64,000 nt of DNA, from positions 1,178,001-1,242,000 of the forward strand of contig NZ_CP042968.1 of assembly GCF_001693515.2 (NCBI RefSeq). Reading direction: 5' to 3'. The notes under the pieces were generated by a model. It saw only the letters and a list, made by a program, of their open reading frames with translations. It did no database searches and was not told the DNA's origin. The stretch's first letter is position 1, and each line of letters starts with the position of its first letter. This DNA comes from Bradyrhizobium paxllaeri. GTDB lineage: Bacteria > Pseudomonadota > Alphaproteobacteria > Rhizobiales > Xanthobacteraceae. A program made the translations under genes and the position numbers. Of this stretch, positions 1-64,000 are shown piece after piece.

Positions 1-843
1 GCTAGCGACATCTCGTTGCGCATCCTGGCCGAGCAGCTTGGGCGCGGTCTGAACCAGCAGTTCATTGTCGAAAACAAGCCGGGTGCAGACACCCGCGTCG
101 CCAACGAACTGGTGTCGCGCGCCGCGCCGGACGGATACACCTTCCTTTATGCGGCGGCGCCGTTTGCGACGGCTGAAGCCTTGTTCGAGAAACTCAACTA
201 CAACCGCAAGGATCTGCAGCCGGTGGCGATGGCCGTCATGGCGCCGTTGTTCCTGGTGGTCAATGCGCGGGCGCCCTTCAAGACCGTTCAGGAAATGATC
301 GCCTACGGCAAATCGCGGCCCGAAGGCCTGACCTTTGGTTCTCCGGGGGCAGGCTCGCAACCCCATCTGGCGGCCGAACTGCTGTTCAGGGATGCAGGCG
401 TCAAAGGCCTCATCGTTCCCTTTCGCGGCGATAACATGGCCTACACGGAACTGCTGGCGAGCCGTCTCGACGCAACGTTGACCGCCATCAGCACAGCCTT
501 GCCGCATATTCAAAGCGGCCAGTTGCGTGTGCTGGGCGTGGCGTCGGCCGCGCGCAGCCCGATTTACCAGGAGGCGCCGACCTTGCGCGAGCAGGGACTT
601 TCCAGCGTGATCGCTTCCGGCTGGTACGGTTTCATGGCGCCGGCAGCAACGCCGGTCGCAATCGTCGATCGCCTGCAGGCGGAGATCATTCGTGTCCTTG
701 CCGATCCCGACGTGAAGCAAAAGCTGATCGCTCAGGGACTGGAGGCGCGCCCCGGCACCGCCACCGAGTTAGGCAAGTTCATCGACGACGAAACCCGCAA
801 ATGGAGCGAGGTGATCCGCACCGCCGGCCTCAAGGGGGAATAA
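1..843 (+). CDS. Bug/TctC-family tripartite tricarboxylate transporter binding protein, 5' truncated
   Basis: The reading frame is open from base 1, so the true start and signal peptide lie outside the window; 280 residues are visible. The visible part matches the Bug fold: an early APDGYTFL segment, a central GSPGAGSQPHLAAELL helix typical of ligand-contacting loops, and a C-terminal region with APAATP and the terminal helix seen in this family. Bug proteins are periplasmic and bind carboxylates or other small organic acids, often without a dedicated permease nearby. It is the only plus-strand gene in the first 28 kb and ends 4 bases before the convergent MacB-type operon, so it is probably not part of that system. 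The ligand cannot be told from sequence. Confidence 0.85.
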   Translation, partial: ASDISLRILAEQLGRGLNQQFIVENKPGADTRVANELVSRAAPDGYTFLYAAAPFATAEALFEKLNYNRKDLQPVAMAVMAPLFLVVNARAPFKTVQEMIAYGKSRPEGLTFGSPGAGSQPHLAAELLFRDAGVKGLIVPFRGDNMAYTELLASRLDATLTAISTALPHIQSGQLRVLGVASAARSPIYQEAPTLREQGLSSVIASGWYGFMAPAATPVAIVDRLQAEIIRVLADPDVKQKLIAQGLEARPGTATELGKFIDDETRKWSEVIRTAGLKGE

Positions 844-846
844 CGC

Positions 847-2037
847 TCAGTTCGCGTACAGGCCTTCGACGATCGGCAATCGCGCGGCGCGGACGGCCGG
901 AAAGAGTCCGCCGACCAAGCCGACAATCAGCGCCAGCGCAACACCCTCGGCGATCAGCCAGGGACTGAGCTTGAAGTCGAACACCACCTGGGTGAAGTTG
1001 CCGCCGAGCGTCGAGGCGGTGACGCCATCGAATATCAGATAGGTCGCGGCAGCGCCCAGCAGGCCGCCGATAACCGCGAGCAACAGCGACTCGGCCAGCG
1101 TACCGACGAAGGCGGGGAAGCCGCCGAAGCCGATCGCGCGCAGCGTTGCGATTTCCGTGGCGCGTGACGCCACCGACGAATACATCGTGTTGAGCGCGCC
1201 GGCGATGGCCCCGAGCGCCATCGCGATCGCCAGCGGCCAGCCGAGTTTCTGAATGAGGTCGGTGGTTTGCGACGCCTGTTCGGCAAAGTAGCTGGCTTCG
1301 GATTTGACGTCGAGCTTCAGCCGCGGATCGGTATCGCTATAATTCTTGAGCTCGTTCAATGCGGCCGGGCTGGTGAGACGCGCGCGCACGGTCTGGACGA
1401 TGTTGTTGCGGTTGAACAGGCTCTGCACCACGTTGAGATCGGCCCAGATTTCGGATTCGAACACGCTGCCGCCGGCCTCGAACACGCCTACGACTGTCCA
1501 GCGCGTCGCGCCGAACGCCACCGTAGAGCCGAGGTCCAACCCTTCAAACTCCCGCAGCAGCGCTTTGCCGACCACGATTTCGTTGCTGCCGCGGCTGAAC
1601 ATGCGGCCCGCCGTGATGGCAATGTCCTTGCGCAACGCCATGCCCTGTTCGCCGATCCCGCGCAGCGGCAGGTTGGCCTTGGTCTTGGTCGTGCGCTTGA
1701 TACCGTCGACCACGAGATAGAGTTCCGGCGAGATCAGGGGCTTGCCGTCGGCTCCGCGCGCGATGCCTGGCGCATCCTCGATCAGCCGCACCTGGTCGCG
1801 GCTTACCGTGCTGTTGATTTCGGCCTGCGAGCCGGCCCGCAGCACGATGGCGATATCGTCGGCGCCGGATCCCGCGATCGTGCGCTGGAATCCATTGGCC
1901 ATCGCCAGGAACGCGAGCAGCACGATCACCACCAGCGCGATCGCGATCACCGTCGAGAGTGAGAGCCAGCGCCGCTGCGCGATGCTCTTGAGATTGATTG
2001 ATGTGACCGCCGCCACCTGAAGCCAGAGCGAACGCAT
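847..2037 (-). CDS. MacB/FtsX-type ABC transporter permease
   Basis: This 396-residue protein has one N-terminal membrane helix (about residues 25-50), a long periplasmic domain (about 50-260) and three C-terminal helices, the layout of the MacB periplasmic core plus FtsX permease family. Such permeases work by mechanotransmission, moving substrates already in the periplasm or outer membrane rather than across the inner membrane. It is the last gene of a four-gene unit (adaptor, ATPase, permease, permease), 2 bases after the stop of the preceding permease. The two permeases are not identical, so the transporter is probably a heterodimer. The substrate is unknown; lipoproteins, peptides or hydrophobic toxins are typical for the family. 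Confidence 0.85.
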   Translation of the reverse strand: MRSLWLQVAAVTSINLKSIAQRRWLSLSTVIAIALVVIVLLAFLAMANGFQRTIAGSGADDIAIVLRAGSQAEINSTVSRDQVRLIEDAPGIARGADGKPLISPELYLVVDGIKRTTKTKANLPLRGIGEQGMALRKDIAITAGRMFSRGSNEIVVGKALLREFEGLDLGSTVAFGATRWTVVGVFEAGGSVFESEIWADLNVVQSLFNRNNIVQTVRARLTSPAALNELKNYSDTDPRLKLDVKSEASYFAEQASQTTDLIQKLGWPLAIAMALGAIAGALNTMYSSVASRATEIATLRAIGFGGFPAFVGTLAESLLLAVIGGLLGAAATYLIFDGVTASTLGGNFTQVVFDFKLSPWLIAEGVALALIVGLVGGLFPAVRAARLPIVEGLYAN

Positions 2038-2039
2038 GC

Positions 2040-3200
2040 CTATCCCCGTCCGAGCGCAGTTGCGATTCTAAGCCGCATGGCGTTGAGCGCCGGAATGATC
2101 CCTGTAATCAGTCCAAGCGCGATCATCAGCGCCAACCCTTGCAGCATGATGGTTGGCGATACCGCAAAGGCTGGAGCGACGTTGGTGAGGCTCGCGCGCA
2201 GCGCCATGGCGATCAGGGCTGCAATCGCAAGCCCCGGCACGCCACCGAGCAGCGCCAGCAGTACGGACTCGCCAAGCACCATGGCCAGGATGCGCGGGCC
2301 TGAAAATCCAAGTGTCTTCAATACGCCGATCTCACGGGTGCGCTCGCGGATCGACAGCGCCATCGTGTTGCCGACGATCATCAGGATGGTGACGAAGGCG
2401 GCGCCTACCACCAGGAACACGATCAGCGCGATGTTGCCGAACTGCGCCACGAACGCCTTGCCGAACGCCTTTTCGGTGTCGGTCGAGGTCTCGGCGGTGG
2501 AATTGGCGAACATTGCGTCGATCGTTTTCGCCACGCGATCGTTGTTTTCGGGCGAAGTGGTCTGCAGGATCATCCAGCCGATCGTGTCCTTGCCGAAACT
2601 GCGGGTCTCGTCGAAATAGGCGTATTGGAACAGCATGAAGTTGGTGTCGACGTGCTCGACCTTGCCCTTGACGATGCCGGCAATGGTGAGGTCCCAGGTG
2701 TGTCCGCCGCTCTTCTGGCTGAAGATGTTGCTCTGGACGGGAATGCGATCGCCGATCTTCCAGCCCCACTTCTGCGCCAGTTTTTCGCCAACCACCGCGC
2801 TGCCGCGGTCGCGGATGAAGGCTTGGAGCTGCTCGGGCGGAACATCGAATTCGCTGCGATAGACGTCGAAATAGGTTGATGGTTCGATCGCGAGCGACAT
2901 GATGAAGTTCTTCGGATCCTGATAATAGCCGCCGAACCAGTTGGCGAAGGTCACCTGACGGACCCCTTCCACCGCCCGCACGCGGTTGTAATAGGCGATC
3001 GGCAACGGCTGGGTGAAGTTGATCTTGTTGACGGTGATCATCCTGTCAGCGGCGGCGCGATCCTCTCCCAAGGTAAACGCGCGGTAGAATCCGGCGAGCA
3101 CGCCGAAGATCATGAAGGCGATCAGGATCGACATGATCATCAGGCTCGCACGCAATTTGCGGCGGAACAGGTTTTTCCGTACCAGGTCGAAATCGTTCAC
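2040..3200 (-). CDS. MacB/FtsX-type ABC transporter permease, second subunit
   Basis: This 386-residue protein has the same topology as its downstream neighbour: an N-terminal helix after a basic NLFRRKLR stretch, a large periplasmic core, and three C-terminal helices with the SIRERTREIGVLKTLGF coupling segment that contacts the ATPase in FtsX-type permeases. I place the start at a GTG at 3200 because it overlaps the ATPase stop by four bases (GTGA), a usual sign of translational coupling; the frame stays open upstream but that stretch is low-quality arginine-rich sequence inside the ATPase gene. It probably forms a heterodimer with the following permease. Confidence 0.85.
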   Translation of the reverse strand: MNDFDLVRKNLFRRKLRASLMIMSILIAFMIFGVLAGFYRAFTLGEDRAAADRMITVNKINFTQPLPIAYYNRVRAVEGVRQVTFANWFGGYYQDPKNFIMSLAIEPSTYFDVYRSEFDVPPEQLQAFIRDRGSAVVGEKLAQKWGWKIGDRIPVQSNIFSQKSGGHTWDLTIAGIVKGKVEHVDTNFMLFQYAYFDETRSFGKDTIGWMILQTTSPENNDRVAKTIDAMFANSTAETSTDTEKAFGKAFVAQFGNIALIVFLVVGAAFVTILMIVGNTMALSIRERTREIGVLKTLGFSGPRILAMVLGESVLLALLGGVPGLAIAALIAMALRASLTNVAPAFAVSPTIMLQGLALMIALGLITGIIPALNAMRLRIATALGRG

Positions 3201-3895
3201 GCGGCCAGCTCCCGTTCGACGAAGCGGCCCTTGTCGAGATGCAGGACGCGCTTGGCGTAGTTGGCCGCCGCCGGGTCGTGAGTGACCATGACGATGGTCT
3301 TGCCGAGCTCGCCATTGAGCAGTTGCAGGATCGACAGGATTTCGTCGGCGGACTGGCGGTCGAGGTCGCCGGTCGGCTCGTCGCACAACAGCAGGTTCGG
3401 ATCCGAGACGATAGCACGCGCAATCGCCACGCGCTGCTGCTGGCCGCCCGACATTTCGCGCGGACGGTGTTTTGTGCGATCGGCGAGCCCGACCACGGAA
3501 AGCGCGGTGTTGACACGCTCCGCGCGCTCCTTGCTGCGCAATTTCGTCAGCAGCAGCGGCAGTTCGACGTTCTGCGCCGCCGTCAGCATCGGCATCAGAT
3601 TATAGAACTGGAAGATGAAGCCGATATTGGCGGCGCGCCAGGCAGCGAGTTCGCCCTCGGAAAGGCCGTCGATGCGGTGGTCCGCAACCGAGATCTCGCC
3701 CGCGTCGGCGCGGTCGATGCCCCCGAGCAGATTGAGCAGCGTGGTCTTGCCCGAGCCGGAGGGGCCCATGACCGCGATGAAATCGCCGCGTGGAATCGCC
3801 AGATCGAGATGGTCGAAAATCGAGATCGTTTCCTTGCCCTTGGTGAAGCGCTTGGCTACGCCGGTAAGGCGAACCATCGGATGTTCGGCTGTCAC
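3197..3895 (-). CDS. MacB/LolD-type ABC transporter ATP-binding protein
   Basis: A 232-residue ABC ATPase. Walker A (GPSGSGKTT, about residues 44-52), a Q-loop, the signature MSGGQQQR (about 147-155) and Walker B ([12 protein letters not shown]) are all intact. The three consecutive Q residues after the signature and the DEPTGDLD sequence are typical of the LolD/MacB subgroup, matching the two FtsX-type permeases downstream. It starts 31 bases after the stop of the HlyD adaptor and overlaps the next permease by four bases, so the four genes form one export operon. It powers the transporter from the cytoplasmic side. Confidence 0.92.
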
Positions 3896-3926
3896 GTTTC
3901 TCTCCTGTCGGAATTTCTGGCGGGCG

Positions 3927-5030
3927 CTAGTTTGCGGCGGCCTTGGTGGCGCCGTTGGCCTTACCGCCTGCCTTGTCGTTGGCCTTGCCGTTTTCCTTGC
4001 TGTTTCCCCTGGCTTGCAGAAAATTCACCTTCACCGCCATGTCGGGCAGGATGCGCGGATCCTTCTTCTCGAAGCGGATGCGAACCTTCACGGTGGCCTT
4101 TTCGCGGTTTGCGGTCGGCACGATCGCGATCACGGAAGCGGGAATGGTCCAGTCCGGATAGGCATCCAGCACCGCGTTGACGGGACCGCCGGGACTGACG
4201 CGGCCGATGAAGGCCTCGTTGACGTCGACCTCGATCTCGATCGAATCCATGTCGACGATGGTGCAGATGCCGGTTCGCGTAAAGCCGCCGACCGACATTG
4301 GCGAAATCATCTCGCCGGGCTGCGCGCTGCGGTCGATGACAACGCCGCCAAAGGGCGCCCGGATCTGGTGCTTGTCGAGTAGCGAGCCGCTGCGCTTGGC
4401 GTCGATCTTGGCAGTCTCGAATTGCGACTGCGCTTGGCGCAACTGCGCGCTGAGCACGCCGACGCGGGCCTGCGCCTTGGTCAGATCGGCCTCGGTGGCA
4501 AAATTCTTTTGCGAGAGTGTCTGTATGCGCGTCATGATCCGGGTCGCATCCTCCAGATCGGCCGTGATCGCGGCCACCGCTGCGTCCGCGGTCTCGACAC
4601 GCGAGCGCGCCAGCTCGTAGTCCTTTTCGGCCAGCACGCTGTCGAGCCGCGCGACGATCTGACCCTCAGTCACTGTCATGCCTTCGTCGATGAAAACCTC
4701 GACCACCTTGCCGGTGATTTCGGCCGCGACCGTCGCCTTGCGCCGCGCCACCACATAGCCGGAGGCCGCCAGACTGCCGGCCGTTTTGTCGTTTGTGGCG
4801 GCGGGCGGCGGTTGAACCTGCGCGGTCTGCTTCTGTGCGGCCGGCTGCGGCGCGGTCTCCTTAGGGGAGTCCTGCCGGCCTAATTCGTAAGCGGCAAAAG
4901 CTGCAAATCCGACGACGCAAATGGCAGCCGCCGCCACTAGCGGCAGCCAGCGCCGGCCCGGTCGCTCCACCTTGTCCGTGCTGCGATCAATGGTCAGCGA
5001 CCGCAGCAATTTGCTCTTGTCTTCGCTCAT
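3927..5030 (-). CDS. HlyD/MacA-type efflux periplasmic adaptor
   Basis: This 367-residue membrane fusion protein starts with a short cytoplasmic stretch, one membrane helix (about residues 29-48), a proline/glutamine-rich linker, a split lipoyl-like domain on either side of a coiled-coil hairpin (about 125-215), and a beta-barrel domain. It would link the MacB-type pump encoded just downstream to an outer-membrane channel; no TolC-like gene is visible here. The last 25 residues form a K/N/G/A-rich low-complexity tail, an unusual extension for an adaptor. First gene of the adaptor-ATPase-permease-permease operon; the 240 bases before it hold no recognisable gene. Confidence 0.88.
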   Translation of the reverse strand: MSEDKSKLLRSLTIDRSTDKVERPGRRWLPLVAAAAICVVGFAAFAAYELGRQDSPKETAPQPAAQKQTAQVQPPPAATNDKTAGSLAASGYVVARRKATVAAEITGKVVEVFIDEGMTVTEGQIVARLDSVLAEKDYELARSRVETADAAVAAITADLEDATRIMTRIQTLSQKNFATEADLTKAQARVGVLSAQLRQAQSQFETAKIDAKRSGSLLDKHQIRAPFGGVVIDRSAQPGEMISPMSVGGFTRTGICTIVDMDSIEIEVDVNEAFIGRVSPGGPVNAVLDAYPDWTIPASVIAIVPTANREKATVKVRIRFEKKDPRILPDMAVKVNFLQARGNSKENGKANDKAGGKANGATKAAAN

Positions 5031-5270
5031 CGTTCATTTCCGTCCGACGGCACGCGCGAGAGCCAGGCGGCACTCGTTTTCGACGAGGTGATTTTCTCGG
5101 ATCGGAAGCCTTATAGCGACGGCGGCAATTCTTGCAACCAGCAAGCGTGTTTGGCGCCGCGCTGTTGCCGGCTGTTGCCAGCGGGGTTGTTTGGCTCCGG
5201 TGCCCTGCCGATCTGGATGCGCTCAAAACCCGGCAATTTTGCAGCGGGAACCGGCTGCGGGGCTTTGTGT

Positions 5271-6284
5271 TCAGTCGATCGCGATCGCCACCTTGCCGAA
5301 GTGCGTGCCGCTCTCCATGTGGGAAAACGCCTGTTTCGCCTGATCGAAGGCAAAGGTCCTGTCAATCACCGGCTTCATCTTGTGAACCGCCGTTGCCTCC
5401 ACCATCGCCTTGAGATCCTCGACCGATCCGACGGTGACGCCCTGCAGCCGCTGCTGCTGCATCACCATCAAGGGGAGGCGCGAGTCTGACGGCGGCGGGC
5501 CGGCGAGCACGCCGATGAAGGCGATGGTGCCGCCGATCCTGACAGCCCGGATCGACTCGTTCAGCGTGCCGACCCCGCCAACCTCAACGACGAGGTCGAC
5601 GCCCTGGCCGCTCCATTCGCGGGCCTTCTTTCCCCAGTCGGGCGTCGCCTTGTAGTTCAAGGTGAAGTCGGCGCCGAGCTGCTTGACGCGTTCGATCTTG
5701 CCGTCGCTGGAGGAAGTTGCGATGACGCGCGCGCCGCACATTTTGGCAAATTGAATGGCAAAGAGCGAAACGCCGCCGGTGCCTTGCGTCAGAACGATCT
5801 GTCCGGGCCTGATGCCGCCGAACTTGACGACCGCGCTCCAGGCCGTGACGCCGGCGCAGGGGAGTGCGGCGGCTTCGATGTCGCTGAGATGCTCCGGCGT
5901 TCTGACCAGCGCATGTTTTGGAAAGATCCGATACTGCGTCAACACGCCGTCGACCGAGCCACCGAGAGCCCGATTCATTTTTTCTGCGCTGGGTTCACCG
6001 CTGAGCCAGCTTTCGAAGAAGCTGCCGATGACGCGATCACCGGCTGCGAACTCCCGCACGCCCGGGCCGACCCGCTCGACGACACCAGCACCGTCCGAAA
6101 CCGGCACAAGCGGGAATTTCTGGCGCGAGCCATAGCCGCCCTTGACGGTGAGGAGATCACGATAGTTCAGCGTTGCCGCTTTGAGCCGGACGAGCACCTG
6201 GCCTTCGCCGGGCTCCGGCACAGGCTTGTCGACGAAGGCAAGTCCATCGATTCCGTTCGGTCCCTGCAGCTCATAGCACTTCAA
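5271..6284 (-). CDS. Zinc-independent MDR-type NAD(P)-dependent quinone oxidoreductase/alcohol dehydrogenase
   Basis: A 337-residue medium-chain dehydrogenase/reductase. The N-terminal GroES-like half has the quinone-reductase pattern LNYRDLLTVKGGYG in place of the CGTD catalytic-zinc motif of true alcohol dehydrogenases, and the Rossmann half carries GTGGVSLFAIQFAK for NAD(P)H binding. It is therefore more likely a zeta-crystallin-like quinone or enal reductase. I chose the TTG at 6284 because GAAGGAG precedes it at good spacing; the upstream extension has no similarity to the family. It follows the FMN reductase gene by 85 bases and may be the last enzyme of the long minus-strand cluster. 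Confidence 0.85.
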   Translation of the reverse strand: MKCYELQGPNGIDGLAFVDKPVPEPGEGQVLVRLKAATLNYRDLLTVKGGYGSRQKFPLVPVSDGAGVVERVGPGVREFAAGDRVIGSFFESWLSGEPSAEKMNRALGGSVDGVLTQYRIFPKHALVRTPEHLSDIEAAALPCAGVTAWSAVVKFGGIRPGQIVLTQGTGGVSLFAIQFAKMCGARVIATSSSDGKIERVKQLGADFTLNYKATPDWGKKAREWSGQGVDLVVEVGGVGTLNESIRAVRIGGTIAFIGVLAGPPPSDSRLPLMVMQQQRLQGVTVGSVEDLKAMVEATAVHKMKPVIDRTFAFDQAKQAFSHMESGTHFGKVAIAID

Positions 6285-6369
6285 CGGGAATCTCCTTCGG
6301 TACGCCCCAGTAAGCGCCATATTGCCGCAAATGTTCCGGTTCCGCCAAGGCTCTGAGCACGGCCGCGCG

Positions 6370-6996
6370 TCAGAACCGCGCAGCCATTTCGGCCAGCCGC
6401 CGATGCGCACCTTCGCGTGCGCTGCGGATCGGCTCGGCCGGCCCGGTGGTCGGTCCGATCGGCACGAACCGCACGTCGCTGACGCCGACGAAGCGGAGCA
6501 GCTCGCGCAGATAGGGGGTGGCCATGTCGATGCGGCCGCGATTCATGCCGGTGACGAAATCGCTGCCGCTGGCGAGGATGACAACCGTCGGCCGGTCCTT
6601 GAACAGGGGCAGATAGCCTTGCGCGGGATCGAAACGGAACGCCAGCCCGGGCTGCGTGATCACGTCGACCCATTGCTTCAGTTTGTAGGGAATACCGAAG
6701 TTCCACATCGGCGTCGAGATCAGTACGCGATCGGCGAGCGCGAAGCGGATCGCGATGCGCTCGGCGACCGCAAAGGCATCGCGCTGCGAGTCGGTGAAAG
6801 CCCGGCCGTCGATGCGGGCATATTTGGCTTCCAGCACATAGTTCTCGAATTCCGGCAAATGATCCCGCCACAGGTTCATCGTGTCGATGTCCCAGTCCGG
6901 CCGCGCCTGCCGGAAACAGTCGATAAACACCCGCGCGCCGGCGGAGGATTCCGAGTCCGCGCGTGGCGAGCAGCTTAGGTGAAAGAGTTTTGGCAT
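6370..6996 (-). CDS. FMN-dependent NADH:quinone oxidoreductase / azoreductase-like flavodoxin-fold protein
   Basis: This 208-residue protein has the AzoR/NQO layout: an N-terminal LSCSPRADSESSAG phosphate-binding loop for FMN, a central PMWNFGIPYKLKQWVD segment that stacks on the flavin, and the ASGSDF loop. These enzymes use NAD(P)H to reduce quinones, azo dyes or nitro compounds by two electrons. It sits 13 bases after the SMP-30/isochorismatase fusion and was probably co-transcribed with it. A role in keeping the quinone acceptor of the upstream molybdenum hydroxylase reduced, or in reducing a pathway intermediate, is inference. Confidence 0.85.
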   Translation of the reverse strand: MPKLFHLSCSPRADSESSAGARVFIDCFRQARPDWDIDTMNLWRDHLPEFENYVLEAKYARIDGRAFTDSQRDAFAVAERIAIRFALADRVLISTPMWNFGIPYKLKQWVDVITQPGLAFRFDPAQGYLPLFKDRPTVVILASGSDFVTGMNRGRIDMATPYLRELLRFVGVSDVRFVPIGPTTGPAEPIRSAREGAHRRLAEMAARF

Positions 6997-7009
6997 GGCA
7001 GGATCCCGC

Positions 7010-8587
7010 TCATCCCAATCCCCTGATCACCGCGTCGGCATTGGTGACGACGGCGACATTCTGCATGGCAAAATTGATGGAGGCGTTGTGCCACTCGGCG
7101 TTCATGGTCGAGCAGCAATCCTCGGGCACGATCATGAAGTAGCCCTTGTCCGCGCCGGTGCGGGCGGTGTGCTCGATCGACATATTGGTCCAGGCGCCGG
7201 TGTTGATGATCATGTCGCGGCCGGTCGCCTTGAGGATGGTCTCTAACCGCGTGCCTTCCCACGCGCTCATCCGCATTTTCTCGACGACGAAATCGCCGGC
7301 GCGCGGCTCGAGCCCCGGAACAGGAGCCGCGCCCCAGCTTCCGCGCACCATCGCGCCGCTGTCGACCAGCCCTTCGAACAGTGGCGCATTGAGCGTGACG
7401 CCAGGCGCGCCCGGCTCGACGATGAACCAGACATGGATGATGACGACGCCGCGGGCGCGCGCGGCTTCCGCTAGGCGGCGGACATTGTCGACCACGCGTT
7501 GCTGGCGTGCGTGGCCAGGCGAGCCGGAATCGGCGAATGCGCCACCTTCCATGATCACGTCGTTCTGCAGATCCTGAATGATCATCGCGCAGCGGCGCGG
7601 ATCCAGCTGCATGTCGCCACTGGCCAGTTGGGGAGAGGCAGGCGTAGCGGTGCCAGTATCGGGTCCGGTCGAAGCCCTGCCACTCATATAAGGCTCGTGA
7701 CGCGGCCCGGCCTTGACCGGGATCGCGTAGACCGAATGCGTCGCAGTCAGATAGAGCGTGCGAAAATCAGGTCCACCCCAGGCGAGATTGGCGACGAGTT
7801 CGGGCACGCGCACCTTGCCGAGCAATTCGCTCGCGGGTGAATAGACCCATACGCCGCCGGGCGCGGTGACCCAGACGTTGCCGCGTTGGTCGCACTTCAT
7901 GCCGTCGGGCAGGCCGGGCTCGAGCTCGGAACGGATGCCGCTGGCGAAGACGCGCGCATTGGACAGCGAGCCGTCGGCCTCGACGTCGAAGACGCGGATC
8001 AGCGCCTGCACCGTGTCGTTCACGTACAGCAGGCGTTCATCGGGCGAGAAGCAGAGCCCGTTCGGCTGGTCGAACAGATGGCGGTCGACCACGAGCTTTG
8101 GCGGGCCGCCGCCGGGCGGAGCGCGAAAAACGCCCTGGAAGCCGAGCTGGCGCGGCCGCTCGACGCCGTAGACCGGCATGCGGCCATACCAGGGATCGCT
8201 GAAATAGATCGCGCCGCTCGAATGGACGCAGACGTCGTTCGGGCTGTTGAGCTCCTGGTTCTCGAAATGCGAGGCGATCACCTCGCGCCTTCCGTCTGGG
8301 CGTTCGCGGATCAGGGATGAGGTGGCATGCTCGCAGACGATCAGATTGAGCTCGGCGTCATAGGTCATGCCGTTGCATTTGTTCGAAGGACGCTTGACCT
8401 CGACCACGCCGCGCTTGGCATCCCATCGCCTTCGCACGTCGCCGGGCATATCCGAAAACAGGAGATAATGATGCGTCGGATGCCAGATCGGCCCTTCCGT
8501 GAATTCAAAGCCGGTGCCGACCTGGCCGACCGGCGCATAGGGGTCGATCAGGGCCTCGAATTCCGGGCGCAGCGTCACGTGCGTCAT
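7010..8587 (-). CDS. SMP-30/gluconolactonase-like domain fused to isochorismatase-like hydrolase domain
   Basis: A 525-residue two-domain protein. Residues 1 to about 295 form a six-bladed SMP-30/lactonase propeller with the usual metal and acid residues in EGPIWHP (E31), NSPNDVCV, DQPNGLCFSP and YVNDT. After a Ser/Thr/Pro-rich linker (about 302-325), residues 330-525 form an isochorismatase-like cysteine-hydrolase domain with Asp339 (IIQDLQND) and Lys437 (VEKMRMSAW) of the expected Asp-Lys-Cys triad. The third residue, normally Cys, is Ser470 (TNMSIEHTAR), so the second domain may be inactive or work without a thioester. The start has AAGGACGG before it. A lactonase joined to an amidase-type domain suggests successive ring-opening steps. 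Confidence 0.87.
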   Translation of the reverse strand: MTHVTLRPEFEALIDPYAPVGQVGTGFEFTEGPIWHPTHHYLLFSDMPGDVRRRWDAKRGVVEVKRPSNKCNGMTYDAELNLIVCEHATSSLIRERPDGRREVIASHFENQELNSPNDVCVHSSGAIYFSDPWYGRMPVYGVERPRQLGFQGVFRAPPGGGPPKLVVDRHLFDQPNGLCFSPDERLLYVNDTVQALIRVFDVEADGSLSNARVFASGIRSELEPGLPDGMKCDQRGNVWVTAPGGVWVYSPASELLGKVRVPELVANLAWGGPDFRTLYLTATHSVYAIPVKAGPRHEPYMSGRASTGPDTGTATPASPQLASGDMQLDPRRCAMIIQDLQNDVIMEGGAFADSGSPGHARQQRVVDNVRRLAEAARARGVVIIHVWFIVEPGAPGVTLNAPLFEGLVDSGAMVRGSWGAAPVPGLEPRAGDFVVEKMRMSAWEGTRLETILKATGRDMIINTGAWTNMSIEHTARTGADKGYFMIVPEDCCSTMNAEWHNASINFAMQNVAVVTNADAVIRGLG

Positions 8588-8609
8588 CGGTCCGTCCTTC
8601 TCTCAGCGC

Positions 8610-9458
8610 TCAGGCCGGGAACCAGTTGCGCTGGGGCAGGCTCTGCACCACAGGACCGGGCACCTGATCGTGCAGGCGGCCGATCACCATGCCGCCTTCG
8701 ATTTTTGCAGGCCGGTCATGGACCGGGAGCAGATAGCGCGAATTGCTCAGCAGTTTTTTGATAGCGGCCTTCTCCGCGCGCTTGCTGGTGCCGTGATTGC
8801 CCGTGGTGCGCGGTTCGGCGTCGTGGATTTCGTTAAAGGGGGTGACGATCTGGTCGTTGAAATCGTAGATCACGTCGCCGCAGATGGTGGCGATGCCGTC
8901 GGCGGTATGAACGTGGATGTTCATCGAGCCTTCGGTATGCGCATTGGCGGCGTCGCAATAGACACCGGGCATCAGTTCGACCGGACCGGTCACTTCGAGA
9001 TCGAGGAAGCGCAGCGCGCTTTTGGTGTGCAGGCGGTCGATCAGGTGCTTGATGTCGGGCGCCGGATATTGCGGGTGCATCAGTCCGGAGACGGAATATT
9101 CCAGCTCCTTGCGGTTGAGCACCACCGTCGTGTTCATCGGAAACAGGTCGTCCTTGCCCGCGTGATCGATATGCAGATGGGTGTGGCAGACATAGCGGAC
9201 GTCGCCCATGCGCACGCCGTGGCGCGCGAGCTGGTTCTCGATCATGTTCTCGTGGAACTGAAGCCCGCGCATGCCGAGCGTTTCCATGATCTGGTTGGAG
9301 CGATAGCCGGTATCGACCACGACGGGATAGGGGCCGCCGACAATCAGGAATCCCAGCGTCAGGACACGGCGGGTGCGGCCGCAATCGCGGCCGAGCACCA
9401 GGAAGCTCGATTCCAGTTCGATATCCCCATAATCGAGGATCTTGATCTCGAGCGGCAT
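8610..9458 (-). CDS. MBL-fold metallo-hydrolase, quorum-quenching-lactonase-like
   Basis: This 282-residue metallo-beta-lactamase-fold protein carries HTHLHIDHAG (His94, His96, Asp98, His99), a later AHTEGSMNIHV histidine, the CGDVIYDFND aspartate and a C-terminal LPVHD histidine, enough to bind two zinc ions. Among the family it most resembles the N-acyl-homoserine lactonase branch, but in a catabolic cluster a lactone or ester intermediate is a likelier substrate than a signal. The start is preceded by GGGAGGGA. It lies between the amidohydrolase and the SMP-30 fusion on the same strand; three consecutive ring-opening-type enzymes stand out. Confidence 0.85.
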   Translation of the reverse strand: MPLEIKILDYGDIELESSFLVLGRDCGRTRRVLTLGFLIVGGPYPVVVDTGYRSNQIMETLGMRGLQFHENMIENQLARHGVRMGDVRYVCHTHLHIDHAGKDDLFPMNTTVVLNRKELEYSVSGLMHPQYPAPDIKHLIDRLHTKSALRFLDLEVTGPVELMPGVYCDAANAHTEGSMNIHVHTADGIATICGDVIYDFNDQIVTPFNEIHDAEPRTTGNHGTSKRAEKAAIKKLLSNSRYLLPVHDRPAKIEGGMVIGRLHDQVPGPVVQSLPQRNWFPA

Positions 9459-9498
9459 ATGTTCCCTCCCATGTTCTTTTAATTGTCGGTTCGCGCCG

Positions 9499-10389
9499 TC
9501 ATCGGTCGAGCCGGTAGACGCGCGTGGCCGTCTTTCGCAGAACGGCGTCGCGCTGATCCGCGGCGAGCGAGGCCGTGGCGACGAGAAAGGCGTCGATCAG
9601 TTCGCGATAGGTCGTCCAGAGTTTTTCGATCGGAAAATTGGAACCGAACAGGCAGCGATCGGCGCCGAAGATCGCAACCGTATCGGCGAGGATGCCGGCG
9701 ATGTGGGCGGGGTCGTTGCGATGGATGAAGGTGCCGAGGCCGGAAAGTTTTGAGACGACGTTGGGGCAGGTCGCGAGCCGGCCCATGCCGCTGCGCCAGA
9801 GGGACCGGCCCTGCGCTGAAAGGTCCTCCAGCATGCCGGCGTGCTGCAGGATGAAGGTTACGTCGGGGCAGGCTTCCGCGAGGCCGGCGGCATCCGCCAT
9901 CTGCGGCGCGAACACCTGCAGATCGAAGCTGAAACCGTAGTCGGCGAGCCGCGCGACGTTACGGCGGATTTTGGGATCGGCGCAGAGATCGGACCGGGCC
10001 GCAAAACGATAGAGCGGATTCTCGTGCCAGTGCAGTTGCATGCGCACGCCGCGCACCAGCGGATAGTGCGCCAGACGGTCGAGCTGCGGGCGAACGTCGT
10101 CGACGTTGAAATCCGCATAGGAGACGATGGCGTGCGGCCAGCCGTGGTCTTTCGCGGTCTCCTGCACCCACGCCGTTTCGTCCTCGAAGCGGTCGTTGGC
10201 CCAGTTGGTCTGCACATAGACCGAGCGCGTGACGCCGGATCCTGCGAGGTCGCCGAGATATTCCCGGATCGGATAGTCGCGCCGGATCGGCTCGTAGGGC
10301 CCGAAGATGCGCGGCTGCATCGGGCCAACAAGCCAGGGCAGGTCGGCCTGACGCCAGATATGATGATGGGCATCGACGATATCGGTCAC
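9499..10389 (-). CDS. Amidohydrolase-family TIM-barrel hydrolase (COG3618, lactonase-like)
   Basis: This 296-residue protein begins with VDAHHHIW, the HxH metal-binding strand of the amidohydrolase-2 family, and keeps a central WHENP histidine, the ILQHAG histidine, and the C-terminal FGSNFPIEK aspartate-region motif seen in the fuconolactonase/2-pyrone-4,6-dicarboxylate lactonase branch. Relatives hydrolyse lactones or cyclic acids after ring oxidation. The GTG start overlaps the CoxE-like stop by four bases, so it is translationally coupled to the molybdoenzyme maturation genes, which ties a ring-opening hydrolase to the hydroxylase. Confidence 0.87.
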   Translation of the reverse strand: MTDIVDAHHHIWRQADLPWLVGPMQPRIFGPYEPIRRDYPIREYLGDLAGSGVTRSVYVQTNWANDRFEDETAWVQETAKDHGWPHAIVSYADFNVDDVRPQLDRLAHYPLVRGVRMQLHWHENPLYRFAARSDLCADPKIRRNVARLADYGFSFDLQVFAPQMADAAGLAEACPDVTFILQHAGMLEDLSAQGRSLWRSGMGRLATCPNVVSKLSGLGTFIHRNDPAHIAGILADTVAIFGADRCLFGSNFPIEKLWTTYRELIDAFLVATASLAADQRDAVLRKTATRVYRLDR

Positions 10390-11504
10390 GCGGCCTTCCT
10401 TTGTCCAAGCGAGAGTACATGCGAAACGATCGCGGCTGATGATCCGCCGTCAACCAAATCATTCACGAAGCGGCGGATCGCGATCAGCGCTTCGGTCTGC
10501 GGCTGAAAGCCAGCGCCTGAGGCCAGCGGCGTCAGCCAGCTCAGCCGCCAGGCACGCCGCGACAATTTTGCGACGGCATCGCGCAGGGCAGATGGATCGC
10601 CGCGCTCCAGTCCGTCGGAGAGGATGACGACGGCGGCGCCACGTGCATAGCCACCGAACCGCGGCACCGCGAGGAATGCCTGCAGCGCGTCGCCGATCCT
10701 TGTGCCGCCATCCCAATCGCTGACCAGATGGGCCGCCGCAGATAGCGCCTGCTCGCGCCGCTTGAGACGGAGCGCGCGGCTGACGCGGGTGAGCCTTGTG
10801 CCGAAGGTGAACACCTCGACATTGGGCGCCGCATGCACGATGGCATGCGCGAGCTTCATGTTGTCGTCGGTGCGTCCCTTCATCGAGCCGGAGACGTCGA
10901 TCAAGAGCAGCACCTTGCGCGGGCGGGTGCGCCGCTTGAGCCGACCGAGCCGCAGCACCTCGCCGTCGTTGCGCACGCTGTCGCGCAAGGTGCGGCGAAG
11001 ATCCGCCCAAGGACCGCGGCGGGCGCGCATGCGCCGGTGGCCCCGACGTCGCGGCAGCCGGGCAGGAGCCTCGCGTGAAAGCCGACGCAGCGCATCACTG
11101 GTTTGGCTTGGCGCGAAGCGGCGCTCGACCAGCGCCTCGGCGCGGGCTGCAACAAGTCCGGACTCGTTGGCCTCGTCAGCCAGCAATGTCTCGTCCTCGC
11201 CGCGACCTTCCTCTTGCAGGCGAACCACTTCCTCATCTTCCGCGCCCGCATGATCCACCGCCTCGCTGCCGAGGAAATGGAGGTCGAACAGCCGGTCGTA
11301 AGTGGCGCGACGCTCGGGCGGCGGGGCGAGCGTCGCCAGCCCCGCTTGACGGATCGCTTCCATGCTGCGCGGGCCGAGTAGCTCGATCGCTGCCAGGAAC
11401 GCCGTCGTCTGTTCCGGCGCGACCGCAAAGCCGTTGACGCGCAGTAGCGCGACAAAGGACACGAAGACGCCGGCGGCGCGCGGTAATTGAAGTTCGTCGC
11501 TCAC
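10386..11504 (-). CDS. VWA-domain protein, CoxE-like molybdoenzyme maturation factor
   Basis: This 372-residue protein has the CoxE layout: a helical N-terminal half (MSDELQ to about residue 180, acidic in the middle) and a C-terminal von Willebrand A domain with the metal-site motif LIDVSGSMKGR near residue 200, followed by a conserved Thr and Asp. In carboxydotrophs CoxE works with the AAA ATPase CoxD to insert sulfur/copper into the molybdenum site of CO dehydrogenase; relatives serve other molybdenum hydroxylases. Here it overlaps the MoxR-type ATPase by four bases (GTGA), the standard CoxD-CoxE pairing. Confidence 0.86.
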   Translation of the reverse strand: MSDELQLPRAAGVFVSFVALLRVNGFAVAPEQTTAFLAAIELLGPRSMEAIRQAGLATLAPPPERRATYDRLFDLHFLGSEAVDHAGAEDEEVVRLQEEGRGEDETLLADEANESGLVAARAEALVERRFAPSQTSDALRRLSREAPARLPRRRGHRRMRARRGPWADLRRTLRDSVRNDGEVLRLGRLKRRTRPRKVLLLIDVSGSMKGRTDDNMKLAHAIVHAAPNVEVFTFGTRLTRVSRALRLKRREQALSAAAHLVSDWDGGTRIGDALQAFLAVPRFGGYARGAAVVILSDGLERGDPSALRDAVAKLSRRAWRLSWLTPLASGAGFQPQTEALIAIRRFVNDLVDGGSSAAIVSHVLSLGQRKAA

Positions 11505-12382
11505 GCGGCAGCCTCCGCAATCAGGGCGTCGAGCCGGCCGGAAATGAAGGTGAGGTCCTCCTCATCCTTCAGTGCGACGCCGATCGATCGCTTGAAGGCA
11601 TCCGGCCAGCGCGCGCCGCGCGCGTGCAACAGCGTGGCCGCTTCCGCCCAATCCACCGCCTCGGCGATGCCGGGCGCCTTGCTAAGCGGCTCGCGCCGCA
11701 GCTTGCCGACGGCGGCGACGACAGCGTGGGCGGTGGATTCGGCGACGCTCGAGGCCCGCATCATCACGATGCGCGCCTCGCGCTCGGCGGTGGGATAGTC
11801 GATCCAGTGATAGACGCAGCGGCGGCGCAGCGCTTCGTGCAGGTCGCGGGTGCGGTTCGAGGTCAGCACGACGACGGGGCGCTCGGCGGCGCGGACTGTG
11901 CCGCGTTCGGGAATGGAGATCTGGAAGTCGGAAAGGAATTCGAGCAGGAACGCCTCGAACTCCTGGTCGGCGCGATCGATTTCGTCGATCAGCAGCACGG
12001 TGGAATCGGGCGCGCGCAACGCGGCCAGCATCGGCCGTTCGATCAAAAAAGTTTCGCCATAGATGTCGATGCTCTCCTCACCGGCCTGGCGGATCGCGAG
12101 CATCTGACGCGGATAGTTCCACTCGTAGAGTGCGGCGGATGCGTCGATGCCCTCGTAGCATTGCAGCCGGATCAGGCGGCGGCCGAGCACGGCGGCGATG
12201 GCCTTGGCGGCCTCGGTCTTGCCGACACCGGGCGCGCCTTCGAGCAGCAGCGGCTTGCCGAGTGCCAGCCCAAGATAGGCCGCCGTCGCGAGGCCGTCGT
12301 CAGCGAGGTAATAGGCTGTGCGCAAGGCACGTTCGAGCGCCTCGGGGCTGTCGATGCCAACAATGTTGCCGCGGACCGTCAT
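11501..12382 (-). CDS. MoxR/CoxD-like AAA+ ATPase
   Basis: This 293-residue AAA+ protein carries Walker A (LEGAPGVGKTEAAK), Walker B (VLLIDEIDRADQEF), a sensor-1 VLTSNRTRDLHEALRRRC and an arginine finger region, typical of the CoxD branch of MoxR ATPases. Such proteins act as chaperones that remodel an apo-enzyme during metal-centre assembly, usually with a VWA partner, which is encoded by the overlapping downstream gene. It follows the C-terminal half of the molybdopterin subunit by nine bases. Together these support a dedicated maturation system for the cluster's molybdenum hydroxylase. Confidence 0.88.
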   Translation of the reverse strand: MTVRGNIVGIDSPEALERALRTAYYLADDGLATAAYLGLALGKPLLLEGAPGVGKTEAAKAIAAVLGRRLIRLQCYEGIDASAALYEWNYPRQMLAIRQAGEESIDIYGETFLIERPMLAALRAPDSTVLLIDEIDRADQEFEAFLLEFLSDFQISIPERGTVRAAERPVVVLTSNRTRDLHEALRRRCVYHWIDYPTAEREARIVMMRASSVAESTAHAVVAAVGKLRREPLSKAPGIAEAVDWAEAATLLHARGARWPDAFKRSIGVALKDEEDLTFISGRLDALIAEAAA

Positions 12383-12391
12383 GCTCTCGCC

Positions 12392-13414
12392 TCAGCGCCG
12401 CGCCTGCGGCCGCGCGCCGCCTTGCGCCTTGATCGCCCGCAAGACTTTCTCGGGCGTGATCGGCAATTCATCCATCCGCACGCCGACCGCATTGAAGATC
12501 GCGTTGGCCACCGCCGGCAGCACGGGGTTGGCGCACATCTCGCCGGGGCCCTTGGCGCCGAACGGCCCGTCGGCGGCGGGACGTTCCAGCACGGCGATAT
12601 CGTGCGGGCAGGTGTCGCCGGGCCCGGGCATCAGATACTCGACGAAGTCGCGCGGACCATGCGCGGGATCGGGATAATAGGGCTCGGGCGTTTCAAACAG
12701 CGCGTGGCTGACGCCCATCCAGGCGCCGCCGACGAGTTGTTGCTCCACGAGGCGTGGATTGAGCGCACGCCCGAGTTCATAGGCGCTGTCCATACGCACC
12801 ATCGCGACTTCGCCGGTCTCATCGTCGACCTCGACCTCGGCAACGAGGCAGGCATGCGCGTAGCAGGTGGCGGGGGACATCTCGCCGGTCTCGGGGTTCA
12901 CTTCCGACAGCGGCACCAGGAAGATGCCGCGTCCCGAGATCGTCTTGCCCTGCTTGAACTGCGCGGCGATGGCGACGTCCTTGGTGGAAATCGAGCGGTG
13001 CGGCGCGCCCTTGACGTGGATGTTGCCGCGACCGTCCGTATCGAGATCGGCGGCGTTGACTTCCAGCTCCTCGGCGGCAGCTTCCATCATGACGCCGCGC
13101 GCTTCCCTGGCCGCCGCCATCACCGCGTTGCCGACGCGATGGGTGCCGCGCGAGGCGAACGAGCCCATGCAGTGCGGGCCGGTGTCGGAATCCGCAGTGT
13201 CGACATAGACGTCCTCGACCGGCACGCCGAGCGTCTCGGCGCAGATCTGCCGCGTCACCGACTTCATGCCTTGGCCGAGGTCGATCGACGACAACGATAC
13301 CGTGAACTTGCCGCTGGGGTTGGAATGAACCAGCGCCTGGCTGGGGTCACCGCCAAGGTTCATGCCGATGGGATAGTTGATCGAGGCGATGCCGCGTCCG
13401 CGATGTCTGGCCAT
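12392..13414 (-). CDS. Molybdenum hydroxylase large subunit, C-terminal half (xanthine dehydrogenase family)
   Basis: A 340-residue protein that corresponds to the second half of a molybdopterin-binding large subunit. It starts at the RGRGIA strand and contains the GQGMKSV molybdopterin contact and the C-terminal FGAKGPGEM motif carrying the catalytic glutamate of the family. It lacks the N-terminal half, which the gene just upstream encodes; the two sum to roughly one full-length subunit. The ATG is two bases after the upstream stop and in a different frame. Either the enzyme is assembled from two polypeptides or one frameshift has split it. The catalytic residues are intact, so an inactive relic is unlikely. 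Confidence 0.85.
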   Translation of the reverse strand: MARHRGRGIASINYPIGMNLGGDPSQALVHSNPSGKFTVSLSSIDLGQGMKSVTRQICAETLGVPVEDVYVDTADSDTGPHCMGSFASRGTHRVGNAVMAAAREARGVMMEAAAEELEVNAADLDTDGRGNIHVKGAPHRSISTKDVAIAAQFKQGKTISGRGIFLVPLSEVNPETGEMSPATCYAHACLVAEVEVDDETGEVAMVRMDSAYELGRALNPRLVEQQLVGGAWMGVSHALFETPEPYYPDPAHGPRDFVEYLMPGPGDTCPHDIAVLERPAADGPFGAKGPGEMCANPVLPAVANAIFNAVGVRMDELPITPEKVLRAIKAQGGARPQARR

Positions 13415-13416
13415 GG

Positions 13417-15006
13417 TCAGCGCCTCCTGGTGCCGAAGACGGAGGAGAAACGGGTGGCGCCGTGTGACGGCGACGGTACCGGTGGCCTTGGTGGCGGGGC
13501 AGGCGGTGTCGGCGCAGGAGGCGGTGGCTGGACGGCCGCCGCAGGCGCGCGATCATAGGTGGTGCGCTGCTGCGAAACCGCGGCACGTTGCAGAGCAGGC
13601 TCAAGCGGCGTCGGCGAAATCGCCGCCCGGCTGCCGCCGCCGTCCTTGCGCGACGACATCCGCTTCACCTCTTCGCGCAGCGGCCATTTTGCTTTCTCGG
13701 CGGCGACCTGGACGCATTCGATCAGCGCGGTGTTCTTGGCTTCGCGCCGGTGCGCCTTCATGTCGCCGTCGCGATAGGCGTTGAGAATGCGGAACTCCAT
13801 TGGATCGATGCCGACGAGATGGGCGAGCTTGTCCATCTGGCATTCGAGCGCAAAGTCCATCGCGGTGACGCCGAAGCCGCGCATCGCGGTCGCAGGCGTG
13901 CGGTTGGTGAACACGCAATAAACGTCGCCATGGACATTCGGGATCGTATAGGGGCCGGGCAGGTGAGCGACGCATTTGACCACGGCATAACTTGAAAGCC
14001 GAGTGTAGGCGCCGCTGTCGAAATAGGCACGGATCTTGCGGGCGACGATGCGTCCGTCGCGCATCACGCCGTCCTTGATGTAGATGCGCTCGGCGCCGCG
14101 CGGCGAGCCGAACTGCATCTCCTCCTCGCGGCCGAGCTGATAGCGCACCGGGCGCCCGGTCAGCATCGCGCCGAGAATGGCGAGCGGTTCGGTGAGTGTG
14201 TCCACCTTGCCGCCGAAACCGCCGCCGACGGTTCCGCCGATGAAGTGGAACGTATTGGAAGGCACATCAAGGATCTTGGCGGATGTGTCGAGCGAAAAGA
14301 ACAGGGCCTGCGTCGAGGTGTAGACGACATAGCGGCCGTTGGTGTCGGGGGCTGCAATCGAGCCGTTGGTCTCGGTCGGCGCATGCTCGATCGGCGACAT
14401 CTGGTAGCGTTGTTCGAGGACGTGATCGGATTCGGCGAAACCGCGTTCGACGTCGCCGAAGCGAAGCTTCTGGTGATCATAGACGTCGTGATAGATGAAT
14501 GTGTTCTTGGGGTAGACCTCGTTGACGACGGGCGCGCCCGGTTTCAACGCCTCCTCGACGTCGAACACCGCAGGCAGCGGCTCGTAGTCGACCCGCACCT
14601 TTGCCATCGCCTCAAAGGCTTCGCGCGGGCTGTCGGCGACGATGGCGACGATCGGCTCGCCCTTGTAGCGCACCTTGTCGACGGCCAGCGACGGCTCGTC
14701 GTCCTTGCCGAAATTGATCAGGCTAAGGAGCGTGTTGAGATTGACCGGCACGTCGGCGCCGCGAATGACGCGTCGTACGCCGGGCGAACGTTCCGCTTCC
14801 ATCGTGTCGATGCGGCGCAGGCGGGCGTGGGCGTGCGGGCTGCGCAGCACCTTGAGATGCAGCATGCCCTGCAGCTTGTGGTCGTCGAAATAGGTCGAGG
14901 TGCCCGTAACATGGCCGAGCATGTCCTGGCGCTGCGTGCCCTTGCCGATCTCTTTCAGATTGTCGTCGCGCTCGTCGGCGAAGATGTCCTTGCGCAGTTC
15001 CAGCAT
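13417..15006 (-). CDS. Molybdenum hydroxylase large subunit, N-terminal half with proline-rich tail
   Basis: A 529-residue protein matching the first half of a xanthine-dehydrogenase-family large subunit: the N-terminal hammerhead domain (LRSPHAHARL), then the first molybdopterin domain with GGTVGGGFGGK and TAMRGFG. The latter is the xanthine/aldehyde-oxidase pattern, not the cysteine-containing active loop of CO dehydrogenase, so this is not CoxL in the strict sense. From about residue 444 the homology stops and an 86-residue Ser/Gln then proline-rich tail follows. I start at the ATG at 15006 (AAGGGAA before it); the upstream extension is inside the 2Fe-2S gene. The natural substrate is unknown. 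Confidence 0.85.
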   Translation of the reverse strand: MLELRKDIFADERDDNLKEIGKGTQRQDMLGHVTGTSTYFDDHKLQGMLHLKVLRSPHAHARLRRIDTMEAERSPGVRRVIRGADVPVNLNTLLSLINFGKDDEPSLAVDKVRYKGEPIVAIVADSPREAFEAMAKVRVDYEPLPAVFDVEEALKPGAPVVNEVYPKNTFIYHDVYDHQKLRFGDVERGFAESDHVLEQRYQMSPIEHAPTETNGSIAAPDTNGRYVVYTSTQALFFSLDTSAKILDVPSNTFHFIGGTVGGGFGGKVDTLTEPLAILGAMLTGRPVRYQLGREEEMQFGSPRGAERIYIKDGVMRDGRIVARKIRAYFDSGAYTRLSSYAVVKCVAHLPGPYTIPNVHGDVYCVFTNRTPATAMRGFGVTAMDFALECQMDKLAHLVGIDPMEFRILNAYRDGDMKAHRREAKNTALIECVQVAAEKAKWPLREEVKRMSSRKDGGGSRAAISPTPLEPALQRAAVSQQRTTYDRAPAAAVQPPPPAPTPPAPPPRPPVPSPSHGATRFSSVFGTRRR

Positions 15007-15017
15007 GGTGGTTCCCT

Positions 15018-15497
15018 TCAGGCGCGTGCGCGACCGCTCGTGGCGGCGGTGAGGACGGCGTTGATGATCGGCTCGTAACCGGTGCAGCGGCAGATATTGC
15101 CCGAAATGGCCTCGATGACTTCGGCGCGGGTCGGCGAGGGGTTGCGGTCGAGCAGCGCCTTCGCCGCCATCAGCATGCCGGGTGTGCAATAGCCGCATTG
15201 GGCCGCGAATTGCTCCATGAAGGCGCGCTGCAGCGGATGCAGGTTGGGGCCGTCCTTCAGCCCGTCGAGCGTTTCGACGGTGCGGCCGTTCACCGTCTCC
15301 GCCAGCGTCAGGCAGGAGAGATGGAGCTCGCCGTCGATCAGCACGCTGCAGGCGCCGCAGCCGCCCTGGCCGCAGCCGAATTTCGGCGTCATGTCGCCGA
15401 TCAACTCGCGCAGGGCTACGAGCAGGTTGACGCCGCCATCCACGAACACGGCGACGTCGCGGCCATTGTGACGAAACTGGAGCGGGGTTTTGGTCAT
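15018..15497 (-). CDS. 2Fe-2S subunit of molybdenum hydroxylase (CoxS-like)
   Basis: This 159-residue protein holds the two expected iron-sulfur clusters: an N-terminal plant-ferredoxin-type site (GCGQGGCGACSV plus a later SCL cysteine) and the C-terminal four-helix domain with CGYC and CRC (AAQCGYCTPGM, NICRCTGY). It carries electrons from the molybdenum centre to the FAD subunit encoded six bases upstream. Length and motifs are normal for the family. No twin-arginine signal is present, so the complex acts in the cytoplasm, possibly at the inner face of the membrane. Confidence 0.95.
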   Translation of the reverse strand: MTKTPLQFRHNGRDVAVFVDGGVNLLVALRELIGDMTPKFGCGQGGCGACSVLIDGELHLSCLTLAETVNGRTVETLDGLKDGPNLHPLQRAFMEQFAAQCGYCTPGMLMAAKALLDRNPSPTRAEVIEAISGNICRCTGYEPIINAVLTAATSGRARA

Positions 15498-15503
15498 GAA
15501 CGC

Positions 15504-16322
15504 TTACTCCAGGCCGGACAAGAGGCGGCGCAGATGGACGCCCACGATCTCGCGGCGATACCAGGCGCTGCCGAGCGCGTTGTCGGTCGGCGATACGCCC
15601 TCCGCTGCCGCCGCGGCAGCCGCGCTGATCGCGGAATCGTCGAGCGGACGTCCCTCCAGCGCCCGCTCGGCCGCCCTCGCGCGAATCTGCGTCGCGGCCA
15701 TCGAACCGAGCGCGATGCGCGCGCCCGAGACGCGGCCGCCGCTGACCGGCAGATGCGCGGCGAGTGTGATCACCGAGCCACCCTTCGGCTTGATGCGGGC
15801 GATCTTGCGATAGCGGAAGGCGTCGGCGCTCGCGGGTCGTTGACAGGAGACGGCCAGCACCAGCGCGCCGCTTTGCCGCTCGCGCGATTGCAGGAACTCT
15901 TCGATTGGCATTTCACGGGCGCCCAATCCGCCCTGCACCGACACGGTCGCGTCGAGGGCGAGCAGGGCGACGGTGAAATCGCCATAGGGATTGGGTGCGA
16001 ACAGATTGCCGCCCACGGTGCCCATGTTGCGCACGGCCGGCCCGCCGATCGAACGGGCCGACGCGTGCAGAAAGGCAAGATCGCGCTCGGCCAGAATTCT
16101 TGCGAAGGTGACGCCGGCGCCGATCGTCACGCGGGAGCTTGCAACGTCGATCCGCGACAGCGCGGTGTCGGTCGCGCGCACTACCGTCGAAATCGAGACG
16201 TCGCCTTCATTGAGCGCGCGCATCACCAGCGTGCCGCCGCCGAGATAGCGCGCGCTGCGGTCGGACGATAAGGCCGACGCCGCTTCGCCAAAGGTCGAAA
16301 ATGTCTTCACCGTGACGGGCAT
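15504..16322 (-). CDS. FAD-binding subunit of molybdenum hydroxylase (CoxM-like)
   Basis: This 272-residue protein has the two FAD signatures of the medium subunit: YLGGGTLV near residue 27 and the GTVGGNLF motif near residue 105, followed by the C-terminal CO-dehydrogenase-flavoprotein domain. It accepts electrons from the 2Fe-2S subunit and passes them to a quinone or NAD-type acceptor. It leads the three-subunit set in the order medium, small, large, as in many Cox-type operons, and follows the second SRPBCC gene by 16 bases. Confidence 0.93.
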   Translation of the reverse strand: MPVTVKTFSTFGEAASALSSDRSARYLGGGTLVMRALNEGDVSISTVVRATDTALSRIDVASSRVTIGAGVTFARILAERDLAFLHASARSIGGPAVRNMGTVGGNLFAPNPYGDFTVALLALDATVSVQGGLGAREMPIEEFLQSRERQSGALVLAVSCQRPASADAFRYRKIARIKPKGGSVITLAAHLPVSGGRVSGARIALGSMAATQIRARAAERALEGRPLDDSAISAAAAAAAEGVSPTDNALGSAWYRREIVGVHLRRLLSGLE

Positions 16323-16338
16323 GGCTTGGCCTCCGCTT

Positions 16339-16782
16339 TCATGCGGCCTCCTTCAGGTGCCGGCGAATGGCGTCGAAGCCGGCTTGATAGATCTGTTCCG
16401 CGACCATCTGTGTCAGCCGCTCAGCATCCGCGGGCCGCGTAGTGAACCTGGATTCCCAGTGCCAGAAGGTGCGGTCGCCATCGGTGACCGGCAGCAGGCG
16501 GACATGGGCTACGTAGTTGAACATCGGGATCGGCGTATCGAGCAGGCAATAGCTGAAGGTCTGTTCGAGGTCCGACCGCGCCAGCAATTGCTCGCGCAGC
16601 TCCGAGCCATCCTGCAGCTTGAAGCGCCTGACACAACCGATCTTGTCGGACGACTGCGCGCGCTCGATCGTGCTGGTCGCCACCGCGGGGTGCCAGCGAT
16701 CGTGCCCGTTGAAATCGCGCAGCACGTTCCACACCGCGCCGGTCGGCGCGTCGAGGATCGTGCTTTTGACGATATGCGGCAC
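16339..16782 (-). CDS. SRPBCC-family protein (polyketide-cyclase/CoxG-like fold), copy 2
   Basis: A 147-residue START/Bet v1-like helix-grip protein, beginning VPHIVKSTILDAPTGAVWNVLRDF. I place the start at the GTG at 16782, one base after the stop of the first SRPBCC gene. The fold forms a hydrophobic cavity for lipids, polyketides or quinones. It is related to the neighbouring copy (shared WHPA, DKIGCVR and VTDGD segments), so the pair arose by tandem duplication. By analogy with CoxG, an SRPBCC protein that docks CO dehydrogenase to the membrane, I infer a role in linking the molybdenum hydroxylase to the membrane or in carrying a hydrophobic substrate. Confidence 0.83.
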   Translation of the reverse strand: MPHIVKSTILDAPTGAVWNVLRDFNGHDRWHPAVATSTIERAQSSDKIGCVRRFKLQDGSELREQLLARSDLEQTFSYCLLDTPIPMFNYVAHVRLLPVTDGDRTFWHWESRFTTRPADAERLTQMVAEQIYQAGFDAIRRHLKEAA

Positions 16783-16783
16783 G

Positions 16784-17221
16784 CTAGCCTCCGAAAGCGC
16801 GCTTGAGCGCGTCGAATCCACCCTGGAACACACCAGCGCCGATGTTGTTGACGAGTTCGTTCTCGCGCTCGGGCGCGCAGTCGAACTCGGCAGTCCATTC
16901 CAGAAAAGTCTGGTCGCCGTCGGTCACCGGGGTCAGCCGCAGCGTTGCGACGTAGTTCTCCACTCCCATGGGAGATTCGAGGATGGAGTAGGTGCAGAAC
17001 ATGTCGTAGTCGGAGAGTCCCAGCAGCTTCTCGCGGATGCGATCGCCGTTGCGCAGGCGAAAATCGCGCACGCAGCCGATCTTGTCGGCGGGCTCGCCAC
17101 CCTCGATCCGGCTCTCTGCGATGGCGGGATGCCAGTTGGGCATGCCGTTGAAGTCGCGCACCCGCGCCCAGACGCGGTCGTTGCGGGCGTTGACGACGGT
17201 GGAGACGTAGACGCGGGCCAT
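16784..17221 (-). CDS. SRPBCC-family protein (polyketide-cyclase/CoxG-like fold), copy 1
   Basis: A 145-residue helix-grip protein with the N-terminal strand VYVSTVVNARNDRVWARVRDF, a NWHPAIAES loop and a C-terminal long helix ending FDALKRAFGG. It lies nine bases after the flotillin-like gene and directly before its paralogue. Both keep the hydrophobic-cavity fold but lack any catalytic motif I can name. Its position between a membrane-scaffold protein and a molybdenum hydroxylase is the main clue to its role. Confidence 0.84.
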   Translation of the reverse strand: MARVYVSTVVNARNDRVWARVRDFNGMPNWHPAIAESRIEGGEPADKIGCVRDFRLRNGDRIREKLLGLSDYDMFCTYSILESPMGVENYVATLRLTPVTDGDQTFLEWTAEFDCAPERENELVNNIGAGVFQGGFDALKRAFGG

Positions 17222-17230
17222 GGCGTAATC

Positions 17231-20122
17231 TCACCCTTTCTTGCGCGGACCGCGCTCGGCGGGGGGCTCGCCGGGCGCGTCGCCGGAAGGCGCGGCGTCC
17301 GATTTGCCCTTGCGTGTCGAATCCTTGATGCCCTGCATATCGCGGGCTTCGCGAATGAGGCCGGGCATTTTGGCAAGGCTGCCGCCCTCGACGCCGATGT
17401 CCGAGAGAATCGAGTCGATCAGCGGCGCCTGCACGCGGTAGCGCAGCGCCGAGTCGATCACCTCGTCGGTGGCGCTGCGGCCGCCGCCACCGCCGCCGAT
17501 GCCATTGCCGTTGAGGCCGTCGACACTGAGAATCCGGATGCCCTCGATCTTCTCCATCGGCTTGACGCTCTCGCGCACGATGCCCTCGATACGGTCGAGC
17601 AGCTTGCGGCGGAACAGCGAGTAGCGCGCCTGGTCGGTGAGCACGTTCTCGGCTTCGTTCAGGAGACGCTGCGCCTCCGCCTCGACTGCGGCGCGCACGC
17701 GCTCGGCCTCGGCGGCGATCCGCGTTTCCTCGGCCTGCTTCTCGGCGAGCAGCACTTCCACGGTCTTGCGCCGCTTGGCGATCTCGCTTTCGCGGGCGGT
17801 GACGACGCGCTCGGCCGCTTCCGTCGCCCGCACGCGGGCATCCTCGGCCGCGACCTTGGCGGCGGATTCCTCCAGCGATTTCTGATAGAGGGCGATCGCC
17901 TTTTCCATCAGCGCCGTCTCGACGTCCTTTTCTCGACCAACTTCTAACTTTCGCAGATCACGCTCGCGACCGATGCGGGCTTCGTCGAGCCCACGGTCGG
18001 ACGCGATTCGCGCGCGCTCGACTTCCTCGCGGGAAGCAATCTCGGCTTCCTGCAGCGCCTGGACGCGGGCGACTTCGAGCTGCTCGATCGCGCGGCGCCG
18101 CGCCAGCCGGGCGGCTTCGAGCGCCTGTTCGCGCGTGACATCGGTGGTTTCGACTTCCTTGCGCGCGTTGATCTCCGCCTGCTTGACCTGGCGGTCGGCG
18201 TCGATCCGTTCGGAGCGCTTGGCGGCCAGCGCGATCACGCGCTCCTCGTCGGCGATCTCGACGGCCTTCTTCTGGTCGATATTGAGCACTTCGCGGGTCT
18301 TCGAGGAGGCGATGCGCTCCGCTTCGAGCGCCAGTTCGACCTCGACGCGCCGCCGCTCGATGGCGTCGCGGCGCTTGAGTTCGGCGGTCTCGATGGACTC
18401 GGTGCGCTCGATTTCGAGCCCCCGCGTCTCCTTCTCGGCCCGGATACGCTGGGCGGCGATCACCTTCTCCTGGGCAATGCGCGCGGCCTCGATGGCTTCG
18501 CGCGAGGCGATGTCGGCTTCCTCGACGGCGCGGTTGCGCGCGATTTCGAGCGAGCGAACGCGCTCTTCCTGGGCAATACGTGAGGCTTCGGTTGTTTCTC
18601 GCGCCGTAATCCCGGCGACTTCCAGCGCCTGGTTGCGCTCGATCTCCAGCTTGCGCGTGGTGTGTTCGGCGGCGATGCGTTCGGCGGCGAGCGTCCGCTC
18701 GCGGGCGATCCGGGCGGCTTCCACGGCCTTTTGCGCCTCGATCTCCGCTTCCTGGATGGTGCGTACCTGCGCAATCTCCAGCGACCTTGTGCGCTCGTCG
18801 GAGGCGATACGCTCGACATTGACGATCGTGGTTTGGGCGATGCGAGCCTTCTCGGTTGCCTCGCGTGCCGCGATTTCGGCTTCCTCGACCGCGCGGGTGC
18901 GCTCGATCTCACGCCTGCGGGTTTCCTCCTCATTGGCGATCCGCGCATCCGTGATGGAACGATCCTGCTGGATGCGGGCCTTCTCAACCGCTTCGCGTGC
19001 CGTGATCTCGGCTTCCTCGACCGACCGTGTGCGCTCGATCTCCCGTTGCCGAACCTCGCGCTCGGAGGCGATACGGGCGGTATCGACCGCGCGCTGGTTG
19101 GCGATTTTTGCTTTCTCGATCTCCTCGCGCGCGAGCAGTTCTTTTTCCTCGACTGCGCGCGTCCGCTCGATCTCGCGGTGCCTTGTCTCCCGTTCCGAGG
19201 CGATACGGGCTTCGGCGATCGCGAGCTCATTGGCGATGCGCGCCTTCTCGATGGCTTCACGGGCGGAAATCTGCGCCTGTTCGGCCTCGGTCTCGCGCAA
19301 CGCGCGTTCGCGCGCCACTTCCGTGCGCTGCAGCGCCCGGCGCATCTCGATGTCGCGCTCCTGTTCGAGACGGGCGGTCTCGCTTTCGCGCTCGATTTCC
19401 AGCGCCTGTCGTTCGGCTTCGAGATTGCGGGAGCGGATCTTGATCATCGAATCCTGCTCGATGTCATTGCGCAGCTTGCGCCTGGCCTCGATGTCCTCCA
19501 TCAGCCGGGTCAGACCCTCGGCGTCGAATCGGTTCGACGGGTTGAAATATTCCAGATCGGTCTGGTCGAGATCGGTGATGGCGACAGACTCCAGTTCAAG
19601 GCCGTTCTGGGCCAGTGCTTCGGCGGCGGCGGCCTTGACGCGCGCGACATATTCGCCGCGCTGCTCGTGCATCTGTTCCATGGTCATTTCGGCGGCGACG
19701 GAACGGATGGCGGAGACGAACTTGCCGGAGAGAAGAGCGTGCAACTGTTCCGGTTCGAGCGTGCGCCGCCCGAGCGTCGCCGCGGCAATTGCGACCGCCT
19801 CGCGGGTCGGCTGCACGCGCACATAGAAATCGGCCTCGATGTCGATGCGCATGCGGTCGCGGGTAATCACCGCGTCATGTTTTGCCCGCACGATTCCCAT
19901 CGGCAGCACGTTCATGTTGACGGGCGTGTAGTCGTGAATGAACGGCAGCACGAAGGCGCCGCCGTTGATCACCACGCGTTCGCCGAGCAGACCAGTTCGG
20001 ACGAAGGAGACTTCCTTCGACGAACGGTGGTAGAGCCAGTTCACGATATAGACGACGATGGCGATCACGACGATCGCGACGATCAGCCAGAGGATCAACT
20101 CGCCAACCAGAGTCCCCGACAT
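17231..20122 (-). CDS. Large flotillin/YqiK-like SPFH-domain protein with long hendecad coiled coil
   Basis: A 963-residue protein, far longer than usual flotillins (about 420-690). Residues 8-30 form a membrane helix, about 35-210 an SPFH/band-7 domain, and about 215-800 a charged coiled coil rich in REIERTRAVEEAEI-type units. From residue 316 to 612 the units repeat every 44 residues (four times 11), with one 33-residue unit. A GNGIGGGGGGRS linker and a flotillin-type C-terminal domain (VRESVKPMEKIEGIRIL, then a predicted assembly helix) follow, ending in a basic, disordered tail. Start preceded by GGGAGGAG. Flotillins build membrane microdomains; here it may scaffold the hydroxylase complex encoded next to it. 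Confidence 0.87.
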   Translation of the reverse strand: MSGTLVGELILWLIVAIVVIAIVVYIVNWLYHRSSKEVSFVRTGLLGERVVINGGAFVLPFIHDYTPVNMNVLPMGIVRAKHDAVITRDRMRIDIEADFYVRVQPTREAVAIAAATLGRRTLEPEQLHALLSGKFVSAIRSVAAEMTMEQMHEQRGEYVARVKAAAAEALAQNGLELESVAITDLDQTDLEYFNPSNRFDAEGLTRLMEDIEARRKLRNDIEQDSMIKIRSRNLEAERQALEIERESETARLEQERDIEMRRALQRTEVARERALRETEAEQAQISAREAIEKARIANELAIAEARIASERETRHREIERTRAVEEKELLAREEIEKAKIANQRAVDTARIASEREVRQREIERTRSVEEAEITAREAVEKARIQQDRSITDARIANEEETRRREIERTRAVEEAEIAAREATEKARIAQTTIVNVERIASDERTRSLEIAQVRTIQEAEIEAQKAVEAARIARERTLAAERIAAEHTTRKLEIERNQALEVAGITARETTEASRIAQEERVRSLEIARNRAVEEADIASREAIEAARIAQEKVIAAQRIRAEKETRGLEIERTESIETAELKRRDAIERRRVEVELALEAERIASSKTREVLNIDQKKAVEIADEERVIALAAKRSERIDADRQVKQAEINARKEVETTDVTREQALEAARLARRRAIEQLEVARVQALQEAEIASREEVERARIASDRGLDEARIGRERDLRKLEVGREKDVETALMEKAIALYQKSLEESAAKVAAEDARVRATEAAERVVTARESEIAKRRKTVEVLLAEKQAEETRIAAEAERVRAAVEAEAQRLLNEAENVLTDQARYSLFRRKLLDRIEGIVRESVKPMEKIEGIRILSVDGLNGNGIGGGGGGRSATDEVIDSALRYRVQAPLIDSILSDIGVEGGSLAKMPGLIREARDMQGIKDSTRKGKSDAAPSGDAPGEPPAERGPRKKG
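18287..19177 (-). repeat. Tandem 132-base coding repeats (44-residue units) inside the flotillin gene
   Basis: Seven consecutive units starting at residues 316, 360, 404, 448, 492, 525 and 569 of the flotillin-like protein begin with REIER, LEIER or LEIAR and end in an ARIA(S/A)E-type segment. Six units are 44 residues and the fifth is 33, so lengths are exact multiples of 11. The DNA copies are diverged, so the array is old. An 11-residue period gives a straight or slightly right-handed coiled coil. Confidence 0.8.
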
Positions 20123-20146
20123 CTTCTCCTCCCTTTGCCCTCGGCG

Positions 20147-20980
20147 TTACCGCGCGCCGATCGCCTTGAATTTACGAACCTGTTCCGTGAGCGCGCGCTC
20201 CACCGGCAGGCGCTCCATCGAGGAGGCGCCGTAGAAGCCGTGGCACTTGCGCGTGTGTTTCATGATGAAGTCGGCATCATCTGGCTCGGCGATCGGCCCG
20301 CCATGAGCCAGCACCAGTATGTCCGGATTGACGCTGAGCGCCGCCGCAGCCCAGGTGTCGATCTGCTCCGGGCAGTCTTCGAGCCTGGGCGCGGTGTGCG
20401 CCCCGATCGCGCCGCCGGTGGTTAGACCGAGATGGCAGACGATGATGTCGGCGCCCGCGATCGCCATCGCCGCGGCCTGGCTTTCGCTGAACACGTAAGG
20501 CGTCGTCAGCATGTCCTTGTCGCGCGCCTTGGCGATCATGTCGATCTCCAGTGCGTAGGACATGCCGGTCTCTTCGAGATTGGCGCGGAAGACGCCATCG
20601 ATCAGCCCGACGGTCGGAAAGTTCTGCACGCCGGCAAAGCCCAGCGCCTTGAGCTGATCGAGGAAGGTATCCATGTCGCGGAACGGATCGGTGCCGTTGA
20701 CGCCGGCCAGCACCGGCGTCCTGGTGACGACCGGCAGCACCTCGCCGGCCATCTCCACCACGATCGCATTGGCATCGCCGTAGGGCATCAGGCCGGCAAG
20801 CGAACCGCGTCCCGCCATGCGGTAGCGGCCGGAATTGTAGATCACGATCAGGTCGACGCCGCCGGCCTCCTCGCATTTGGCCGATAGCCCCGTGCCAGCG
20901 CCGCCGCCGACGATCGGCTCACCCCTGGCGGCCATGTTGCGGAATTTCTTCAGGATGGCTGAACGTTCGAACTTCGCCAT
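20147..20980 (-). CDS. Phosphoenolpyruvate-hydrolase-family TIM-barrel protein (Tm-1 C-terminal-like)
   Basis: A 277-residue TIM-barrel protein of the PEP hydrolase/TIM-barrel signal-transduction family (COG5564). Visible family features are [18 protein letters not shown] near the N terminus, [24 protein letters not shown], the [13 protein letters not shown] loop and LAHGGPI. Start at 20980 (GAGGTGACC before it), two bases after the stop of the LivF/Tm-1 fusion. In plants and fungi this barrel is joined to a Tm-1-like N-terminal domain; here the two halves are separate adjacent genes. Its enzymatic reaction is not established for this family. Confidence 0.86.
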
Positions 20981-20982
20981 GG

Positions 20983-23208
20983 TCACCTCGCGACTTTCCG
21001 ACGTGTCCCCGGGCGTCCGACCAGAGGGCGGAGCGCGTTGACGATGGCGGATGCAAATTCGGGCTCGTTGATGTGGCGCTTGATGCGGATGAGCTGGCGG
21101 TTGCCGGTCTGGCGCACGCTGCGTTCCAGCGCGGTAAACAGTGCGGCATCGGCCTCCGGATCCCAGAACGGCTGTCCCGGTGCGTCGAGTGCGGAGACGC
21201 CGCCTTCGGGGAGGAAGAAGCGCACCGACCCGTCCATCCGGTTGAGCTTGTCGCCGATCCAGCGCCCGATCCGGTCGTTCTCCTCCGGCGTGGTGCGCAT
21301 CAAGGTCACCTGCGGATTGTGAACGTGGAATTTGCGCTGGCGGTAGTGTTCGGGAATCGTATCGGGCGCGCCGAAATTGACCATGTCGAGCGCACCCACT
21401 GAGCCGATGAAGGGCACGCGGCTGCGAATGATCGCGCCGAAGCGATCTTCCGTTGCCGGGAACACGCCGCCCATCAGGAGGTCGCAGACCTCCGTCGTCG
21501 TGAGGTCGATGACGCCTGCGAGCATTCCGGAATCGACCAGCTTCTCCATCGAGCGACCGCCGACGCCGGTGGCGTGGAAGACGAGGCATTCGAAATCGTT
21601 GCGCAGATCGGCTGCGATCTTCTGCACGGCCGGCGTCGTCACGCCGAACATGGTGATGCCGACCGCCGGCAGATCCGCCGGCGCCCTGCGCTCATTCGCG
21701 GCCTGATTGTCGAGCCGCGCCTTCACCATGCCGGCGATGGCGTTGGCGCCATTGGCGAGCACGGCGCGCGAGATCGAGTTGAGGCCCTGCACGTCGGTGA
21801 CCGAATACATCATCGTGATATCGGCCGGTCCGACATAGGGGCCGACATCTCCCGATGCGACCGATGAGATGATGAGCTTTGGTACGCCGACGGGGAGGGC
21901 GCGCATGCCTGGTGCGACCAGCGAGGCACCGCCGGAACCGCCCGCCGAAATGATGCCGGCGATATTGCCCTGGCGGCGCAGCCAGTTGGCGAAGGCGTCC
22001 GCCATCGCGGAAACCGACGTGCCGCGATCGGCGCCGAACACGCTCGATCCGCCGCGCCCATGATTCAGCGCGATTTCCTGCGCGGAGACGTCGCAGGTGG
22101 AGAGCTTGCCGCTGGTGGAGACGTCGACCAGGCGTGTCCGCAAACCCTGCCCGGCGATCACGTCGCGGATGAAGCGCAGCTCCTCGCCCTTGGTATCGAG
22201 CGTTCCGACAACGAGGACGACCGGCGGCCCGGATGCGCTTTGCACGCCTGCGCCGGCCTGACGCTTCTGCCGCGCGGCATCTTCGATGCGCGCCACGCCG
22301 CTCGAGAGCGTGCGCGCGGCGTTCTCGATGCGGGCGATGGGTATCGGCTGTGACCAGCGCGTCGGCAGCGTGGGATTGGAGATATAGACCCGAACCGGCG
22401 CTGCGCTTGGGGCGCGCGGCTGCGCGGGACGCGTTTCGGCGCGTGCGTCGGCGGCGGCGATATCCAGTTCCGGCTCGGCGCCATGGACACCGACGCCAAG
22501 CAGCCGCTGTTGCAGCTCGCGGTCGGCGGCCAGGCGCGCGGAGTCGATGATGCGATTGACGCGGCCGTTGACCATGATCGCGACGTTTTTCGAGATCGCG
22601 GTGGCGACGCCGATATTCTGCTCGATCACGAGCACCGACATGTCACCGTCCTCGCCGAGCCGCACCAGCATGTCCTCGACCTGGGCGACGATGACAGGCG
22701 CAAGCCCTTCGGTCGGCTCGTCCATGATGAGAAGTTGCGGGTTGGTCAGCAGAGCGCGCGAGATCGCCAGCATCTGCTGTTCGCCGCCGGAGAGCTGGCC
22801 GCCGCCATGGTCCTTGCGCTCGGCCAGGCGGGGAAACGTCTCGTAGATGCGGTCGATGCTCCAGGCGCCGCGCCGCATTCCGGCGGCAAGCTGCAGATGC
22901 TCGTCGACGCTGAGCGAGCGCCACAGCCGCCGCCCTTGCGGTACATATCCGACGCCTGCTTGCGCGATCCGCGCCGGGCTGAGGCGGGTGATGTCCTCGC
23001 CGCGGACCCGGACCGAACCGCCGCTCGCCCGCAGCAGGCCCATGATGGTCTTGCACAGCGTGGTCTTGCCCATGCCGTTACGGCCGACCACCGAGAACAC
23101 GCCGGAATCCAGCGTTAGATCGACGCCCTGCAGCGCATGCGAATGGCCGTAATAGACGTCGAGGCCGCGGACTTCGAGGGCGGGCGCGGCGCGGCGGACA
23201 TCATTCAT
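20983..23208 (-). CDS. LivF-type ABC ATPase fused to Tm-1-like (UPF0261) domain
   Basis: A 741-residue fusion. Residues 12-240 form a complete LivF-type ATPase with Walker A (GRNGMGKTT, 42-50), signature LSGGEQQ (139-145) and Walker B ([11 protein letters not shown]). Residues 243-327 are an Ala/Arg/Pro-rich linker. From residue 328 ([13 protein letters not shown]) to the end lies a full Tm-1-like ATP-binding domain, with [33 protein letters not shown] and the VFHATGVGG loop. Start at 23208, overlapping the LivG stop by eight bases. As LivF it should complete the transporter with LivG, LivM and LivH; the attached domain may couple import to the first step of metabolism. Tm-1 in tomato blocks tobamovirus replication, but the bacterial function is unknown. 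Confidence 0.88.
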
Positions 23209-23983
23209 GGCCGGCCCCCAGATAGAGTTCCTGCACCTCGGGGTCGGCTTCGATCTCGTGCGGCAATCCCTCTTTGAAGACACGGCCGTTGTGCATCATC
23301 GTGACGCTTTCGACGACGCGCAGTGCGACGTCCATGTCGTGCTCGATGATGATGTAGCCGATATGGGCGGGCAGCGACGTCAGGATCTCGATCAGTTCGC
23401 GCCGCTCGGTGGGCGAGAGCCCTGCGGCCGGCTCGTCGAACAGGATGAAGCGCGGGGCGCCGGCGAGCGCGAGCGCGATTTCGAGCTGCCGCTGCTGGCC
23501 ATGCGCGAGTTCCGCGACCCGCTGCTCCCTGACTGATGTCAGATGCACGGCCTGGATCAGGGCTTCGGTCGCATGCATCAGTGCGTCGTTCGTGCCCGGA
23601 CGCAGCACCGAAAACCGTCCGCGGGAAACGCCGCGGCAGGCTAAATAGACATTGTCCCGCACCGAGAGGCCGGGGAACAGCGCCGAGATCTGGTAGGTGC
23701 GGCGCAGGCCCCGCCTGATCCGCTCATACGGCGGGAAGTGGGTGATGTCCTCACCGAAGAACCGGATGGTGCCGGATGACGGCGGAAAATCGCCGGTCAC
23801 GCAATTGAACAGCGTAGTCTTGCCGGCGCCGTTGGAGCCGAGCACGGCGCGGCGCTCGCCCGGGCGAACCGTGATGGTGACGTCGGTGAGCGCCGCGAGC
23901 GCCCCGAACAGCCGGGTCACGCCGCGCAGTTCCAGCGCAGCGCCGGCAGCAACCGATGAAAAGCGTGGCGCGGCATTATCCAT
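23201..23983 (-). CDS. livG: LivG-type ABC transporter ATP-binding protein
   Basis: A 260-residue ABC ATPase with Walker A (GSNGAGKTT), the LivG-type insertion PFSVLRPG-like segment after the Q-loop, a degenerate signature ([15 protein letters not shown]) and Walker B ([15 protein letters not shown]), closing with [10 protein letters not shown]. The [10 protein letters not shown] signature is normal for LivG. It overlaps the LivM stop by eight bases and the LivF fusion start by eight bases, so the ABC genes are tightly coupled. It pairs with the LivF half of the next gene as an ATPase heterodimer. Confidence 0.92.
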
Positions 23984-25058
23984 GCGGCTTCCCTCCGCTT
24001 GGACGCGCGTCAGTGGCTGCAGCGCGGCGGCGCCAGCGCTCCCACAGTCCGATCACGCCATCCGACGACCAGAACACGATGGCGAGGAAGCCGAGGCCGA
24101 TCAGCAGCCGGAAGCGGTTGCCGTCGAGCCCGAACTTGACCAAGAGATCGAGCGCGAAGGTGCGAAGGATGACGAAGATGAAGGCGCCGATGTAGGGGCC
24201 GACGGGACGGCTGATGCCGCCGACAACGGCGATAATCAGGATGTCGATGCAGGCGCCGACGCTGACCGAGCCGGGCGAGATCTGCCGGTAGTTCCACACC
24301 TGCAGCACGCCGCCGAGCGCGGCGATGAAGGCGGCAAAGGCATAGGCGGCCACGCGGTGTGCGTTGACATTGAAACCGAGCGCCGCCATGCGGCGGGGAT
24401 TGTCGCGCACGCCCTGCAGCGCCAGGCCGAACGGGGCACGCGAGACATATTGAACGGCGAAATAGCAGAAAGCAGCGACGCCCAGCGTAACGTAATAGAA
24501 GGGGATGTCGGAACGCCAGTCGACGCCCCAGAATTTCGGCGTCGCGACCGTGTTGATGCCGGTATGGCCGCCGAAGATCGCCCAGTTCTGGTTGGTGAAA
24601 TAATAGAAAGCCGCGCCGATCGCGAGCGTGATCATGATGGTGTAGATGCCCTCGGTGCGCACCGCAAGTGCACCGCCGAGCGTGCCGAACGCGGTCGCGA
24701 GCAGCAGCGCCATCGGCGTTGCCAGCCACCACGGCCAGCCGAGGCTGATATTGGTGTTGGCGCTCATGCCGAACACGGCGACCATGTAGGCGGCAAAGCC
24801 GGCGACGGTGAGCTGCATCAGGCTGACCATGCCGCCATAACCGGCGAGGAACATCAGGCTGAGCGCGATGGTCCCGAGGATCATCGTGGTGGCGAAGATC
24901 TCGATCAGGAAGAAGCCGTTGGCGATGAACGGCATGATCAGGAGGATCACGGCGACCAGCCAAACCGCCGGCTTGTTGAATTCCGGCCACGCCAGCAGTA
25001 TCGCGCGTGCCTTTGCCGGCTGACTGGTCTGAGGATGGGTGCCCTGGACCAACGACAT
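23976..25058 (-). CDS. livM: LivM-type ABC transporter permease
   Basis: A 360-residue inner-membrane protein with about ten hydrophobic helices. It has the LivM landmarks: a GYGGMVSLMQ segment (usually G-GQ-SLG), the cytoplasmic GVRDNPRRMAALGFNV loop that contacts the ATPases, and the GGISRPVGPYIGAF loop. It starts one base after the LivH stop region. With LivH it forms the membrane channel of a branched-chain amino acid/amide/urea-type importer; such systems in this group often carry aromatic or heterocyclic acids instead. Confidence 0.92.
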   Translation of the reverse strand: MSLVQGTHPQTSQPAKARAILLAWPEFNKPAVWLVAVILLIMPFIANGFFLIEIFATTMILGTIALSLMFLAGYGGMVSLMQLTVAGFAAYMVAVFGMSANTNISLGWPWWLATPMALLLATAFGTLGGALAVRTEGIYTIMITLAIGAAFYYFTNQNWAIFGGHTGINTVATPKFWGVDWRSDIPFYYVTLGVAAFCYFAVQYVSRAPFGLALQGVRDNPRRMAALGFNVNAHRVAAYAFAAFIAALGGVLQVWNYRQISPGSVSVGACIDILIIAVVGGISRPVGPYIGAFIFVILRTFALDLLVKFGLDGNRFRLLIGLGFLAIVFWSSDGVIGLWERWRRRAAATDARPSGGKPHG

Positions 25059-25059
25059 G

Positions 25060-26070
25060 TCATCGCCTCGCCAACAGGCCCTGCGGCCGCAGCGCCAGCA
25101 CCAGCACCATGATGAGGAAGGTCACCACGATCGCGTAGGTCGGGATGTAGACCGAGCCAAGCTGCTCGGCGAGGCCGATGATGACGGCGCCGAGCGCCGC
25201 ACCCGGAATCGATCCCATGCCACCGACGATCACGACGACGAGCGAAGCCAGCAGAAAGCGGGTGTCTTCGCCGGGCGAGATCGATTGAAAGGTTCCGCCC
25301 ACGACACCTGCGATTCCCGCAAGCCCTGCGCCGAGCGCGAACACGGCCACGAAGACGAGCTGGATCGGCACGCCGGTGGCCGCGAGCATGTCACGGTCAT
25401 CGACGCCGGCGCGCACCATCATGCCGACGCGAGTCCGGTTGAGTGCCAGCCACATCGCGATGCCAATCACCACCGCCGCGACGAAGATCACGAGCCGCAC
25501 CATCGGGTAACGCAGATACACCGCTTCGCCGGAGGATCTGACCGCGGTGACCAGCGGCAATTCAATCGGGCCGACCAGCCAGCTCGGGGTCTGGATCTGG
25601 TAGAAGTCGCCGCCGAATGCCCACAGCATCAGGTCCGCAAACACGATCGAGAGCCCGATCGTCACCATGGTCTGGCGCAGATCCTGTCCTTCCATGCGGC
25701 GGAAGACCACGATTTGCAGCACGATGCCGACCAGGGCGACACCGAGAAACGCGATGACGAAGCCGAGGATCCAGGAACCGGTCCAGGCGCTGATGGCGTA
25801 ACCGATGTAGCCACCGAACAGATAGAGCGAGCCATGCGCCAGATTGACGTTGCGCATCAGCCCGAAGATCAGCGTGAATCCGCTCGCGACCAGGAAGTAG
25901 AGGCCGCCGAGCGTGATGCCGTTGAAGACGGCGTTGAGAAAGACCCGCTTCCTGCCGAACGCTTCTTCGAGGCCGGGTGGCCAGACGGCAAGGATCAGCC
26001 ACAACAGCACCGCGACCGCGATCAAGACGATCAGCGCCCATGCCGGATGGCGTTCGATGAATCGTGTCAC
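25060..26070 (-). CDS. livH: LivH-type ABC transporter permease
   Basis: A 336-residue permease with about eight membrane helices and LivH landmarks: GITLGGLYFLVASGFTLIFGLMRNVNLAHGSLY near the N terminus, the AGVDDRDMLAATGVPI cytoplasmic coupling loop, and GGMGSIPGAALGAVIIG. The GTG start at 26070 lacks a strong Shine-Dalgarno sequence. It lies 129 bases after the AraC gene stop, so the transporter genes may have their own promoter in that gap, though I cannot identify one. Confidence 0.9.
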   Translation of the reverse strand: MTRFIERHPAWALIVLIAVAVLLWLILAVWPPGLEEAFGRKRVFLNAVFNGITLGGLYFLVASGFTLIFGLMRNVNLAHGSLYLFGGYIGYAISAWTGSWILGFVIAFLGVALVGIVLQIVVFRRMEGQDLRQTMVTIGLSIVFADLMLWAFGGDFYQIQTPSWLVGPIELPLVTAVRSSGEAVYLRYPMVRLVIFVAAVVIGIAMWLALNRTRVGMMVRAGVDDRDMLAATGVPIQLVFVAVFALGAGLAGIAGVVGGTFQSISPGEDTRFLLASLVVVIVGGMGSIPGAALGAVIIGLAEQLGSVYIPTYAIVVTFLIMVLVLALRPQGLLARR

Positions 26071-26199
26071 GGTAGCAGCGCGGCCGTCACCATGCCGTCC
26101 TCCCAGACGCGCGGCCGTTTCGGCTCGCGTTTTGGGACCATTCTAATGGGGCCGCGGAGCTTGCACTTGATTGTGAGTATCTTTTCGCGCGCTCTGCGC

Positions 26200-27027
26200 T
26201 CAGGGGCGCAAGACTTTGGCGGCGCGGCGGTATTCGGTCGGCGCCATTCCGACATTGGCGGCGAAGAAACGGGTGAAACCGCTCTGGGAGGAGAAGCCGA
26301 GATCGAAGCCGATATCGGCAATCGGCACCTCGGTCGCGACCAGCGCGTCCAGCGCCTGTTCCATGATCAGTGTATTGAGATAGAGGTTCGGGGTGACGCC
26401 GGTCTGGGTACGGAACAGCCGGTAGAAGTGCGGGCGCGACAGCCCGGAGGCCCGCGCGATCGAATCCAGTTCGATCTCCGCACCTGGGCTTTCGGACATC
26501 AGCTTGATGGATTTGCGGACGCGAAAGTCGGTGATGGCGCTGGCGCTGCGCGTCTCCTGCACCGGCTCGGAACTCTGCCAGCTCTCCTCATAGCATCCGT
26601 CGATCAACTGCCTGAGTTCGCTATCGAGACTGCTTAGCGAGGGTGCGCCGCAGACCAGCGCCGCGGTTCGCCGGATATGCCTGTCGAGGGCGACGGTGCG
26701 CTTGAAACAGGTATGGCCGAACCGCAAACCGTGAGCGCGCGCCGCATCGGGAGCGAACCATTCGGCGTTGACGTAGAGCACGAAGAAGATCGCGCCGTTC
26801 TCCATGTCCGTCGGGACAAAATTGTGTGGTTCCCAGGGGTTGATGGCAACAATGGAATCTTCCGCGAGAAGCCATCGCTCGTCGCACACATCAATGCGCG
26901 CCGGTGTTCCACCGACATGAAAGATCAGGTGCCCTTCGCGATGCGCATGCATGTTGAAGGGGCGGTTCAACTGATAGACCGTCGCGCGACCGAACCGGCC
27001 GTGGAAGACGGCGAGAGCCTTGCTCAT
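26200..27027 (-). CDS. AraC-family transcriptional regulator
   Basis: A 275-residue regulator: an N-terminal cupin effector domain (residues 10-150, with HREGHLIFHVGG and INPWEPHNF) and a C-terminal double helix-turn-helix (about 175-275, with ASGLSRPHFYRLFRTQTGVTPNLYLN and the FSSQSGFTRFFAANVGMAPTEYRR signature). The frame stays open upstream, but the ATG at 27027 has GGGAGGGAAGG just before it. It lies inside the transporter operon, between the binding-protein gene and livH, and so probably senses the imported compound or a metabolite and controls the cluster. Confidence 0.9.
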   Translation of the reverse strand: MSKALAVFHGRFGRATVYQLNRPFNMHAHREGHLIFHVGGTPARIDVCDERWLLAEDSIVAINPWEPHNFVPTDMENGAIFFVLYVNAEWFAPDAARAHGLRFGHTCFKRTVALDRHIRRTAALVCGAPSLSSLDSELRQLIDGCYEESWQSSEPVQETRSASAITDFRVRKSIKLMSESPGAEIELDSIARASGLSRPHFYRLFRTQTGVTPNLYLNTLIMEQALDALVATEVPIADIGFDLGFSSQSGFTRFFAANVGMAPTEYRRAAKVLRP

Positions 27028-27113
27028 GCCTTCCCTCCCGCGGGATGTTCTTGTCTTTTTCAACCAGCGTTCAACATCCGCCGCGAGAATGCAAGGGAAG
27101 ATCACGTCCAGCC

Positions 27114-27140
27114 CGGGCCCCGGCGCGTGACCGGGGCCCG
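27114..27140 (-). promoter_or_regulatory. GC-rich intercistronic hairpin after the binding-protein gene
   Basis: A perfect 10-base inverted repeat (CGGGCCCCGG and CCGGGGCCCG) with a 7-base loop sits 20 bases past the binding-protein stop and 87 bases before the AraC start. No T-run follows on either strand, so it is more likely an mRNA-stabilising or attenuating hairpin than a classic terminator. It would raise binding-protein mRNA over the downstream genes. Confidence 0.6.
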
Positions 27141-27159
27141 TTCGCAAATGCGAAGAGAG

Positions 27160-28410
27160 TCAGTACTTCTTACACTCCGGAACCGTCCGGCTCGGCAGGC
27201 CGATCTTGGAGAAGACCGCAGGGTCATAGCCAAGCGTCTGGTTCACGTTCGGGATCACCTTCACGACCTTGCTGAACAAGGCGCCCTTGCCGTCATCCAC
27301 CACCTCGGTGACGAAGTTGGTGCCGATGGCCTGACGGTTGGAGTCAAGCTTGATCTTGCCGTTGGGCGCGTCGAGCTCGATCTTGGCCAGCGCTTCCCTG
27401 TATTTCGCCTGGTTGTTGCTGAGATCGCCGTTGACCTGACGCAGCGCGAGGATCAGCGCCGCCGTCGAGTTGTAGTAGTTGGTGGCGAGCAGTGACGGGC
27501 TCGGGAAGCGTTTGTTTGGCGGGAAGGCGTCCTGATAGGCCTTCACGAACTTCTGCCAGCCCGGATCCTCCCAGGTGTCGGCCTGGCCGCTCGCGGCAAT
27601 GGTGCCGAGCAGCGCGTTCTTGGCGTTGCCCTTGGCGGAAAGAATGGTCTGGTCGACCATGATCGAGCCGCCCATCAAATGCGCCTTGCCGCCGGCCTGC
27701 TGGTACTGATTCAGGAAGTTGACGGCGTCGGCGCCGCCGAGGCCGAGGTAGATCGCATCGACGTCGTCGGGCAGAGCGGCAATGACCGAGGCAAAGTCCT
27801 TGGTGCCGAGCGGCACCCATTGCCGGTTGGTGACCTTTCCGCCGGCGCCGCAGAATTCGAGCACGAGCCCGAACACCTGCGTATAGATGAACGAATAGTC
27901 TTCGCCGACTGTCGCTATCTTTCGGTAACCCTTGGTTTCATAGGCGTATTTGCCGAGGCCCACCTGCCACTGGGCGCCGTCCATGTTGTAGCGGAAGAAG
28001 TTCGGCGCGGGATCGACAAAGGTGGTTTCCTGCGCGCCGGAAGCGGCGTTGATGAAGGTTAGTTCCGGGCGCGTCTTGGCAAAGTTCTTGACCGCGATGC
28101 CTTCGTCACCGGACAGGGGTGAAAGCAGGATCTGGACCTTGTCCTGTTCGATCAGCTTGCGCACGGCACGAACCGCGGAATCGGGCGTGGCATCCGTCGA
28201 CGCGATGATGAATTCGATTTCCTTGTCGCCGACCTTCTTGCCGAGCGTGTTGATGGCCGTCTGATGTCCGCGTATGCCGTCCTCGCCGAGCACGGTATAG
28301 GTGCCTTCGAGCGTCGCGGTGACGCCGACCTTGATTTTCTCCTGGGCTATGGCGGCGCTGGAAAGCAACAGGCTGCTCAGCGCGACCAGTCCCGCACAGC
28401 TTTTAAACAT
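27160..28410 (-). CDS. Liv-type periplasmic ABC substrate-binding protein
   Basis: A 416-residue binding protein with a clear signal peptide (MFKSCAGLVALSSLLLSSAAIAQ) and the type-I periplasmic-binding fold: GVTATLEGTYTVLGEDGIRG at the N terminus, DATPDSAVRAVRKLI, then hinge and C-terminal lobe. Start at 28410 (GGGAGGGG before it); the upstream frame is non-coding. It is the first gene of the long minus-strand cluster and supplies the Liv permeases downstream. The ligand is unknown. A single C-terminal Cys-Lys-Lys-Tyr end is unremarkable. Confidence 0.9.
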   Translation of the reverse strand: MFKSCAGLVALSSLLLSSAAIAQEKIKVGVTATLEGTYTVLGEDGIRGHQTAINTLGKKVGDKEIEFIIASTDATPDSAVRAVRKLIEQDKVQILLSPLSGDEGIAVKNFAKTRPELTFINAASGAQETTFVDPAPNFFRYNMDGAQWQVGLGKYAYETKGYRKIATVGEDYSFIYTQVFGLVLEFCGAGGKVTNRQWVPLGTKDFASVIAALPDDVDAIYLGLGGADAVNFLNQYQQAGGKAHLMGGSIMVDQTILSAKGNAKNALLGTIAASGQADTWEDPGWQKFVKAYQDAFPPNKRFPSPSLLATNYYNSTAALILALRQVNGDLSNNQAKYREALAKIELDAPNGKIKLDSNRQAIGTNFVTEVVDDGKGALFSKVVKVIPNVNQTLGYDPAVFSKIGLPSRTVPECKKY

Positions 28411-28741
28411 CGAACCCCTCCCTTGTATCGCCGGTTTTTGTATCGTCAGGTCGTTCCAAACCCGCCATGCCGTGGATGGCCGATTGCTTGATCGTGCAGC
28501 CGGAATGCATGGCGACCGGGACCGCCGGGCGAAAACTAGCTGATGACGAGGGCTGCGCACGCAGCTTCACCTCTCACAACTTGACCGGTAGTCTCATTTT
28601 GCATGTTGCGCCGCGACGTGGTTTGCAATGATCGAGGGTCGTGATCGAAGATGTTGGTGCGCAAGGACGACGCAATAAGTCCCTGATTTCGCTGGCAAGC
28701 CACGCTGTTTGAAAAGTTGGCGTTTCCGCGGATATGAACGA
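28411..28741. other. Divergent intergenic region between binding-protein gene and DUF2066 gene
   Basis: About 330 bases hold the promoters of the left cluster (minus strand) and of the DUF2066 gene (plus strand). Apart from the binding-protein Shine-Dalgarno and a direct repeat next to it (listed separately), I see no gene and no confident promoter hexamers. It is the natural place for the AraC regulator to act on the cluster. Confidence 0.5.
28423..28445 (-). promoter_or_regulatory. Direct repeat CGATACAA x2 before the binding-protein gene
   Basis: Read on the minus strand, CGATACAA occurs twice with starts 15 bases apart, just before the GGGAGGGG Shine-Dalgarno of the binding-protein gene. 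Direct repeats of this size can be AraC-type sites, but the closeness to the start codon would put them in the leader, so the match is only suggestive. Confidence 0.3.
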
Positions 28742-29623
28742 ATGCCCAGAAGCAAACACATGACCGAAGAGAACAGCATCCGGAAGCGGAACCGCGCGAT
28801 TGTCAGGACATTGCTTGCAGCCGTCTCGATCTGGTGCGCCGGCAGCATGGCCGGCGTGGGCGCCGAGCTTTATCGCACGAAGGTCACCGTGACGGGACAG
28901 GGCGAAGCGAACCGCATTGCCGGCTTCGCGACATGCCTGGAAGATGTCCTCATCAAGGTCTCCGGCGCGCAGAAGCTTGCCGGTGACCGGCGGTTGGCAG
29001 CCTACAAATCGAAAGCAAAGGATTTTGTCACGACCTTCAGCTATCGCGATCAATTCCTTGGCAAACCCATTCGCGACGAGCAGGGCACCCGCGATCGGCC
29101 CTATGACCTCACGGTCGATTTCGAGGAAAGCAAGATCGACGAGATTCTGAGGAAGCTCGGGCTCAAACCCTGGCTTTCACACCGTCCGGTACTTGCGGTC
29201 TTTGTCGCGATGGAGCAGGGCCCAAGGAAGTTTGTCGTGACCATCGATGGAACCCAGTCCGACCTGCAGCGCGACGCGCTGCTCGCCGCGGCTGACAAGC
29301 GCGGCATGCTTATCGTGCTGCCCGGCGCGGCGGCTTTGGCGAAATCGAACATCACTGGCGAGACGCTGGGGAAGACGCCCTTGTCGGCGCTTGCGCCTGT
29401 TGCAGCCGAGCAGGACGCGGAGGCCGTTCTGACCGGGCGACTGGTCTGGGATGACCGGCAGCTCGGCTGGGCCACGCAGTGGCAGATCGATTGGGCCGGC
29501 CGGACGCACCGCTGGCAGGTTAGCGGCGTGACGTTCGATGAAGCCTTCCGGCGCGGCATCGGCGGCGCGGCGCAAGTTCTGTCCGGGCAATACCAGTCGG
29601 GGCAGACGCCTGCGTTACGGTGA
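28742..29623 (+). CDS. DUF2066 domain-containing exported protein
   Basis: A 293-residue protein with an N-terminal hydrophobic segment (about residues 18-38) resembling a signal peptide or anchor, then AELYRTKVTVTGQGEANR, the start of a DUF2066 domain (CLEDVLIKVSGAQKLAGD). The rest carries a repeated beta-rich region with no catalytic motif. Possible starts are TTG 28709, ATG 28742 and ATG 28760; none has a strong Shine-Dalgarno and I use the middle one. It probably acts in the periplasm. It is convergent with the MATE gene, 14 bases apart, and functionally unrelated to its neighbours as far as can be seen. Confidence 0.7.
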   Translation: MPRSKHMTEENSIRKRNRAIVRTLLAAVSIWCAGSMAGVGAELYRTKVTVTGQGEANRIAGFATCLEDVLIKVSGAQKLAGDRRLAAYKSKAKDFVTTFSYRDQFLGKPIRDEQGTRDRPYDLTVDFEESKIDEILRKLGLKPWLSHRPVLAVFVAMEQGPRKFVVTIDGTQSDLQRDALLAAADKRGMLIVLPGAAALAKSNITGETLGKTPLSALAPVAAEQDAEAVLTGRLVWDDRQLGWATQWQIDWAGRTHRWQVSGVTFDEAFRRGIGGAAQVLSGQYQSGQTPALR

Positions 29624-29637
29624 TCCGTGCCGGGGGA

Positions 29638-31074
29638 TTATTTCGAAGCCTGACTGGCTGGCCCCCAGCCACGGAGCCACAGCGCGGATGCGACGATGCC
29701 GCCGGAAATCAGGGAGCCCGCCGCCACGGTGATGAAGAGTTCACGCAATCCTCCACCCAGACCGGCAACGACGATCCAGCCTAGCCCCGCCGCGACGATC
29801 AGCCGGACGGCTCCTCCGAGAACCGGCCACATCACGCGGCCAGCGCCTTGCCCGGCGAAATAGAGCAGCATCCCGAGGCCGGCCACGCCGTAGAACGGCG
29901 CGACGATGCGGAAATAGGTCGAGCCGGCGGCAAGAACCTCGGGCTCGGTGCTGAACAGCGTCAGCCATGCCTGTGGAAATATCGTCACGACAAGTCCGAG
30001 CAGCTCGGTGACACCGGCTGCAAACAACGCGGCAACCCAGGCGATGCGCTCCGCCCTTCCGATCTGGCCCGCTCCGATGTTCACGCCGACCATGGTGAGC
30101 GCCGCGCTGCCCAGTGCGAACAGCAGCGGGATCTGGATGTAGTCGAGGCGCGAGGCTATGCCGTAGCCTGCGATGGCGTCGGTGCCGAACAGCCCGACGG
30201 CGCCGGTGACGAGAACGACGGTCAGATTGGACTGGATGGTGCCGATCGCCGATAACCCGCCGACGCCAAGGATATCGCCGAGCAGTCGCAACTTGACGAG
30301 GCGGATGTCGAACGGCAGGCGCAGCGAGGTTCGGGCGGAGCGCATGTAGGCGATCAGCACGAACGTGCCGACGAGATAATAGACGATGACGGCAATGCCG
30401 GCTCCGGTTACGCCGAGCTGAGGAAAGGTCCCCCAGCCGAAGATCAAGGCCGGTGAAAGCGGAAGCAGCACGAACACGCCCAGCAGAATGACGGCGGCCG
30501 GCGCGACGGTGTTGCCCGCGCCGCGAAGTGCCGCCGCCAGAAGGCTCACGATCCAGACCAGGACCGCTCCGGAGAAGATGACGTGGCCATATTCGAGGGC
30601 TGCATCGAGTGCTTCGGCCTGGCCGCCGAGCAACCGGTAGACGGTCTCGCCAAACATCCATTCGGCGCCGGCAAAGATGATGCCGAAAGCAATGGCGAGA
30701 ACGAGTGCGTTGAGTGCAAGCGCCTCGGCTTCGGCCGTTTTGCCGGCGCCGATCGCACGTGCGATCGCTGACGCGACGCCGCCACCGATGCCGCCATTCG
30801 ACATCATCTGCATCAGCATGAAGATGGGAAATACCAGCGTGACACCCGCGAGAGTTTCCGTTCCGAGGAAGCTGACGAAATAGGTTTCCGCGATCCCGAC
30901 AAAGGTTTGCACGATCATGACCACGAGCGTCGGCAAAGCGAGCTTCAGGAGCGTCGGCAGCACCGGCCCGTCGAGCATGGCCTTCTTGACGTTCACCGCT
31001 TCGTCTTCTTTTCGGCTGCCGGCAACAGCTACCGGTCGCGGCAAGGACGGTTGTTGGGAGGGGAGGGTTGTCAT
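29638..31074 (-). CDS. MATE-family multidrug/toxin exporter
   Basis: A 478-residue protein with twelve hydrophobic helices in two similar halves, each opening with a LPTLLKLALPTLVVM-type or related segment, as in the NorM/DinF MATE family. The N-terminal 30 residues are a polar Pro/Gln-rich tail. It uses an H+ or Na+ gradient to export cationic or hydrophobic compounds. Its ATG overlaps the epoxide-hydrolase-like stop by four bases, so enzyme and exporter are co-translated and probably both under the TetR regulator divergent from them. Confidence 0.9.
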   Translation of the reverse strand: MTTLPSQQPSLPRPVAVAGSRKEDEAVNVKKAMLDGPVLPTLLKLALPTLVVMIVQTFVGIAETYFVSFLGTETLAGVTLVFPIFMLMQMMSNGGIGGGVASAIARAIGAGKTAEAEALALNALVLAIAFGIIFAGAEWMFGETVYRLLGGQAEALDAALEYGHVIFSGAVLVWIVSLLAAALRGAGNTVAPAAVILLGVFVLLPLSPALIFGWGTFPQLGVTGAGIAVIVYYLVGTFVLIAYMRSARTSLRLPFDIRLVKLRLLGDILGVGGLSAIGTIQSNLTVVLVTGAVGLFGTDAIAGYGIASRLDYIQIPLLFALGSAALTMVGVNIGAGQIGRAERIAWVAALFAAGVTELLGLVVTIFPQAWLTLFSTEPEVLAAGSTYFRIVAPFYGVAGLGMLLYFAGQGAGRVMWPVLGGAVRLIVAAGLGWIVVAGLGGGLRELFITVAAGSLISGGIVASALWLRGWGPASQASK

Positions 31075-32186
31075 CGTCGGCTCGGCAGGTCTCGAATAAA
31101 CTCCACCAGCGCGGTGCTGACCTCGTTCGGTCGCTCCTGCTGGGTCCAGTGGCCGCAGCCCGGAAGCATCTGAATCTTGCGCAGGCTGGGAACGAAATTC
31201 TTCTGGTTGGCGAGCAACTGGTCCGTGCCGGGTAAGGCGAGCAGGAAGTCGCGATCGCCGGCGATGTAGAGCGCCGGCACTGTCACCTGCAGGCCGGCCA
31301 TCGCGCCGGTGATTTCCCAGTTGCGATCGATGTTGCGGTAATAGTTGAGCGCGCCGCGGAAGCCGGTGCGTTTGAATTCCTCGCCGTAAAAGTCGATGTC
31401 GCTTTCGTCGAGCCAGGATGGCAGGGTCTTGGGCGCGCCGGGTCCTTGCAGAAATCCGCCACCCTTCGGCACCATGCTGAGGTTCAGCGGAGGTCCGCCT
31501 GCAGCGACGGAAGCGCGTGCCGCAGCCACGCCGTCGCCGGACGCGCCGAACAGCATGTTGCGAATGGTTGCGCGCGGATCGCGTCCGAGCTCCGCTTCGG
31601 CGGGACCGGGCTCCATGAAATAGAGCTGATAGAATTGCGCAGTCTCCGTGCGCGGCATAAGACTTGTGGGCGGCGCCTTGCCGCGCGGGCGGAACGGGAC
31701 GCTGAGCGCTGCGACCGCCCTGAACCGGTCGGGCCGCATCAGGGCCGCCTGCCAGGCGATGCTGGCGCCCCAGTCATGACCGACGATGACGGCGGTCGCT
31801 GCGCCCAGGACATCGAGAATGCCGACCATGTCGCCGACGAGATGCAGGATCGTGTACTGGTCGATCGCCTGCGGCGCATCGCTCTTGCCGTAGCCGCGCA
31901 GATCGGGCGCGACGACCCGGAATCCGGCAGCGGCCAGCGCGTCGATCTGATGCCGCCAGGAGAACCAGGATTCGGGGAAGCCGTGCACCAGCAGCACCAG
32001 CGGTCCTTCGCCCTGTTCAGCGATGTTGAGGCGGATGCCGTTGCACTCGATGATCCGTTGCGTCGTCCTGCTCATTTTTCCATCCCGTTCCGATGTTGCT
32101 GCGAATGCGCTTGACGAGATCGCGTCAGGGGCAATCCGCGATGCGAGCGGCGCCAATGCCGCGGCCAATAGCTGACGTCTGTTCAT
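31071..32186 (-). CDS. Alpha/beta hydrolase, epoxide-hydrolase-like, with Tat-like leader
   Basis: A 371-residue protein. It starts MNRRQLLAAALAPLAS, a twin-arginine-like leader, preceded by GGAGGAAA. The catalytic part has the oxyanion HGFPESWFSW, the nucleophile elbow GHDWGAS (Asp nucleophile, as in epoxide hydrolases and dehalogenases), the late acid AGDRDFL and the histidine CGHWTQQE. Asp in place of Ser and the HGFPE motif favour soluble epoxide hydrolase. Coupled to a MATE pump and next to a divergent TetR gene, it looks like a detoxification unit. An internal ATG at residue 67 (MSRTTQRII) would give a cytoplasmic form. Confidence 0.87.
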   Translation of the reverse strand: MNRRQLLAAALAPLASRIAPDAISSSAFAATSERDGKMSRTTQRIIECNGIRLNIAEQGEGPLVLLVHGFPESWFSWRHQIDALAAAGFRVVAPDLRGYGKSDAPQAIDQYTILHLVGDMVGILDVLGAATAVIVGHDWGASIAWQAALMRPDRFRAVAALSVPFRPRGKAPPTSLMPRTETAQFYQLYFMEPGPAEAELGRDPRATIRNMLFGASGDGVAAARASVAAGGPPLNLSMVPKGGGFLQGPGAPKTLPSWLDESDIDFYGEEFKRTGFRGALNYYRNIDRNWEITGAMAGLQVTVPALYIAGDRDFLLALPGTDQLLANQKNFVPSLRKIQMLPGCGHWTQQERPNEVSTALVEFIRDLPSRR

Positions 32187-32255
32187 GGTGTTTCCTCCGG
32201 CCAGGCCTGCGCGCGGGCAGCGACTGGCGATGCCTTTACCGTCACCGTCGGTTTT

Positions 32256-32303
32256 GGTACTGTATGGTACCACAGGATTCGATATATGGTACCAATGGGT
32301 ACC
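32256..32303. promoter_or_regulatory. Putative TetR operator: four GGTAC(C) half-sites
   Basis: GGTAC occurs at 32256, and GGTACC at 32266, 32288 and 32298. Starts are 10, 22 and 10 bases apart, so all lie on one face of the helix. The array lies between the divergent epoxide-hydrolase and TetR genes, 14 bases before the TetR ATG, and would let one repressor control both. GGTACC is itself palindromic. Confidence 0.75.
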
Positions 32304-32316
32304 ACGTCAAGCGGGA

Positions 32317-32961
32317 ATGATGTCGATGAGTCCAAGGATGAAACCGCGTGAGGAGGAGGCCGATGGTGCCGCCGTCCGGAAGAGGATTCTCGGCGCGGCC
32401 ATGGCGGCGTTCATGGAGGGCGGTTACGCGCAGACCAGCACGCTGGAGATCGCGACGCGTGCGCGCGTTTCGAAACGCGAGCTTTATTCGCTGTTCGGCA
32501 ACAAGGAAGCGATGCTGGTCGCCTGCATCACCGAGCGCGCCCAGCGGTTGAAAGCGCCGGCCGATCTGCCCGAGCTGCGCGACAGGGAAACCCTGGCCAA
32601 TGTGCTTATCGCCTTTGGAACGAAGCTTCTGACGGAAACGACCGATCCGGTCGTTGTCGCCGTGTTCCGGCTGGCGATCTCGGAAACCGTGCATGCGCCA
32701 AAGGTTGCGCAAGCCCTGGAATCGATCGCGCGCAAGCCAACGCGCGATTCATTGTGCGAGATCGTGGCAAAGGCGAGGGCAGCCGGGCTCTGCGATGGCG
32801 ATGAAGTAGTGATGACCGAACAATTCCTGGGGCTGCTCTGGGGTGATCTGATGACCGGCCTGTTGCTTCAGGCGGCCGATCGCCCGGGCGCCGGCGAAAT
32901 CGCGCGACGGGCGCGAGAGGCGACGATGGGGTTTCTAAGTATCCATCCGAAGCCCAGGTAA
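32317..32961 (+). CDS. TetR/AcrR-family transcriptional regulator
   Basis: A 214-residue regulator with an N-terminal helix-turn-helix (about residues 14-60: RKRILGAAMAAFMEGGYAQTSTLEIATRARVSKRELYSLFGNKEAM split by the usual turn) and an all-helical ligand domain ending with a TetR_C-type region. I start at the ATG at 32317; others at 32326 and 32338 are possible. It is divergent from the epoxide-hydrolase/MATE operon and next to a clear four-site operator, so it most likely represses that operon and itself until a substrate of the pump or enzyme binds. Confidence 0.9.
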   Translation: MMSMSPRMKPREEEADGAAVRKRILGAAMAAFMEGGYAQTSTLEIATRARVSKRELYSLFGNKEAMLVACITERAQRLKAPADLPELRDRETLANVLIAFGTKLLTETTDPVVVAVFRLAISETVHAPKVAQALESIARKPTRDSLCEIVAKARAAGLCDGDEVVMTEQFLGLLWGDLMTGLLLQAADRPGAGEIARRAREATMGFLSIHPKPR

Positions 32962-33084
32962 CATCATCCGTCTTCGCCGGCAGGCGGATATTGCGATCTC
33001 GAATGATCTGCCGTTTTGGCTTGACCGCGGTGTGCGGTATTTCTACGTCCATTCGGATCCGTTCTTCATGAAGAAGGTTGTACC

Positions 33085-33852
33085 GTGGCATTTGAACTGT
33101 TCAATCTCGCCGGCAAACGAGCGCTCGTCACCGGATCGTCCCAGGGGATCGGGCTCGCTATCGCGCGGGGGCTCGCCGAGCACGGCGCTGCCGTCGTCCT
33201 GAACGGGCGGGAGCGCAGCAAGCTCGAGGCCGCCGCCGCGAGTCTGACCGCAGCCGGCTACGCAGTTGCGGTCGCCGGCTTCGATGTGACCGTCGCCGAG
33301 GATGTTCGCGAAGGCATTGCCACCATCGAACGGACCAATGGGCCGATCGATATTCTCGTCAACAATGCCGGCATGCAGTTTCGTACTCCGCTGGAGGATT
33401 TTCCCGCGGAGAAGTGGGAGCAATTGCTCAGGACCAATGTCTCGAGCGCCTTCTACGTCGGTCAGGCCGTCGCGCGCCACATGATCCCGCGCGGAAAGGG
33501 CAAGATCATCAACATCGCCTCCGTTCAGAGCGAGTTGGCGCGGCCGGGCATTGCCCCGTACACCGCGACCAAGGGAGCGATCAAGAACCTCACCCGCGGC
33601 ATGTGCGCCGATTGGGCCAAACACGGGCTGCAGATCAATGCCATCGCGCCGGGCTACTTCAAGACTCCGCTGAACCAGGCGCTGGTCGATGATCCCGAAT
33701 TTTCGGCGTGGCTGGAGAAACGGACGCCGGCCTCCCGCTGGGGCAATGTGGACGAATTGATTGGCGCTGCCGTTTTCCTGTCAGGAGATGCCTCGTCCTT
33801 CGTCAACGGTCACACGCTTTATGTCGACGGCGGCATCACGACCTGTCTTTGA
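33085..33852 (+). CDS. SDR-family oxidoreductase, gluconate 5-dehydrogenase-like
   Basis: A 255-residue classical short-chain dehydrogenase: TGSSQGIG cofactor loop (residues 16-23), NNAG (about 93-96), Ser at NIASVQS, and the YTATK Tyr/Lys pair (Y-x3-K). FELFNLAGKRALVTG at the start and the INAIAPGYFKTPLN loop are typical of the gluconate 5-dehydrogenase/IdnO group, so it probably interconverts a sugar acid and its keto form with NAD(P)H. The GTG start at 33085 follows AAGAAGG. It is convergent with the TRAP operon, for which sugar acids are common ligands, so the two may work together. Confidence 0.86.
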   Translation: MAFELFNLAGKRALVTGSSQGIGLAIARGLAEHGAAVVLNGRERSKLEAAAASLTAAGYAVAVAGFDVTVAEDVREGIATIERTNGPIDILVNNAGMQFRTPLEDFPAEKWEQLLRTNVSSAFYVGQAVARHMIPRGKGKIINIASVQSELARPGIAPYTATKGAIKNLTRGMCADWAKHGLQINAIAPGYFKTPLNQALVDDPEFSAWLEKRTPASRWGNVDELIGAAVFLSGDASSFVNGHTLYVDGGITTCL

Positions 33853-33866
33853 CCCGCTTCGGTCGC

Positions 33867-33902
33867 AAAAAAATAGCGTCCGGCGATCAACGCCGGACGC
33901 TA
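33867..33902 (-). terminator. Rho-independent terminator of the TRAP operon
   Basis: A perfect 12-base stem (33874-33885 with 33891-33902) with a 5-base loop. On the minus strand it is followed by seven T residues (A7 at 33867-33873 on the plus strand), so it ends the TRAP operon 22 bases past the binding-protein stop. The hairpin may also slow plus-strand transcription from the SDR gene. Confidence 0.88.
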
Positions 33903-33924
33903 CGAGCCCACAATAAGGAGGACC

Positions 33925-34899
33925 TTACTTCTTATACGTAGCGATCACGGCCTCGCCATCGGCGCCGGCCTTCTTGAGCCAATCGGCCGTCAACTGCTCG
34001 CCGATCTTCTCGAGTCCCGTCTTCAACGCCGGCGGTGGCGGCAGCACCTTCATCTTGTTGGCCTGAAGCTGTTCGAGATACCACTTCGCCTTTTCTTCCG
34101 CGAGCTTCCAGCCGCGTTCTTCGGCGACCGCCGCCGCCTTGAGGATCGCCTCCTGGGTCGGCTTGTCGAGTGCGTCGAACGCCGCCTTGTTCACGAAGGT
34201 GACGTTCTTCGGAATCCAGGCCTGCGTATCATAGAAATGCGTCATGGTTTCCCAGGACTTGCTGTCATAGCCCGTCGAGCCCGAGGTCATGAACGCGTTC
34301 ACGACGCCGGTCGCCAGTGCCTGCGGCAGTTCGGCGGCCTGGATGGTGACGGGCTGTGCGCCGACAAGCTCGGCGATGCGCGAGGTGCCGACGTTATACG
34401 CGCGCCACTTCAGGCCTTTCATATCCTCAACCGTGTTGAGATCCTTCTTGGCATAGATGCCCTGCGGACCCCACGGCACCGCGAACAGCAGCATGAGTCC
34501 CTGCGAGGCGAGCTTCTTTTCGATCGCGGGTTTCGACGCGAGCCACAGCTTCTTGGCCGCCGGGTAGCTCGTCGACAGGAACGGGATGACGTCGATGCCG
34601 AACATCGGATCCTCGTTCTCGTGCAGCGAGATCAGGACCTCGCCCGCCTGCGCCTGTCCGGTCGCGACCGCGCGCTTGATTTCCGGCGCCTTGAACAGCG
34701 ATGCCGCGGGATGCACGGTGATCTGCAGCTTGTTGCCGGTGGCGTCGGCAACGTCCTTCGCGAACGCAATCAGGTTCACCGAATGCGGATTGTCCGCCGG
34801 ATAGGCCGCGGGAAGATTCCATTTTGTCTGCGCCATTGCGGGAGCGGCGAGCGCCGCGACGCAGGCGGCCAATGCGCAGGTCTTTATGAGTTTGAACAT
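33925..34899 (-). CDS. TRAP transporter substrate-binding protein (DctP family)
   Basis: A 324-residue periplasmic protein with a signal peptide (cleavage after AAPAMA, residue 23) and the DctP fold: KWNLPAAYPADNPHS, the LKWRAYNVGTSRI arginine segment that normally grips a carboxylate, and VTFVNKAAFDAL in the second lobe. It is the last gene of a three-gene TRAP operon (small permease, large permease, binding protein) followed by a strong terminator. Its ligand is likely an organic or sugar acid. Confidence 0.92.
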   Translation of the reverse strand: MFKLIKTCALAACVAALAAPAMAQTKWNLPAAYPADNPHSVNLIAFAKDVADATGNKLQITVHPAASLFKAPEIKRAVATGQAQAGEVLISLHENEDPMFGIDVIPFLSTSYPAAKKLWLASKPAIEKKLASQGLMLLFAVPWGPQGIYAKKDLNTVEDMKGLKWRAYNVGTSRIAELVGAQPVTIQAAELPQALATGVVNAFMTSGSTGYDSKSWETMTHFYDTQAWIPKNVTFVNKAAFDALDKPTQEAILKAAAVAEERGWKLAEEKAKWYLEQLQANKMKVLPPPPALKTGLEKIGEQLTADWLKKAGADGEAVIATYKK

Positions 34900-34912
34900 G
34901 ACAAATACCTCT

Positions 34913-36220
34913 CTAGCCAGGGAACGCTATCCGCGGCAGCAGCATCACGATATCAGGAAAAACCGTGATGATGGCAACCGCCAGAACGAGCAAAAAGAAG
35001 AACGGCAGGGCGGCCTTGGCGACCGTGTTGGAATCCTTGCCGCTCATGGTCTGCAGGACGAACAGGTTGAAGCCGACGGGCGGAGAGACTTCCGCCATTT
35101 CCACCACCAGCACCAGGAAAATGCCGAACCAGACCAGATCGAAGCCGGCCTGCTTCACCATCGGAATGACGATGGCGGTGGTCAACACGATCATGGAAAT
35201 GCCGTCGAGCGCCGTGCCGAGCACGATATACATCACGGTGAGCGCCGCGATCAGCGCATAGGGGCTGAGCTGGAGGCTGTTGACCCAGCTCGCGAGCGCC
35301 AGGGGGATGCCGGTATAGGCCATCGACGTGCCCATGTAGGAGGCGCCGGCCAGGATCAGCAGGATCATGCAATTGACGCGCGTCGCGCCCATCACGCTCG
35401 CCCAGAACGATTCCCAGCTCAGCGCGCCTTGCCACCATGCGATCGCGAGCGATCCCAACACGCCCCAGGCGGCGCATTCCGTCGCCGTCGCCCAGCCCAT
35501 CAACAGCGACAGAAAGACGAAAATGATCAGCAGCAGGCATGGAATAAGATTGAGCGATTCCGAGATGCGCTTGCGAAAGCTCATCGGTGGCTCGGCCGGC
35601 GGCGTGCGGTTCGGATTGGCGAGCGACCAGATTCCGATGTAGCCGGAATAGAGTGCCATCACCAGCAGGCCCGGCAGAAATCCGGCGAGGAAGACCTGAA
35701 TGATGGAGACGTTCGCCTGCACCGCATAGACCACCATGGTGATCGACGGCGGAATGAGAATGCCGAGCGTGCCTGCACCGGCCAGGGATCCCAAGCTCAG
35801 GTTTTCGTCATAGCCGCGCTTTTTCAATTCGGGCAGGGCGATCTTGGCAACCGTCGCGCAGGTCGCGGCTGACGATCCCGACACCGACCCGAACACGCCG
35901 CAGGCGAGCACGTTGACGTGCATGAGCCGGCCCGGCAGCCAGTTCAGCCACGGCGCAAATCCGCGGAACATTTCCTCCGACAGGCGCGTGCGAAACAGAA
36001 TTTCACCCATCCAGATGAAGAGCGGCAATGCCGCGAGCGACCAGGACGCGCTGTTGCCCCACACGGTGGTCGCCAGCACGCTGCCGGCCGGAATGGCGCC
36101 GCCGGCGAATTGCATGCCGGCCCATCCCGTCGCCATCAGGGCGACGCCGATCCAGACGCCGGCACCGAGCAGCAGCGCAAGGAATCCGAGCAGGATGGCG
36201 GCGATGGAGAGCAGCTCCAT
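34913..36220 (-). CDS. TRAP transporter large permease (DctM family)
   Basis: A 435-residue membrane protein with about twelve helices and DctM landmarks: FGSVSGSSAATCATVAKIALPELKKRGYDENLSLG and the LIPPSITMVVYAV loop, plus GTALDGISMIVLTTAIVIPMVKQAGFD near the C terminus. It uses a Na+ or H+ gradient to take up ligand delivered by the binding protein. Start at 36220, one base after the small-permease stop. Confidence 0.93.
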   Translation of the reverse strand: MELLSIAAILLGFLALLLGAGVWIGVALMATGWAGMQFAGGAIPAGSVLATTVWGNSASWSLAALPLFIWMGEILFRTRLSEEMFRGFAPWLNWLPGRLMHVNVLACGVFGSVSGSSAATCATVAKIALPELKKRGYDENLSLGSLAGAGTLGILIPPSITMVVYAVQANVSIIQVFLAGFLPGLLVMALYSGYIGIWSLANPNRTPPAEPPMSFRKRISESLNLIPCLLLIIFVFLSLLMGWATATECAAWGVLGSLAIAWWQGALSWESFWASVMGATRVNCMILLILAGASYMGTSMAYTGIPLALASWVNSLQLSPYALIAALTVMYIVLGTALDGISMIVLTTAIVIPMVKQAGFDLVWFGIFLVLVVEMAEVSPPVGFNLFVLQTMSGKDSNTVAKAALPFFFLLVLAVAIITVFPDIVMLLPRIAFPG

Positions 36221-36221
36221 G

Positions 36222-36767
36222 TCAGACCCCGCTCTGCATGGCGCGCTCGACGATTTCCTCGGCACTTTGCGGCTTGGGCAATTCGTAGCGCGGCGTAAAG
36301 CCGCGCAGCACATGGATCAGCTCATCCACGAAGGCGATGAAAAGAATGACGAGACCGCCGCTGTAGCCGAGCTGCGGAATCCATAGCGGCACCGCGATCA
36401 CGCCTTGCGAAATGTCGGAGAACTTCCACGACTGCCACGTCATGATAGCCGCATGCCAGGCGAAGAAGCCGATGAAGCCGACGCCGACCAGAAGCGCTGC
36501 GATCTCGACATAGTGGCGGACATTGTCGCTGAGACGGTCGATCACAAGGCCGACGCGTATCATCTCGCCGTGTTTGAACGTGTGTGCCAGCCCGAGGAAG
36601 GCGGTCGCCGCCATGCACCAGGAGATGAAATCGTCGCCCGCGGGAATATTGATACCGAGCGGCCGGCCACCCGACAGCAGCAGCATCAGCACAAAAATCG
36701 CAATGAGGAAAAGTCCGGCGAGATAGCCGGAGAAAAGGTAAAGCCGATCAAGAAACACGCGGATCAT
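36222..36767 (-). CDS. TRAP transporter small permease (DctQ family)
   Basis: A 181-residue protein with four hydrophobic helices (about residues 10-32, 43-62, 82-104 and 125-148), a DctQ pattern, and a polar C terminus. The ATG at 36767 (MIRVFLDRLYLFSGYLAG) is preceded by AAGGACC. First gene of the TRAP operon; it forms the membrane complex with the DctM-type permease. No regulator gene is adjacent. Confidence 0.88.
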   Translation of the reverse strand: MIRVFLDRLYLFSGYLAGLFLIAIFVLMLLLSGGRPLGINIPAGDDFISWCMAATAFLGLAHTFKHGEMIRVGLVIDRLSDNVRHYVEIAALLVGVGFIGFFAWHAAIMTWQSWKFSDISQGVIAVPLWIPQLGYSGGLVILFIAFVDELIHVLRGFTPRYELPKPQSAEEIVERAMQSGV

Positions 36768-36994
36768 ATTTAGGTCCTTACCCCCTCGCACGCTTATCAC
36801 CCGGAAGCAATAGACGTACCAATTCCTGTAGCCGTTCCCGTCCAGAAGGGCCTGCCGATCCTGGATGGCTGAAATCAGCCCCCAGAAGAGGGCGCAGGTT
36901 TCCGGAGTTGTGTCAGGACGTCAAGGCGGGAGCGGGCAAATCCTGCGGATCCTCGCGGGAAGGGCAGTCCGCCTTTCGTCGGATTGCAGTGCGT

Positions 36995-37513
36995 TCAGAG
37001 TGTGAACGCGAGATGCACAACCTGTGGGTCGCTGCCACGGCGGGCCTGGAAGCCGAATTTGCTGAACACCTTTCGCATCGCGGCGTTCTCGGGCAGGACC
37101 TCGGCGATCAACTCCTTCAGCCCCGCCTTGCGGGCGATGACGGCGAGATGACGCATCAGCAGCGTGCCGATGCCCTGGCCCTGATAGTCGTCGATCACGA
37201 CAAAGGCGATCTCGGCCTTGCCGGGCTCGTTGACGATGTAACGTCCACCGCCGACGATGACCTTGCGTCCGTCTTCCTCGGCAAGCGCGACGAGGGCGAT
37301 GTGATCGGCAAAATCGATGTTCATGAAGAAGGCGATCTCCTTCTCCGAGAAACCGCGCTTCACCACGAAGAAGCGGCGTTGCAGCGATTGCGTACCGGTG
37401 CGGCCGATGGCCGCCAGCATGTCGTCCTTGTCACCGGGCCGCAAGGCGCGGATTTCGATCCCGCGGCCGTCACGCAAGCGTTCGGTAGCGGAGTAATTTT
37501 CGCTTGCCGTCAT
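36995..37513 (-). CDS. GNAT-family N-acetyltransferase
   Basis: A 172-residue GNAT protein. The acetyl-CoA motif A (VVIDDYQGQGIGTLLM) and the following LIAEVLPENAAMRKVFSKFGF are typical of the Pat-like or RimI-like single-domain branch. Start at 37513 has GGGAGGAAG before it. It is divergent from the DUF3141 gene; the FixK box at 37561 lies 47 bases before its start and may serve both. GNATs with this C-terminal sequence are often found beside anaerobic genes and could acetylate acyl-CoA synthetases or other enzymes; the target is unknown. Confidence 0.85.
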   Translation of the reverse strand: MTASENYSATERLRDGRGIEIRALRPGDKDDMLAAIGRTGTQSLQRRFFVVKRGFSEKEIAFFMNIDFADHIALVALAEEDGRKVIVGGGRYIVNEPGKAEIAFVVIDDYQGQGIGTLLMRHLAVIARKAGLKELIAEVLPENAAMRKVFSKFGFQARRGSDPQVVHLAFTL

Positions 37514-37560
37514 CGAACTTCCTCCCGGCCCAAGCAAGGACGGCGAGCGCGCGGGCGGGA

Positions 37561-37574
37561 TTGACCTAAATCAA
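37561..37574. promoter_or_regulatory. FixK/FNR box
   Basis: TTGACCTAAATCAA, a perfect TTGA-N6-TCAA site, 56 bases before the DUF3141 start (37631) and 47 bases before the GNAT start (37513). Confidence 0.85.
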
Positions 37575-37630
37575 AGTCCGCCTGGTCCGGACCGCCTTCT
37601 ATCCGGACTGCCGGTAGAAGGATCGAAATC

Positions 37631-39823
37631 ATGACTTTGGAAAAGCCGGAACTGCCGGGCGGTGCGATGTCCGGGCTCGTTGCCAACGCGGTCGAATACA
37701 TGGTGGATGCCGGACAGCGCAGCGTGCTGTTCCTCGACATCATGCGTCAGCGTGGCGATCAGTATCGGGACCATGTCGCCCAAACCGCGCCGCATGTCCT
37801 GTCCTATGCCGCGGAACTGATCATCGACGGCCGGAAGCTCGATCAGCCCGTCAACTACGCGCTGGTGCGCATCATCCCGCCCAAGGGCGTGGAGATCGAC
37901 CCCAAGCGCCGCCCCTTTGTCGTGGTCGACCCGCGTGCCGGTCACGGTCCCGGCATCGGCGGCTTCAAGGCTGACAGCGAGATCGGCGTCGCCATGAAGG
38001 CGGGCCATGCCTGCTACTTCATCGGATTCCTGCCGGAACCGATGCCGGGCCAGACGATCGAGCGGATCGCGCGTGCCGAAGCGATCTTCATCGAAAAGGT
38101 GATCGAGCGACACCCGGAGGCCGATGGCAAGCCGTGCGTGATCGGCAACTGCCAGGCCGGCTGGGCCGTGATGATCCTCGCTTCGCTGCGGCCCGAACTG
38201 TTCGGTCCGCTGATTATCGCCGGCGCGCCGCTGGCCTATTGGGCCGGCGTCCACGGCAAATACCCGATGCGCTATTCGGGCGGCCTGCTCGGCGGAAGCT
38301 GGCTCACGGCGCTCACCAGCGATCTCGGCGCCGGGAAGTTCGACGGCGCCTGGCTGGTGCAGAATTTCGAGAACCAGAATCCCTCGAACACGCTTTGGAC
38401 CAAGCAGTACAACGTTTATTCCAAGGTCGATACCGAGGCCGACCGCTATCTTGAGTTCGAGCGCTGGTGGGGCGGCCACGTCAATCTGAACGCCGAGGAG
38501 ATCCAGTTCATCGTCGATGAGCTCTTTGTCGGCAACAATCTCGCCGCCGGTCGTGTGAAGATGTCCGACGGGACCGCGGTCGACCTGCGCCAGATCAGGT
38601 CTCCGATCGTGGTCTTCTGTTCCAAGGGCGACAACATCACCCCGCCGCAGCAGGCGCTGCACTGGATTCTCGACCTCTATGCCGACGTCGATGACATCAG
38701 GGCCTACGGACAGACGATCGTCTACACGGTGCATGAGACGATAGGACATCTCGGCATCTTCGTTTCCGGCGGCGTCGCCAAGAAGGAGCATGCCGAGTTC
38801 TCCAGCAACATCGACCTGATCGATGTGTTGCCGCCCGGCCTGTATGAAGCGACATTCGAGGCGAGGGGCTCCGACACGACCAATGACGAACTTACGGTCG
38901 GGCAATGGGTCATGCGCTGCGAGGCGCGTACGCTTGAAGATATCAGAGCGATGGGAGGGAATTCGCCGGAGGACGAGCGCCGCTTCGAAACCGCCAAGCG
39001 CGTCTCGGAGAGGAACCTCGAGGCTTACCGGAAGTACGTGCAGCCCTGGGTCAAATCGATGGTCACGCCGCAGATGGCGGAGATGATGCGCAACTGGCAT
39101 CCGCTCCGGCTGCAATACGAGGCGTTCAGCAGCAAGAATCCGTTCATGACCGCGGTGGAGAACGCGGCAGACAAGGCGCGCGAGGAGCGCAAGCCGGTCG
39201 CCGACGACAATCCCTTCTTCGCCCTCCAGGAAAGGGTATCGAAGCAGATCGTCAGCTCGCTCGATCAATGGCGCGACCAGCAGGAAGCGCTCAGTGAGGC
39301 GATGTTCCTGGCGATCTATGGGTCGCCGGCATTGCAAACCGCTGTTGGCGTCGATCCGCAATCCACCCCCTCGCGCCTTCGCGAGATGGACCCGAAGCAT
39401 CGCGAGTATCTGCAGGCCCGCATCTCCGAACTGAAATCGAAAATCGGCACCGGTGGCCTGAGGGAAGCCGGCCTCCGCGCGCTGCTGTATGTCGGGTCGG
39501 CCCGCGGCATGGTCGACGAACGCAGCCTTGAGGCGCTGCGGCGGCTTCGCCGGGCCGACGAGTCCGCGCGGCTGACGCTCGCCGAGTTCAAGACGCTGGT
39601 GCGCGAGCAGTTCTTCATGCTGCTGATCGATCGGGACGCCGCGCTTGCCGCCATTCCAAAACTCCTGCCCAACCACAAGGACGAGCGTCGCAAGACCTTT
39701 GCGGCGATCCAGGAGGTGCTGTCGGCCAGCGCTGAAATATCGGGCGAGGTGGCAAAGCGCCTGAAACAGGTGGCCGGGCTGTTCGGGCTCGATGAGGGGC
39801 ATACGGCAAAGAAGGCATCGTAG
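37631..39823 (+). CDS. DUF3141 alpha/beta-hydrolase-like protein with PhaC-like Cys-Asp-His triad
   Basis: A 730-residue protein. Residues 60-390 have the alpha/beta-hydrolase layout with a Cys elbow IGNCQAG (Cys174), an acid VFCSKGDNITPP (Asp334) and a histidine TIGHLGIFV (His373). This set and spacing are those of PHA synthases (GxCxG, Asp, GH), not esterases. The C-terminal 340 residues are helical and charged, of unknown function, and no PhaC N-terminal region is present. DUF3141 genes often accompany pta, ackA, fabI and pfl-type genes in Rhizobiales, as here. A FixK box precedes it. Function: probably acyl-transfer on hydroxyacyl-CoA or a regulator of PHA; unproven. Confidence 0.85.
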   Translation: MTLEKPELPGGAMSGLVANAVEYMVDAGQRSVLFLDIMRQRGDQYRDHVAQTAPHVLSYAAELIIDGRKLDQPVNYALVRIIPPKGVEIDPKRRPFVVVDPRAGHGPGIGGFKADSEIGVAMKAGHACYFIGFLPEPMPGQTIERIARAEAIFIEKVIERHPEADGKPCVIGNCQAGWAVMILASLRPELFGPLIIAGAPLAYWAGVHGKYPMRYSGGLLGGSWLTALTSDLGAGKFDGAWLVQNFENQNPSNTLWTKQYNVYSKVDTEADRYLEFERWWGGHVNLNAEEIQFIVDELFVGNNLAAGRVKMSDGTAVDLRQIRSPIVVFCSKGDNITPPQQALHWILDLYADVDDIRAYGQTIVYTVHETIGHLGIFVSGGVAKKEHAEFSSNIDLIDVLPPGLYEATFEARGSDTTNDELTVGQWVMRCEARTLEDIRAMGGNSPEDERRFETAKRVSERNLEAYRKYVQPWVKSMVTPQMAEMMRNWHPLRLQYEAFSSKNPFMTAVENAADKAREERKPVADDNPFFALQERVSKQIVSSLDQWRDQQEALSEAMFLAIYGSPALQTAVGVDPQSTPSRLREMDPKHREYLQARISELKSKIGTGGLREAGLRALLYVGSARGMVDERSLEALRRLRRADESARLTLAEFKTLVREQFFMLLIDRDAALAAIPKLLPNHKDERRKTFAAIQEVLSASAEISGEVAKRLKQVAGLFGLDEGHTAKKAS

Positions 39824-39831
39824 AAGCAGAT

Positions 39832-39857
39832 CGCTGAGGACGAACCAGTCCTCAGCG
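39832..39857. terminator. Bidirectional hairpin between DUF3141 and focA
   Basis: CGCTGAGGAC and GTCCTCAGCG form a perfect 10-base stem with loop GAACCA. It begins 8 bases after the DUF3141 stop and overlaps the stop codon of the convergent focA gene. No U-run follows on either side, so it may need Rho or act by blocking converging polymerases. Confidence 0.65.
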
Positions 39858-40700
39858 TTGCTTCGCTGCCCGGTAGATCATCCAATAAACGAAGCCGACC
39901 AGACCGGATCCGCCGACGATGTTTCCGAGCGTCACGGGCACCAAATTGTGCACAATTCCCGCGAGCGTTATTGACGAGGCGTCGAAGCCGGCCGGTACGC
40001 CGCCGGTTTGCGTCAGCAGCCACGCCAGCGGCAGGAAATACATGTTGGCGACACAGTGCTCGAACCCCGCAGCTATGAAGGCGGAGATCGGCAATATGAG
40101 CGCGACAATCTTGTCGGTGACCGACCGCCCCGCATAAGCCAGCCACACAGCCAGGCAAACCAGCAAATTGCACAGGATGCCTTTGACAAACAGCGTGAAG
40201 CTATCAGGCTGTATTTTTGCCACGGCAGTATTCAGTATCGACAGGCCGATGCGGCCGCCGTTCATATCGAGATGGTGAGAAAAGAAGACCAACAAGACCA
40301 GGCCAAGCGCACCGGCGAGGTTGCCGAAATACACAATGACCCAGTTGGCCAGCATCTCCTTCATTGACACGCTACCGCTCGCCCAGGCCATGACGATCAG
40401 GTTATTTCCGGTGAAAAGCTCGGCGCCGCCCACCAGAACCAATGCCAGCCCCAACGAGAATACCAATCCACCCAGGACCCGCGTTGTGGCGAAACCGAGC
40501 TCGGCATCGCTGGCGACGATCGTATAGTACAGGGCGCCCAACCCGATGCTTCCACCTGCAATAACCGCCAGCATGAAGGAAGCCAGGAACGGGAGTCTTG
40601 TCTTCTTGACGCCAACCTTCTCGATTGCCTCCTTGATCTCGGCCGCACTGTAGGCGTTCAGGCTAAAGAGGGGCGGTTGCTGTGCCTCTTTATCCGACAT
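39852..40700 (-). CDS. focA: Formate/nitrite transporter family protein (FocA-like)
   Basis: A 282-residue inner-membrane protein with six helices and FNT-family features: LVLVGGAELFTGNNLI, NWVIVYFGNLAGAL and GILCNLLVCLAVWLA (each holding residues of the pore constrictions), and AAGFEHCVANMYF with the conserved central histidine. It exports formate (or imports it) as a pentameric channel. It closes the operon pflB-pflA-AspT-like-focA, so formate from pyruvate formate-lyase is the obvious substrate. Start follows AGGAGAGA. Confidence 0.92.
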   Translation of the reverse strand: MSDKEAQQPPLFSLNAYSAAEIKEAIEKVGVKKTRLPFLASFMLAVIAGGSIGLGALYYTIVASDAELGFATTRVLGGLVFSLGLALVLVGGAELFTGNNLIVMAWASGSVSMKEMLANWVIVYFGNLAGALGLVLLVFFSHHLDMNGGRIGLSILNTAVAKIQPDSFTLFVKGILCNLLVCLAVWLAYAGRSVTDKIVALILPISAFIAAGFEHCVANMYFLPLAWLLTQTGGVPAGFDASSITLAGIVHNLVPVTLGNIVGGSGLVGFVYWMIYRAAKQR

Positions 40701-40811
40701 GCTGTCTCTCCTGTTTCCTGCTCGCCGCCGTGAGCGAGGAGCGCGTTCGGTAAGGTGGGGTGCAGTCGGCTGGAGTTCAGCGACGCACGGCCGTTCGATT
40801 TCGGCCGCCGG

Positions 40812-42413
40812 TCAGTTGGCGCTGTTTGCCACCGTCAGGAGGCCGACAATCTGTATCGCGATCACCTTCACCAGCGTCATTGACGGGAAGATCATGGCGT
40901 AACCGATGTCGGGCCGCTCGGTCGGGGCCATCTTGGTCGAATAGACGAGGATGGCGGGATTGCCGGTCGCGCCCGAAGCCACGCCGACGAGATCATCATA
41001 GGGAATTCGCATGACGTAATGACCAACCAGCAAGACGATCGCTACCGTGGTGAGGAGAACGGCAGCGCCAATGAACAGCATGGTGAAGCCGGATTCGGCG
41101 ACGGTGCGGACAAAGGGCTGGCCGGCGTTGACGCCGACGGTGGCAAGAAACATCGCAAGGCCGAAGTTTCGCAGCACGATGTTGGCTGGAAGCGGCATGG
41201 TCCACAGCATAGGCCCGGTGCGGCGCAACTTTCCGAGAATGAGCGCAACGATAAGCGGCCCACCACCGATACCGAGGGTCACGATACCTACGCCCGGAAT
41301 CGGGATCGGGATCAAGCCGAGCAGAACGCCAAGCACCATCCCGAGCCCGAGGGACACATAGCTGAACTCGGCGGTTGCCTTGACCGTATCGCCGAAGTGC
41401 TTGCGTATGTCTTCCTTGCGATCCGGCGGCGTCAATACGCCGACCCGATCGCCAAATTCGAGCATCAGGTCGGGCGAAGGCACGAGGTCGGCATCATAGC
41501 GCCGAACGTGCAGCAGATGCGCCGGAACGCCCGATGGCATCGGGAGGCTGGAAAGCGGAATGCCCACCACGCTCGCCTTGCCGACGAAGACCCTGATGTA
41601 GTCCAGGTCGGCCCGGTCGCTGGCGAGCCGGCCCGGCTCGAGCTTTCCGAGCCTGGCGGCGGCGTTCGCAATGGCCTCCTGGCTGTCGGCCACGACCAGC
41701 ACCGCATCGCCGGCGGACAAAACCGTATCATCCCCGGGAACGATATTCTGCTTCGCCTTGCGAACCATCGTCACCTGGACGCCTTTGAGAAACTCCTTGG
41801 TCAATTCGCCGAGCGTGCGGCCGGCAAAGCCCGCGCCGATGGAAATCTCGCCCATGTGAAAGCGCTGCACCTTCGCCGGAAATTTCGGCTGCACCATCCG
41901 CGTCATGAAATAGATGCACAGAATCGGGCCGATGACGCCGAACGGATACGCAATCGAATATCCGATCGACGGATCCTTGGTCTTGGTGACGTCAAGGGCA
42001 GCCTGCAGCGTTGCCGTGCTCGTCATCGATCCGGCATAGATGCCCAGTGTGTGACCGATCTTGACGCCGAAGATCTGCCCGAGCCCGAGTGCCATGCCAA
42101 GGCCCGCCAGGCACGCTACCAGCGCAAGCAGATTATATTTTTGCCCGGAGCCGACCATGCCCTCAAAGAACTGTTTGCCGTAGAGAATTCCGATGCCGTA
42201 AAGGAACATGATCAGGCCGGTAAGACCGATGGGGCCTGTAATCTGGGCCTTCGGCGCGAATGCACCGATGGCGAGGCCAACGAACAGCACGGCGCCCACA
42301 CCGAGCGAGAAGCCGCCGATACTGATCTGGCCGACGAGATAGCCGACACCGATCGCGAGAAATGCCGTCAGGATCGGCTGACTACCGATGATATCGCGGG
42401 CAAGGTCCAACAT
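40812..42413 (-). CDS. AspT-type aspartate:alanine exchanger family transporter with RCK_C domains
   Basis: A 533-residue membrane protein in two halves of about five helices each, with a central soluble part (about residues 195-375) that holds two RCK_C/TrkA_C-like domains, as in AspT. It has the repeated GIGPxLG-type stretch AFLAIGVGYLVG and FLATVGVNAGQPFV. Members exchange aspartate/alanine, succinate, or related acids. Inside an operon with pyruvate formate-lyase and the formate channel, dicarboxylate or amino-acid exchange that regenerates proton-motive force is a good guess. I start at the ATG at 42413 with GGAGAAG before it. Confidence 0.88.
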   Translation of the reverse strand: MLDLARDIIGSQPILTAFLAIGVGYLVGQISIGGFSLGVGAVLFVGLAIGAFAPKAQITGPIGLTGLIMFLYGIGILYGKQFFEGMVGSGQKYNLLALVACLAGLGMALGLGQIFGVKIGHTLGIYAGSMTSTATLQAALDVTKTKDPSIGYSIAYPFGVIGPILCIYFMTRMVQPKFPAKVQRFHMGEISIGAGFAGRTLGELTKEFLKGVQVTMVRKAKQNIVPGDDTVLSAGDAVLVVADSQEAIANAAARLGKLEPGRLASDRADLDYIRVFVGKASVVGIPLSSLPMPSGVPAHLLHVRRYDADLVPSPDLMLEFGDRVGVLTPPDRKEDIRKHFGDTVKATAEFSYVSLGLGMVLGVLLGLIPIPIPGVGIVTLGIGGGPLIVALILGKLRRTGPMLWTMPLPANIVLRNFGLAMFLATVGVNAGQPFVRTVAESGFTMLFIGAAVLLTTVAIVLLVGHYVMRIPYDDLVGVASGATGNPAILVYSTKMAPTERPDIGYAMIFPSMTLVKVIAIQIVGLLTVANSAN

Positions 42414-42439
42414 CTGCTTCTCCGGATTGGTGTGATCTG

Positions 42440-43267
42440 TTAGCGGGCGCGGCAGCCCGCATCGCGAAACTGGCCGAGAACCCGGTTCACCAGCTCGCGG
42501 CTGGGAGGCGGCGTATCCTTGTGCTTGTAGTCGATGCCCATCGCCTTCCACTTGAACGAACCCATCTGGTGGAAGGGCTGCACTTCGACCCATTCGACGT
42601 TCTTCATGGGCGCAACAAACTTCGCGATGCCTTCGACATTGGCGGGATCGTCGGTGAGGCCCGGCACCAGCGTGAAGCGGACCCAGACCGGTTTGGAGAT
42701 CGACGCGAGGCGGTCTGCGAAGCGCAACGTCGGCGCGATGTCCCGCCCCGTGACCCTGCGGTAGGTATCCGGATCCGAACTCTTGATATCGAGCAGCACC
42801 AGGTCGACGACCGAGAGAAATGAGTCATCGGCGCGATCGCCGAGGAAGCCCGAGGTCTCGATGGCCGTGTGCAGGCCCATTTCCTTGGCGCCGGCGAAGA
42901 TGCGCTTGATGAAAGCGAGCTGCACCATCGCCTCGCCGCCCGAGATCGTCAGTCCTCCATTGATGCTTCGCAGCGCCGGAGCAAATTCGCCGAGACGGCG
43001 CAGCACCTGCTCGGCCGATACGTAGGTCCCGTCCTTGAGATGCCAGGTATCGGGGTTGTGGCAATAGGTGCAACGGAGCAGGCAGCCCGATACGAACAGC
43101 ACGACCCGCAGGCCGGGACCGTCGTACCGGGATGACGTTTCGTAGGAATGGCAGTACCCGAACGCGCCTTGCTCGTCCTTGAACTTGTCCTCATCGGGAG
43201 CGTCGGGCGAGGCGCCCGTACGCAGGTCGTGACGGCTTCCCGATTCGAGTGCACCCGGAGTCGACAT
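42440..43267 (-). CDS. pflA: Pyruvate formate-lyase activating enzyme
   Basis: A 275-residue radical-SAM enzyme with the CxxxCxxC cluster motif in SGCLLRCTYCHNPD, the GGLTISGGEAMVQ (GGE) motif and the WVEVQPFHQMG C-terminal strand. It generates the glycyl radical on PflB with S-adenosylmethionine. It has about 25 more residues at the N terminus than the E. coli enzyme. It lies 18 bases after pflB, before the AspT-like transporter gene, in the low-oxygen operon. Confidence 0.96.
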   Translation of the reverse strand: MSTPGALESGSRHDLRTGASPDAPDEDKFKDEQGAFGYCHSYETSSRYDGPGLRVVLFVSGCLLRCTYCHNPDTWHLKDGTYVSAEQVLRRLGEFAPALRSINGGLTISGGEAMVQLAFIKRIFAGAKEMGLHTAIETSGFLGDRADDSFLSVVDLVLLDIKSSDPDTYRRVTGRDIAPTLRFADRLASISKPVWVRFTLVPGLTDDPANVEGIAKFVAPMKNVEWVEVQPFHQMGSFKWKAMGIDYKHKDTPPPSRELVNRVLGQFRDAGCRAR

Positions 43268-43285
43268 CGATGACCCCTTTGGGAC

Positions 43286-45553
43286 TCAGATCTGGCCGTG
43301 GAAGGTGCGGCTGATCACGTCCCTTTGCTGTTCCGGCGTCAGGCGAACGAAATTGACAGCGTAGCCCGACACGCGGATCGTGAGTTGCGGATACTTGTCC
43401 GGATTCTTGATGGCGTCTTCCAGCGTCTCCCTGTCGATCACGTTCAGGTTCATGTGGAAGCCGCCGCGCCCGAAATAGAGGTCGAAGGCCTTGGTGGCTT
43501 CTTCGACAAGCTGGGTTTCGGAGAGATGCGCCTTCTGCGGAGCGACGGAAACGGTGTAGCTGATACCGTCGAGCGAATCCTTGTAGGGTAGCTTTGCGAC
43601 CGAGAGGCAGGAGGCAAGCCAGCCATGGCTGTCGCGGCCATGCATCGGGTTCGCACCAGGCCCAAACGGCTCACCCTTGCGGCGGCCGTCGGGCGTGTTG
43701 CCCGTGGCCTTTCCGTAGACGACATTCGAGGTGATGGTGAGGACGCTTTGCGTGTGCGTCGCATTCCGGTAGGTCGGATGCTTGCGGATCTTCTGCATGA
43801 AGCTCGTCACGATTGCCGAGGCGATCTGATCGACACGGTCATCATTGTTGCCGAACTGCGGGGTCGATATGTTTCCTTCGTTCTGGTAGTCGACCACCAG
43901 GCCGGTCGCGTCACGGGCGACGCGAATCTTTCCGTACTTGATGGCGGCAAGGCTGTCGGCAACCACCGACAGGCCGGCGATCCCAAACGCCATGGTGCGG
44001 AGGATGTCACGATCGTGCAGCGCCATCTCCAGCCGCTCGTAGAAGTACTTGTCATGCATGTAGTGGATGCAGTTCATGGCATGCACATAGGTCCTGGCGA
44101 GCCATTCCATGGTCGAATCGAATTTTGCCATGACGTCGTCATAGTTGAGGACATCGCCGGCAACCGGCATGCTCTGCGGCGCGACTTGTTCGCCGGTAAC
44201 CTCATCGCGGCCGCCATTGATGGCGTAGAGCAGGGCCTTTGCGAGGTTCACGCGGGCGCCGAAGAACTGCATCTGCTTGCCGAGTCGCATGGCCGAAACG
44301 CAGCAGGCGATCGCATAGTCATCGCCCCAGTACGGCCGCATCAGGTCGTCGTTCTCGTACTGCAGCGATGAGGTGTCGCGGCTCACCTTGACACAGAAGC
44401 GCTTGAAAGCCGCCGGCATGTGAGTGGACCACAGCACCGTGATGTTCGGCTCGGGCGCGGGCCCGAGATTGGTCAGCGTGTGGAGCATGCGGTAGCTGCT
44501 CTTGGTCACCAGCGCTCGGCCATCGAGGTCCATGCCGCCGACGCATTCGGTCGCCCAATAGGGATCGCCGCTGAACAGCGCGTCGTAGTCGGGCGTGCGC
44601 AGGAAGCGCACGATACGCAGTTTCTGCACCAGTTGATCCCAAAGTTCCTGCGCGCCTGCTTCGTCGAGGGCGCCTTCCTTCAGATCGCGCTCGATGTAGA
44701 TATCGAGGAAGCTCGAGATGCGTCCGATCGACATCGCTGCGCCGTTGGCTTCCTTGATCGCACCGAGATAGGCAAAGTAGGTCCACTGGAACGCTTCCCG
44801 CGCGTTCATCGCGGGCTGCGTGATGTCGTGACCGTAGAGCTTCGCCATCGATGCGAGGTCTTGCAGCGCACGCATTTGCTCGGCGAGCTCCTCGCGCATG
44901 CGAATGACCTCGTCTGTCGGCCACATGTCGTCGATCTGGGCGCGTTCCTGGCGCTTGACCTCCAGCAGGCGGTTGATCCCGTAAAGCGCGACCCTGCGAT
45001 AATCACCAATGATGCGCCCGCGGCCGTAGGCGTCGGGAAGGCCGGTGATGATGCCGGATCGACGGCAATTCATGATTTCGGGCGTATAGGCATCGAACAC
45101 GCCGTCATTGTGCGACTTGCGGTATTTGGTGAAGGCTTCGTGGACCTTGGCATCCGGCTCGAACCCCGCCGCCTTGAGGCCCGTTTCCACCATGCGCAGC
45201 CCGCCAAACGGGAAAATCGCCCGCTTGAACGGCTGGTCCGTCTGAAGGCCGACGATCACCTCGTTGTCCCGGTCGATGTAGCCGGCCGGATGCGCCAGCA
45301 AGGTCGACGGATTCTGTGCGTCCACTGCAAGGACACCTTTTTTCCGCTCGTCGGCAAAGTAGGGCTGCAGCTTGGCCCACACCGCCTTGGTACGCTGCGA
45401 TGCTGGAGCGAGAAACTTTTCATCCCCCGCGTAGGAAGTGACGTTGCGGACGATGAAGTCGCGCACGTTGATCGTGGATGACCAGTCGCCGGGCTGGAAG
45501 CCTCTCCAGCTATCCGTCTTGGCATCCTGCTTGAGCGCTGCGCTACCCTTCAT
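43286..45553 (-). CDS. pflB: Formate C-acetyltransferase (pyruvate formate-lyase)
   Basis: A 755-residue enzyme that splits pyruvate and CoA to acetyl-CoA and formate. The active-site cysteine pair (IACCVS, Cys417-Cys418) and the C-terminal radical glycine (RVSGYAV, Gly730) are intact, and length matches E. coli PflB. Start is preceded by GGGAGGGAG. First gene of the pflB-pflA-AspT-focA operon. A FixK box lies 91 bases upstream, so expression is likely limited to low oxygen, where the oxygen-labile radical is safe. Confidence 0.97.
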
Positions 45554-45644
45554 GATGCGTCTCCCTCCCGAGAAATTGGTTCAGGCCCGGCCGGCGGTAC
45601 CATGTTGTTTTCCGCATGCTAGAGGAGGCGCGCCAGCGCTCCGC

Positions 45645-45658
45645 TTGATCTATGTCAA
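45645..45658 (-). promoter_or_regulatory. FixK/FNR box for the pflB operon
   Basis: TTGATCTATGTCAA, TTGA-N6-TCAA, 91 bases before the pflB start codon in the 287-base divergent region shared with pta. Confidence 0.85.
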
Positions 45659-45753
45659 GCCGGAGCGAGACCTTGGCCGTTCGTCAGCCAAAATTTGTGC
45701 AGCGGTCGCTTTGGTGCGGTCGGCTTCCACGGCCCGCCTCGTGCAGCAGACGC

Positions 45754-45767
45754 TTGACCTAGATCAA
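45754..45767 (+). promoter_or_regulatory. FixK/FNR box for the pta operon
   Basis: TTGACCTAGATCAA, TTGA-N6-TCAA, 73 bases before the pta start codon. It is separate from the pflB box, 95 bases away, so the two divergent operons have their own sites. Confidence 0.87.
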
Positions 45768-45840
45768 CGTCACCATGGCGGCGCGCTCCAAGGTCCGATG
45801 ATTAAGTGGATCGATGCTGCCAACTTGTCGGAGCAAAATA

Positions 45841-46815
45841 ATGAGCACCAAGCCAGCCGCAGCGATGGGGACGCAACCAGTGTCAAAGTACGACAAGCTT
45901 ATCGCGGCCGCGAAAGGCGTTCCGACGGTGTCGACCGTTGTGGTGCATCCCTGCGACGAGAGTTCGTTACGCGGCGCGATCGAGTCCGCGGAGGCCGGGA
46001 TCATCAAGGCGATCCTTGTCGGACCGGCGTCCAGGATCAGGGACGCAGCCGCCAAGCACAATCTGAACATCTCGGGCTGTGAAATCGTCGATACGCCGAA
46101 CACGGAGGCGGATGCAGCTACCAAGGGCGTTGAACTGATCCACCAGGGCAAGGGCGAGGTCCTGATGAAGGGCAGCCTGCACACCGACGAGATCATGCGC
46201 GCGGTCACTGCAAAAGTCGGCGGACTGCGAACCGACCGTCGTATCAGCCATGTCTTCGTCATGGACGTGCCGGCCTACGCCGATACCGTGTTCGTCACCG
46301 ATGCGGCGATCAACATCGCCCCGGACCTCGACGCCAAGCGGGACATCATCCAGAACGCCGTCGATCTTTTTAATCAGGCAGGTTTCGGCACGACGCCGCG
46401 GGTCGCGATCCTGTCCGCGGTCGAGACGGTCACCTCGAAGATTCCGTCCACCATCGAGGCCGCCGCGCTGTGCAAGATGGCCGACCGCAAGCAGATCACC
46501 GGAGCGTTGCTCGACGGACCGCTCGCCTTCGACAACGCGATCGACCTCGAGGCCGCCCGCATCAAGGGCATCAAGTCGGAGGTCGCAGGCCGCGCGCAGA
46601 TCCTGGTCGTGCCCGATCTGGAGTCCGGCAACATGCTGGCAAAGAACCTCACCTATTTCGCCAAGGCTGATGGTGCGGGCGTCGTGCTCGGCGCGCGCGT
46701 GCCCGTCGTGCTGACGTCGCGGGCGGATTCGCCGCGGTCGCGGATGGCGTCCGCTGCCATTGCCGCCCTTCAGGCCAATGCGCGCCGCAAAACCACTCCA
46801 ATCGCCGCAGCGTGA
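45841..46815 (+). CDS. pta: Phosphate acetyltransferase (short PTA/PTB type)
   Basis: A 324-residue protein of the single-domain phosphate acetyl/butyryltransferase family, with [40 protein letters not shown] and [20 protein letters not shown], the family signatures around the CoA and phosphate sites. It converts acetyl-CoA to acetyl phosphate. I use the ATG at 45841 (GGAG 8 bases before it). It is followed directly by ackA, so the pair makes ATP from acetyl-CoA. A butyryl or other acyl substrate is possible for this short type. Confidence 0.92.
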
Positions 46816-46820
46816 CCGCC

Positions 46821-48035
46821 ATGGATACGATCCTCGTCGTCAATGCCGGTTCCTCCAGCGTGAAGTTTCAGATCTTCGCGGTCGAAGGCGAGGGCGGGCT
46901 GCGGCGCCAGATCAAGGGCCAGATGGACGGCATCGGCAGCCGGCCGCGGCTGCGCGCCAGCGGTCCCAACGGTGATCCGATGGCCGATCGGGCCTATCCG
47001 ATCGAAGCCGTGGCCGATGTTCCGGCCGCGATGGCGGTGGCAGGTGCGTGGCTGCGCGATGAGCTCAATGTAAATCCCATCGCGGTTGGCCATCGCGTGG
47101 TCCATGGCGGACCGGATCATTCGCGACCGGTGCTGATCGATCATGGTGTCGTGGCGCGCCTGGAGCGCTACGTCTCTCTGGCGCCGCTGCACCAGCCGCA
47201 TAACCTCGCGCCGATCAGGACGCTGCTCGGCAAATTCCCGACATTGCCCCAGGTTGCCTGCTTCGATACCGCGTTTCATCGCGATCATGACGCCCTGGCG
47301 GACCATTATGCGATCCCGCATCAGCTTCACACCGAGGGCGTCCGGCGGTATGGCTTCCACGGGCTGTCCTACGAATACATCGCCAAGAGCTTGCCGCAGG
47401 TCGCGCCCGATATCGCCGGCGGTCGGGTGATTGTCGCTCACCTCGGAAGCGGCGCCTCGATGTGCGCGATACGGGGCGGAAAGAGCGTCGAGAGCACCAT
47501 GGGCTTCACCGCGCTCGACGGGCTCGCGATGGGAACTCGCCCGGGCCAGCTCGATCCCGGCGTAGTCCTCTACCTCATCGCGGAAAAGGGCATGTCGGCC
47601 GCGAACGTGCAGAATTTCCTTTACCGCGACTGCGGCCTGAAGGGGCTGTCCGGCGTCAGCAACGACATGCGGGAACTGGAGACGAGCGCGGACCCGCGTG
47701 CGGCGTTTGCGGTCGACTATTTCGTCTACCGCGTTGGCCTCAACGCCGGCATGCTGGCGGCGGCGCTGCAGGGCCTTGACGCCTTCGTGTTCACGGCCGG
47801 GATCGGCGAGAATTCAGTCTCGATCCGCGCCCGTATTGCCGAAAAACTGGCCTGGCTCGGCATTGCGCTCGACCAGGCGGAGAATGCAAAACACGCCACG
47901 AAAATATCGAGCTCCGACAGCCGGATTCCCGTCTACGTCGTGCCCACCGACGAAGAGCTGATGATTGCGCAGCACACGCTGGCGCTGCTGATGAATAGAC
48001 AATCGCCCAACCAGAAACGCGTGAGAGCATCATGA
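46821..48035 (+). CDS. ackA: Acetate kinase
   Basis: A 404-residue ASKHA-fold kinase: N-terminal [13 protein letters not shown] phosphate loop, VGHRVVHGG (catalytic region), [27 protein letters not shown] and the C-terminal [12 protein letters not shown]. It turns acetyl phosphate and ADP into acetate and ATP. A GTG at 46812 would overlap the pta stop by four bases; I prefer the ATG at 46821 because it places the first strand as in other acetate kinases. It overlaps the fabI start by four bases. Confidence 0.95.
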
Positions 48036-48823
48036 ACATCCCGGTTTTTCCCGAGACCAAGGTCGCGCTGAAGGGCAAGAAGGGATTGATCGTCGGCATT
48101 GCCAACGATCAATCCATCGCGTGGGGGTGCGCCAAGGCGTTTCGCGCGCTGGGGGCCGATCTCGCAGTCACCTACCTGAACGAAAAGGCGAAGAAGCACG
48201 TGGAGCCGCTGGCCAAAGCCCTGGAATCGCCGATCTTCGAGCCGCTCGACGTCATGGTCGAGGGTGAAACCGAGAAGGTGTTCGAACGGATCAAGAAGGA
48301 ATGGGGACAGCTCGACTTCCTGCTTCATTCCATTGCTTTCTCGCCGAAGGGCGCGCTGCACGGCCGCGTGGTGGATGTCGACCGCGAAGGTTTTCAGAAG
48401 ACCATGGACGTGTCCTGCTGGTCGTTCCTGCGGATGGCGCATCTGGCCGAACCACTGATGAAGAACGGCGGCACCATCTTCACCATGACCTATTACGGCA
48501 GCCAGATGGTGGTGAAGAACTACAACGTCATGGGCGTAGCAAAGGCGGCGCTCGAAGCGGCGGTTCGCTATGTCGCGGCAGAACTCGGCCCGAAGGGCAT
48601 TCGCGTCCATGCCATCTCGCCGGGACCGCTCGCGACCCGCGCCGCGTCGGGCATTCCCGAGTTCGATGAATTGATGGACAAGGCACAGTCGCAGGCGCCG
48701 GCGCGCAGCCTCGTCAGTATCGACGATGTCGGCAGGGCCACCGCATTCCTGGCGCTCGATGGCGCCAAGCTGATCACCGGCAGCGTGCTCTATATCGACG
48801 GCGGCTATCACATCATCGATTAG
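48032..48823 (+). CDS. fabI: Enoyl-ACP reductase (NADH), FabI paralogue
   Basis: A 263-residue divergent [19 protein letters not shown] cofactor loop, [15 protein letters not shown], the MTYYGSQ tyrosine region and [13 protein letters not shown] (Tyr-x6-Lys), then [14 protein letters not shown] and a C-terminal GGYHIID, all typical of FabI. It overlaps ackA by four bases (ATGA). Its place in an acetate-fermentation operon, not with fatty-acid genes, suggests a specialised copy that runs at low oxygen and consumes NADH or adjusts acyl chains. Confidence 0.94.
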
Positions 48824-48829
48824 GCCGGC

Positions 48830-49288
48830 TTAACGGTAATGCAGGCCGATCACTTCGGCGACGCAAGCCGGCCGCTGGCCGCCCTCGATCTCGATCGCGA
48901 CGCGATAGTGCACCCGCAAACCGTTGGGCGGCACGTCCTCGGCTTCGGCGATGCTCACGCGGCCGCGCAGTTTTGAGCCGGCCGGCACCGGCGCGAGATA
49001 GCGGATGCGATCGGCGCCGTAGTTCAGCGTGTTCTTCAGCCCCTTCAGGCCCATCACCTCGCGGATGAACATCGGTGTCAGGCTCAACGACAGCAAGCCA
49101 TGCGCGATGGTCTTGCCACCAGGCATTTCTTCTTTCGCTCGCTCTTGATCGACGTGAATCCACTGTTCGTCGCACGTTGCTTCCGCAAACTTGTTGATGC
49201 GGTCCTGCGTGATCTCGATCCAGTCGCTGACGCCTACCTCCTTGCCGACGGCGGCCCTGAGATCGTCGAATCCGTTGAAGATCTGCAT
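48830..49288 (-). CDS. MaoC-family (R)-enoyl-CoA hydratase-like protein
   Basis: A 152-residue hot-dog-fold protein with the DEQWIHVD hydratase motif (Asp-x4-His), GGKTIAHGLLSLSL and NYGADRIRYLAPVPAG. This is the (R)-specific enoyl-CoA hydratase or NodN-type branch; such enzymes make (R)-3-hydroxyacyl-CoA from enoyl-CoA. It is the last gene of the minus-strand group after the CoA-transferase pair, 22 bases after subunit B. Next to a FabI copy and a PhaC-like DUF3141 protein, a role in hydroxyacyl-CoA supply fits. Confidence 0.9.
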   Translation of the reverse strand: MQIFNGFDDLRAAVGKEVGVSDWIEITQDRINKFAEATCDEQWIHVDQERAKEEMPGGKTIAHGLLSLSLTPMFIREVMGLKGLKNTLNYGADRIRYLAPVPAGSKLRGRVSIAEAEDVPPNGLRVHYRVAIEIEGGQRPACVAEVIGLHYR

Positions 49289-49310
49289 GGTCTCGATCCG
49301 CGTTCGCGTT

Positions 49311-49961
49311 TTAAAGCTTCATCTCCGGCACCTTGTCCGGAATGGCGAGTTCGGCTTCCGTCACCGCGAGCACCTCGGCGACTTTCAGGCCCGGCGCCGT
49401 CTCCATGAGCGTAGCCTTGCCGCCAGGGAAGGCGATGACCGCCATATCGGTCACGACAAGATCGACCGGACGTGCCGAGGTCAGCGGCAGATTGCACTCG
49501 GCGACGATCTTGGACTTGCCCTTGGCGGCGTGCTGCATGGCAACGATCACGCGTTTGGCGCCGGTCACCAGGTCCATGGCGCCGCCCATGCCCGGCACCA
49601 TCTTGCCGGGGATCATCCAGTTGGCGAGATGGCCGCCGGCGTCCACCTGCAGGCCGCCGAGCACCGTGATGTCGACATGGCCGCCGCGGATCAGGCCGAA
49701 CGACATCGCGCTATCGAAGGTGGCCGCGCCCGGCAGCGCACTGATCGGCCTTCCGCCGGCATCGGTCAAAAGCGGATGCGCCATGCCCTGCTCGGGAATG
49801 GGGCCGGTGCCGATCAGGCCGTTCTCGGATTGAAAGAAAACATTTAGCCCGGCGGGGACGTAGTTCGCGACCAGCGTCGGAATGCCGATGCCGAGATTGA
49901 CGAGATTGCCGGACCGAAGCTCCTGCGCCACGCGGCGGGCAATGATGGTTTGTGCATCCAT
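49311..49961 (-). CDS. scoB: 3-oxoacid CoA-transferase subunit B
   Basis: A 216-residue subunit with the catalytic glutamate in FQSENGLIGTGP and the LVNLGIGIPT, GGHVDITVLGG and MPGMGGAMDLV (here VPGMGGAMDLV) segments of family I CoA-transferases. It forms the active site together with subunit A, encoded three bases upstream. It moves CoA between acyl groups such as acetyl, succinyl and acetoacetyl. Low-oxygen control (FixK box before the operon) suggests it moves CoA in fermentation or acetoacetate use. Confidence 0.92.
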   Translation of the reverse strand: MDAQTIIARRVAQELRSGNLVNLGIGIPTLVANYVPAGLNVFFQSENGLIGTGPIPEQGMAHPLLTDAGGRPISALPGAATFDSAMSFGLIRGGHVDITVLGGLQVDAGGHLANWMIPGKMVPGMGGAMDLVTGAKRVIVAMQHAAKGKSKIVAECNLPLTSARPVDLVVTDMAVIAFPGGKATLMETAPGLKVAEVLAVTEAELAIPDKVPEMKL

Positions 49962-49964
49962 GGG

Positions 49965-50612
49965 TCACCCGTTCGCGACGAGATAATCCACCAGCGGGCC
50001 TGGCGTGACGACATGATCGGGAGCGATGACGCCGACCGGCACGATATGTTCGGCGGTGACGATCACCGTGTCAGCCGCCATCGCCATCACAGGATTGAAG
50101 TTGCGGGCGGTGAGGGCATAGGAAAGGTTGCCGACATAGTCGGCGAGGAATGCGTGCACGAGCGCGAAATCGGCGCGCAGCGCCGTCTCGAGCAGGTACG
50201 ATTTTCCATTCACGTCGATCTTCTGCTTGCCGCCCTCGACGAGGGTGCCGACGCCGGTCGGCGTCAGCACGCCGCCGAGGCCGCAGCCGCCGGCGCGGAT
50301 GCGTTCGACAAAAGTGCCCTGCGGGATCAGGTCGACGGTGATCTGCTTGCCGAGCATCTGCTGCTGCGCTTTCGGATTGAGCCCGATATGGGTGCCGATC
50401 ATGTTGGTGACCTGGCCGCCCTCGAACAGCTTGCCGACGCCCTTGCCGGGTACCGCCGCATCGTTGCTGATCAGGGAAAGGCCTGACTTCTTCTGCCGCA
50501 CCAGCTCGTCGAGCAGGCGTTCCGGCGTGCCGACGCCCATGAAGCCACCGACCATGATGCTTGCGCCGTTGGGGATCATCGCGACGGCTTCTTCGGCGGA
50601 GACGGGCTTCAT
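49965..50612 (-). CDS. scoA: 3-oxoacid CoA-transferase subunit A
   Basis: A 215-residue subunit with IPNGASIMVGGFMGVGTPERLLDEL (the CoA-binding glycine-rich segment), EVIPQGTFVERIRAGGCGLGG-type region (here DLIPQGTFVERIRAGG) and GVLTPTGVGT, all family I CoA-transferase marks. First gene of the scoA-scoB-maoC operon. It starts 72 bases after a FixK box at 50685. Confidence 0.92.
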   Translation of the reverse strand: MKPVSAEEAVAMIPNGASIMVGGFMGVGTPERLLDELVRQKKSGLSLISNDAAVPGKGVGKLFEGGQVTNMIGTHIGLNPKAQQQMLGKQITVDLIPQGTFVERIRAGGCGLGGVLTPTGVGTLVEGGKQKIDVNGKSYLLETALRADFALVHAFLADYVGNLSYALTARNFNPVMAMAADTVIVTAEHIVPVGVIAPDHVVTPGPLVDYLVANG

Positions 50613-50684
50613 GATCTAACTCCGGCAATCGATCGGAGGCGGAACGGTTGATCGAAGATGTTGCGGCCGGGCCAAGCGGCGACC

Positions 50685-50698
50685 TTGATCTGGGTCAA
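50685..50698 (-). promoter_or_regulatory. FixK/FNR box for the scoA operon
   Basis: TTGATCTGGGTCAA, TTGA-N6-TCAA, 72 bases before the scoA start codon and 12 bases past the stop of the next gene. Confidence 0.83.
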
Positions 50699-50710
50699 GG
50701 GTCCGCCCGT

Positions 50711-51313
50711 TCACGCTTCCGCGTCACCCCGGATGCCGATGCCCTCGAGCAGCTCCGCCCACAGCTTCCCGACCTGGCGATGCCGGCCTTCGACCGCCGC
50801 GCTGACGGCGTCGCGCATCGGCCTGAGGTCTTCGCTCTTGAGGAAATGAATCTGTGCCTGAATGAGACGGCTGCTCTCGAATTCGATCCGCCGCAACGCC
50901 ATCACGAACGGATCCTCCGCGGATGCCTCGACCGGCAGCAGTGCGGCAGGCCGGATTGCGCCGTGCACGGCGTGCCCAAGTGCGGCAATATCGATCGTCA
51001 TTGCTTGCCTCAGGTCGGCAACGCCGGTTACCGGCTTCGGCAGCCAGGCCGCCTCCCAGGTCAGCGCGTGGAGGGGAAGCGTGAATTCCGGCAACCAGGA
51101 CGTCGCACGTATCAGCAAGGAGACGATCTCGGTCTCGCGATGAAGCTGCGCGTTCAGCTCGGTTTGCCAGCCGGCCTTGAGCTGGCCGGGCAAGGCGACC
51201 GCAAGCTGCCTTGCCAGCGCGCCATGCGCCGAAATCAGGAATGCGGCGATGCGCGTTTGCTGGAGCGGCGGAACGCGGCCGGCGGCATCGAGCGGACCGA
51301 GGAACTGGCTCAT
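50711..51313 (-). CDS. Uncharacterised 200-residue helical protein, coupled to an alpha/beta hydrolase
   Basis: I do not recognise this protein. It is 200 residues, largely predicted helical, without signal peptide, membrane segment or catalytic motif, and has Trp-rich stretches in the middle (SWLPEF, TWEAAWLPKP) and helix-forming ends (LLEGIGIRGDAEA). The ATG at 51313 overlaps the hydrolase stop (ATGA), so the two are co-translated. The helical build and PHA/acyl context would suit a phasin-like or hydrolase-partner protein; that is inference only. It is the second gene of a FixK-box-controlled pair. Confidence 0.6.
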   Translation of the reverse strand: MSQFLGPLDAAGRVPPLQQTRIAAFLISAHGALARQLAVALPGQLKAGWQTELNAQLHRETEIVSLLIRATSWLPEFTLPLHALTWEAAWLPKPVTGVADLRQAMTIDIAALGHAVHGAIRPAALLPVEASAEDPFVMALRRIEFESSRLIQAQIHFLKSEDLRPMRDAVSAAVEGRHRQVGKLWAELLEGIGIRGDAEA

Positions 51314-52236
51314 GGCGCCGCCTTCTGCACCGGGACCGCGCGCAAATGGTCGTAGCCGGCCGGAAACGGGATCATCGCGCCGCCGGGCTCCTCCGGTGCG
51401 ATCCACACCGTCTTGCTGCCCTGCCAGCGTTTCGCCAGCACGTCTTCGGCGAAGCGCGCCAGCAGATCCGCGGTCAATGCCGCCTTCTCCAGCGTGAAGG
51501 CGTGATAGGCGTTCGGGATGATGACGAGCGAGCTGTCGGGAATATTGACGCGCAGCGTTTCGTGCAGCGAGCGCGGAGTGAGAAAATCGAACTCGCCGTT
51601 CAGGATCATGGTTGGCGTCCTGATGGACGGAAGAAGCGGCGTCAGAGGCTGGAAATCGAGGAACGACTCCATCAGGTTCTGAAGCGCGTAAACGTCGTTG
51701 ATCAACCAGCCCTGCCGCTTCACGGCATCGAGATTGCCGAGCAGCGGCTTGAGCCAGGCGTCCGACAGGTTCATCGGCAGCAGCAGGTCCTGCAGATAGG
51801 TCGTGCCGCCGAGAATGAGGCCCGTTCGCAGCGCATTGCCTAGCAGCAGGAGTTGCGGCGACAGCTCGGCGAATGCGCTCATCGGGACGAGCCCGGCCAG
51901 TCTTTCACCATGCTCGATCGCGTACCGCAGCGCAATCAGCCCGCCAAAACTGATGCCGCTCAGGAAAATCGGGCCATCGCCGAGTTCGCCGATCAGGAGC
52001 CGAAGCGCTTCGACCTGATCGCCCTGGCTGATGAAAAGCTCTGGCTTGTCGGAAGCGCCCTGGCCGAGAAGGTCGAACGTTGCGACGCGGAATCCTCTGG
52101 CCGTCAGTGCGTCGCGGTAAGCGGCCCACAGCTCCGAATATTGCGTCAGCCCGTTGACCAACACATAGGCGGGGGCGCCCTGCGGGCCATCGAGCTCGTA
52201 ACGGATGCGGTGCGAGCCATGCGCCAGAAACGGCAT
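51310..52236 (-). CDS. Alpha/beta hydrolase
   Basis: A 308-residue protein of the alpha/beta-hydrolase-1 family with NGLTQYSELW near the oxyanion hole, a serine elbow SGISFGGLIAL, a late acid (NGEFDFLTP) and a C-terminal histidine in PNAYHAFTLEKAAL. Its substrate is unknown. I start at the ATG at 52236; a TTG at 52266 is also open. The chosen start puts the FixK box at 52294 exactly 57 bases away, matching the 57-base distance to the divergent gene. It overlaps the following unknown gene by four bases. Confidence 0.84.
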   Translation of the reverse strand: MPFLAHGSHRIRYELDGPQGAPAYVLVNGLTQYSELWAAYRDALTARGFRVATFDLLGQGASDKPELFISQGDQVEALRLLIGELGDGPIFLSGISFGGLIALRYAIEHGERLAGLVPMSAFAELSPQLLLLGNALRTGLILGGTTYLQDLLLPMNLSDAWLKPLLGNLDAVKRQGWLINDVYALQNLMESFLDFQPLTPLLPSIRTPTMILNGEFDFLTPRSLHETLRVNIPDSSLVIIPNAYHAFTLEKAALTADLLARFAEDVLAKRWQGSKTVWIAPEEPGGAMIPFPAGYDHLRAVPVQKAAP

Positions 52237-52293
52237 TCGATTCACTTTGACGATATCGAGCCGCAACCCTGAGGCGCGCTGCCGCGTCAGCCC

Positions 52294-52307
52294 TTGAGAT
52301 AGATCAA
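52294..52307. promoter_or_regulatory. FixK/FNR box between two divergent hydrolase genes
   Basis: TTGAGATAGATCAA, TTGA-N6-TCAA, lies 57 bases from the starts of both the minus-strand hydrolase (52236) and the plus-strand 829-residue gene (52365). One box may serve both promoters. Confidence 0.8.
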
Positions 52308-52364
52308 CACTTGGTGAGGTGCCCAGTCGGAAGTTTACGGAAAACCTGTCCAGGGAGGCTTTCC

Positions 52365-54854
52365 ATGAGGCGATTTTTCATCGGTCTGCTGTTGCTGACG
52401 GTGAGCGCGTCGCTGGCGACCGCGCAGCCGTTTACGCGACGATCCTCGCAGGTACAGCACGATGGCTTGAAGCAGTATTACGAGATTGCAAATTTCAAGC
52501 TCGGCGGCAAATACGACCTCGCCAATCCTTCGAAATGGGAGAATGGCGGCGAGGGCGGCGTCACGCTGGAGTCGCTCGGTGGCGGCAAGCTGCGCACGGC
52601 TTACATCGCGGTCGGCACTCCGCGGCGCAACGCCGCCGGCGAGATCACCAACGCGGTGGTCATCAACTCCTATTACTCCGGCGACTCCACCGACATGTAC
52701 GAGCAGTGGGTCAAGGGCGCCGCGCTCTCGGGCAGCGTACCGATCATTGGCCCGGGCCGGCCGATCGACACCGACCGCTACTACGTCGTGATGGTCGACC
52801 CGCTCGGCACCTGGGGCGCGAGCAAGCCATCGGATGGGCTCGGCGTAAAATTCCCGCAATACAGCTATTATGACATGGTGCAGGCCAATTACCGGATGCT
52901 GCGCGACCATTTGAAAGTGGCGAAGGTGGCGCTTGCCGCTGGCGTCTCGATGGGCGGCACGCAAACCTATGTCTGGGGCGTGATGCATCCGGAATATGTC
53001 AGCGCGATAATGCCGATCGGCGGCACCGCGCAATCCGATGCAGAGGATCCCGTCGGTAACTGGACCTTCCAGCTGATGACGGCCGCAATCGAGTCCGATC
53101 CGGTCTGGCAACAGACCAAAGGCGATTACTACAAGATGCCCAAGGAAAAGCACCCGCTGATGGGCATGGCTTTCGGGTGGTCGGTGCTCGGTTTGACCGG
53201 CTATGATTTCGGGTATCGGACAACCCAGGCCTTCACCTCGGTGCAGCCCGAAATCTTCTATTGGGATCCGCCGAACGAGAAGGCTGGCCTCAATGTGATC
53301 AACCGTTCGAAGCTATATGATGCGGTCGATCTGGTCTGGCGCAACCGCGTCGGCGAAACCCACAATCTCAACCCATATTTGGGTCGTATCCAGTCGCGCA
53401 CCCTGGTGATGCACATCACCAACGACCTCTGGCTCAACTTCAAGCTGGCGGAGCGCTCCGTCGAACGTATCCCCGGCGCTGATCTGATCGCCGAGGAGAG
53501 CCCGGTCGCGCATTACGGCGTGTTTTCGATCATCAACCACCGAAAGAACGATCCGAAGTTCGTGTCGTTCATGGATGACGTTGCCAGCCTCGACAAGGCG
53601 CAGCAGTTCGTCGACAAGAACTACCGCGTGCCTGGCGTGGCCTCCGACATCGATCCCAAGAAGTCGTTCTGGAAGGATTTTGTCACCTATCCCTATCCGG
53701 TAAAATACGCCAACGCCAAGGATGCCAAGGGCACCACCTACCAAATTGGCTACATGGATGAGTACAACGGCACCGACAAGGATCCGAAGGTGCTGGTCAT
53801 CATCCATGGCAAGGGCGCGTTCGCCGGCCATTACGGCAACGTCATGCAGTACGCGCTGCGCAGCGGCCTGCGCGTGATCGCACCCGACCTGCCGCATTAC
53901 GGCATGTCTGGTCCGGGCAATCTCGACAAGAGCCCGGCGCGCACCATGCAGGACTTGCGCGAGGTGGTCTATGACCTCGTGGTCAACCAGCTCAAGGTCA
54001 AGCAGGCAACTTATCTGGGCCACTCGCTGGGGGGCCAGGTTATTCTGGGCTATGCGCTAACATACCCGGATGCGGTGAATAGCCTGGTACTCGAAGCGCC
54101 TGCTGGCCTTGAGGAGTATCCGCGCGAGGTAACAGTCGCGCCGGGCAAAAAGGCAAAGCTGTTTGACGCTGCCCTCGCGCGGGACTTCGACAAGTGGAAG
54201 GAGGTCTGGGGACCGACCCAGGTGCTCTCGAACGAAATCGCCCGTCCCGAGCAGAACATCCGCGAGTTCTTCTATTTCAAGAAGCGCGATCCTGTCACCG
54301 GCGTGGTCGGCCGGAGCAAGAGCGGCTACTTCATGAACGACAGCGAGTATGCGCGGTTGCATACCGAGCAGCGCGTCGGCCTGATCAAGGGCAATCCGAA
54401 GGAGCTGGAGCAGTGGGCCAATGTCTACATTTTCGACATCTACACCATGGTGTCGGAGCTGCAGCAGGATGACCCGAAGAATCTCTACCGGCGGCTGACC
54501 GAGATCAAGGCGCCGATCTTCCTCGCCTTCGGCGACAAGGAGCCCTTCATTCCCGGTACCGCATTCAACGGGCTGAAGGACCTCGGCCGCGACATCATCA
54601 CGCCCTTCATGACGAAGATGACGCGCGCCAACAACCGGCCGATCCTGAAGATCTATCCCGACACCGGGCACTTCATCCATACCGACAATCCGGTGGAGTT
54701 CGCGGCTGACGTCACCGACTTCGTGTCCACGGGCAATCTCGATACCAGCTCGCCGATCGAGACCGACCGTCTGATCCGTGGTGTGGTGGTCTCGGCGATA
54801 CCGGAGGCACCGACTCCCGACGGACCGAATCCGACGGCGGGTCTCAATAAGTAG
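52365..54854 (+). CDS. Large exported protein with two alpha/beta-hydrolase domains
   Basis: An 829-residue protein with a signal peptide (MRRFFIGLLLLTVSASLATAQ). The first half (to about residue 440) resembles the MetX/homoserine-acetyltransferase branch with the elbow GVSMGGTQTYVWG. The second half (about 480-810) is a standard hydrolase with the oxyanion VIIHGKGAF, elbow GHSLGGQV, and late DKEPF and GHFIHTD acid/histidine. Both nucleophile serines are present. Two hydrolase domains in one periplasmic chain are unusual. Start preceded by CAGGGAGG. A second hydrolase gene follows 7 bases later. Substrate unknown; an ester polymer or bulky ester is possible. Confidence 0.85.
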   Translation: MRRFFIGLLLLTVSASLATAQPFTRRSSQVQHDGLKQYYEIANFKLGGKYDLANPSKWENGGEGGVTLESLGGGKLRTAYIAVGTPRRNAAGEITNAVVINSYYSGDSTDMYEQWVKGAALSGSVPIIGPGRPIDTDRYYVVMVDPLGTWGASKPSDGLGVKFPQYSYYDMVQANYRMLRDHLKVAKVALAAGVSMGGTQTYVWGVMHPEYVSAIMPIGGTAQSDAEDPVGNWTFQLMTAAIESDPVWQQTKGDYYKMPKEKHPLMGMAFGWSVLGLTGYDFGYRTTQAFTSVQPEIFYWDPPNEKAGLNVINRSKLYDAVDLVWRNRVGETHNLNPYLGRIQSRTLVMHITNDLWLNFKLAERSVERIPGADLIAEESPVAHYGVFSIINHRKNDPKFVSFMDDVASLDKAQQFVDKNYRVPGVASDIDPKKSFWKDFVTYPYPVKYANAKDAKGTTYQIGYMDEYNGTDKDPKVLVIIHGKGAFAGHYGNVMQYALRSGLRVIAPDLPHYGMSGPGNLDKSPARTMQDLREVVYDLVVNQLKVKQATYLGHSLGGQVILGYALTYPDAVNSLVLEAPAGLEEYPREVTVAPGKKAKLFDAALARDFDKWKEVWGPTQVLSNEIARPEQNIREFFYFKKRDPVTGVVGRSKSGYFMNDSEYARLHTEQRVGLIKGNPKELEQWANVYIFDIYTMVSELQQDDPKNLYRRLTEIKAPIFLAFGDKEPFIPGTAFNGLKDLGRDIITPFMTKMTRANNRPILKIYPDTGHFIHTDNPVEFAADVTDFVSTGNLDTSSPIETDRLIRGVVVSAIPEAPTPDGPNPTAGLNK

Positions 54855-54861
54855 GTTGCCG

Positions 54862-55725
54862 ATGCCGCTTGTGCGTGCGGGAGAGATCAGCCTCGGCTGG
54901 CGGGAATGGGCGAAGGGCGACACGACCGTCGTCTTCATCCATGGCAATCTCGCCAGCAAGGACTGGATTGAACTCGCCGCGCCCCTGTTTCCAAGGGGCC
55001 TGCGGGTCATCGGGATCGACTGGCGCGGCTGCGGCGAAAGCGACAGGCCGCCGCATACGGCAGGATACGCGAACTATTCCATGCAGCAGCATGCGCTCGA
55101 CATGCTGGCGGCGCTGGATGAGCTGGACATTTCCTTCTGTCATCTGGCGACGCACTCAACCGGCGGCATCATTGCCGCGCGGATGTTGCTGATGCAGCCG
55201 CAGCGCTTCGGCCGGGTATTCGCGCTCGACCCCGTGACGCCGCTCGGCATGTCGTTCAATGCCGAGCAACTCGATCTCTTCCGAGCCATGATGTCGAGCA
55301 GGGAGGTGACGCGCGCGGTCATGGCGACGGCGGCGGTATCTCTGTTCGAGCCCGAAAGCCTCGCGCCGAATGCGATGCCGCGGTTTCGGGCAGGGTTGGA
55401 AGAGGTCGAGAAGCTGTATGAGCGAATCCTGGAACAGACATTCGGCGTGTCGGAGGGTATCTGGATCGGCACGCCGGTCAATTTGACCCTCGAGCGGAAA
55501 AGCGGCGAACTGCAACGGCGGATGCCAGAACTCAGGCATCCTCACCTGGTGCTCTGGGGCGAGCGGGACGGCTGGATAGCTCCGGCCGACCTGAGCGCGA
55601 TGGCGGAAGCGATGCCGGCCTGCCGGCTCGTGGCAGTGCCCGGCATCGGGCATTCCATGAATCTCGAATCGCCGGCCCTGTATGCCGGCTATTTCGGCGC
55701 ATGGTTCGGCGGCCTCAAGGCCTAG
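54862..55725 (+). CDS. Alpha/beta hydrolase
   Basis: A 287-residue alpha/beta-hydrolase-1 protein: oxyanion IHGNLASKDW, DWRGCGESDRPPH, nucleophile elbow THSTGGIIAA (Ser in HSTGG), late acid GERDGW and catalytic GHSMNLE histidine. I start at the ATG at 54862, seven bases after the stop of the two-domain hydrolase. The pair is likely co-transcribed from the FixK-box promoter at 52294. Substrate unknown. Confidence 0.86.
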   Translation: MPLVRAGEISLGWREWAKGDTTVVFIHGNLASKDWIELAAPLFPRGLRVIGIDWRGCGESDRPPHTAGYANYSMQQHALDMLAALDELDISFCHLATHSTGGIIAARMLLMQPQRFGRVFALDPVTPLGMSFNAEQLDLFRAMMSSREVTRAVMATAAVSLFEPESLAPNAMPRFRAGLEEVEKLYERILEQTFGVSEGIWIGTPVNLTLERKSGELQRRMPELRHPHLVLWGERDGWIAPADLSAMAEAMPACRLVAVPGIGHSMNLESPALYAGYFGAWFGGLKA

Positions 55726-56201
55726 CCGGCGTCCGGATTAACGATGCCGTTGAGCGACCGCTGCAGGGTGGTGGCCAAAAAGCCCCATTGCGCGCGCCAC
55801 GCCAGCCCCGAGGCCGCGCTGATGACGCTGAACTTACTCAAACACTACGAAAACAGTGCGAAAGCCAATGCTGCGGTGGAGGTCAATGCCGCGCAGATCG
55901 CGCCTGCCGCAAAGATCAGTTCTCGGTACTGCCTCGTCCAAGGGGCCCCTCTACGCATCACTGCAACTCCGCTGGGGGTAGGGCATCATCTTCCCCAATC
56001 GTGAAATCGGCAAATCACAAGCTCGCGTTGAGCGGTATTGGCTTGTTGGGCTGACCTATGGGTGTACCTCCCATGGATGTACCTTGGGCCCAGTGGCCAT
56101 CCGTTACCGGAAGGCTGCCTGCCTCCCCGGGTTGATCTGAGTCAAACCGTACCCATGCAGAAGGCGGAATTCTCGCTGTCGGCAGACACGAGGGGCACGG
56201 C
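55726..56201. other. 476-base intergenic region before the AI-2E permease gene
   Basis: No convincing gene. A short open frame (55744-56004, 86 codons) has no recognisable domain or ribosome site and is probably chance. Near 56057-56079 TGTACCT occurs twice with starts 18 bases apart around CCCATGG, a possible operator of unknown partner. The FixK box at 56132 is the clearest element. Confidence 0.45.
56132..56145 (+). promoter_or_regulatory. FixK/FNR box for the AI-2E permease/K+ channel operon
   Basis: TTGATCTGAGTCAA, TTGA-N6-TCAA, 56 bases before the TTG start of the AI-2E-family gene, the same distance as for the DUF3141 and hydrolase genes. Confidence 0.83.
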
Positions 56202-57332
56202 TTGCGAACCATCCGACAACTCCTCGCAGGCGAGGATGAAATCCAGCTGGCGGTCCGGCTCGCGCTCCTTGCGCTCTTGATCTACTGGTCGTTCGTCGTG
56301 ATCCGGCCGTTCGTGCCGATCCTCGCCTGGAGCGTGGTTCTTGCCGTTGCGCTCTATCCTGTCTTCAGCTGGCTCTCCGGCCTGCTCGGCAACCGCCCCA
56401 GGCTTGCGGCAACCCTGCTGACCCTCGTCAATTTCGGCATCGTCATCGGTCCTGCGACCTGGCTCGGGCTCGGTGCGGTCGAGGGGCTGCGCGGTTTTGC
56501 GGCGCAGCTCAGTGCCGGCACGCTCGCCGCGCCGTCGCCGCCCGCGGGCGTCAAGGAGTGGCCGATCATCGGCGCGCAGCTCTACGCTCTGTGGGAGCAG
56601 GCATCGACCAATCTGCGCACGGCGATGCGGGAACTGGCGCCGCACCTGAAACCGCTGGCCGGAACGATGCTCGGCCTTGCCGGCGGCGCCGGCATCGGGA
56701 CCCTCAAGTTCCTCGTCGCAGTGGCGCTGACCGGCTTCCTGTTGCCGGCCGGCCCCCGGCTGGTCGCGGCAAGCAACCGCTTCCTGGCGCGCGTCGTGGC
56801 CGAGCGCAGTGAGAATTTTCTGGTGCTGGCGGGCGCCACCATCCGCTCGGTGGCGCAGGGCGTGATTGGTATTGCGGTCGCGCAGGGGCTGGTGATCGGG
56901 ATCATCCTGAAGCTGGCCGATGTACCGAAGGCAGGACTGCTGGCCTTCGCCGTGATGATACTAGGCATCCTGCAGATCGGCTCGGCGGTGATCGTGATTC
57001 CCGTCCTTATCTGGATCTGGGCGACCAAGCCTCTAGTGGTGGCGCTGCTGATCACGCTTTGCCTTGTGCCGGCCTCGCTCGCCGACAACGTGCTGAAGCC
57101 CATCGTGATGGGACGCGGACTGACGACGCCCGCGCTCGTCATCTTCCTCGGCGTCATCGGTGGCACGCTGGCACACGGCATCGTCGGCCTGTTCATCGGG
57201 CCAATCATCCTGGCGGTCGCATGGGAATTGCTCACAGCGTGGGTGCGCGAGGACGGTGCGACGGAGGTGCCGGCTGACACCGAGGCGGCAGCTCAAAAAA
57301 GTGCCGTACAGGGAATTGGAAAAGCGCGATGA
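56202..57332 (+). CDS. AI-2E-family transporter (YdiK/TqsA-like membrane protein)
   Basis: A 376-residue membrane protein with about eight helices and the family marks VIRPFVPILAWSVVLAVALYP near the N terminus, GLVIGIILKLADVP, and the LKPIVMGRGLTTPALVIFLGVIGGTLAHGIVGLFIGP C-terminal signature. Members are called autoinducer-2 exporters but many transport other solutes, including Na+/H+ antiport. The TTG at 56202 is preceded by GAGGGG. It overlaps the K+ channel gene by four bases. Low-oxygen control and the channel partner suggest an ion-homeostasis role more than signalling. Confidence 0.82.
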   Translation: MRTIRQLLAGEDEIQLAVRLALLALLIYWSFVVIRPFVPILAWSVVLAVALYPVFSWLSGLLGNRPRLAATLLTLVNFGIVIGPATWLGLGAVEGLRGFAAQLSAGTLAAPSPPAGVKEWPIIGAQLYALWEQASTNLRTAMRELAPHLKPLAGTMLGLAGGAGIGTLKFLVAVALTGFLLPAGPRLVAASNRFLARVVAERSENFLVLAGATIRSVAQGVIGIAVAQGLVIGIILKLADVPKAGLLAFAVMILGILQIGSAVIVIPVLIWIWATKPLVVALLITLCLVPASLADNVLKPIVMGRGLTTPALVIFLGVIGGTLAHGIVGLFIGPIILAVAWELLTAWVREDGATEVPADTEAAAQKSAVQGIGKAR

Positions 57333-57790
57333 TGATCCAGCTCCTGGTCGGCTCGTGCGTCAGCATCATCAACATCATCATTCATGCGTTGGCGACAGTC
57401 GCCGCCGTCAGCATCGCCCGCTGGACCGGGCTCAATGACACACGGCGTCCGCGCCTCTTTCTGATGGGTGTCATGGTCGCGACCGTGCTGATGCTTATGC
57501 TGGCGCACACGATCGAGATCGTCGTCTGGTCGCTGTCCTACGCCGCGGTCGGCGCGGCACCTGAAGGCAGCGATCTCCTGTATTTCGCGTTCGTCAACTA
57601 CACGACGCTCGGCTATGGCGACGTCATACCGGTCAAGGAATGGCGGCTGTTCGGCCCGATGGCTGCGATGAACGGCATCCTGATGTTCGGATGGTCCACC
57701 GCGGTGCTGTTCGAGGTTCTGCTCAGGACGATCGAGCATCTCGGCCCGAATGCGTTAGGGAAGGCCTTCAGTGCTGGAGATCGTAGCTAG
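57329..57790 (+). CDS. Two-helix potassium-channel-like protein
   Basis: A 153-residue membrane protein with the K+ selectivity filter TTLGYGDV at about residue 90, between hydrophobic helices, the layout of an ion-channel-2 (Ion_trans_2) unit; two more hydrophobic stretches lie before it (about residues 5-30 and 44-70). No cytoplasmic RCK domain is present. It should work as a tetramer. It overlaps the AI-2E gene start-to-stop and its last 23 bases overlap the 3' end of the convergent fixK-like gene. Confidence 0.88.
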   Translation: MMIQLLVGSCVSIINIIIHALATVAAVSIARWTGLNDTRRPRLFLMGVMVATVLMLMLAHTIEIVVWSLSYAAVGAAPEGSDLLYFAFVNYTTLGYGDVIPVKEWRLFGPMAAMNGILMFGWSTAVLFEVLLRTIEHLGPNALGKAFSAGDRS

Positions 57791-58451
57791 CGAGCTTGTC
57801 CCGGTCGCGCAGCACGATTTGCCGCTGGTTGTTGCCGATGAAATTGAGAATGCCGAGATCGTGCAGCCGCGACAGCGCGCGTGATACCGTTTCCAGCGTC
57901 AGCCCGAGATAGTCGGCGATGTCGCGCCGGCACATCGGCAGCGCAAGAATGCCCGCCGCCGTCGACCGGTGGTCCATCTCGATCAAGAAGGCCGCAACGC
58001 GCTCCAGCGAGGTTTTGCGTCCCAGCAGTAGCATGTGATCTTCGGCGTGTCGGAGATTGCTGGTCGTCATGCTGAGCAGATTGTGGGCGACTTTCGCGTC
58101 GTTCTCGGCCACCAGTTCGAGGCTGCGTCGCTTCAGCAGGCGAACGGTGGTGTCGACGATCGCCTCGGCGGTAAAGCGATGCTCCGTCCCGATCTCGAGC
58201 CCGAAGATATCGCCGACGAGGTGGAAGGCGCCGATCTGACGGCGACCATCGGAGAGCAGCTTGTAGCTCCGCACGGCGCCGGCCGCGACCTGGTAGACAT
58301 AGTCGGCCGGCTCCTTCTCGCCGAAGATTTCGGCGCCCTTCTTGTAGCTGAATTCGTTCAAATTGATTCTGATCGGCGCCCCACCTTTGGGGTCATACTC
58401 TCCAAAGATGCCGGGGAATTCAGCAAAGCTGGTGCTGACGCGGGCAAACAT
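57768..58451 (-). CDS. fixK: FixK-like Crp/Fnr-family regulator with a single cysteine
   Basis: A 227-residue Crp/Fnr protein: cyclic-nucleotide-fold domain (about residues 25-140), dimerisation helix, and a winged helix with RRDIADYLGLTLETVSRALSRL. The recognition helix E--SR pattern fits TTGA-N6-TCAA sites. The N-terminal four-cysteine cluster of FNR is absent, so it does not sense oxygen itself. The only cysteine is Cys174, 13 residues before Glu187, the position of the redox-active Cys183 in B. japonicum FixK2. Start follows AAGGAGAT. It is the obvious regulator of the seven boxes in this half of the window. Confidence 0.9.
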   Translation of the reverse strand: MFARVSTSFAEFPGIFGEYDPKGGAPIRINLNEFSYKKGAEIFGEKEPADYVYQVAAGAVRSYKLLSDGRRQIGAFHLVGDIFGLEIGTEHRFTAEAIVDTTVRLLKRRSLELVAENDAKVAHNLLSMTTSNLRHAEDHMLLLGRKTSLERVAAFLIEMDHRSTAAGILALPMCRRDIADYLGLTLETVSRALSRLHDLGILNFIGNNQRQIVLRDRDKLASYDLQH

Positions 58452-58515
58452 GGACCATCTCCTTGCTAAAACGACACAAGCGCTCGGGTGGTGGTCTCGA
58501 TTTTTCGCGTTCTGG

Positions 58516-58537
58516 AATGCGACGCCGCTGTCGCATT
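58516..58537. promoter_or_regulatory. Perfect inverted repeat AATGCGAC-N6-GTCGCATT before fixK
   Basis: Two 8-base arms and a 6-base spacer (GCCGCT), 64 bases before the fixK-like start and about 180 bases before the kinase gene. It does not fit the FixK box. A response-regulator or autoregulatory site is possible; which protein binds is unknown. Confidence 0.6.
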
Positions 58538-58718
58538 TGGCGAAAACCGTTTCACAAGGCGGCCATTCTCGCGATCACCGGTCCGCGGTCCATTGTCCCT
58601 GAGGACAGGTCGGATGCGTCAACATGGCTGCCACGGATACGGTATTCTGTGACGGCACACGGGGTGTTCGCGGCCGCTGCCGGATGCTAGTTTTACCCGA
58701 GATTCTTTCAGGGGCATC

Positions 58719-60551
58719 ATGGTTAGGATCTGTGGGTGGATTATCGGGCTGCTTGCTTTACTGGCGCCGATCTGCGTTTCGGCACAGCCGGCGCGGCCGC
58801 ATTCCGTCCTCGTGCTCGACCAGTCGGATTTGCGCGGACCGTTCCACTATCAGCTCTGGTCGGGGCTGCGCGGGGTGCTCGATGCCCGCGCCGGTGTGCG
58901 CGTGACGATCTACGGCGAGAACCTCGATCTGCCCCGCTTCGGCGGCGCTGTCTATACGGAAAGCCTGAAGCGGCACCTCAAGGAAAAATACCGGGACAGG
59001 CCGATCGATGTCATCGTGTCAATGGGCAGGGGAATGCTTGAGCACACGTTGAGCTGGCGCGCAGAATTGTGGCCGGACACGCCTATCGTATTCGCCATGC
59101 TGGACGAGAGGGATCTTGCGAAGCTCGAGCAGCAATCGAACGTAACGGGGGTCATCCTCAAGAATTCCATGGCGGGTGCCATCAAAGCCGCACGGGCTGT
59201 GGTGCCTGATCTCGACACCGTTGCCCTGGTGGGAGATGCCTGGGAGCGGCAGGCTCTGTTCAGTCACTGGTCTGAGGAAATTCCCGCCGCAACATCCGGC
59301 CTGAACGTGATCGATATCGTTGGGCAGAAGATGTCCGACATCCGCAAACGCGTTGCCGAATTGCCGGAGCGGAGCGCCATTATCTATACGGGCGTGTTCT
59401 CGGACGGCGAGGGCACATTCTATCCCGCGGCGACAGCGTTCGGGATGATTGCCGAAAAGGCTAACCGCCCCATCATCGTCGGCGCAGAACCGCTGCTGGC
59501 CATGGGTGGGATCGGTGGATACGTCCTGCTCGCGACGGAGATCGGCACGGAGGCCGCGAAAATCGCGCTGCGCATTCTCAACGGCGAACGGGCCGGAGAT
59601 ATTCCGCCGGCTCGCGCCGGCGTGAAGCCGCTCTTCAGCTGGCCGCAGATGCAGCGCTGGAACGTCAGCGAATCCAGCCTGCCCGAAGGCAGCGAAGTTC
59701 GCTTCCGCGAGCAGACGTTCCTGGAGAGATATCGCTGGCAGAGCATGGCTGTTGTGGCGGCGCTATTGCTCCAGGCGGGGCTGATCACGTTTCTGCTGCA
59801 TGAGCGGCACTTGCGGCACGATGCCGAAGTGGAATCGCGCAATCGGATGTCCGAACTCGCTCACGTCAATCGGAATGCGACCGCCGGCGAATTGTCCTCG
59901 TCGATCGCGCACGAGCTCAATCAGCCGCTGGGCTCGATCCTGACCAACGCCGAGACCGCCGAATTGATCCTGAGGTCGGATAACCCCGATCTGGAAGAGG
60001 TCAGGGAAATCCTTGCCGACATCAAACGCGACGATCAGCGCGCCGGTGAGGTGATCCGCCGGCTGCGCGCCTTCCTGAAGCGCACGCCGTTCGAAACACG
60101 GGAGGTCGACCTCAACGAAATCATGAACGAGGCGTTCAAGTTCCTTTCGGTGCAAGCTTCGGGCCGCAACGTCGCGCTCTACCTGCAGACCGCGCCGGGC
60201 GAGTTGCGGATCAACGGCGATCCGATTCAGCTGCAGCAAGTCATCCTGAATTTGGTCGTGAACAGCATGGATGCCATGTCCGCGATTCCCTACGGTCGCA
60301 CCGTGATAGGTCGCACGGAATTGAACGGCGGATCCGCGGTCGAGATTTCGATTTCCGATTCCGGTCCGGGCATCCCGTCCGACAAGCTTAGCCAGGTGTT
60401 CGACCCGTTCTTCACCACCAAGGATCAGGGCATGGGGATTGGACTTTCCATTGCGCGCAGCATCATCCTGGCCCACAAGGGAAATATCTGGGCCGAGAAC
60501 CAAACCGGCGGCGGCGCGACATTTCATTTCACGCTTCCTTTGGCGGCATAG
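58719..60551 (+). CDS. Sensor histidine kinase with ABC-binding-protein-like sensor domain
   Basis: A 610-residue kinase. A signal-anchor (about residues 3-22) is followed by a periplasmic ABC-type substrate-binding-like domain (about 25-310), a membrane helix (about 345-368), a HisKA dimerisation domain with His398 in SIAHELNQPLGSIL, and a HATPase_c domain with DSGPGIP, FDPFFTTK and GIGLSIARSI (G1/G2). Such kinases sense a solute in the periplasm directly. No PAS domain is present. The gene ends 9 bases before the FixJ-type response-regulator start; the two form a pair. Confidence 0.9.
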   Translation: MVRICGWIIGLLALLAPICVSAQPARPHSVLVLDQSDLRGPFHYQLWSGLRGVLDARAGVRVTIYGENLDLPRFGGAVYTESLKRHLKEKYRDRPIDVIVSMGRGMLEHTLSWRAELWPDTPIVFAMLDERDLAKLEQQSNVTGVILKNSMAGAIKAARAVVPDLDTVALVGDAWERQALFSHWSEEIPAATSGLNVIDIVGQKMSDIRKRVAELPERSAIIYTGVFSDGEGTFYPAATAFGMIAEKANRPIIVGAEPLLAMGGIGGYVLLATEIGTEAAKIALRILNGERAGDIPPARAGVKPLFSWPQMQRWNVSESSLPEGSEVRFREQTFLERYRWQSMAVVAALLLQAGLITFLLHERHLRHDAEVESRNRMSELAHVNRNATAGELSSSIAHELNQPLGSILTNAETAELILRSDNPDLEEVREILADIKRDDQRAGEVIRRLRAFLKRTPFETREVDLNEIMNEAFKFLSVQASGRNVALYLQTAPGELRINGDPIQLQQVILNLVVNSMDAMSAIPYGRTVIGRTELNGGSAVEISISDSGPGIPSDKLSQVFDPFFTTKDQGMGIGLSIARSIILAHKGNIWAENQTGGGATFHFTLPLAA

Positions 60552-60560
60552 GAGGTGAGG

Positions 60561-61172
60561 TTGCAGGGTCACGTTCACGTCGTCGATGACGATGCTTCGT
60601 TCCGGACCGCGATCGAGCGTCGCCTGAAACTCGCCGGCTATCAGGTCGCGACCTATCCGTCGGCGCAGCAACTGCTCGATTGCCTGCCGGACGATAGCGA
60701 GCCCGGCTGCATCCTGCTCGACGTGCACATCCCCGGCCTGAGCGGCCCTGAATTGCAGGGACGCCTCAACGAACTCGGCCTGACCCTGCCGATCGTGTTC
60801 CTGACCGGGCATGCCGACACGCCGACGACGGTGCGGACCATCAAGGCTGGCGCGGAAGACTTCCTCACCAAGCCTGTGGAATCAGAACAACTGCTCGGCG
60901 CCATTGCGCGGGCGATGGCGCGTCATGCCACCGTGCGCGACGAACGGTCCAGGCTGGGGGAGGTGCGGGCGCTGGCGGCGGAACTGACGCCGCGCGAGCA
61001 GCAGGTGTTCGGCCTCGTTGTGCGCGGCAAGCTGAACAAGCAAATCGCCCATGAGCTCGGCACGACAGAGCGTACCATCAAGGCGCATCGTCATCAGGTG
61101 ATGGAAAAAATGAAGACGCGGTCTTTGGCCGAACTGGTGACGCTGGCCGAACGACTCGGCATGCTTGGTTGA
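60561..61172 (+). CDS. FixJ-type response regulator with LuxR helix-turn-helix
   Basis: A 203-residue response regulator: receiver domain with DDD at 9-11, phosphoacceptor Asp54 (LLDVHIPG), Thr/Lys switch residues (LTGHAD, TKPVE) and a C-terminal LuxR HTH (about 140-200, LTPREQQVFGLVVRGKLNKQIAHELGTTERTIKAHR). An AGGAGG at 60550-60555 lies five bases before the TTG at 60561, which I choose; the GTG at 60555 is part of that ribosome site. It is probably phosphorylated by the kinase upstream and binds DNA, perhaps at the palindromes that follow. Confidence 0.9.
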   Translation: MQGHVHVVDDDASFRTAIERRLKLAGYQVATYPSAQQLLDCLPDDSEPGCILLDVHIPGLSGPELQGRLNELGLTLPIVFLTGHADTPTTVRTIKAGAEDFLTKPVESEQLLGAIARAMARHATVRDERSRLGEVRALAAELTPREQQVFGLVVRGKLNKQIAHELGTTERTIKAHRHQVMEKMKTRSLAELVTLAERLGMLG

Positions 61173-61184
61173 TACACGCCAAGA

Positions 61185-61206
61185 CTGTACTTGTCCGGAA
61201 GTACAG
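61185..61206. promoter_or_regulatory. Inverted repeat CTGTACTT-N6-AAGTACAG
   Basis: Two perfect 8-base arms around GTCCGG, beginning 12 bases after the FixJ-type gene stop. Same 8-6-8 geometry as the repeat before fixK but a different sequence. Could be a response-regulator site for the receiver-only gene at 61380 or a hairpin; no T-run follows. Confidence 0.6.
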
Positions 61207-61228
61207 GGTGAAGATTTACCGACAGAGA

Positions 61229-61246
61229 GTATGCTGACCAGCATAC
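61229..61246. promoter_or_regulatory. Inverted repeat GTATGCTG-AC-CAGCATAC
   Basis: Two 8-base arms around AC form a perfect 18-base palindrome 133 bases before the receiver-only gene. With the repeat at 61185 it makes a two-site control region in a 207-base gap. Confidence 0.6.
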
Positions 61247-61379
61247 GAGAGCGCCTTTGGGATCTCGTGGTCGATAAAAGTGGACCAGGTGAGGAACCCT
61301 CGTCCAATCCAAAGGTTACTCGGGCTGCCCCTTGAGGCCATGCCGATGAAAGTTCCCGAATAACTGAAGGCGGAGCACC

Positions 61380-61751
61380 TTGTTGCATCGCAAAGCCGTC
61401 TTTGTCGTTGATGATGACCCCTCGATGCTGAAGGGTATGCGCCGGCTGCTCGGGCGGCATGGCTTTGAAGCTGTGCCGTTCGAAACAGCGAGTGCGCTAA
61501 AAAATCATGACAATTTCGATGCGGCGTTCTGCCTCGTGCTCGATATCAATCTGAGCGACGGATCGGGCATCGAGTTGCGTCATCAATTGGCGGAATCGGG
61601 CGTGAACGTGCCGGTCATCTACATCACCGGCAACGACAGCGACGCCACGCGCATGGCCGCCATGGCCTCCGGATGCATCGCTTATCTGACAAAGCCGTTT
61701 ACCGCGCAGTCGCTGATCGAGCCGATCGAGCGGGCGGCGGCTCTCGCGTAG
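61380..61751 (+). CDS. Stand-alone response-regulator receiver protein
   Basis: A 123-residue single receiver domain: acidic DDD at residues 11-13, phosphoacceptor Asp55 (LVLDINLSDGSG), Thr at YITGND and Lys in TKPF, so all catalytic positions are present. It has no output domain. TTG codons at 61380 and 61383 are alternative starts; GAAGGCGGAG lies before them. It may act as a phosphate sink or adaptor for the kinase upstream. It ends one base before the convergent IalB-type gene. Confidence 0.85.
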   Translation: MLHRKAVFVVDDDPSMLKGMRRLLGRHGFEAVPFETASALKNHDNFDAAFCLVLDINLSDGSGIELRHQLAESGVNVPVIYITGNDSDATRMAAMASGCIAYLTKPFTAQSLIEPIERAAALA

Positions 61752-61752
61752 C

Positions 61753-62328
61753 TCATTCGTCGATCTTCTGCTCGAAGACTTTTTCCGGCGCGCCGTTGCG
61801 AACGGCGGCAAACTTGTCGAGCGGCAACGAGGTGGTGACCTCGAGCAAGTTCGTGTCGACGACCTCCACCGTCAGGCTCTTGCCCCTCTCCAACTCGCCA
61901 AGCAAAGCAGGGCTGGCGACGTCGCCGGCGATGCAGGTGTTGGTGAGGCACCAGGTGTAGGGAATTTTGTGTTCCGGCCCCTTGTCCACACTGAGCTTGA
62001 CGCCGGGCGGCATGTATAGCCCGACCGGCAGGAACAGCTGCAGCCGTGCCGTGCTGTCGTTCTCGCGCTCGGTCACATAGACGCGCACCGCCGTCTGGCC
62101 GGTCTCGAAGGTGCCGCTGATGGCGGTGCGGCAGACTGTCTGTGCGCCGCCCGGCTTGAAGCAGACCTTTTGCCACTCACCATACCTGATGCTACGGGCC
62201 TCGCGCTGGCCGCGCAGGGCGAATTCGTCTGCCGCGGGCTTTGCCGATTGTTGCGCGAATGTCGGTTCATTCGCCGCCAGGACGATTGCAATGCCGAAGC
62301 ATAGAGATAGCCTCGCTGAATGTCGCAT
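61753..62328 (-). CDS. Invasion-associated locus B (IalB) family protein
   Basis: A 191-residue exported protein with a signal peptide (about residues 1-26, ending FAQ) and an IalB domain: YGEWQKVCFKPGGAQTVCRTAI with its paired cysteines, LYMPPGVKLSVDKGP and the YTWCLTNTCIAGD pair, probably disulfide-bonded. Name aside, this family is common in non-pathogenic Rhizobiales. It lies seven bases after the start of the alpha/beta-hydrolase gene downstream region on the same strand, so the two may be co-transcribed (hydrolase first). Confidence 0.9.
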   Translation of the reverse strand: MRHSARLSLCFGIAIVLAANEPTFAQQSAKPAADEFALRGQREARSIRYGEWQKVCFKPGGAQTVCRTAISGTFETGQTAVRVYVTERENDSTARLQLFLPVGLYMPPGVKLSVDKGPEHKIPYTWCLTNTCIAGDVASPALLGELERGKSLTVEVVDTNLLEVTTSLPLDKFAAVRNGAPEKVFEQKIDE

Positions 62329-62334
62329 GGTTGC

Positions 62335-63210
62335 TCACCTGTGCTTGTCGAGAAAAGCGCCGACTATTGGCGACCAGATCGCGACGGCGTCCGGCGAGCC
62401 GACGAAGAAGTGCCCATCGCCGCCATGAGGCGGAAACAGATGGTACTCCGCATTACCGCCTGCGGCGGTGAAAGCCGCATGCATTCGCTTCGACAACTCC
62501 GGTCCGAAAAAGGTGTCGTTCTCGATGTACAGCCACAGCATCGGCACCCGCGACGTACGGCCGAAGTTGCCCGCTGCTTCCACCAGCAGGTCCGGTGCGC
62601 AATTGTTATGCGGCTTTCCGTCGACGCGGCCGCCCCGTCCTGCGGCGAAGGTGATGATCGCCTTGACCGGCGGAGGATTAGCGCTCGACAAGGCGATCGA
62701 GCCCCAGCCGCCTGCGGACTGGCCAATGACAATGACGTTGCCGGGGACAATCCGCTTCAGCTCGGTCATGTACTCGATGATCCAGAGATTGAGCTGGGCG
62801 GCTGCGAGCCCCGCATCGCGGAAATTGGGATTGCTGCACTTGCCGATCTTCGAGAAGAACACAGTGAAGATTCCGGCCTCCGGTATGTCGAGAGCCGTCG
62901 CGCCGTAACCGGGGCCGGACGGCGCCACCACCATGTAGCCGCGCCGTGCGAACCACATCGCCGCATCGCGGAATTCGACCAGCGGAAAGAAGCTGCGCTG
63001 CTTGGGATCGAGCGATACGCCGTGGTTCATGATGGCGAGCGGGAAGGGGCCGTCGCCGACCGGGCGCACCACATAGGCGATGGTCGGAACGGGCAGGGGC
63101 AGTGCCCACACCTCTTCCTGCAATTGCGGTTCATCGGCTGCGGTCGCCAATGACGCTGTCATGACGCTTGCGGCGATGATCAGCAGGCGTAGCAGGCGCA
63201 TGCCTTGCAT
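62335..63210 (-). CDS. Exported alpha/beta hydrolase (dienelactone-hydrolase/prolyl-oligopeptidase-like)
   Basis: A 291-residue protein with a signal peptide (MRLLRLLIIAASVMTASLATAA), an HGV oxyanion stretch, a nucleophile elbow IGQSAGGWGS, and a late GGDGHFFVG histidine; a YIENDTFFGPEL acid region precedes it. This layout fits the dienelactone-hydrolase-like/DLH or PET-hydrolase-adjacent exported esterases. I start at the ATG at 63210; a second ATG at 63201 is possible. A FixK box lies 48 bases upstream. The IalB gene follows six bases after its stop. Confidence 0.84.
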   Translation of the reverse strand: MQGMRLLRLLIIAASVMTASLATAADEPQLQEEVWALPLPVPTIAYVVRPVGDGPFPLAIMNHGVSLDPKQRSFFPLVEFRDAAMWFARRGYMVVAPSGPGYGATALDIPEAGIFTVFFSKIGKCSNPNFRDAGLAAAQLNLWIIEYMTELKRIVPGNVIVIGQSAGGWGSIALSSANPPPVKAIITFAAGRGGRVDGKPHNNCAPDLLVEAAGNFGRTSRVPMLWLYIENDTFFGPELSKRMHAAFTAAGGNAEYHLFPPHGGDGHFFVGSPDAVAIWSPIVGAFLDKHR

Positions 63211-63258
63211 CCAGGTTCGGGGCCCTTCCGAAGTCTTGTTGGCCCGCAGAGCGAAACG

Positions 63259-63272
63259 TTGATCTGGATCAA
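63259..63272. promoter_or_regulatory. FixK/FNR box between hydrolase and SulP genes
   Basis: TTGATCTGGATCAA, TTGA-N6-TCAA, 77 bases before the SulP start (63350) and 48 bases before the minus-strand hydrolase start (63210). Confidence 0.83.
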
Positions 63273-63349
63273 CGGAGGGGCTGCGCGTGCTGCTGCGCTG
63301 CGCGGCAACGCGCCCGGCCGAAGCGGCAGAACCGCGATGAGGGATATTC

Positions 63350-64000
63350 ATGAAATTGAGAGAGACCAGACTTTTTCCTCCAGCGCAGTGGTTCGCCGAA
63401 TACCGCGCCGGCTGGTTACGCCACGACGTCATTGCCGGCGTGACGCTCGCCGCCTACGCGATTCCCGTGTCGCTGGCCTATGCGGCGCTCGCCGGGCTGC
63501 CGCCGCAGGTCGGTGTCTACGGCTATATGCTCGGCGGTCTCGGCTATGCGCTGCTCGGCTCGTCGCGGCAGCTTGCGGTCGGGCCGACCTCGGCGATTTC
63601 GCTGATGATCGCCGCTACGGTCGGGGCACTGGCGGGAGGCGATTACGTCCGCTATGCCCAGATCGCGAGCCTGGCAGCCTTTACCGTTGCGGCGCTCTGC
63701 CTGATTGCCTGGATTTTCCGGCTCAGCATGCTGGTGCGCCTGATCAGTGACAGCATTCTGGTTGGCTTCAAGGCCGGCGCCGGCCTCACCATCATCATGA
63801 CGCAACTGCCGAGCCTGTTCGGCGTTGCCGGCGGCGGACGCCATTTCTTCGACCGCCTGATCATGCTCGTCGGGCAACTTCATGGCATTCACTGGATCGT
63901 GCTGGCGGTCGGTCTTGTCGCGGTCCTGCTGCTCCTGTTCGGCGAACGTGCCTTGCCGGGCAGACCGGTCGGGCTTGCCGTCGTCATCCTGTCGATCCTC
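63350..64000 (+). CDS. SulP-family inorganic anion transporter, 3' truncated
   Basis: The frame runs off the right edge after 217 codons. The visible part is a SulP membrane domain: LRHDVIAGVTLAAYAIPVSLAYAALAGLPPQVGVYGYM near the N terminus, SSRQLAVGPTSAISLMIA, and further helices. SulP proteins exchange sulfate, bicarbonate, chloride or organic anions such as succinate or fumarate. Start is preceded by GAGGG. Divergent from the exported hydrolase and next to a FixK box. Whether a STAS or carbonic-anhydrase domain follows cannot be seen. Confidence 0.9.
   Translation, partial: MKLRETRLFPPAQWFAEYRAGWLRHDVIAGVTLAAYAIPVSLAYAALAGLPPQVGVYGYMLGGLGYALLGSSRQLAVGPTSAISLMIAATVGALAGGDYVRYAQIASLAAFTVAALCLIAWIFRLSMLVRLISDSILVGFKAGAGLTIIMTQLPSLFGVAGGGRHFFDRLIMLVGQLHGIHWIVLAVGLVAVLLLLFGERALPGRPVGLAVVILSIL

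Follow-up and report, generated by a model that had tools for sequence, protein, structure and literature searches.

A conserved gene cluster in Bradyrhizobium and its relatives joins a split molybdenum hydroxylase with a candidate docking tail, a giant flotillin and a Liv-type importer

Why should the genes of an importer, a giant flotillin, a molybdenum hydroxylase and several hydrolases stand in a single row, and does anything in their products suggest how these might be brought together in the cell? The window (the whole stretch of 64,000 nucleotides that was analysed) holds 21 co-directional genes on the minus strand, running from 28410 to 5271 as open genes without internal stops, which confirms the cluster of about 21 genes at 5271-28410 described in an initial annotation, whose named parts were also recognised by Pfam. 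Intergenic gaps range from -8 to +49 nt, except for the two flanking araC (132 and 129 nt). Nineteen genes (7010-28410) form a conserved core, and the final two, encoding a flavodoxin-fold protein and an alcohol dehydrogenase (ADH), are local additions. As read from the DNA, the cluster is a firm observation, with the following features:

27160..28410, minus strand: LivK periplasmic binding protein (Peripla_BP_6), 416 aa (Pfam E 5.8e-49)
26200..27027, minus strand: AraC-type regulator of 275 aa, flanked by livK and livH, position kept in relatives (PF12833, E 1.7e-22)
25060..26070, minus strand: LivH permease (PF02653, E 4.7e-33)
23976..25058, minus strand: LivM permease (PF02653, E 1e-29)
23201..23983, minus strand: LivG ATPase (PF00005, E 4.4e-28)
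20983..23208, minus strand: LivF ATPase fused to a UPF0261 (Tm-1-like) domain, 741 aa (PF00005, PF06792, PF23189)
20147..20980, minus strand: PEP_hydrolase TIM-barrel protein (PEPh), 277 aa (PF09370, E 5.4e-130)
17231..20122, minus strand: giant flotillin, 963 aa, with SPFH domain, long Pro/Gly-poor region and Flot C-terminal domain (PF01145, PF15975)
16784..17221, minus strand: SRPBCC protein 1, 145 aa (PF10604, E 6e-30)
16339..16782, minus strand: SRPBCC protein 2, 147 aa (PF10604, E 4.5e-16)
15504..16322, minus strand: CoxM-like FAD subunit (PF00941, PF03450; FAD_binding_5/CO_deh_flav_C)
15018..15497, minus strand: CoxS-like [2Fe-2S] subunit (PF01799, PF00111; Fer2_2/Fer2)
13417..15006, minus strand: coxLa, first half of the Mo subunit, 529 aa, with hammerhead and MoCoBD_1 domains, Pro-rich tail and conserved tip (PF01315, PF02738)
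13417..13452, minus strand: codons of the C-terminal tip RFSSVFGTRRR plus stop; the Arg codons AGG AGG double as a Shine-Dalgarno-like site before coxLb
12392..13414, minus strand: coxLb, second half of the Mo subunit, 340 aa, MoCoBD_2 (PF20256, E 4.5e-58)
11501..12382, minus strand: CoxD-like AAA ATPase (PF07728, AAA_5)
10386..11504, minus strand: CoxE-like VWA protein (PF05762, VWA_CoxE, E 1.1e-46)
9499..10389, minus strand: amidohydrolase-2 (cog3618-like), Asp replaced by Asn in FGSNFP (PF04909; 4dlf alignment)
8610..9458, minus strand: metallo-beta-lactamase-fold (MBL) lactonase-like enzyme, metal-ligand motif HxHxDH kept in 127/127 loci (PF00753)
7010..8587, minus strand: SMP-30/gluconolactonase (SGL) domain fused to an isochorismatase-like domain (PF08450, PF00857)
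6370..6996, minus strand: flavodoxin-fold NAD(P)H reductase (PF02525), an accessory gene observed solely in Bradyrhizobium-type loci
5271..6320, minus strand: zinc-type alcohol dehydrogenase, accessory, in 4/46 relative neighbourhoods (PF00107, PF08240)

The block is inherited as a unit. All 13 genes tested, from UPF0261 to MBL, occur in 54 of 58 named loci of at least 20 kb, which had been picked by a search with SRPBCC protein 1. In the counts of single genes in tailed and tailless loci given further below, presence required at least 40% identity, and for this reason CoxE, at 36-40% in loci G305, G387 and L320, was counted as absent there. In other genera and families, 17 listed loci among them, the core genes follow each other in an unchanged order while their proteins are roughly 40-90% identical, and the arrangement is therefore more than chance; the gene-neighbourhood comparison gave no sign of the genes scattering independently, in keeping with the single co-inherited module envisaged earlier. 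Bradyrhizobium, Bosea, Xanthobacter, Aquabacter, Shinella, Yoonia and others carry the block, and an uncharacterised catabolic pathway would thereby be defined in them. Literature searches aimed at the cluster, with most subscription papers outside their reach, found no description of it, as the initial annotation had also stated for a pathway with this set. The 19-gene block is common to many soil and plant-associated bacteria.

The central enzyme has the traits of the xanthine oxidase family: FAD, [2Fe-2S] and Mo-cofactor domains are found by Pfam, and the catalytic Glu, which in these molybdenum hydroxylases lies in the GxGE motif, is present in 161 of 161 loci. A three-part hydroxylase with CoxD/CoxE-like maturation had been proposed; the hydroxylase and the CoxD/CoxE-type genes stand, but the Mo large subunit is encoded by two genes (13417-15006 and 12392-13414), and hence the enzyme comprises four polypeptides. 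The cut separates MoCoBD_1 from MoCoBD_2, at the border where the nicotinate dehydrogenase of Eubacterium barkeri (3HRD) is also divided, and the best PDB matches of coxLa and coxLb are 3hrd_A and 3hrd_B, respectively (coxLa queries in PDB and database searches lacked the first Met). Both enzymes also possess FAD and Fe-S subunits, and the division of the Mo subunit into large and medium polypeptides is of the nicotinate dehydrogenase type, whereas our cluster has CoxD/E-type genes and another neighbourhood, of the two only nicotinate dehydrogenase is known to have selenium at its Mo site, and the coxLa tail is absent from the 425-residue 3hrd_A chain. Nicotinate dehydrogenase (NdhFSLM) has been described with four genes, of 23, 33, 37 and 50 kD (PMC10331938). 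The cluster provides a second setting for a split-subunit molybdenum hydroxylase.

Aerobic CO dehydrogenase (cox) clusters share the M-S-L gene order and the CoxD/CoxE genes, and the active-site loop of CO dehydrogenase carries a Cu-binding Cys. In our cluster, by contrast, the large subunit is split, the loop reads TAMRGFG in the window and AMRGFG in 161/161 loci, and the scores of coxLa and coxLb fall far under the curated cut-offs for CO dehydrogenase: 167.3 + 113.5 bits (sum 281) against 991 for TIGR02416, and 162.3 + 138.5 bits (sum 301) against 950 for NF040766. Because of these low scores and the AMRGFG loop, the substrate is probably something other than CO, and the earlier argument from the active loop was well founded. 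None of the curated NCBIfam equivalogs came near its cut-off, these models being full-length and the two Mo halves being scored apart. CoxG, too, has an SRPBCC fold; the two SRPBCC proteins, correctly called at the outset, both matched Polyketide_cyc2 (PF10604) and, in Pfam at E <= 0.001, that family alone, the CoxG family being absent. Their nearest PDB entries are 7tmu, 2le1 and 3cnw, and the AlphaFold model of SRPBCC protein 1 (mean pLDDT 52.7) was too poor for fold searches. In CO dehydrogenase systems, CoxG has been proposed as an electron carrier to the quinone pool (PMC13240472).

What sets the Mo subunit further apart is its C terminus, where a hypervariable linker rich in Pro leads from the folded part of coxLa to a conserved tip of the RFSSVFGTRRR type. 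Across 28 divergent loci, representatives selected by an ungapped identity measure and aligned with MAFFT, identity is 73% in the last 11 residues, 72% in the folded core and 23% in the linker. AlphaFold modelled coxLa poorly over its whole length (mean pLDDT 44.2), too poorly for fold searches. The tail has a single origin on a tree of 70 loci, from which 16 close genus loci were omitted together with 4 whose coxLa is cut or damaged; consequently the counts of tail and flotillin given below are not independent.

Bacterial flotillins have been called scaffolds, and the presence of the tail follows that of the flotillin. The giant flotillin of the initial annotation was borne out, with Band_7/SPFH (PF01145) and Flot (PF15975) both above cut-off and a length of 860-1085 aa across 72 named loci; the genome's other Flot-family gene has an open frame of 590, as against 963 aa for the cluster flotillin. 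Of 130 tailed loci, 119 could be judged, and all 119 have the flotillin upstream of coxLa; of 19 tailless loci, 16 could be judged, and none has it there. A prediction stated beforehand held in further loci, with 9/9 tailed loci having flotillin and 12/12 having neither, although one of these 12 has a damaged coxLa and repeats a record already counted. In the loci examined, the tail with its constrained tip is thus, by sequence, present only beside an adjacent giant flotillin. A Flot-family match was absent from the whole genome in four of seven tailless genomes searched, and tailless neighbourhoods (20 proteins from four loci, and an annotated Salinigranum locus) held mixed transporters and no common pathway gene. 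We know of no bacterial flotillin client with a defined docking sequence; the 11-residue tip on one enzyme is a genetically simple candidate for one, present or absent together with flotillin in natural relatives. The human flotillins assemble, as 22 pairs, into a cone-shaped cage without holes that measures 32 nm at its wide end and 22 nm in height (PMC11260169). The cluster flotillin resembles such proteins in its SPFH and Flot domains and differs in its 963 aa and its place in a catabolic operon, being known here from sequence.

Other products of the cluster fit less well as partners of the tail. The SRPBCC proteins are unlikely because many tailless relatives keep their genes (srp1 in 7/16 tailless and 10/12 further tailless loci). 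PEPh, MBL and the SGL/isochorismatase fusion are unlikely since each can be absent from tailed loci, occurring in 110/112, 59/65 and 61/64 of those judgeable, respectively; no PEP_hydrolase match exists anywhere in genomes G487 (100% complete) and G373 (93% complete). Encapsulin-type targeting was rejected, PF04454 having no match in the window's own genome. The claim that the hydroxylase is membrane-docked has gained a candidate tail that tracks flotillin, but docking itself is predicted, and the SRPBCC proteins fall outside the CoxG family. Taken together, the pattern suggests that the tailed enzyme may be leashed to the membrane beside its own importer.

Could the junction between coxLa and coxLb be explained more simply? 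A single Mo-subunit gene broken by frameshift or sequencing error has next to no probability: a fused form of 865-872 aa does exist in three single-sequence database proteins among the 120 matches listed, but all three lack the tip and appear frame-shifted in the linker, coxLa and coxLb are separate genes in 35/35 relative loci, seven loci have a third gene inserted between them, and the junction coincides with the natural split of 3HRD; we rejected frameshift as the origin of the split on the relative loci and the inserted genes. It is also improbable that the tail is no docking element, with the linker passive and its end kept because the Arg codons serve as the Shine-Dalgarno site of coxLb. 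In 106 of the 130 distinct tailed loci, AGGAG does fall within the last coxLa codons, with only a few bases separating it from coxLb. However, the residues before RRR are conserved while their codons vary (an identical residue has an identical codon at a rate of 0.45, compared with 0.59 for RRR and 0.56 for the core), the RRR end is kept in 8/8 loci where coxLb lies 582-1563 bases off, two such loci, G318 and G473, encode it as CGC CGC CGC and CGT CGT CGG, locus G1310 uses AGA CGA AGA, and a GGAG-type site stands in the last codons of most tailless loci even though these do not encode RRR.

Another arrangement, unlikely but to be taken seriously, would have the tip dock to the LivF-UPF0261 ATPase or, through Arg and Phe, directly to anionic membrane lipid, with flotillin acting separately as a scaffold for the importer or for a lipid domain. 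In its favour, the tip has basic and aromatic residues, and livF-UPF0261 is as constant as flotillin (85/85 judgeable tailed loci), its absence being judgeable in only one tailless locus. Yet generic binding to lipid would not, in our judgement, call for a pattern as specific as the RFSS type, and the four tailless genomes free of any Flot-family match point back to flotillin. It is, again, rather improbable that the genes became neighbours by co-transfer and serve two or more unrelated pathways, for example Liv, UPF0261, PEPh and SRPBCC in one and the Mo hydroxylase and hydrolases in another: in locus G165, the flank examined gave no Mo hydroxylase match although Liv, UPF0261, PEPh and two SRPBCC genes are there, and in tailless loci the flotillin set is lacking while the Mo enzyme and, in most of them, the amidohydrolase are present, but the order is constant across the 40-90% identity range noted above and gaps from livH to the end of the cluster in the window never exceed 49 nt.

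We return to a single module. By sequence assignment it is composed of a Liv importer with AraC, a four-polypeptide Mo hydroxylase, CoxD/E-type genes and lactonase-type hydrolase folds, and we propose, at a little under even odds, that it serves the catabolism of a small cyclic or carbonyl compound and that a leash holds its Mo hydroxylase to a flotillin scaffold next to the importer. The Liv-type importer would deliver the substrate, the Mo enzyme would oxidise it, and the amidohydrolase, MBL and SMP-30 enzymes would process the product. The tail would be flexible and would tether the Mo enzyme, through its tip, to the scaffold made by flotillin or alternatively to the LivF-UPF0261 ATPase, such that oxidation might take place at the membrane beside the import pore. 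A doubtful extension is that flotillin walls off a membrane compartment round the Liv importer, inside which the leashed hydroxylase is held, so that the imported compound would be oxidised and opened before it, or a reactive intermediate, could enter the cytoplasm; a metabolic pathway would then have its own tether between an enzyme and flotillin.

The hydrolases themselves temper one earlier claim, of three ring-opening-type hydrolases and a fused isochorismatase: the folds are confirmed by Pfam, but ring opening is less well founded than claimed because two of the four hydrolase domains lack the usual catalytic residue. The amidohydrolase has Asn in place of the Asp of the FGSDWP motif in 140/140 loci, and scores 102 bits against a cut-off of 400 with NF052480, below the cog3618 lactonase (L-fucono-1,5-lactonase) type. 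Its gene is absent from 6 of the 117 tailed loci that could be judged, which, like the two altered catalytic residues, speaks against the proposed module. The isochorismatase domain resembles isochorismatase-like cysteine hydrolases (RutB, biuret/triuret hydrolase) in its domain match and in the Asp and Lys of the Asp-Lys-Cys triad (123/123 loci), and differs in that the catalytic Cys is Ser in every cluster member examined (Cys in 0/123), as also in each of the 120 relatives listed out of 7388. This defines an isochorismatase-like family in which Cys has naturally given way to Ser. In triuret hydrolase, the replacement C162S is inactivating (PMC7948467).

At the other end of the cluster, the Liv transporter with its own AraC regulator, the LivF/Tm-1 fusion and the PEP-hydrolase-family barrel were all recovered by Pfam as first described, and araC holds the same place in relatives. 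LivK is nearest to PDB 4zpj in sequence. The UPF0261 part of the LivF fusion matches Tm-1 (3wry, E 6.8e-100) and 9mpy (E 3.2e-56), and the PEP_hydrolase protein matches 2p10 (Mll9387, E 5.3e-119). In plant Tm-1-like proteins, UPF0261 and the TIM barrel form one fused protein (PMC5028733); the two domains adjoin in the cluster as well, where, however, the TIM barrel has a gene to itself and UPF0261 is joined to the ABC ATPase LivF. Both gain a conserved metabolic context. Beyond the SGL/isochorismatase fusion, none of the downstream genes is generally conserved across 34 loci; in Yoonia loci, an SDR-FAH-SDR set is added there.

The 21 minus-strand genes between positions 28410 and 5271 carry no internal stops, in agreement with the roughly 21 co-directional genes of the initial annotation, and the gaps between them run from -8 to +49 nt, with larger ones solely on both sides of araC. 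The gene identities it proposed agree with Pfam domain names, the molybdenum (Mo) subunit excepted, and every domain was, as it had stated, already known; a search of the open-access literature aimed at the cluster, not at the tip sequence treated below, found no description of it. We rate the cluster as a catabolic module that is conserved and as yet uncharacterised and that includes a candidate tether. The idea of one co-conserved block held for the genes from livK to the fusion of an SMP-30/gluconolactonase (SGL) domain with an isochorismatase, but failed for the last two genes (6370-6996 and 5271-6320), which on neighbourhood comparison are outside the conserved unit. The full set occurred in constant order and orientation in 27 of 46 relative neighbourhoods examined, 24 of them from the same genus, two from other genera (genomes G174 and G051) and one from another family (G233). 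Six of the 46 were interrupted by contig ends, two lacked the amidohydrolase (G157, G217), two had livK inverted (G115, G049), one (G235) held just the Mo enzyme, CoxD, CoxE and the amidohydrolase, and eight, chosen through weak SRPBCC matches, contained no Mo hydroxylase match.

Counting the window's genome in both cases, the first SRPBCC gene (16784-17221) was matched in 32 of 198 family genomes (E <= 1e-15) and coxLb, the second half of the Mo subunit, in 23 of 41 relatives (E <= 1e-60). At E <= 1e-100, coxLb was matched in 60/397 genomes of the order, 8/385 of the class, 16/398 of the phylum and 46/247 of the family of G442, sets that overlap. A scan of named genomes, overlapping with these unnamed sets, gave at least 557 relatives of the first SRPBCC gene, and the best 80 include Bradyrhizobium, Bosea, Xanthobacter tagetidis, Aquabacter, Phreatobacter, Pseudolabrys, Methylobacterium bins and others. 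Among these 80, which had been selected by a close first SRPBCC gene, 58 loci span at least 20 kb, and in 54 of them tblastn scored the complete 13-gene set, UPF0261 through the metallo-beta-lactamase-fold enzyme (MBL), as present. The cluster was also found on Shinella and Yoonia plasmids, the Shinella copy giving no MBL match. Xanthobacter tagetidis ATCC 700314 (locus L236), which has the cluster, is a degrader of thiophene- and pyrrole-carboxylates.

The Mo hydroxylase had been read as three-part, but its Mo subunit proved to be two genes:

13417-15006, minus strand: coxLa, first half of the Mo subunit, 529 aa, hammerhead and MoCoBD_1 domains (Pfam)
12392-13414, minus strand: coxLb, second half of the Mo subunit, 340 aa, MoCoBD_2 domain (Pfam)

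Their top PDB matches were chains A and B, respectively, of 3HRD, the nicotinate dehydrogenase of Eubacterium barkeri, which is described as a four-gene enzyme of 23, 33, 37 and 50 kD (PMC10331938). In architecture the split enzyme belongs to the nicotinate dehydrogenase type, a likeness of subunit division and not of tested activity. A frameshift as the cause of the split is ruled out because the halves are separate genes, 0-4 nt apart, in 35/35 relative loci, and because in seven loci of one family an extra gene of 0.6-1.6 kb, by eye a DMT-type transporter or a GFA-like protein, sits between them; the three single-sequence fused forms among 120 listed database relatives appear frame-shifted in the linker. 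The earlier argument against CO was borne out by model score, under which the enzyme is not a CO dehydrogenase. The window's genome is rich in Mo hydroxylase paralogues, with 21 MoCoBD_1 match segments, and has a single coxLb match at E <= 1e-60. ARAGORN placed a selenocysteine tRNA at 12861-12956 on the plus strand, antisense within coxLb, which is probably spurious because it lies inside a conserved coding region. A split Mo hydroxylase, its coxLb 60% identical, also occurs on a haloarchaeal plasmid of Salinigranum rubrum (L319), where it adjoins an SRPBCC gene, a gene of the cyclase family and others annotated as racemase, DUF1177, AroM and DUF917.

In tailed loci, coxLa extends 75-184 residues beyond residue 450, with 22% Pro, and terminates in RFSSVFGTRRR or a variant. 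The strict tip pattern was present in 105 of 120 listed among 7640 database relatives, the remaining 15 comprising the three fused forms, close variants of the pattern, truncated ends and frame-shifted sequences, and a tip-type ending occurred in one of the window's 577 stop-to-stop frames of at least 60 codons. Across 28 divergent representatives, identity was 73% in the last 11 residues, 72% in the folded core and 23% in the linker. The tip's Arg codons AGG AGG sit a few bases upstream of the coxLb start and by their sequence form its ribosome-binding site, with AGGAG within the last codons of 106/130 distinct tailed loci; because of this double use, conservation of RRR alone proves little. 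Yet where coxLb lies 582-1563 bases away, coxLa still ends in RRR in eight of eight loci (two further rows first counted with these were left out, coxLb in fact starting immediately), and in G318 and G473, both with a distant coxLb, the RRR codons make no such site. Given an identical residue, the codon was identical at a rate of 0.45 before RRR, 0.59 in RRR and 0.56 in the core, and the last codons of most tailless relatives include a GGAG-type site with no RRR. Retention of RRR without a site, varying codons before it and tailless sites without it together make it likely that the tip is under selection as protein.

Among distinct loci whose flank reached 7.5 kb (excluding 11/130 tailed and 3/19 tailless), flotillin lay upstream in 119/119 tailed and 0/16 tailless loci. 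The livF-UPF0261 fusion was present in 85/85 tailed loci judged, one tailless locus being judgeable for it, and tailed loci also held the PEP_hydrolase TIM-barrel protein (110/112), the amidohydrolase (111/117), MBL (59/65) and the SGL/isochorismatase fusion (61/64). The tail is a single change on a 70-locus tree, so the tail-flotillin counts are not independent. A prediction set beforehand, covering 20 further loci of another family plus L321, returned tail and flotillin in 9/9 predicted-tailed loci and neither in 12/12 predicted-tailless loci, of which 11 were clean, the coxLa of the twelfth, G1353 (which appears to duplicate the record of L318), looking damaged; because the prediction was made from coxLb identity, it tests clade-wide consistency, not new origins. 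Genome-wide, tailless G235, G442, G541 and G472 had no Flot-family match, and tailless G459, G305 and G337 had some elsewhere; the cluster flotillin is the sole match in tailed G174, G319 and G732, tailed G316 has a second, and the window's genome has two such genes, with open frames of 971 for the one in the cluster and 590 for the other. In human flotillins, 22 pairs assemble into a closed cage with a width of 32 nm and a height of 22 nm (PMC11260169). It is conceivable that the cluster flotillin builds a taller wall, because Pro and Gly are absent from a stretch of 300 of its residues and the following 287 include five Gly.

The ring-opening-type hydrolases of the initial annotation stood in part. 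The metal ligands of MBL and SMP-30 are intact in 127/127, but the other two domains lack a usual residue. In alignment with 4dlf, an L-fucono-lactonase-type enzyme, the Asp of the FGSDWP motif is replaced by Asn in the amidohydrolase of 140/140 loci. The isochorismatase-like triad keeps Asp and Lys invariant, and its nucleophile Cys is Ser in 123/123 loci and in 120/120 listed of 7388 database relatives, these being 74-95% identical; Cys occupies this position in 3kl2, a relative of solved structure, and in triuret hydrolase a Cys-to-Ser change abolishes activity (PMC7948467). Given these replacements, two of the four domains may depart from the canonical hydrolase form or may not be hydrolases at all.

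Outside the tailed clade, the split enzyme was most often accompanied by the amidohydrolase (14/18), the AAA ATPase CoxD (14/18) and the VWA protein CoxE (11/18, at >=40% identity), and the first SRPBCC gene occurred in 7/16 tailless loci plus 10/12 further ones. This distribution suggests, as a tentative order, a core chemistry of Mo hydroxylase and amidohydrolase, joined next by the SRPBCC pair and last by the importer fusion, flotillin, tail and other hydrolases; the amidohydrolase is absent from 6/117 tailed loci. We propose, as the likeliest mechanism, that the Liv system would import a small compound, of which the Mo enzyme would oxidise a ring or aldehyde carbon, with the amidohydrolase, MBL and SMP-30 enzymes processing the product and UPF0261 and the PEP_hydrolase protein acting late or as regulators; the tail would leash the Mo enzyme at the membrane, most simply to flotillin. 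What is shown is the sequence; we infer the docking, the cage and the substrate.

Some neighbourhoods differ in composition or in what adjoins the cluster. G165 has Liv genes, UPF0261, the PEP_hydrolase protein and two SRPBCC genes, with no Mo hydroxylase match in the flank available, and G151 has part of this set (together loci L090-L093), suggesting a free-standing sub-module. On the Yoonia sp. SS1-5 plasmid (L317) the genes after the cluster encode, in order, an SDR, a fumarylacetoacetate-hydrolase-family protein, another SDR and three tyrosine recombinases, which hint at further pathway steps and mobility. Downstream of the cluster in the window (847-5030, minus strand) lie two permease genes of MacB/FtsX type, forming a pair, and a gene for an HlyD-type fusion protein, whose homologues adjoin the cluster in four close relatives among the 46 neighbourhoods.
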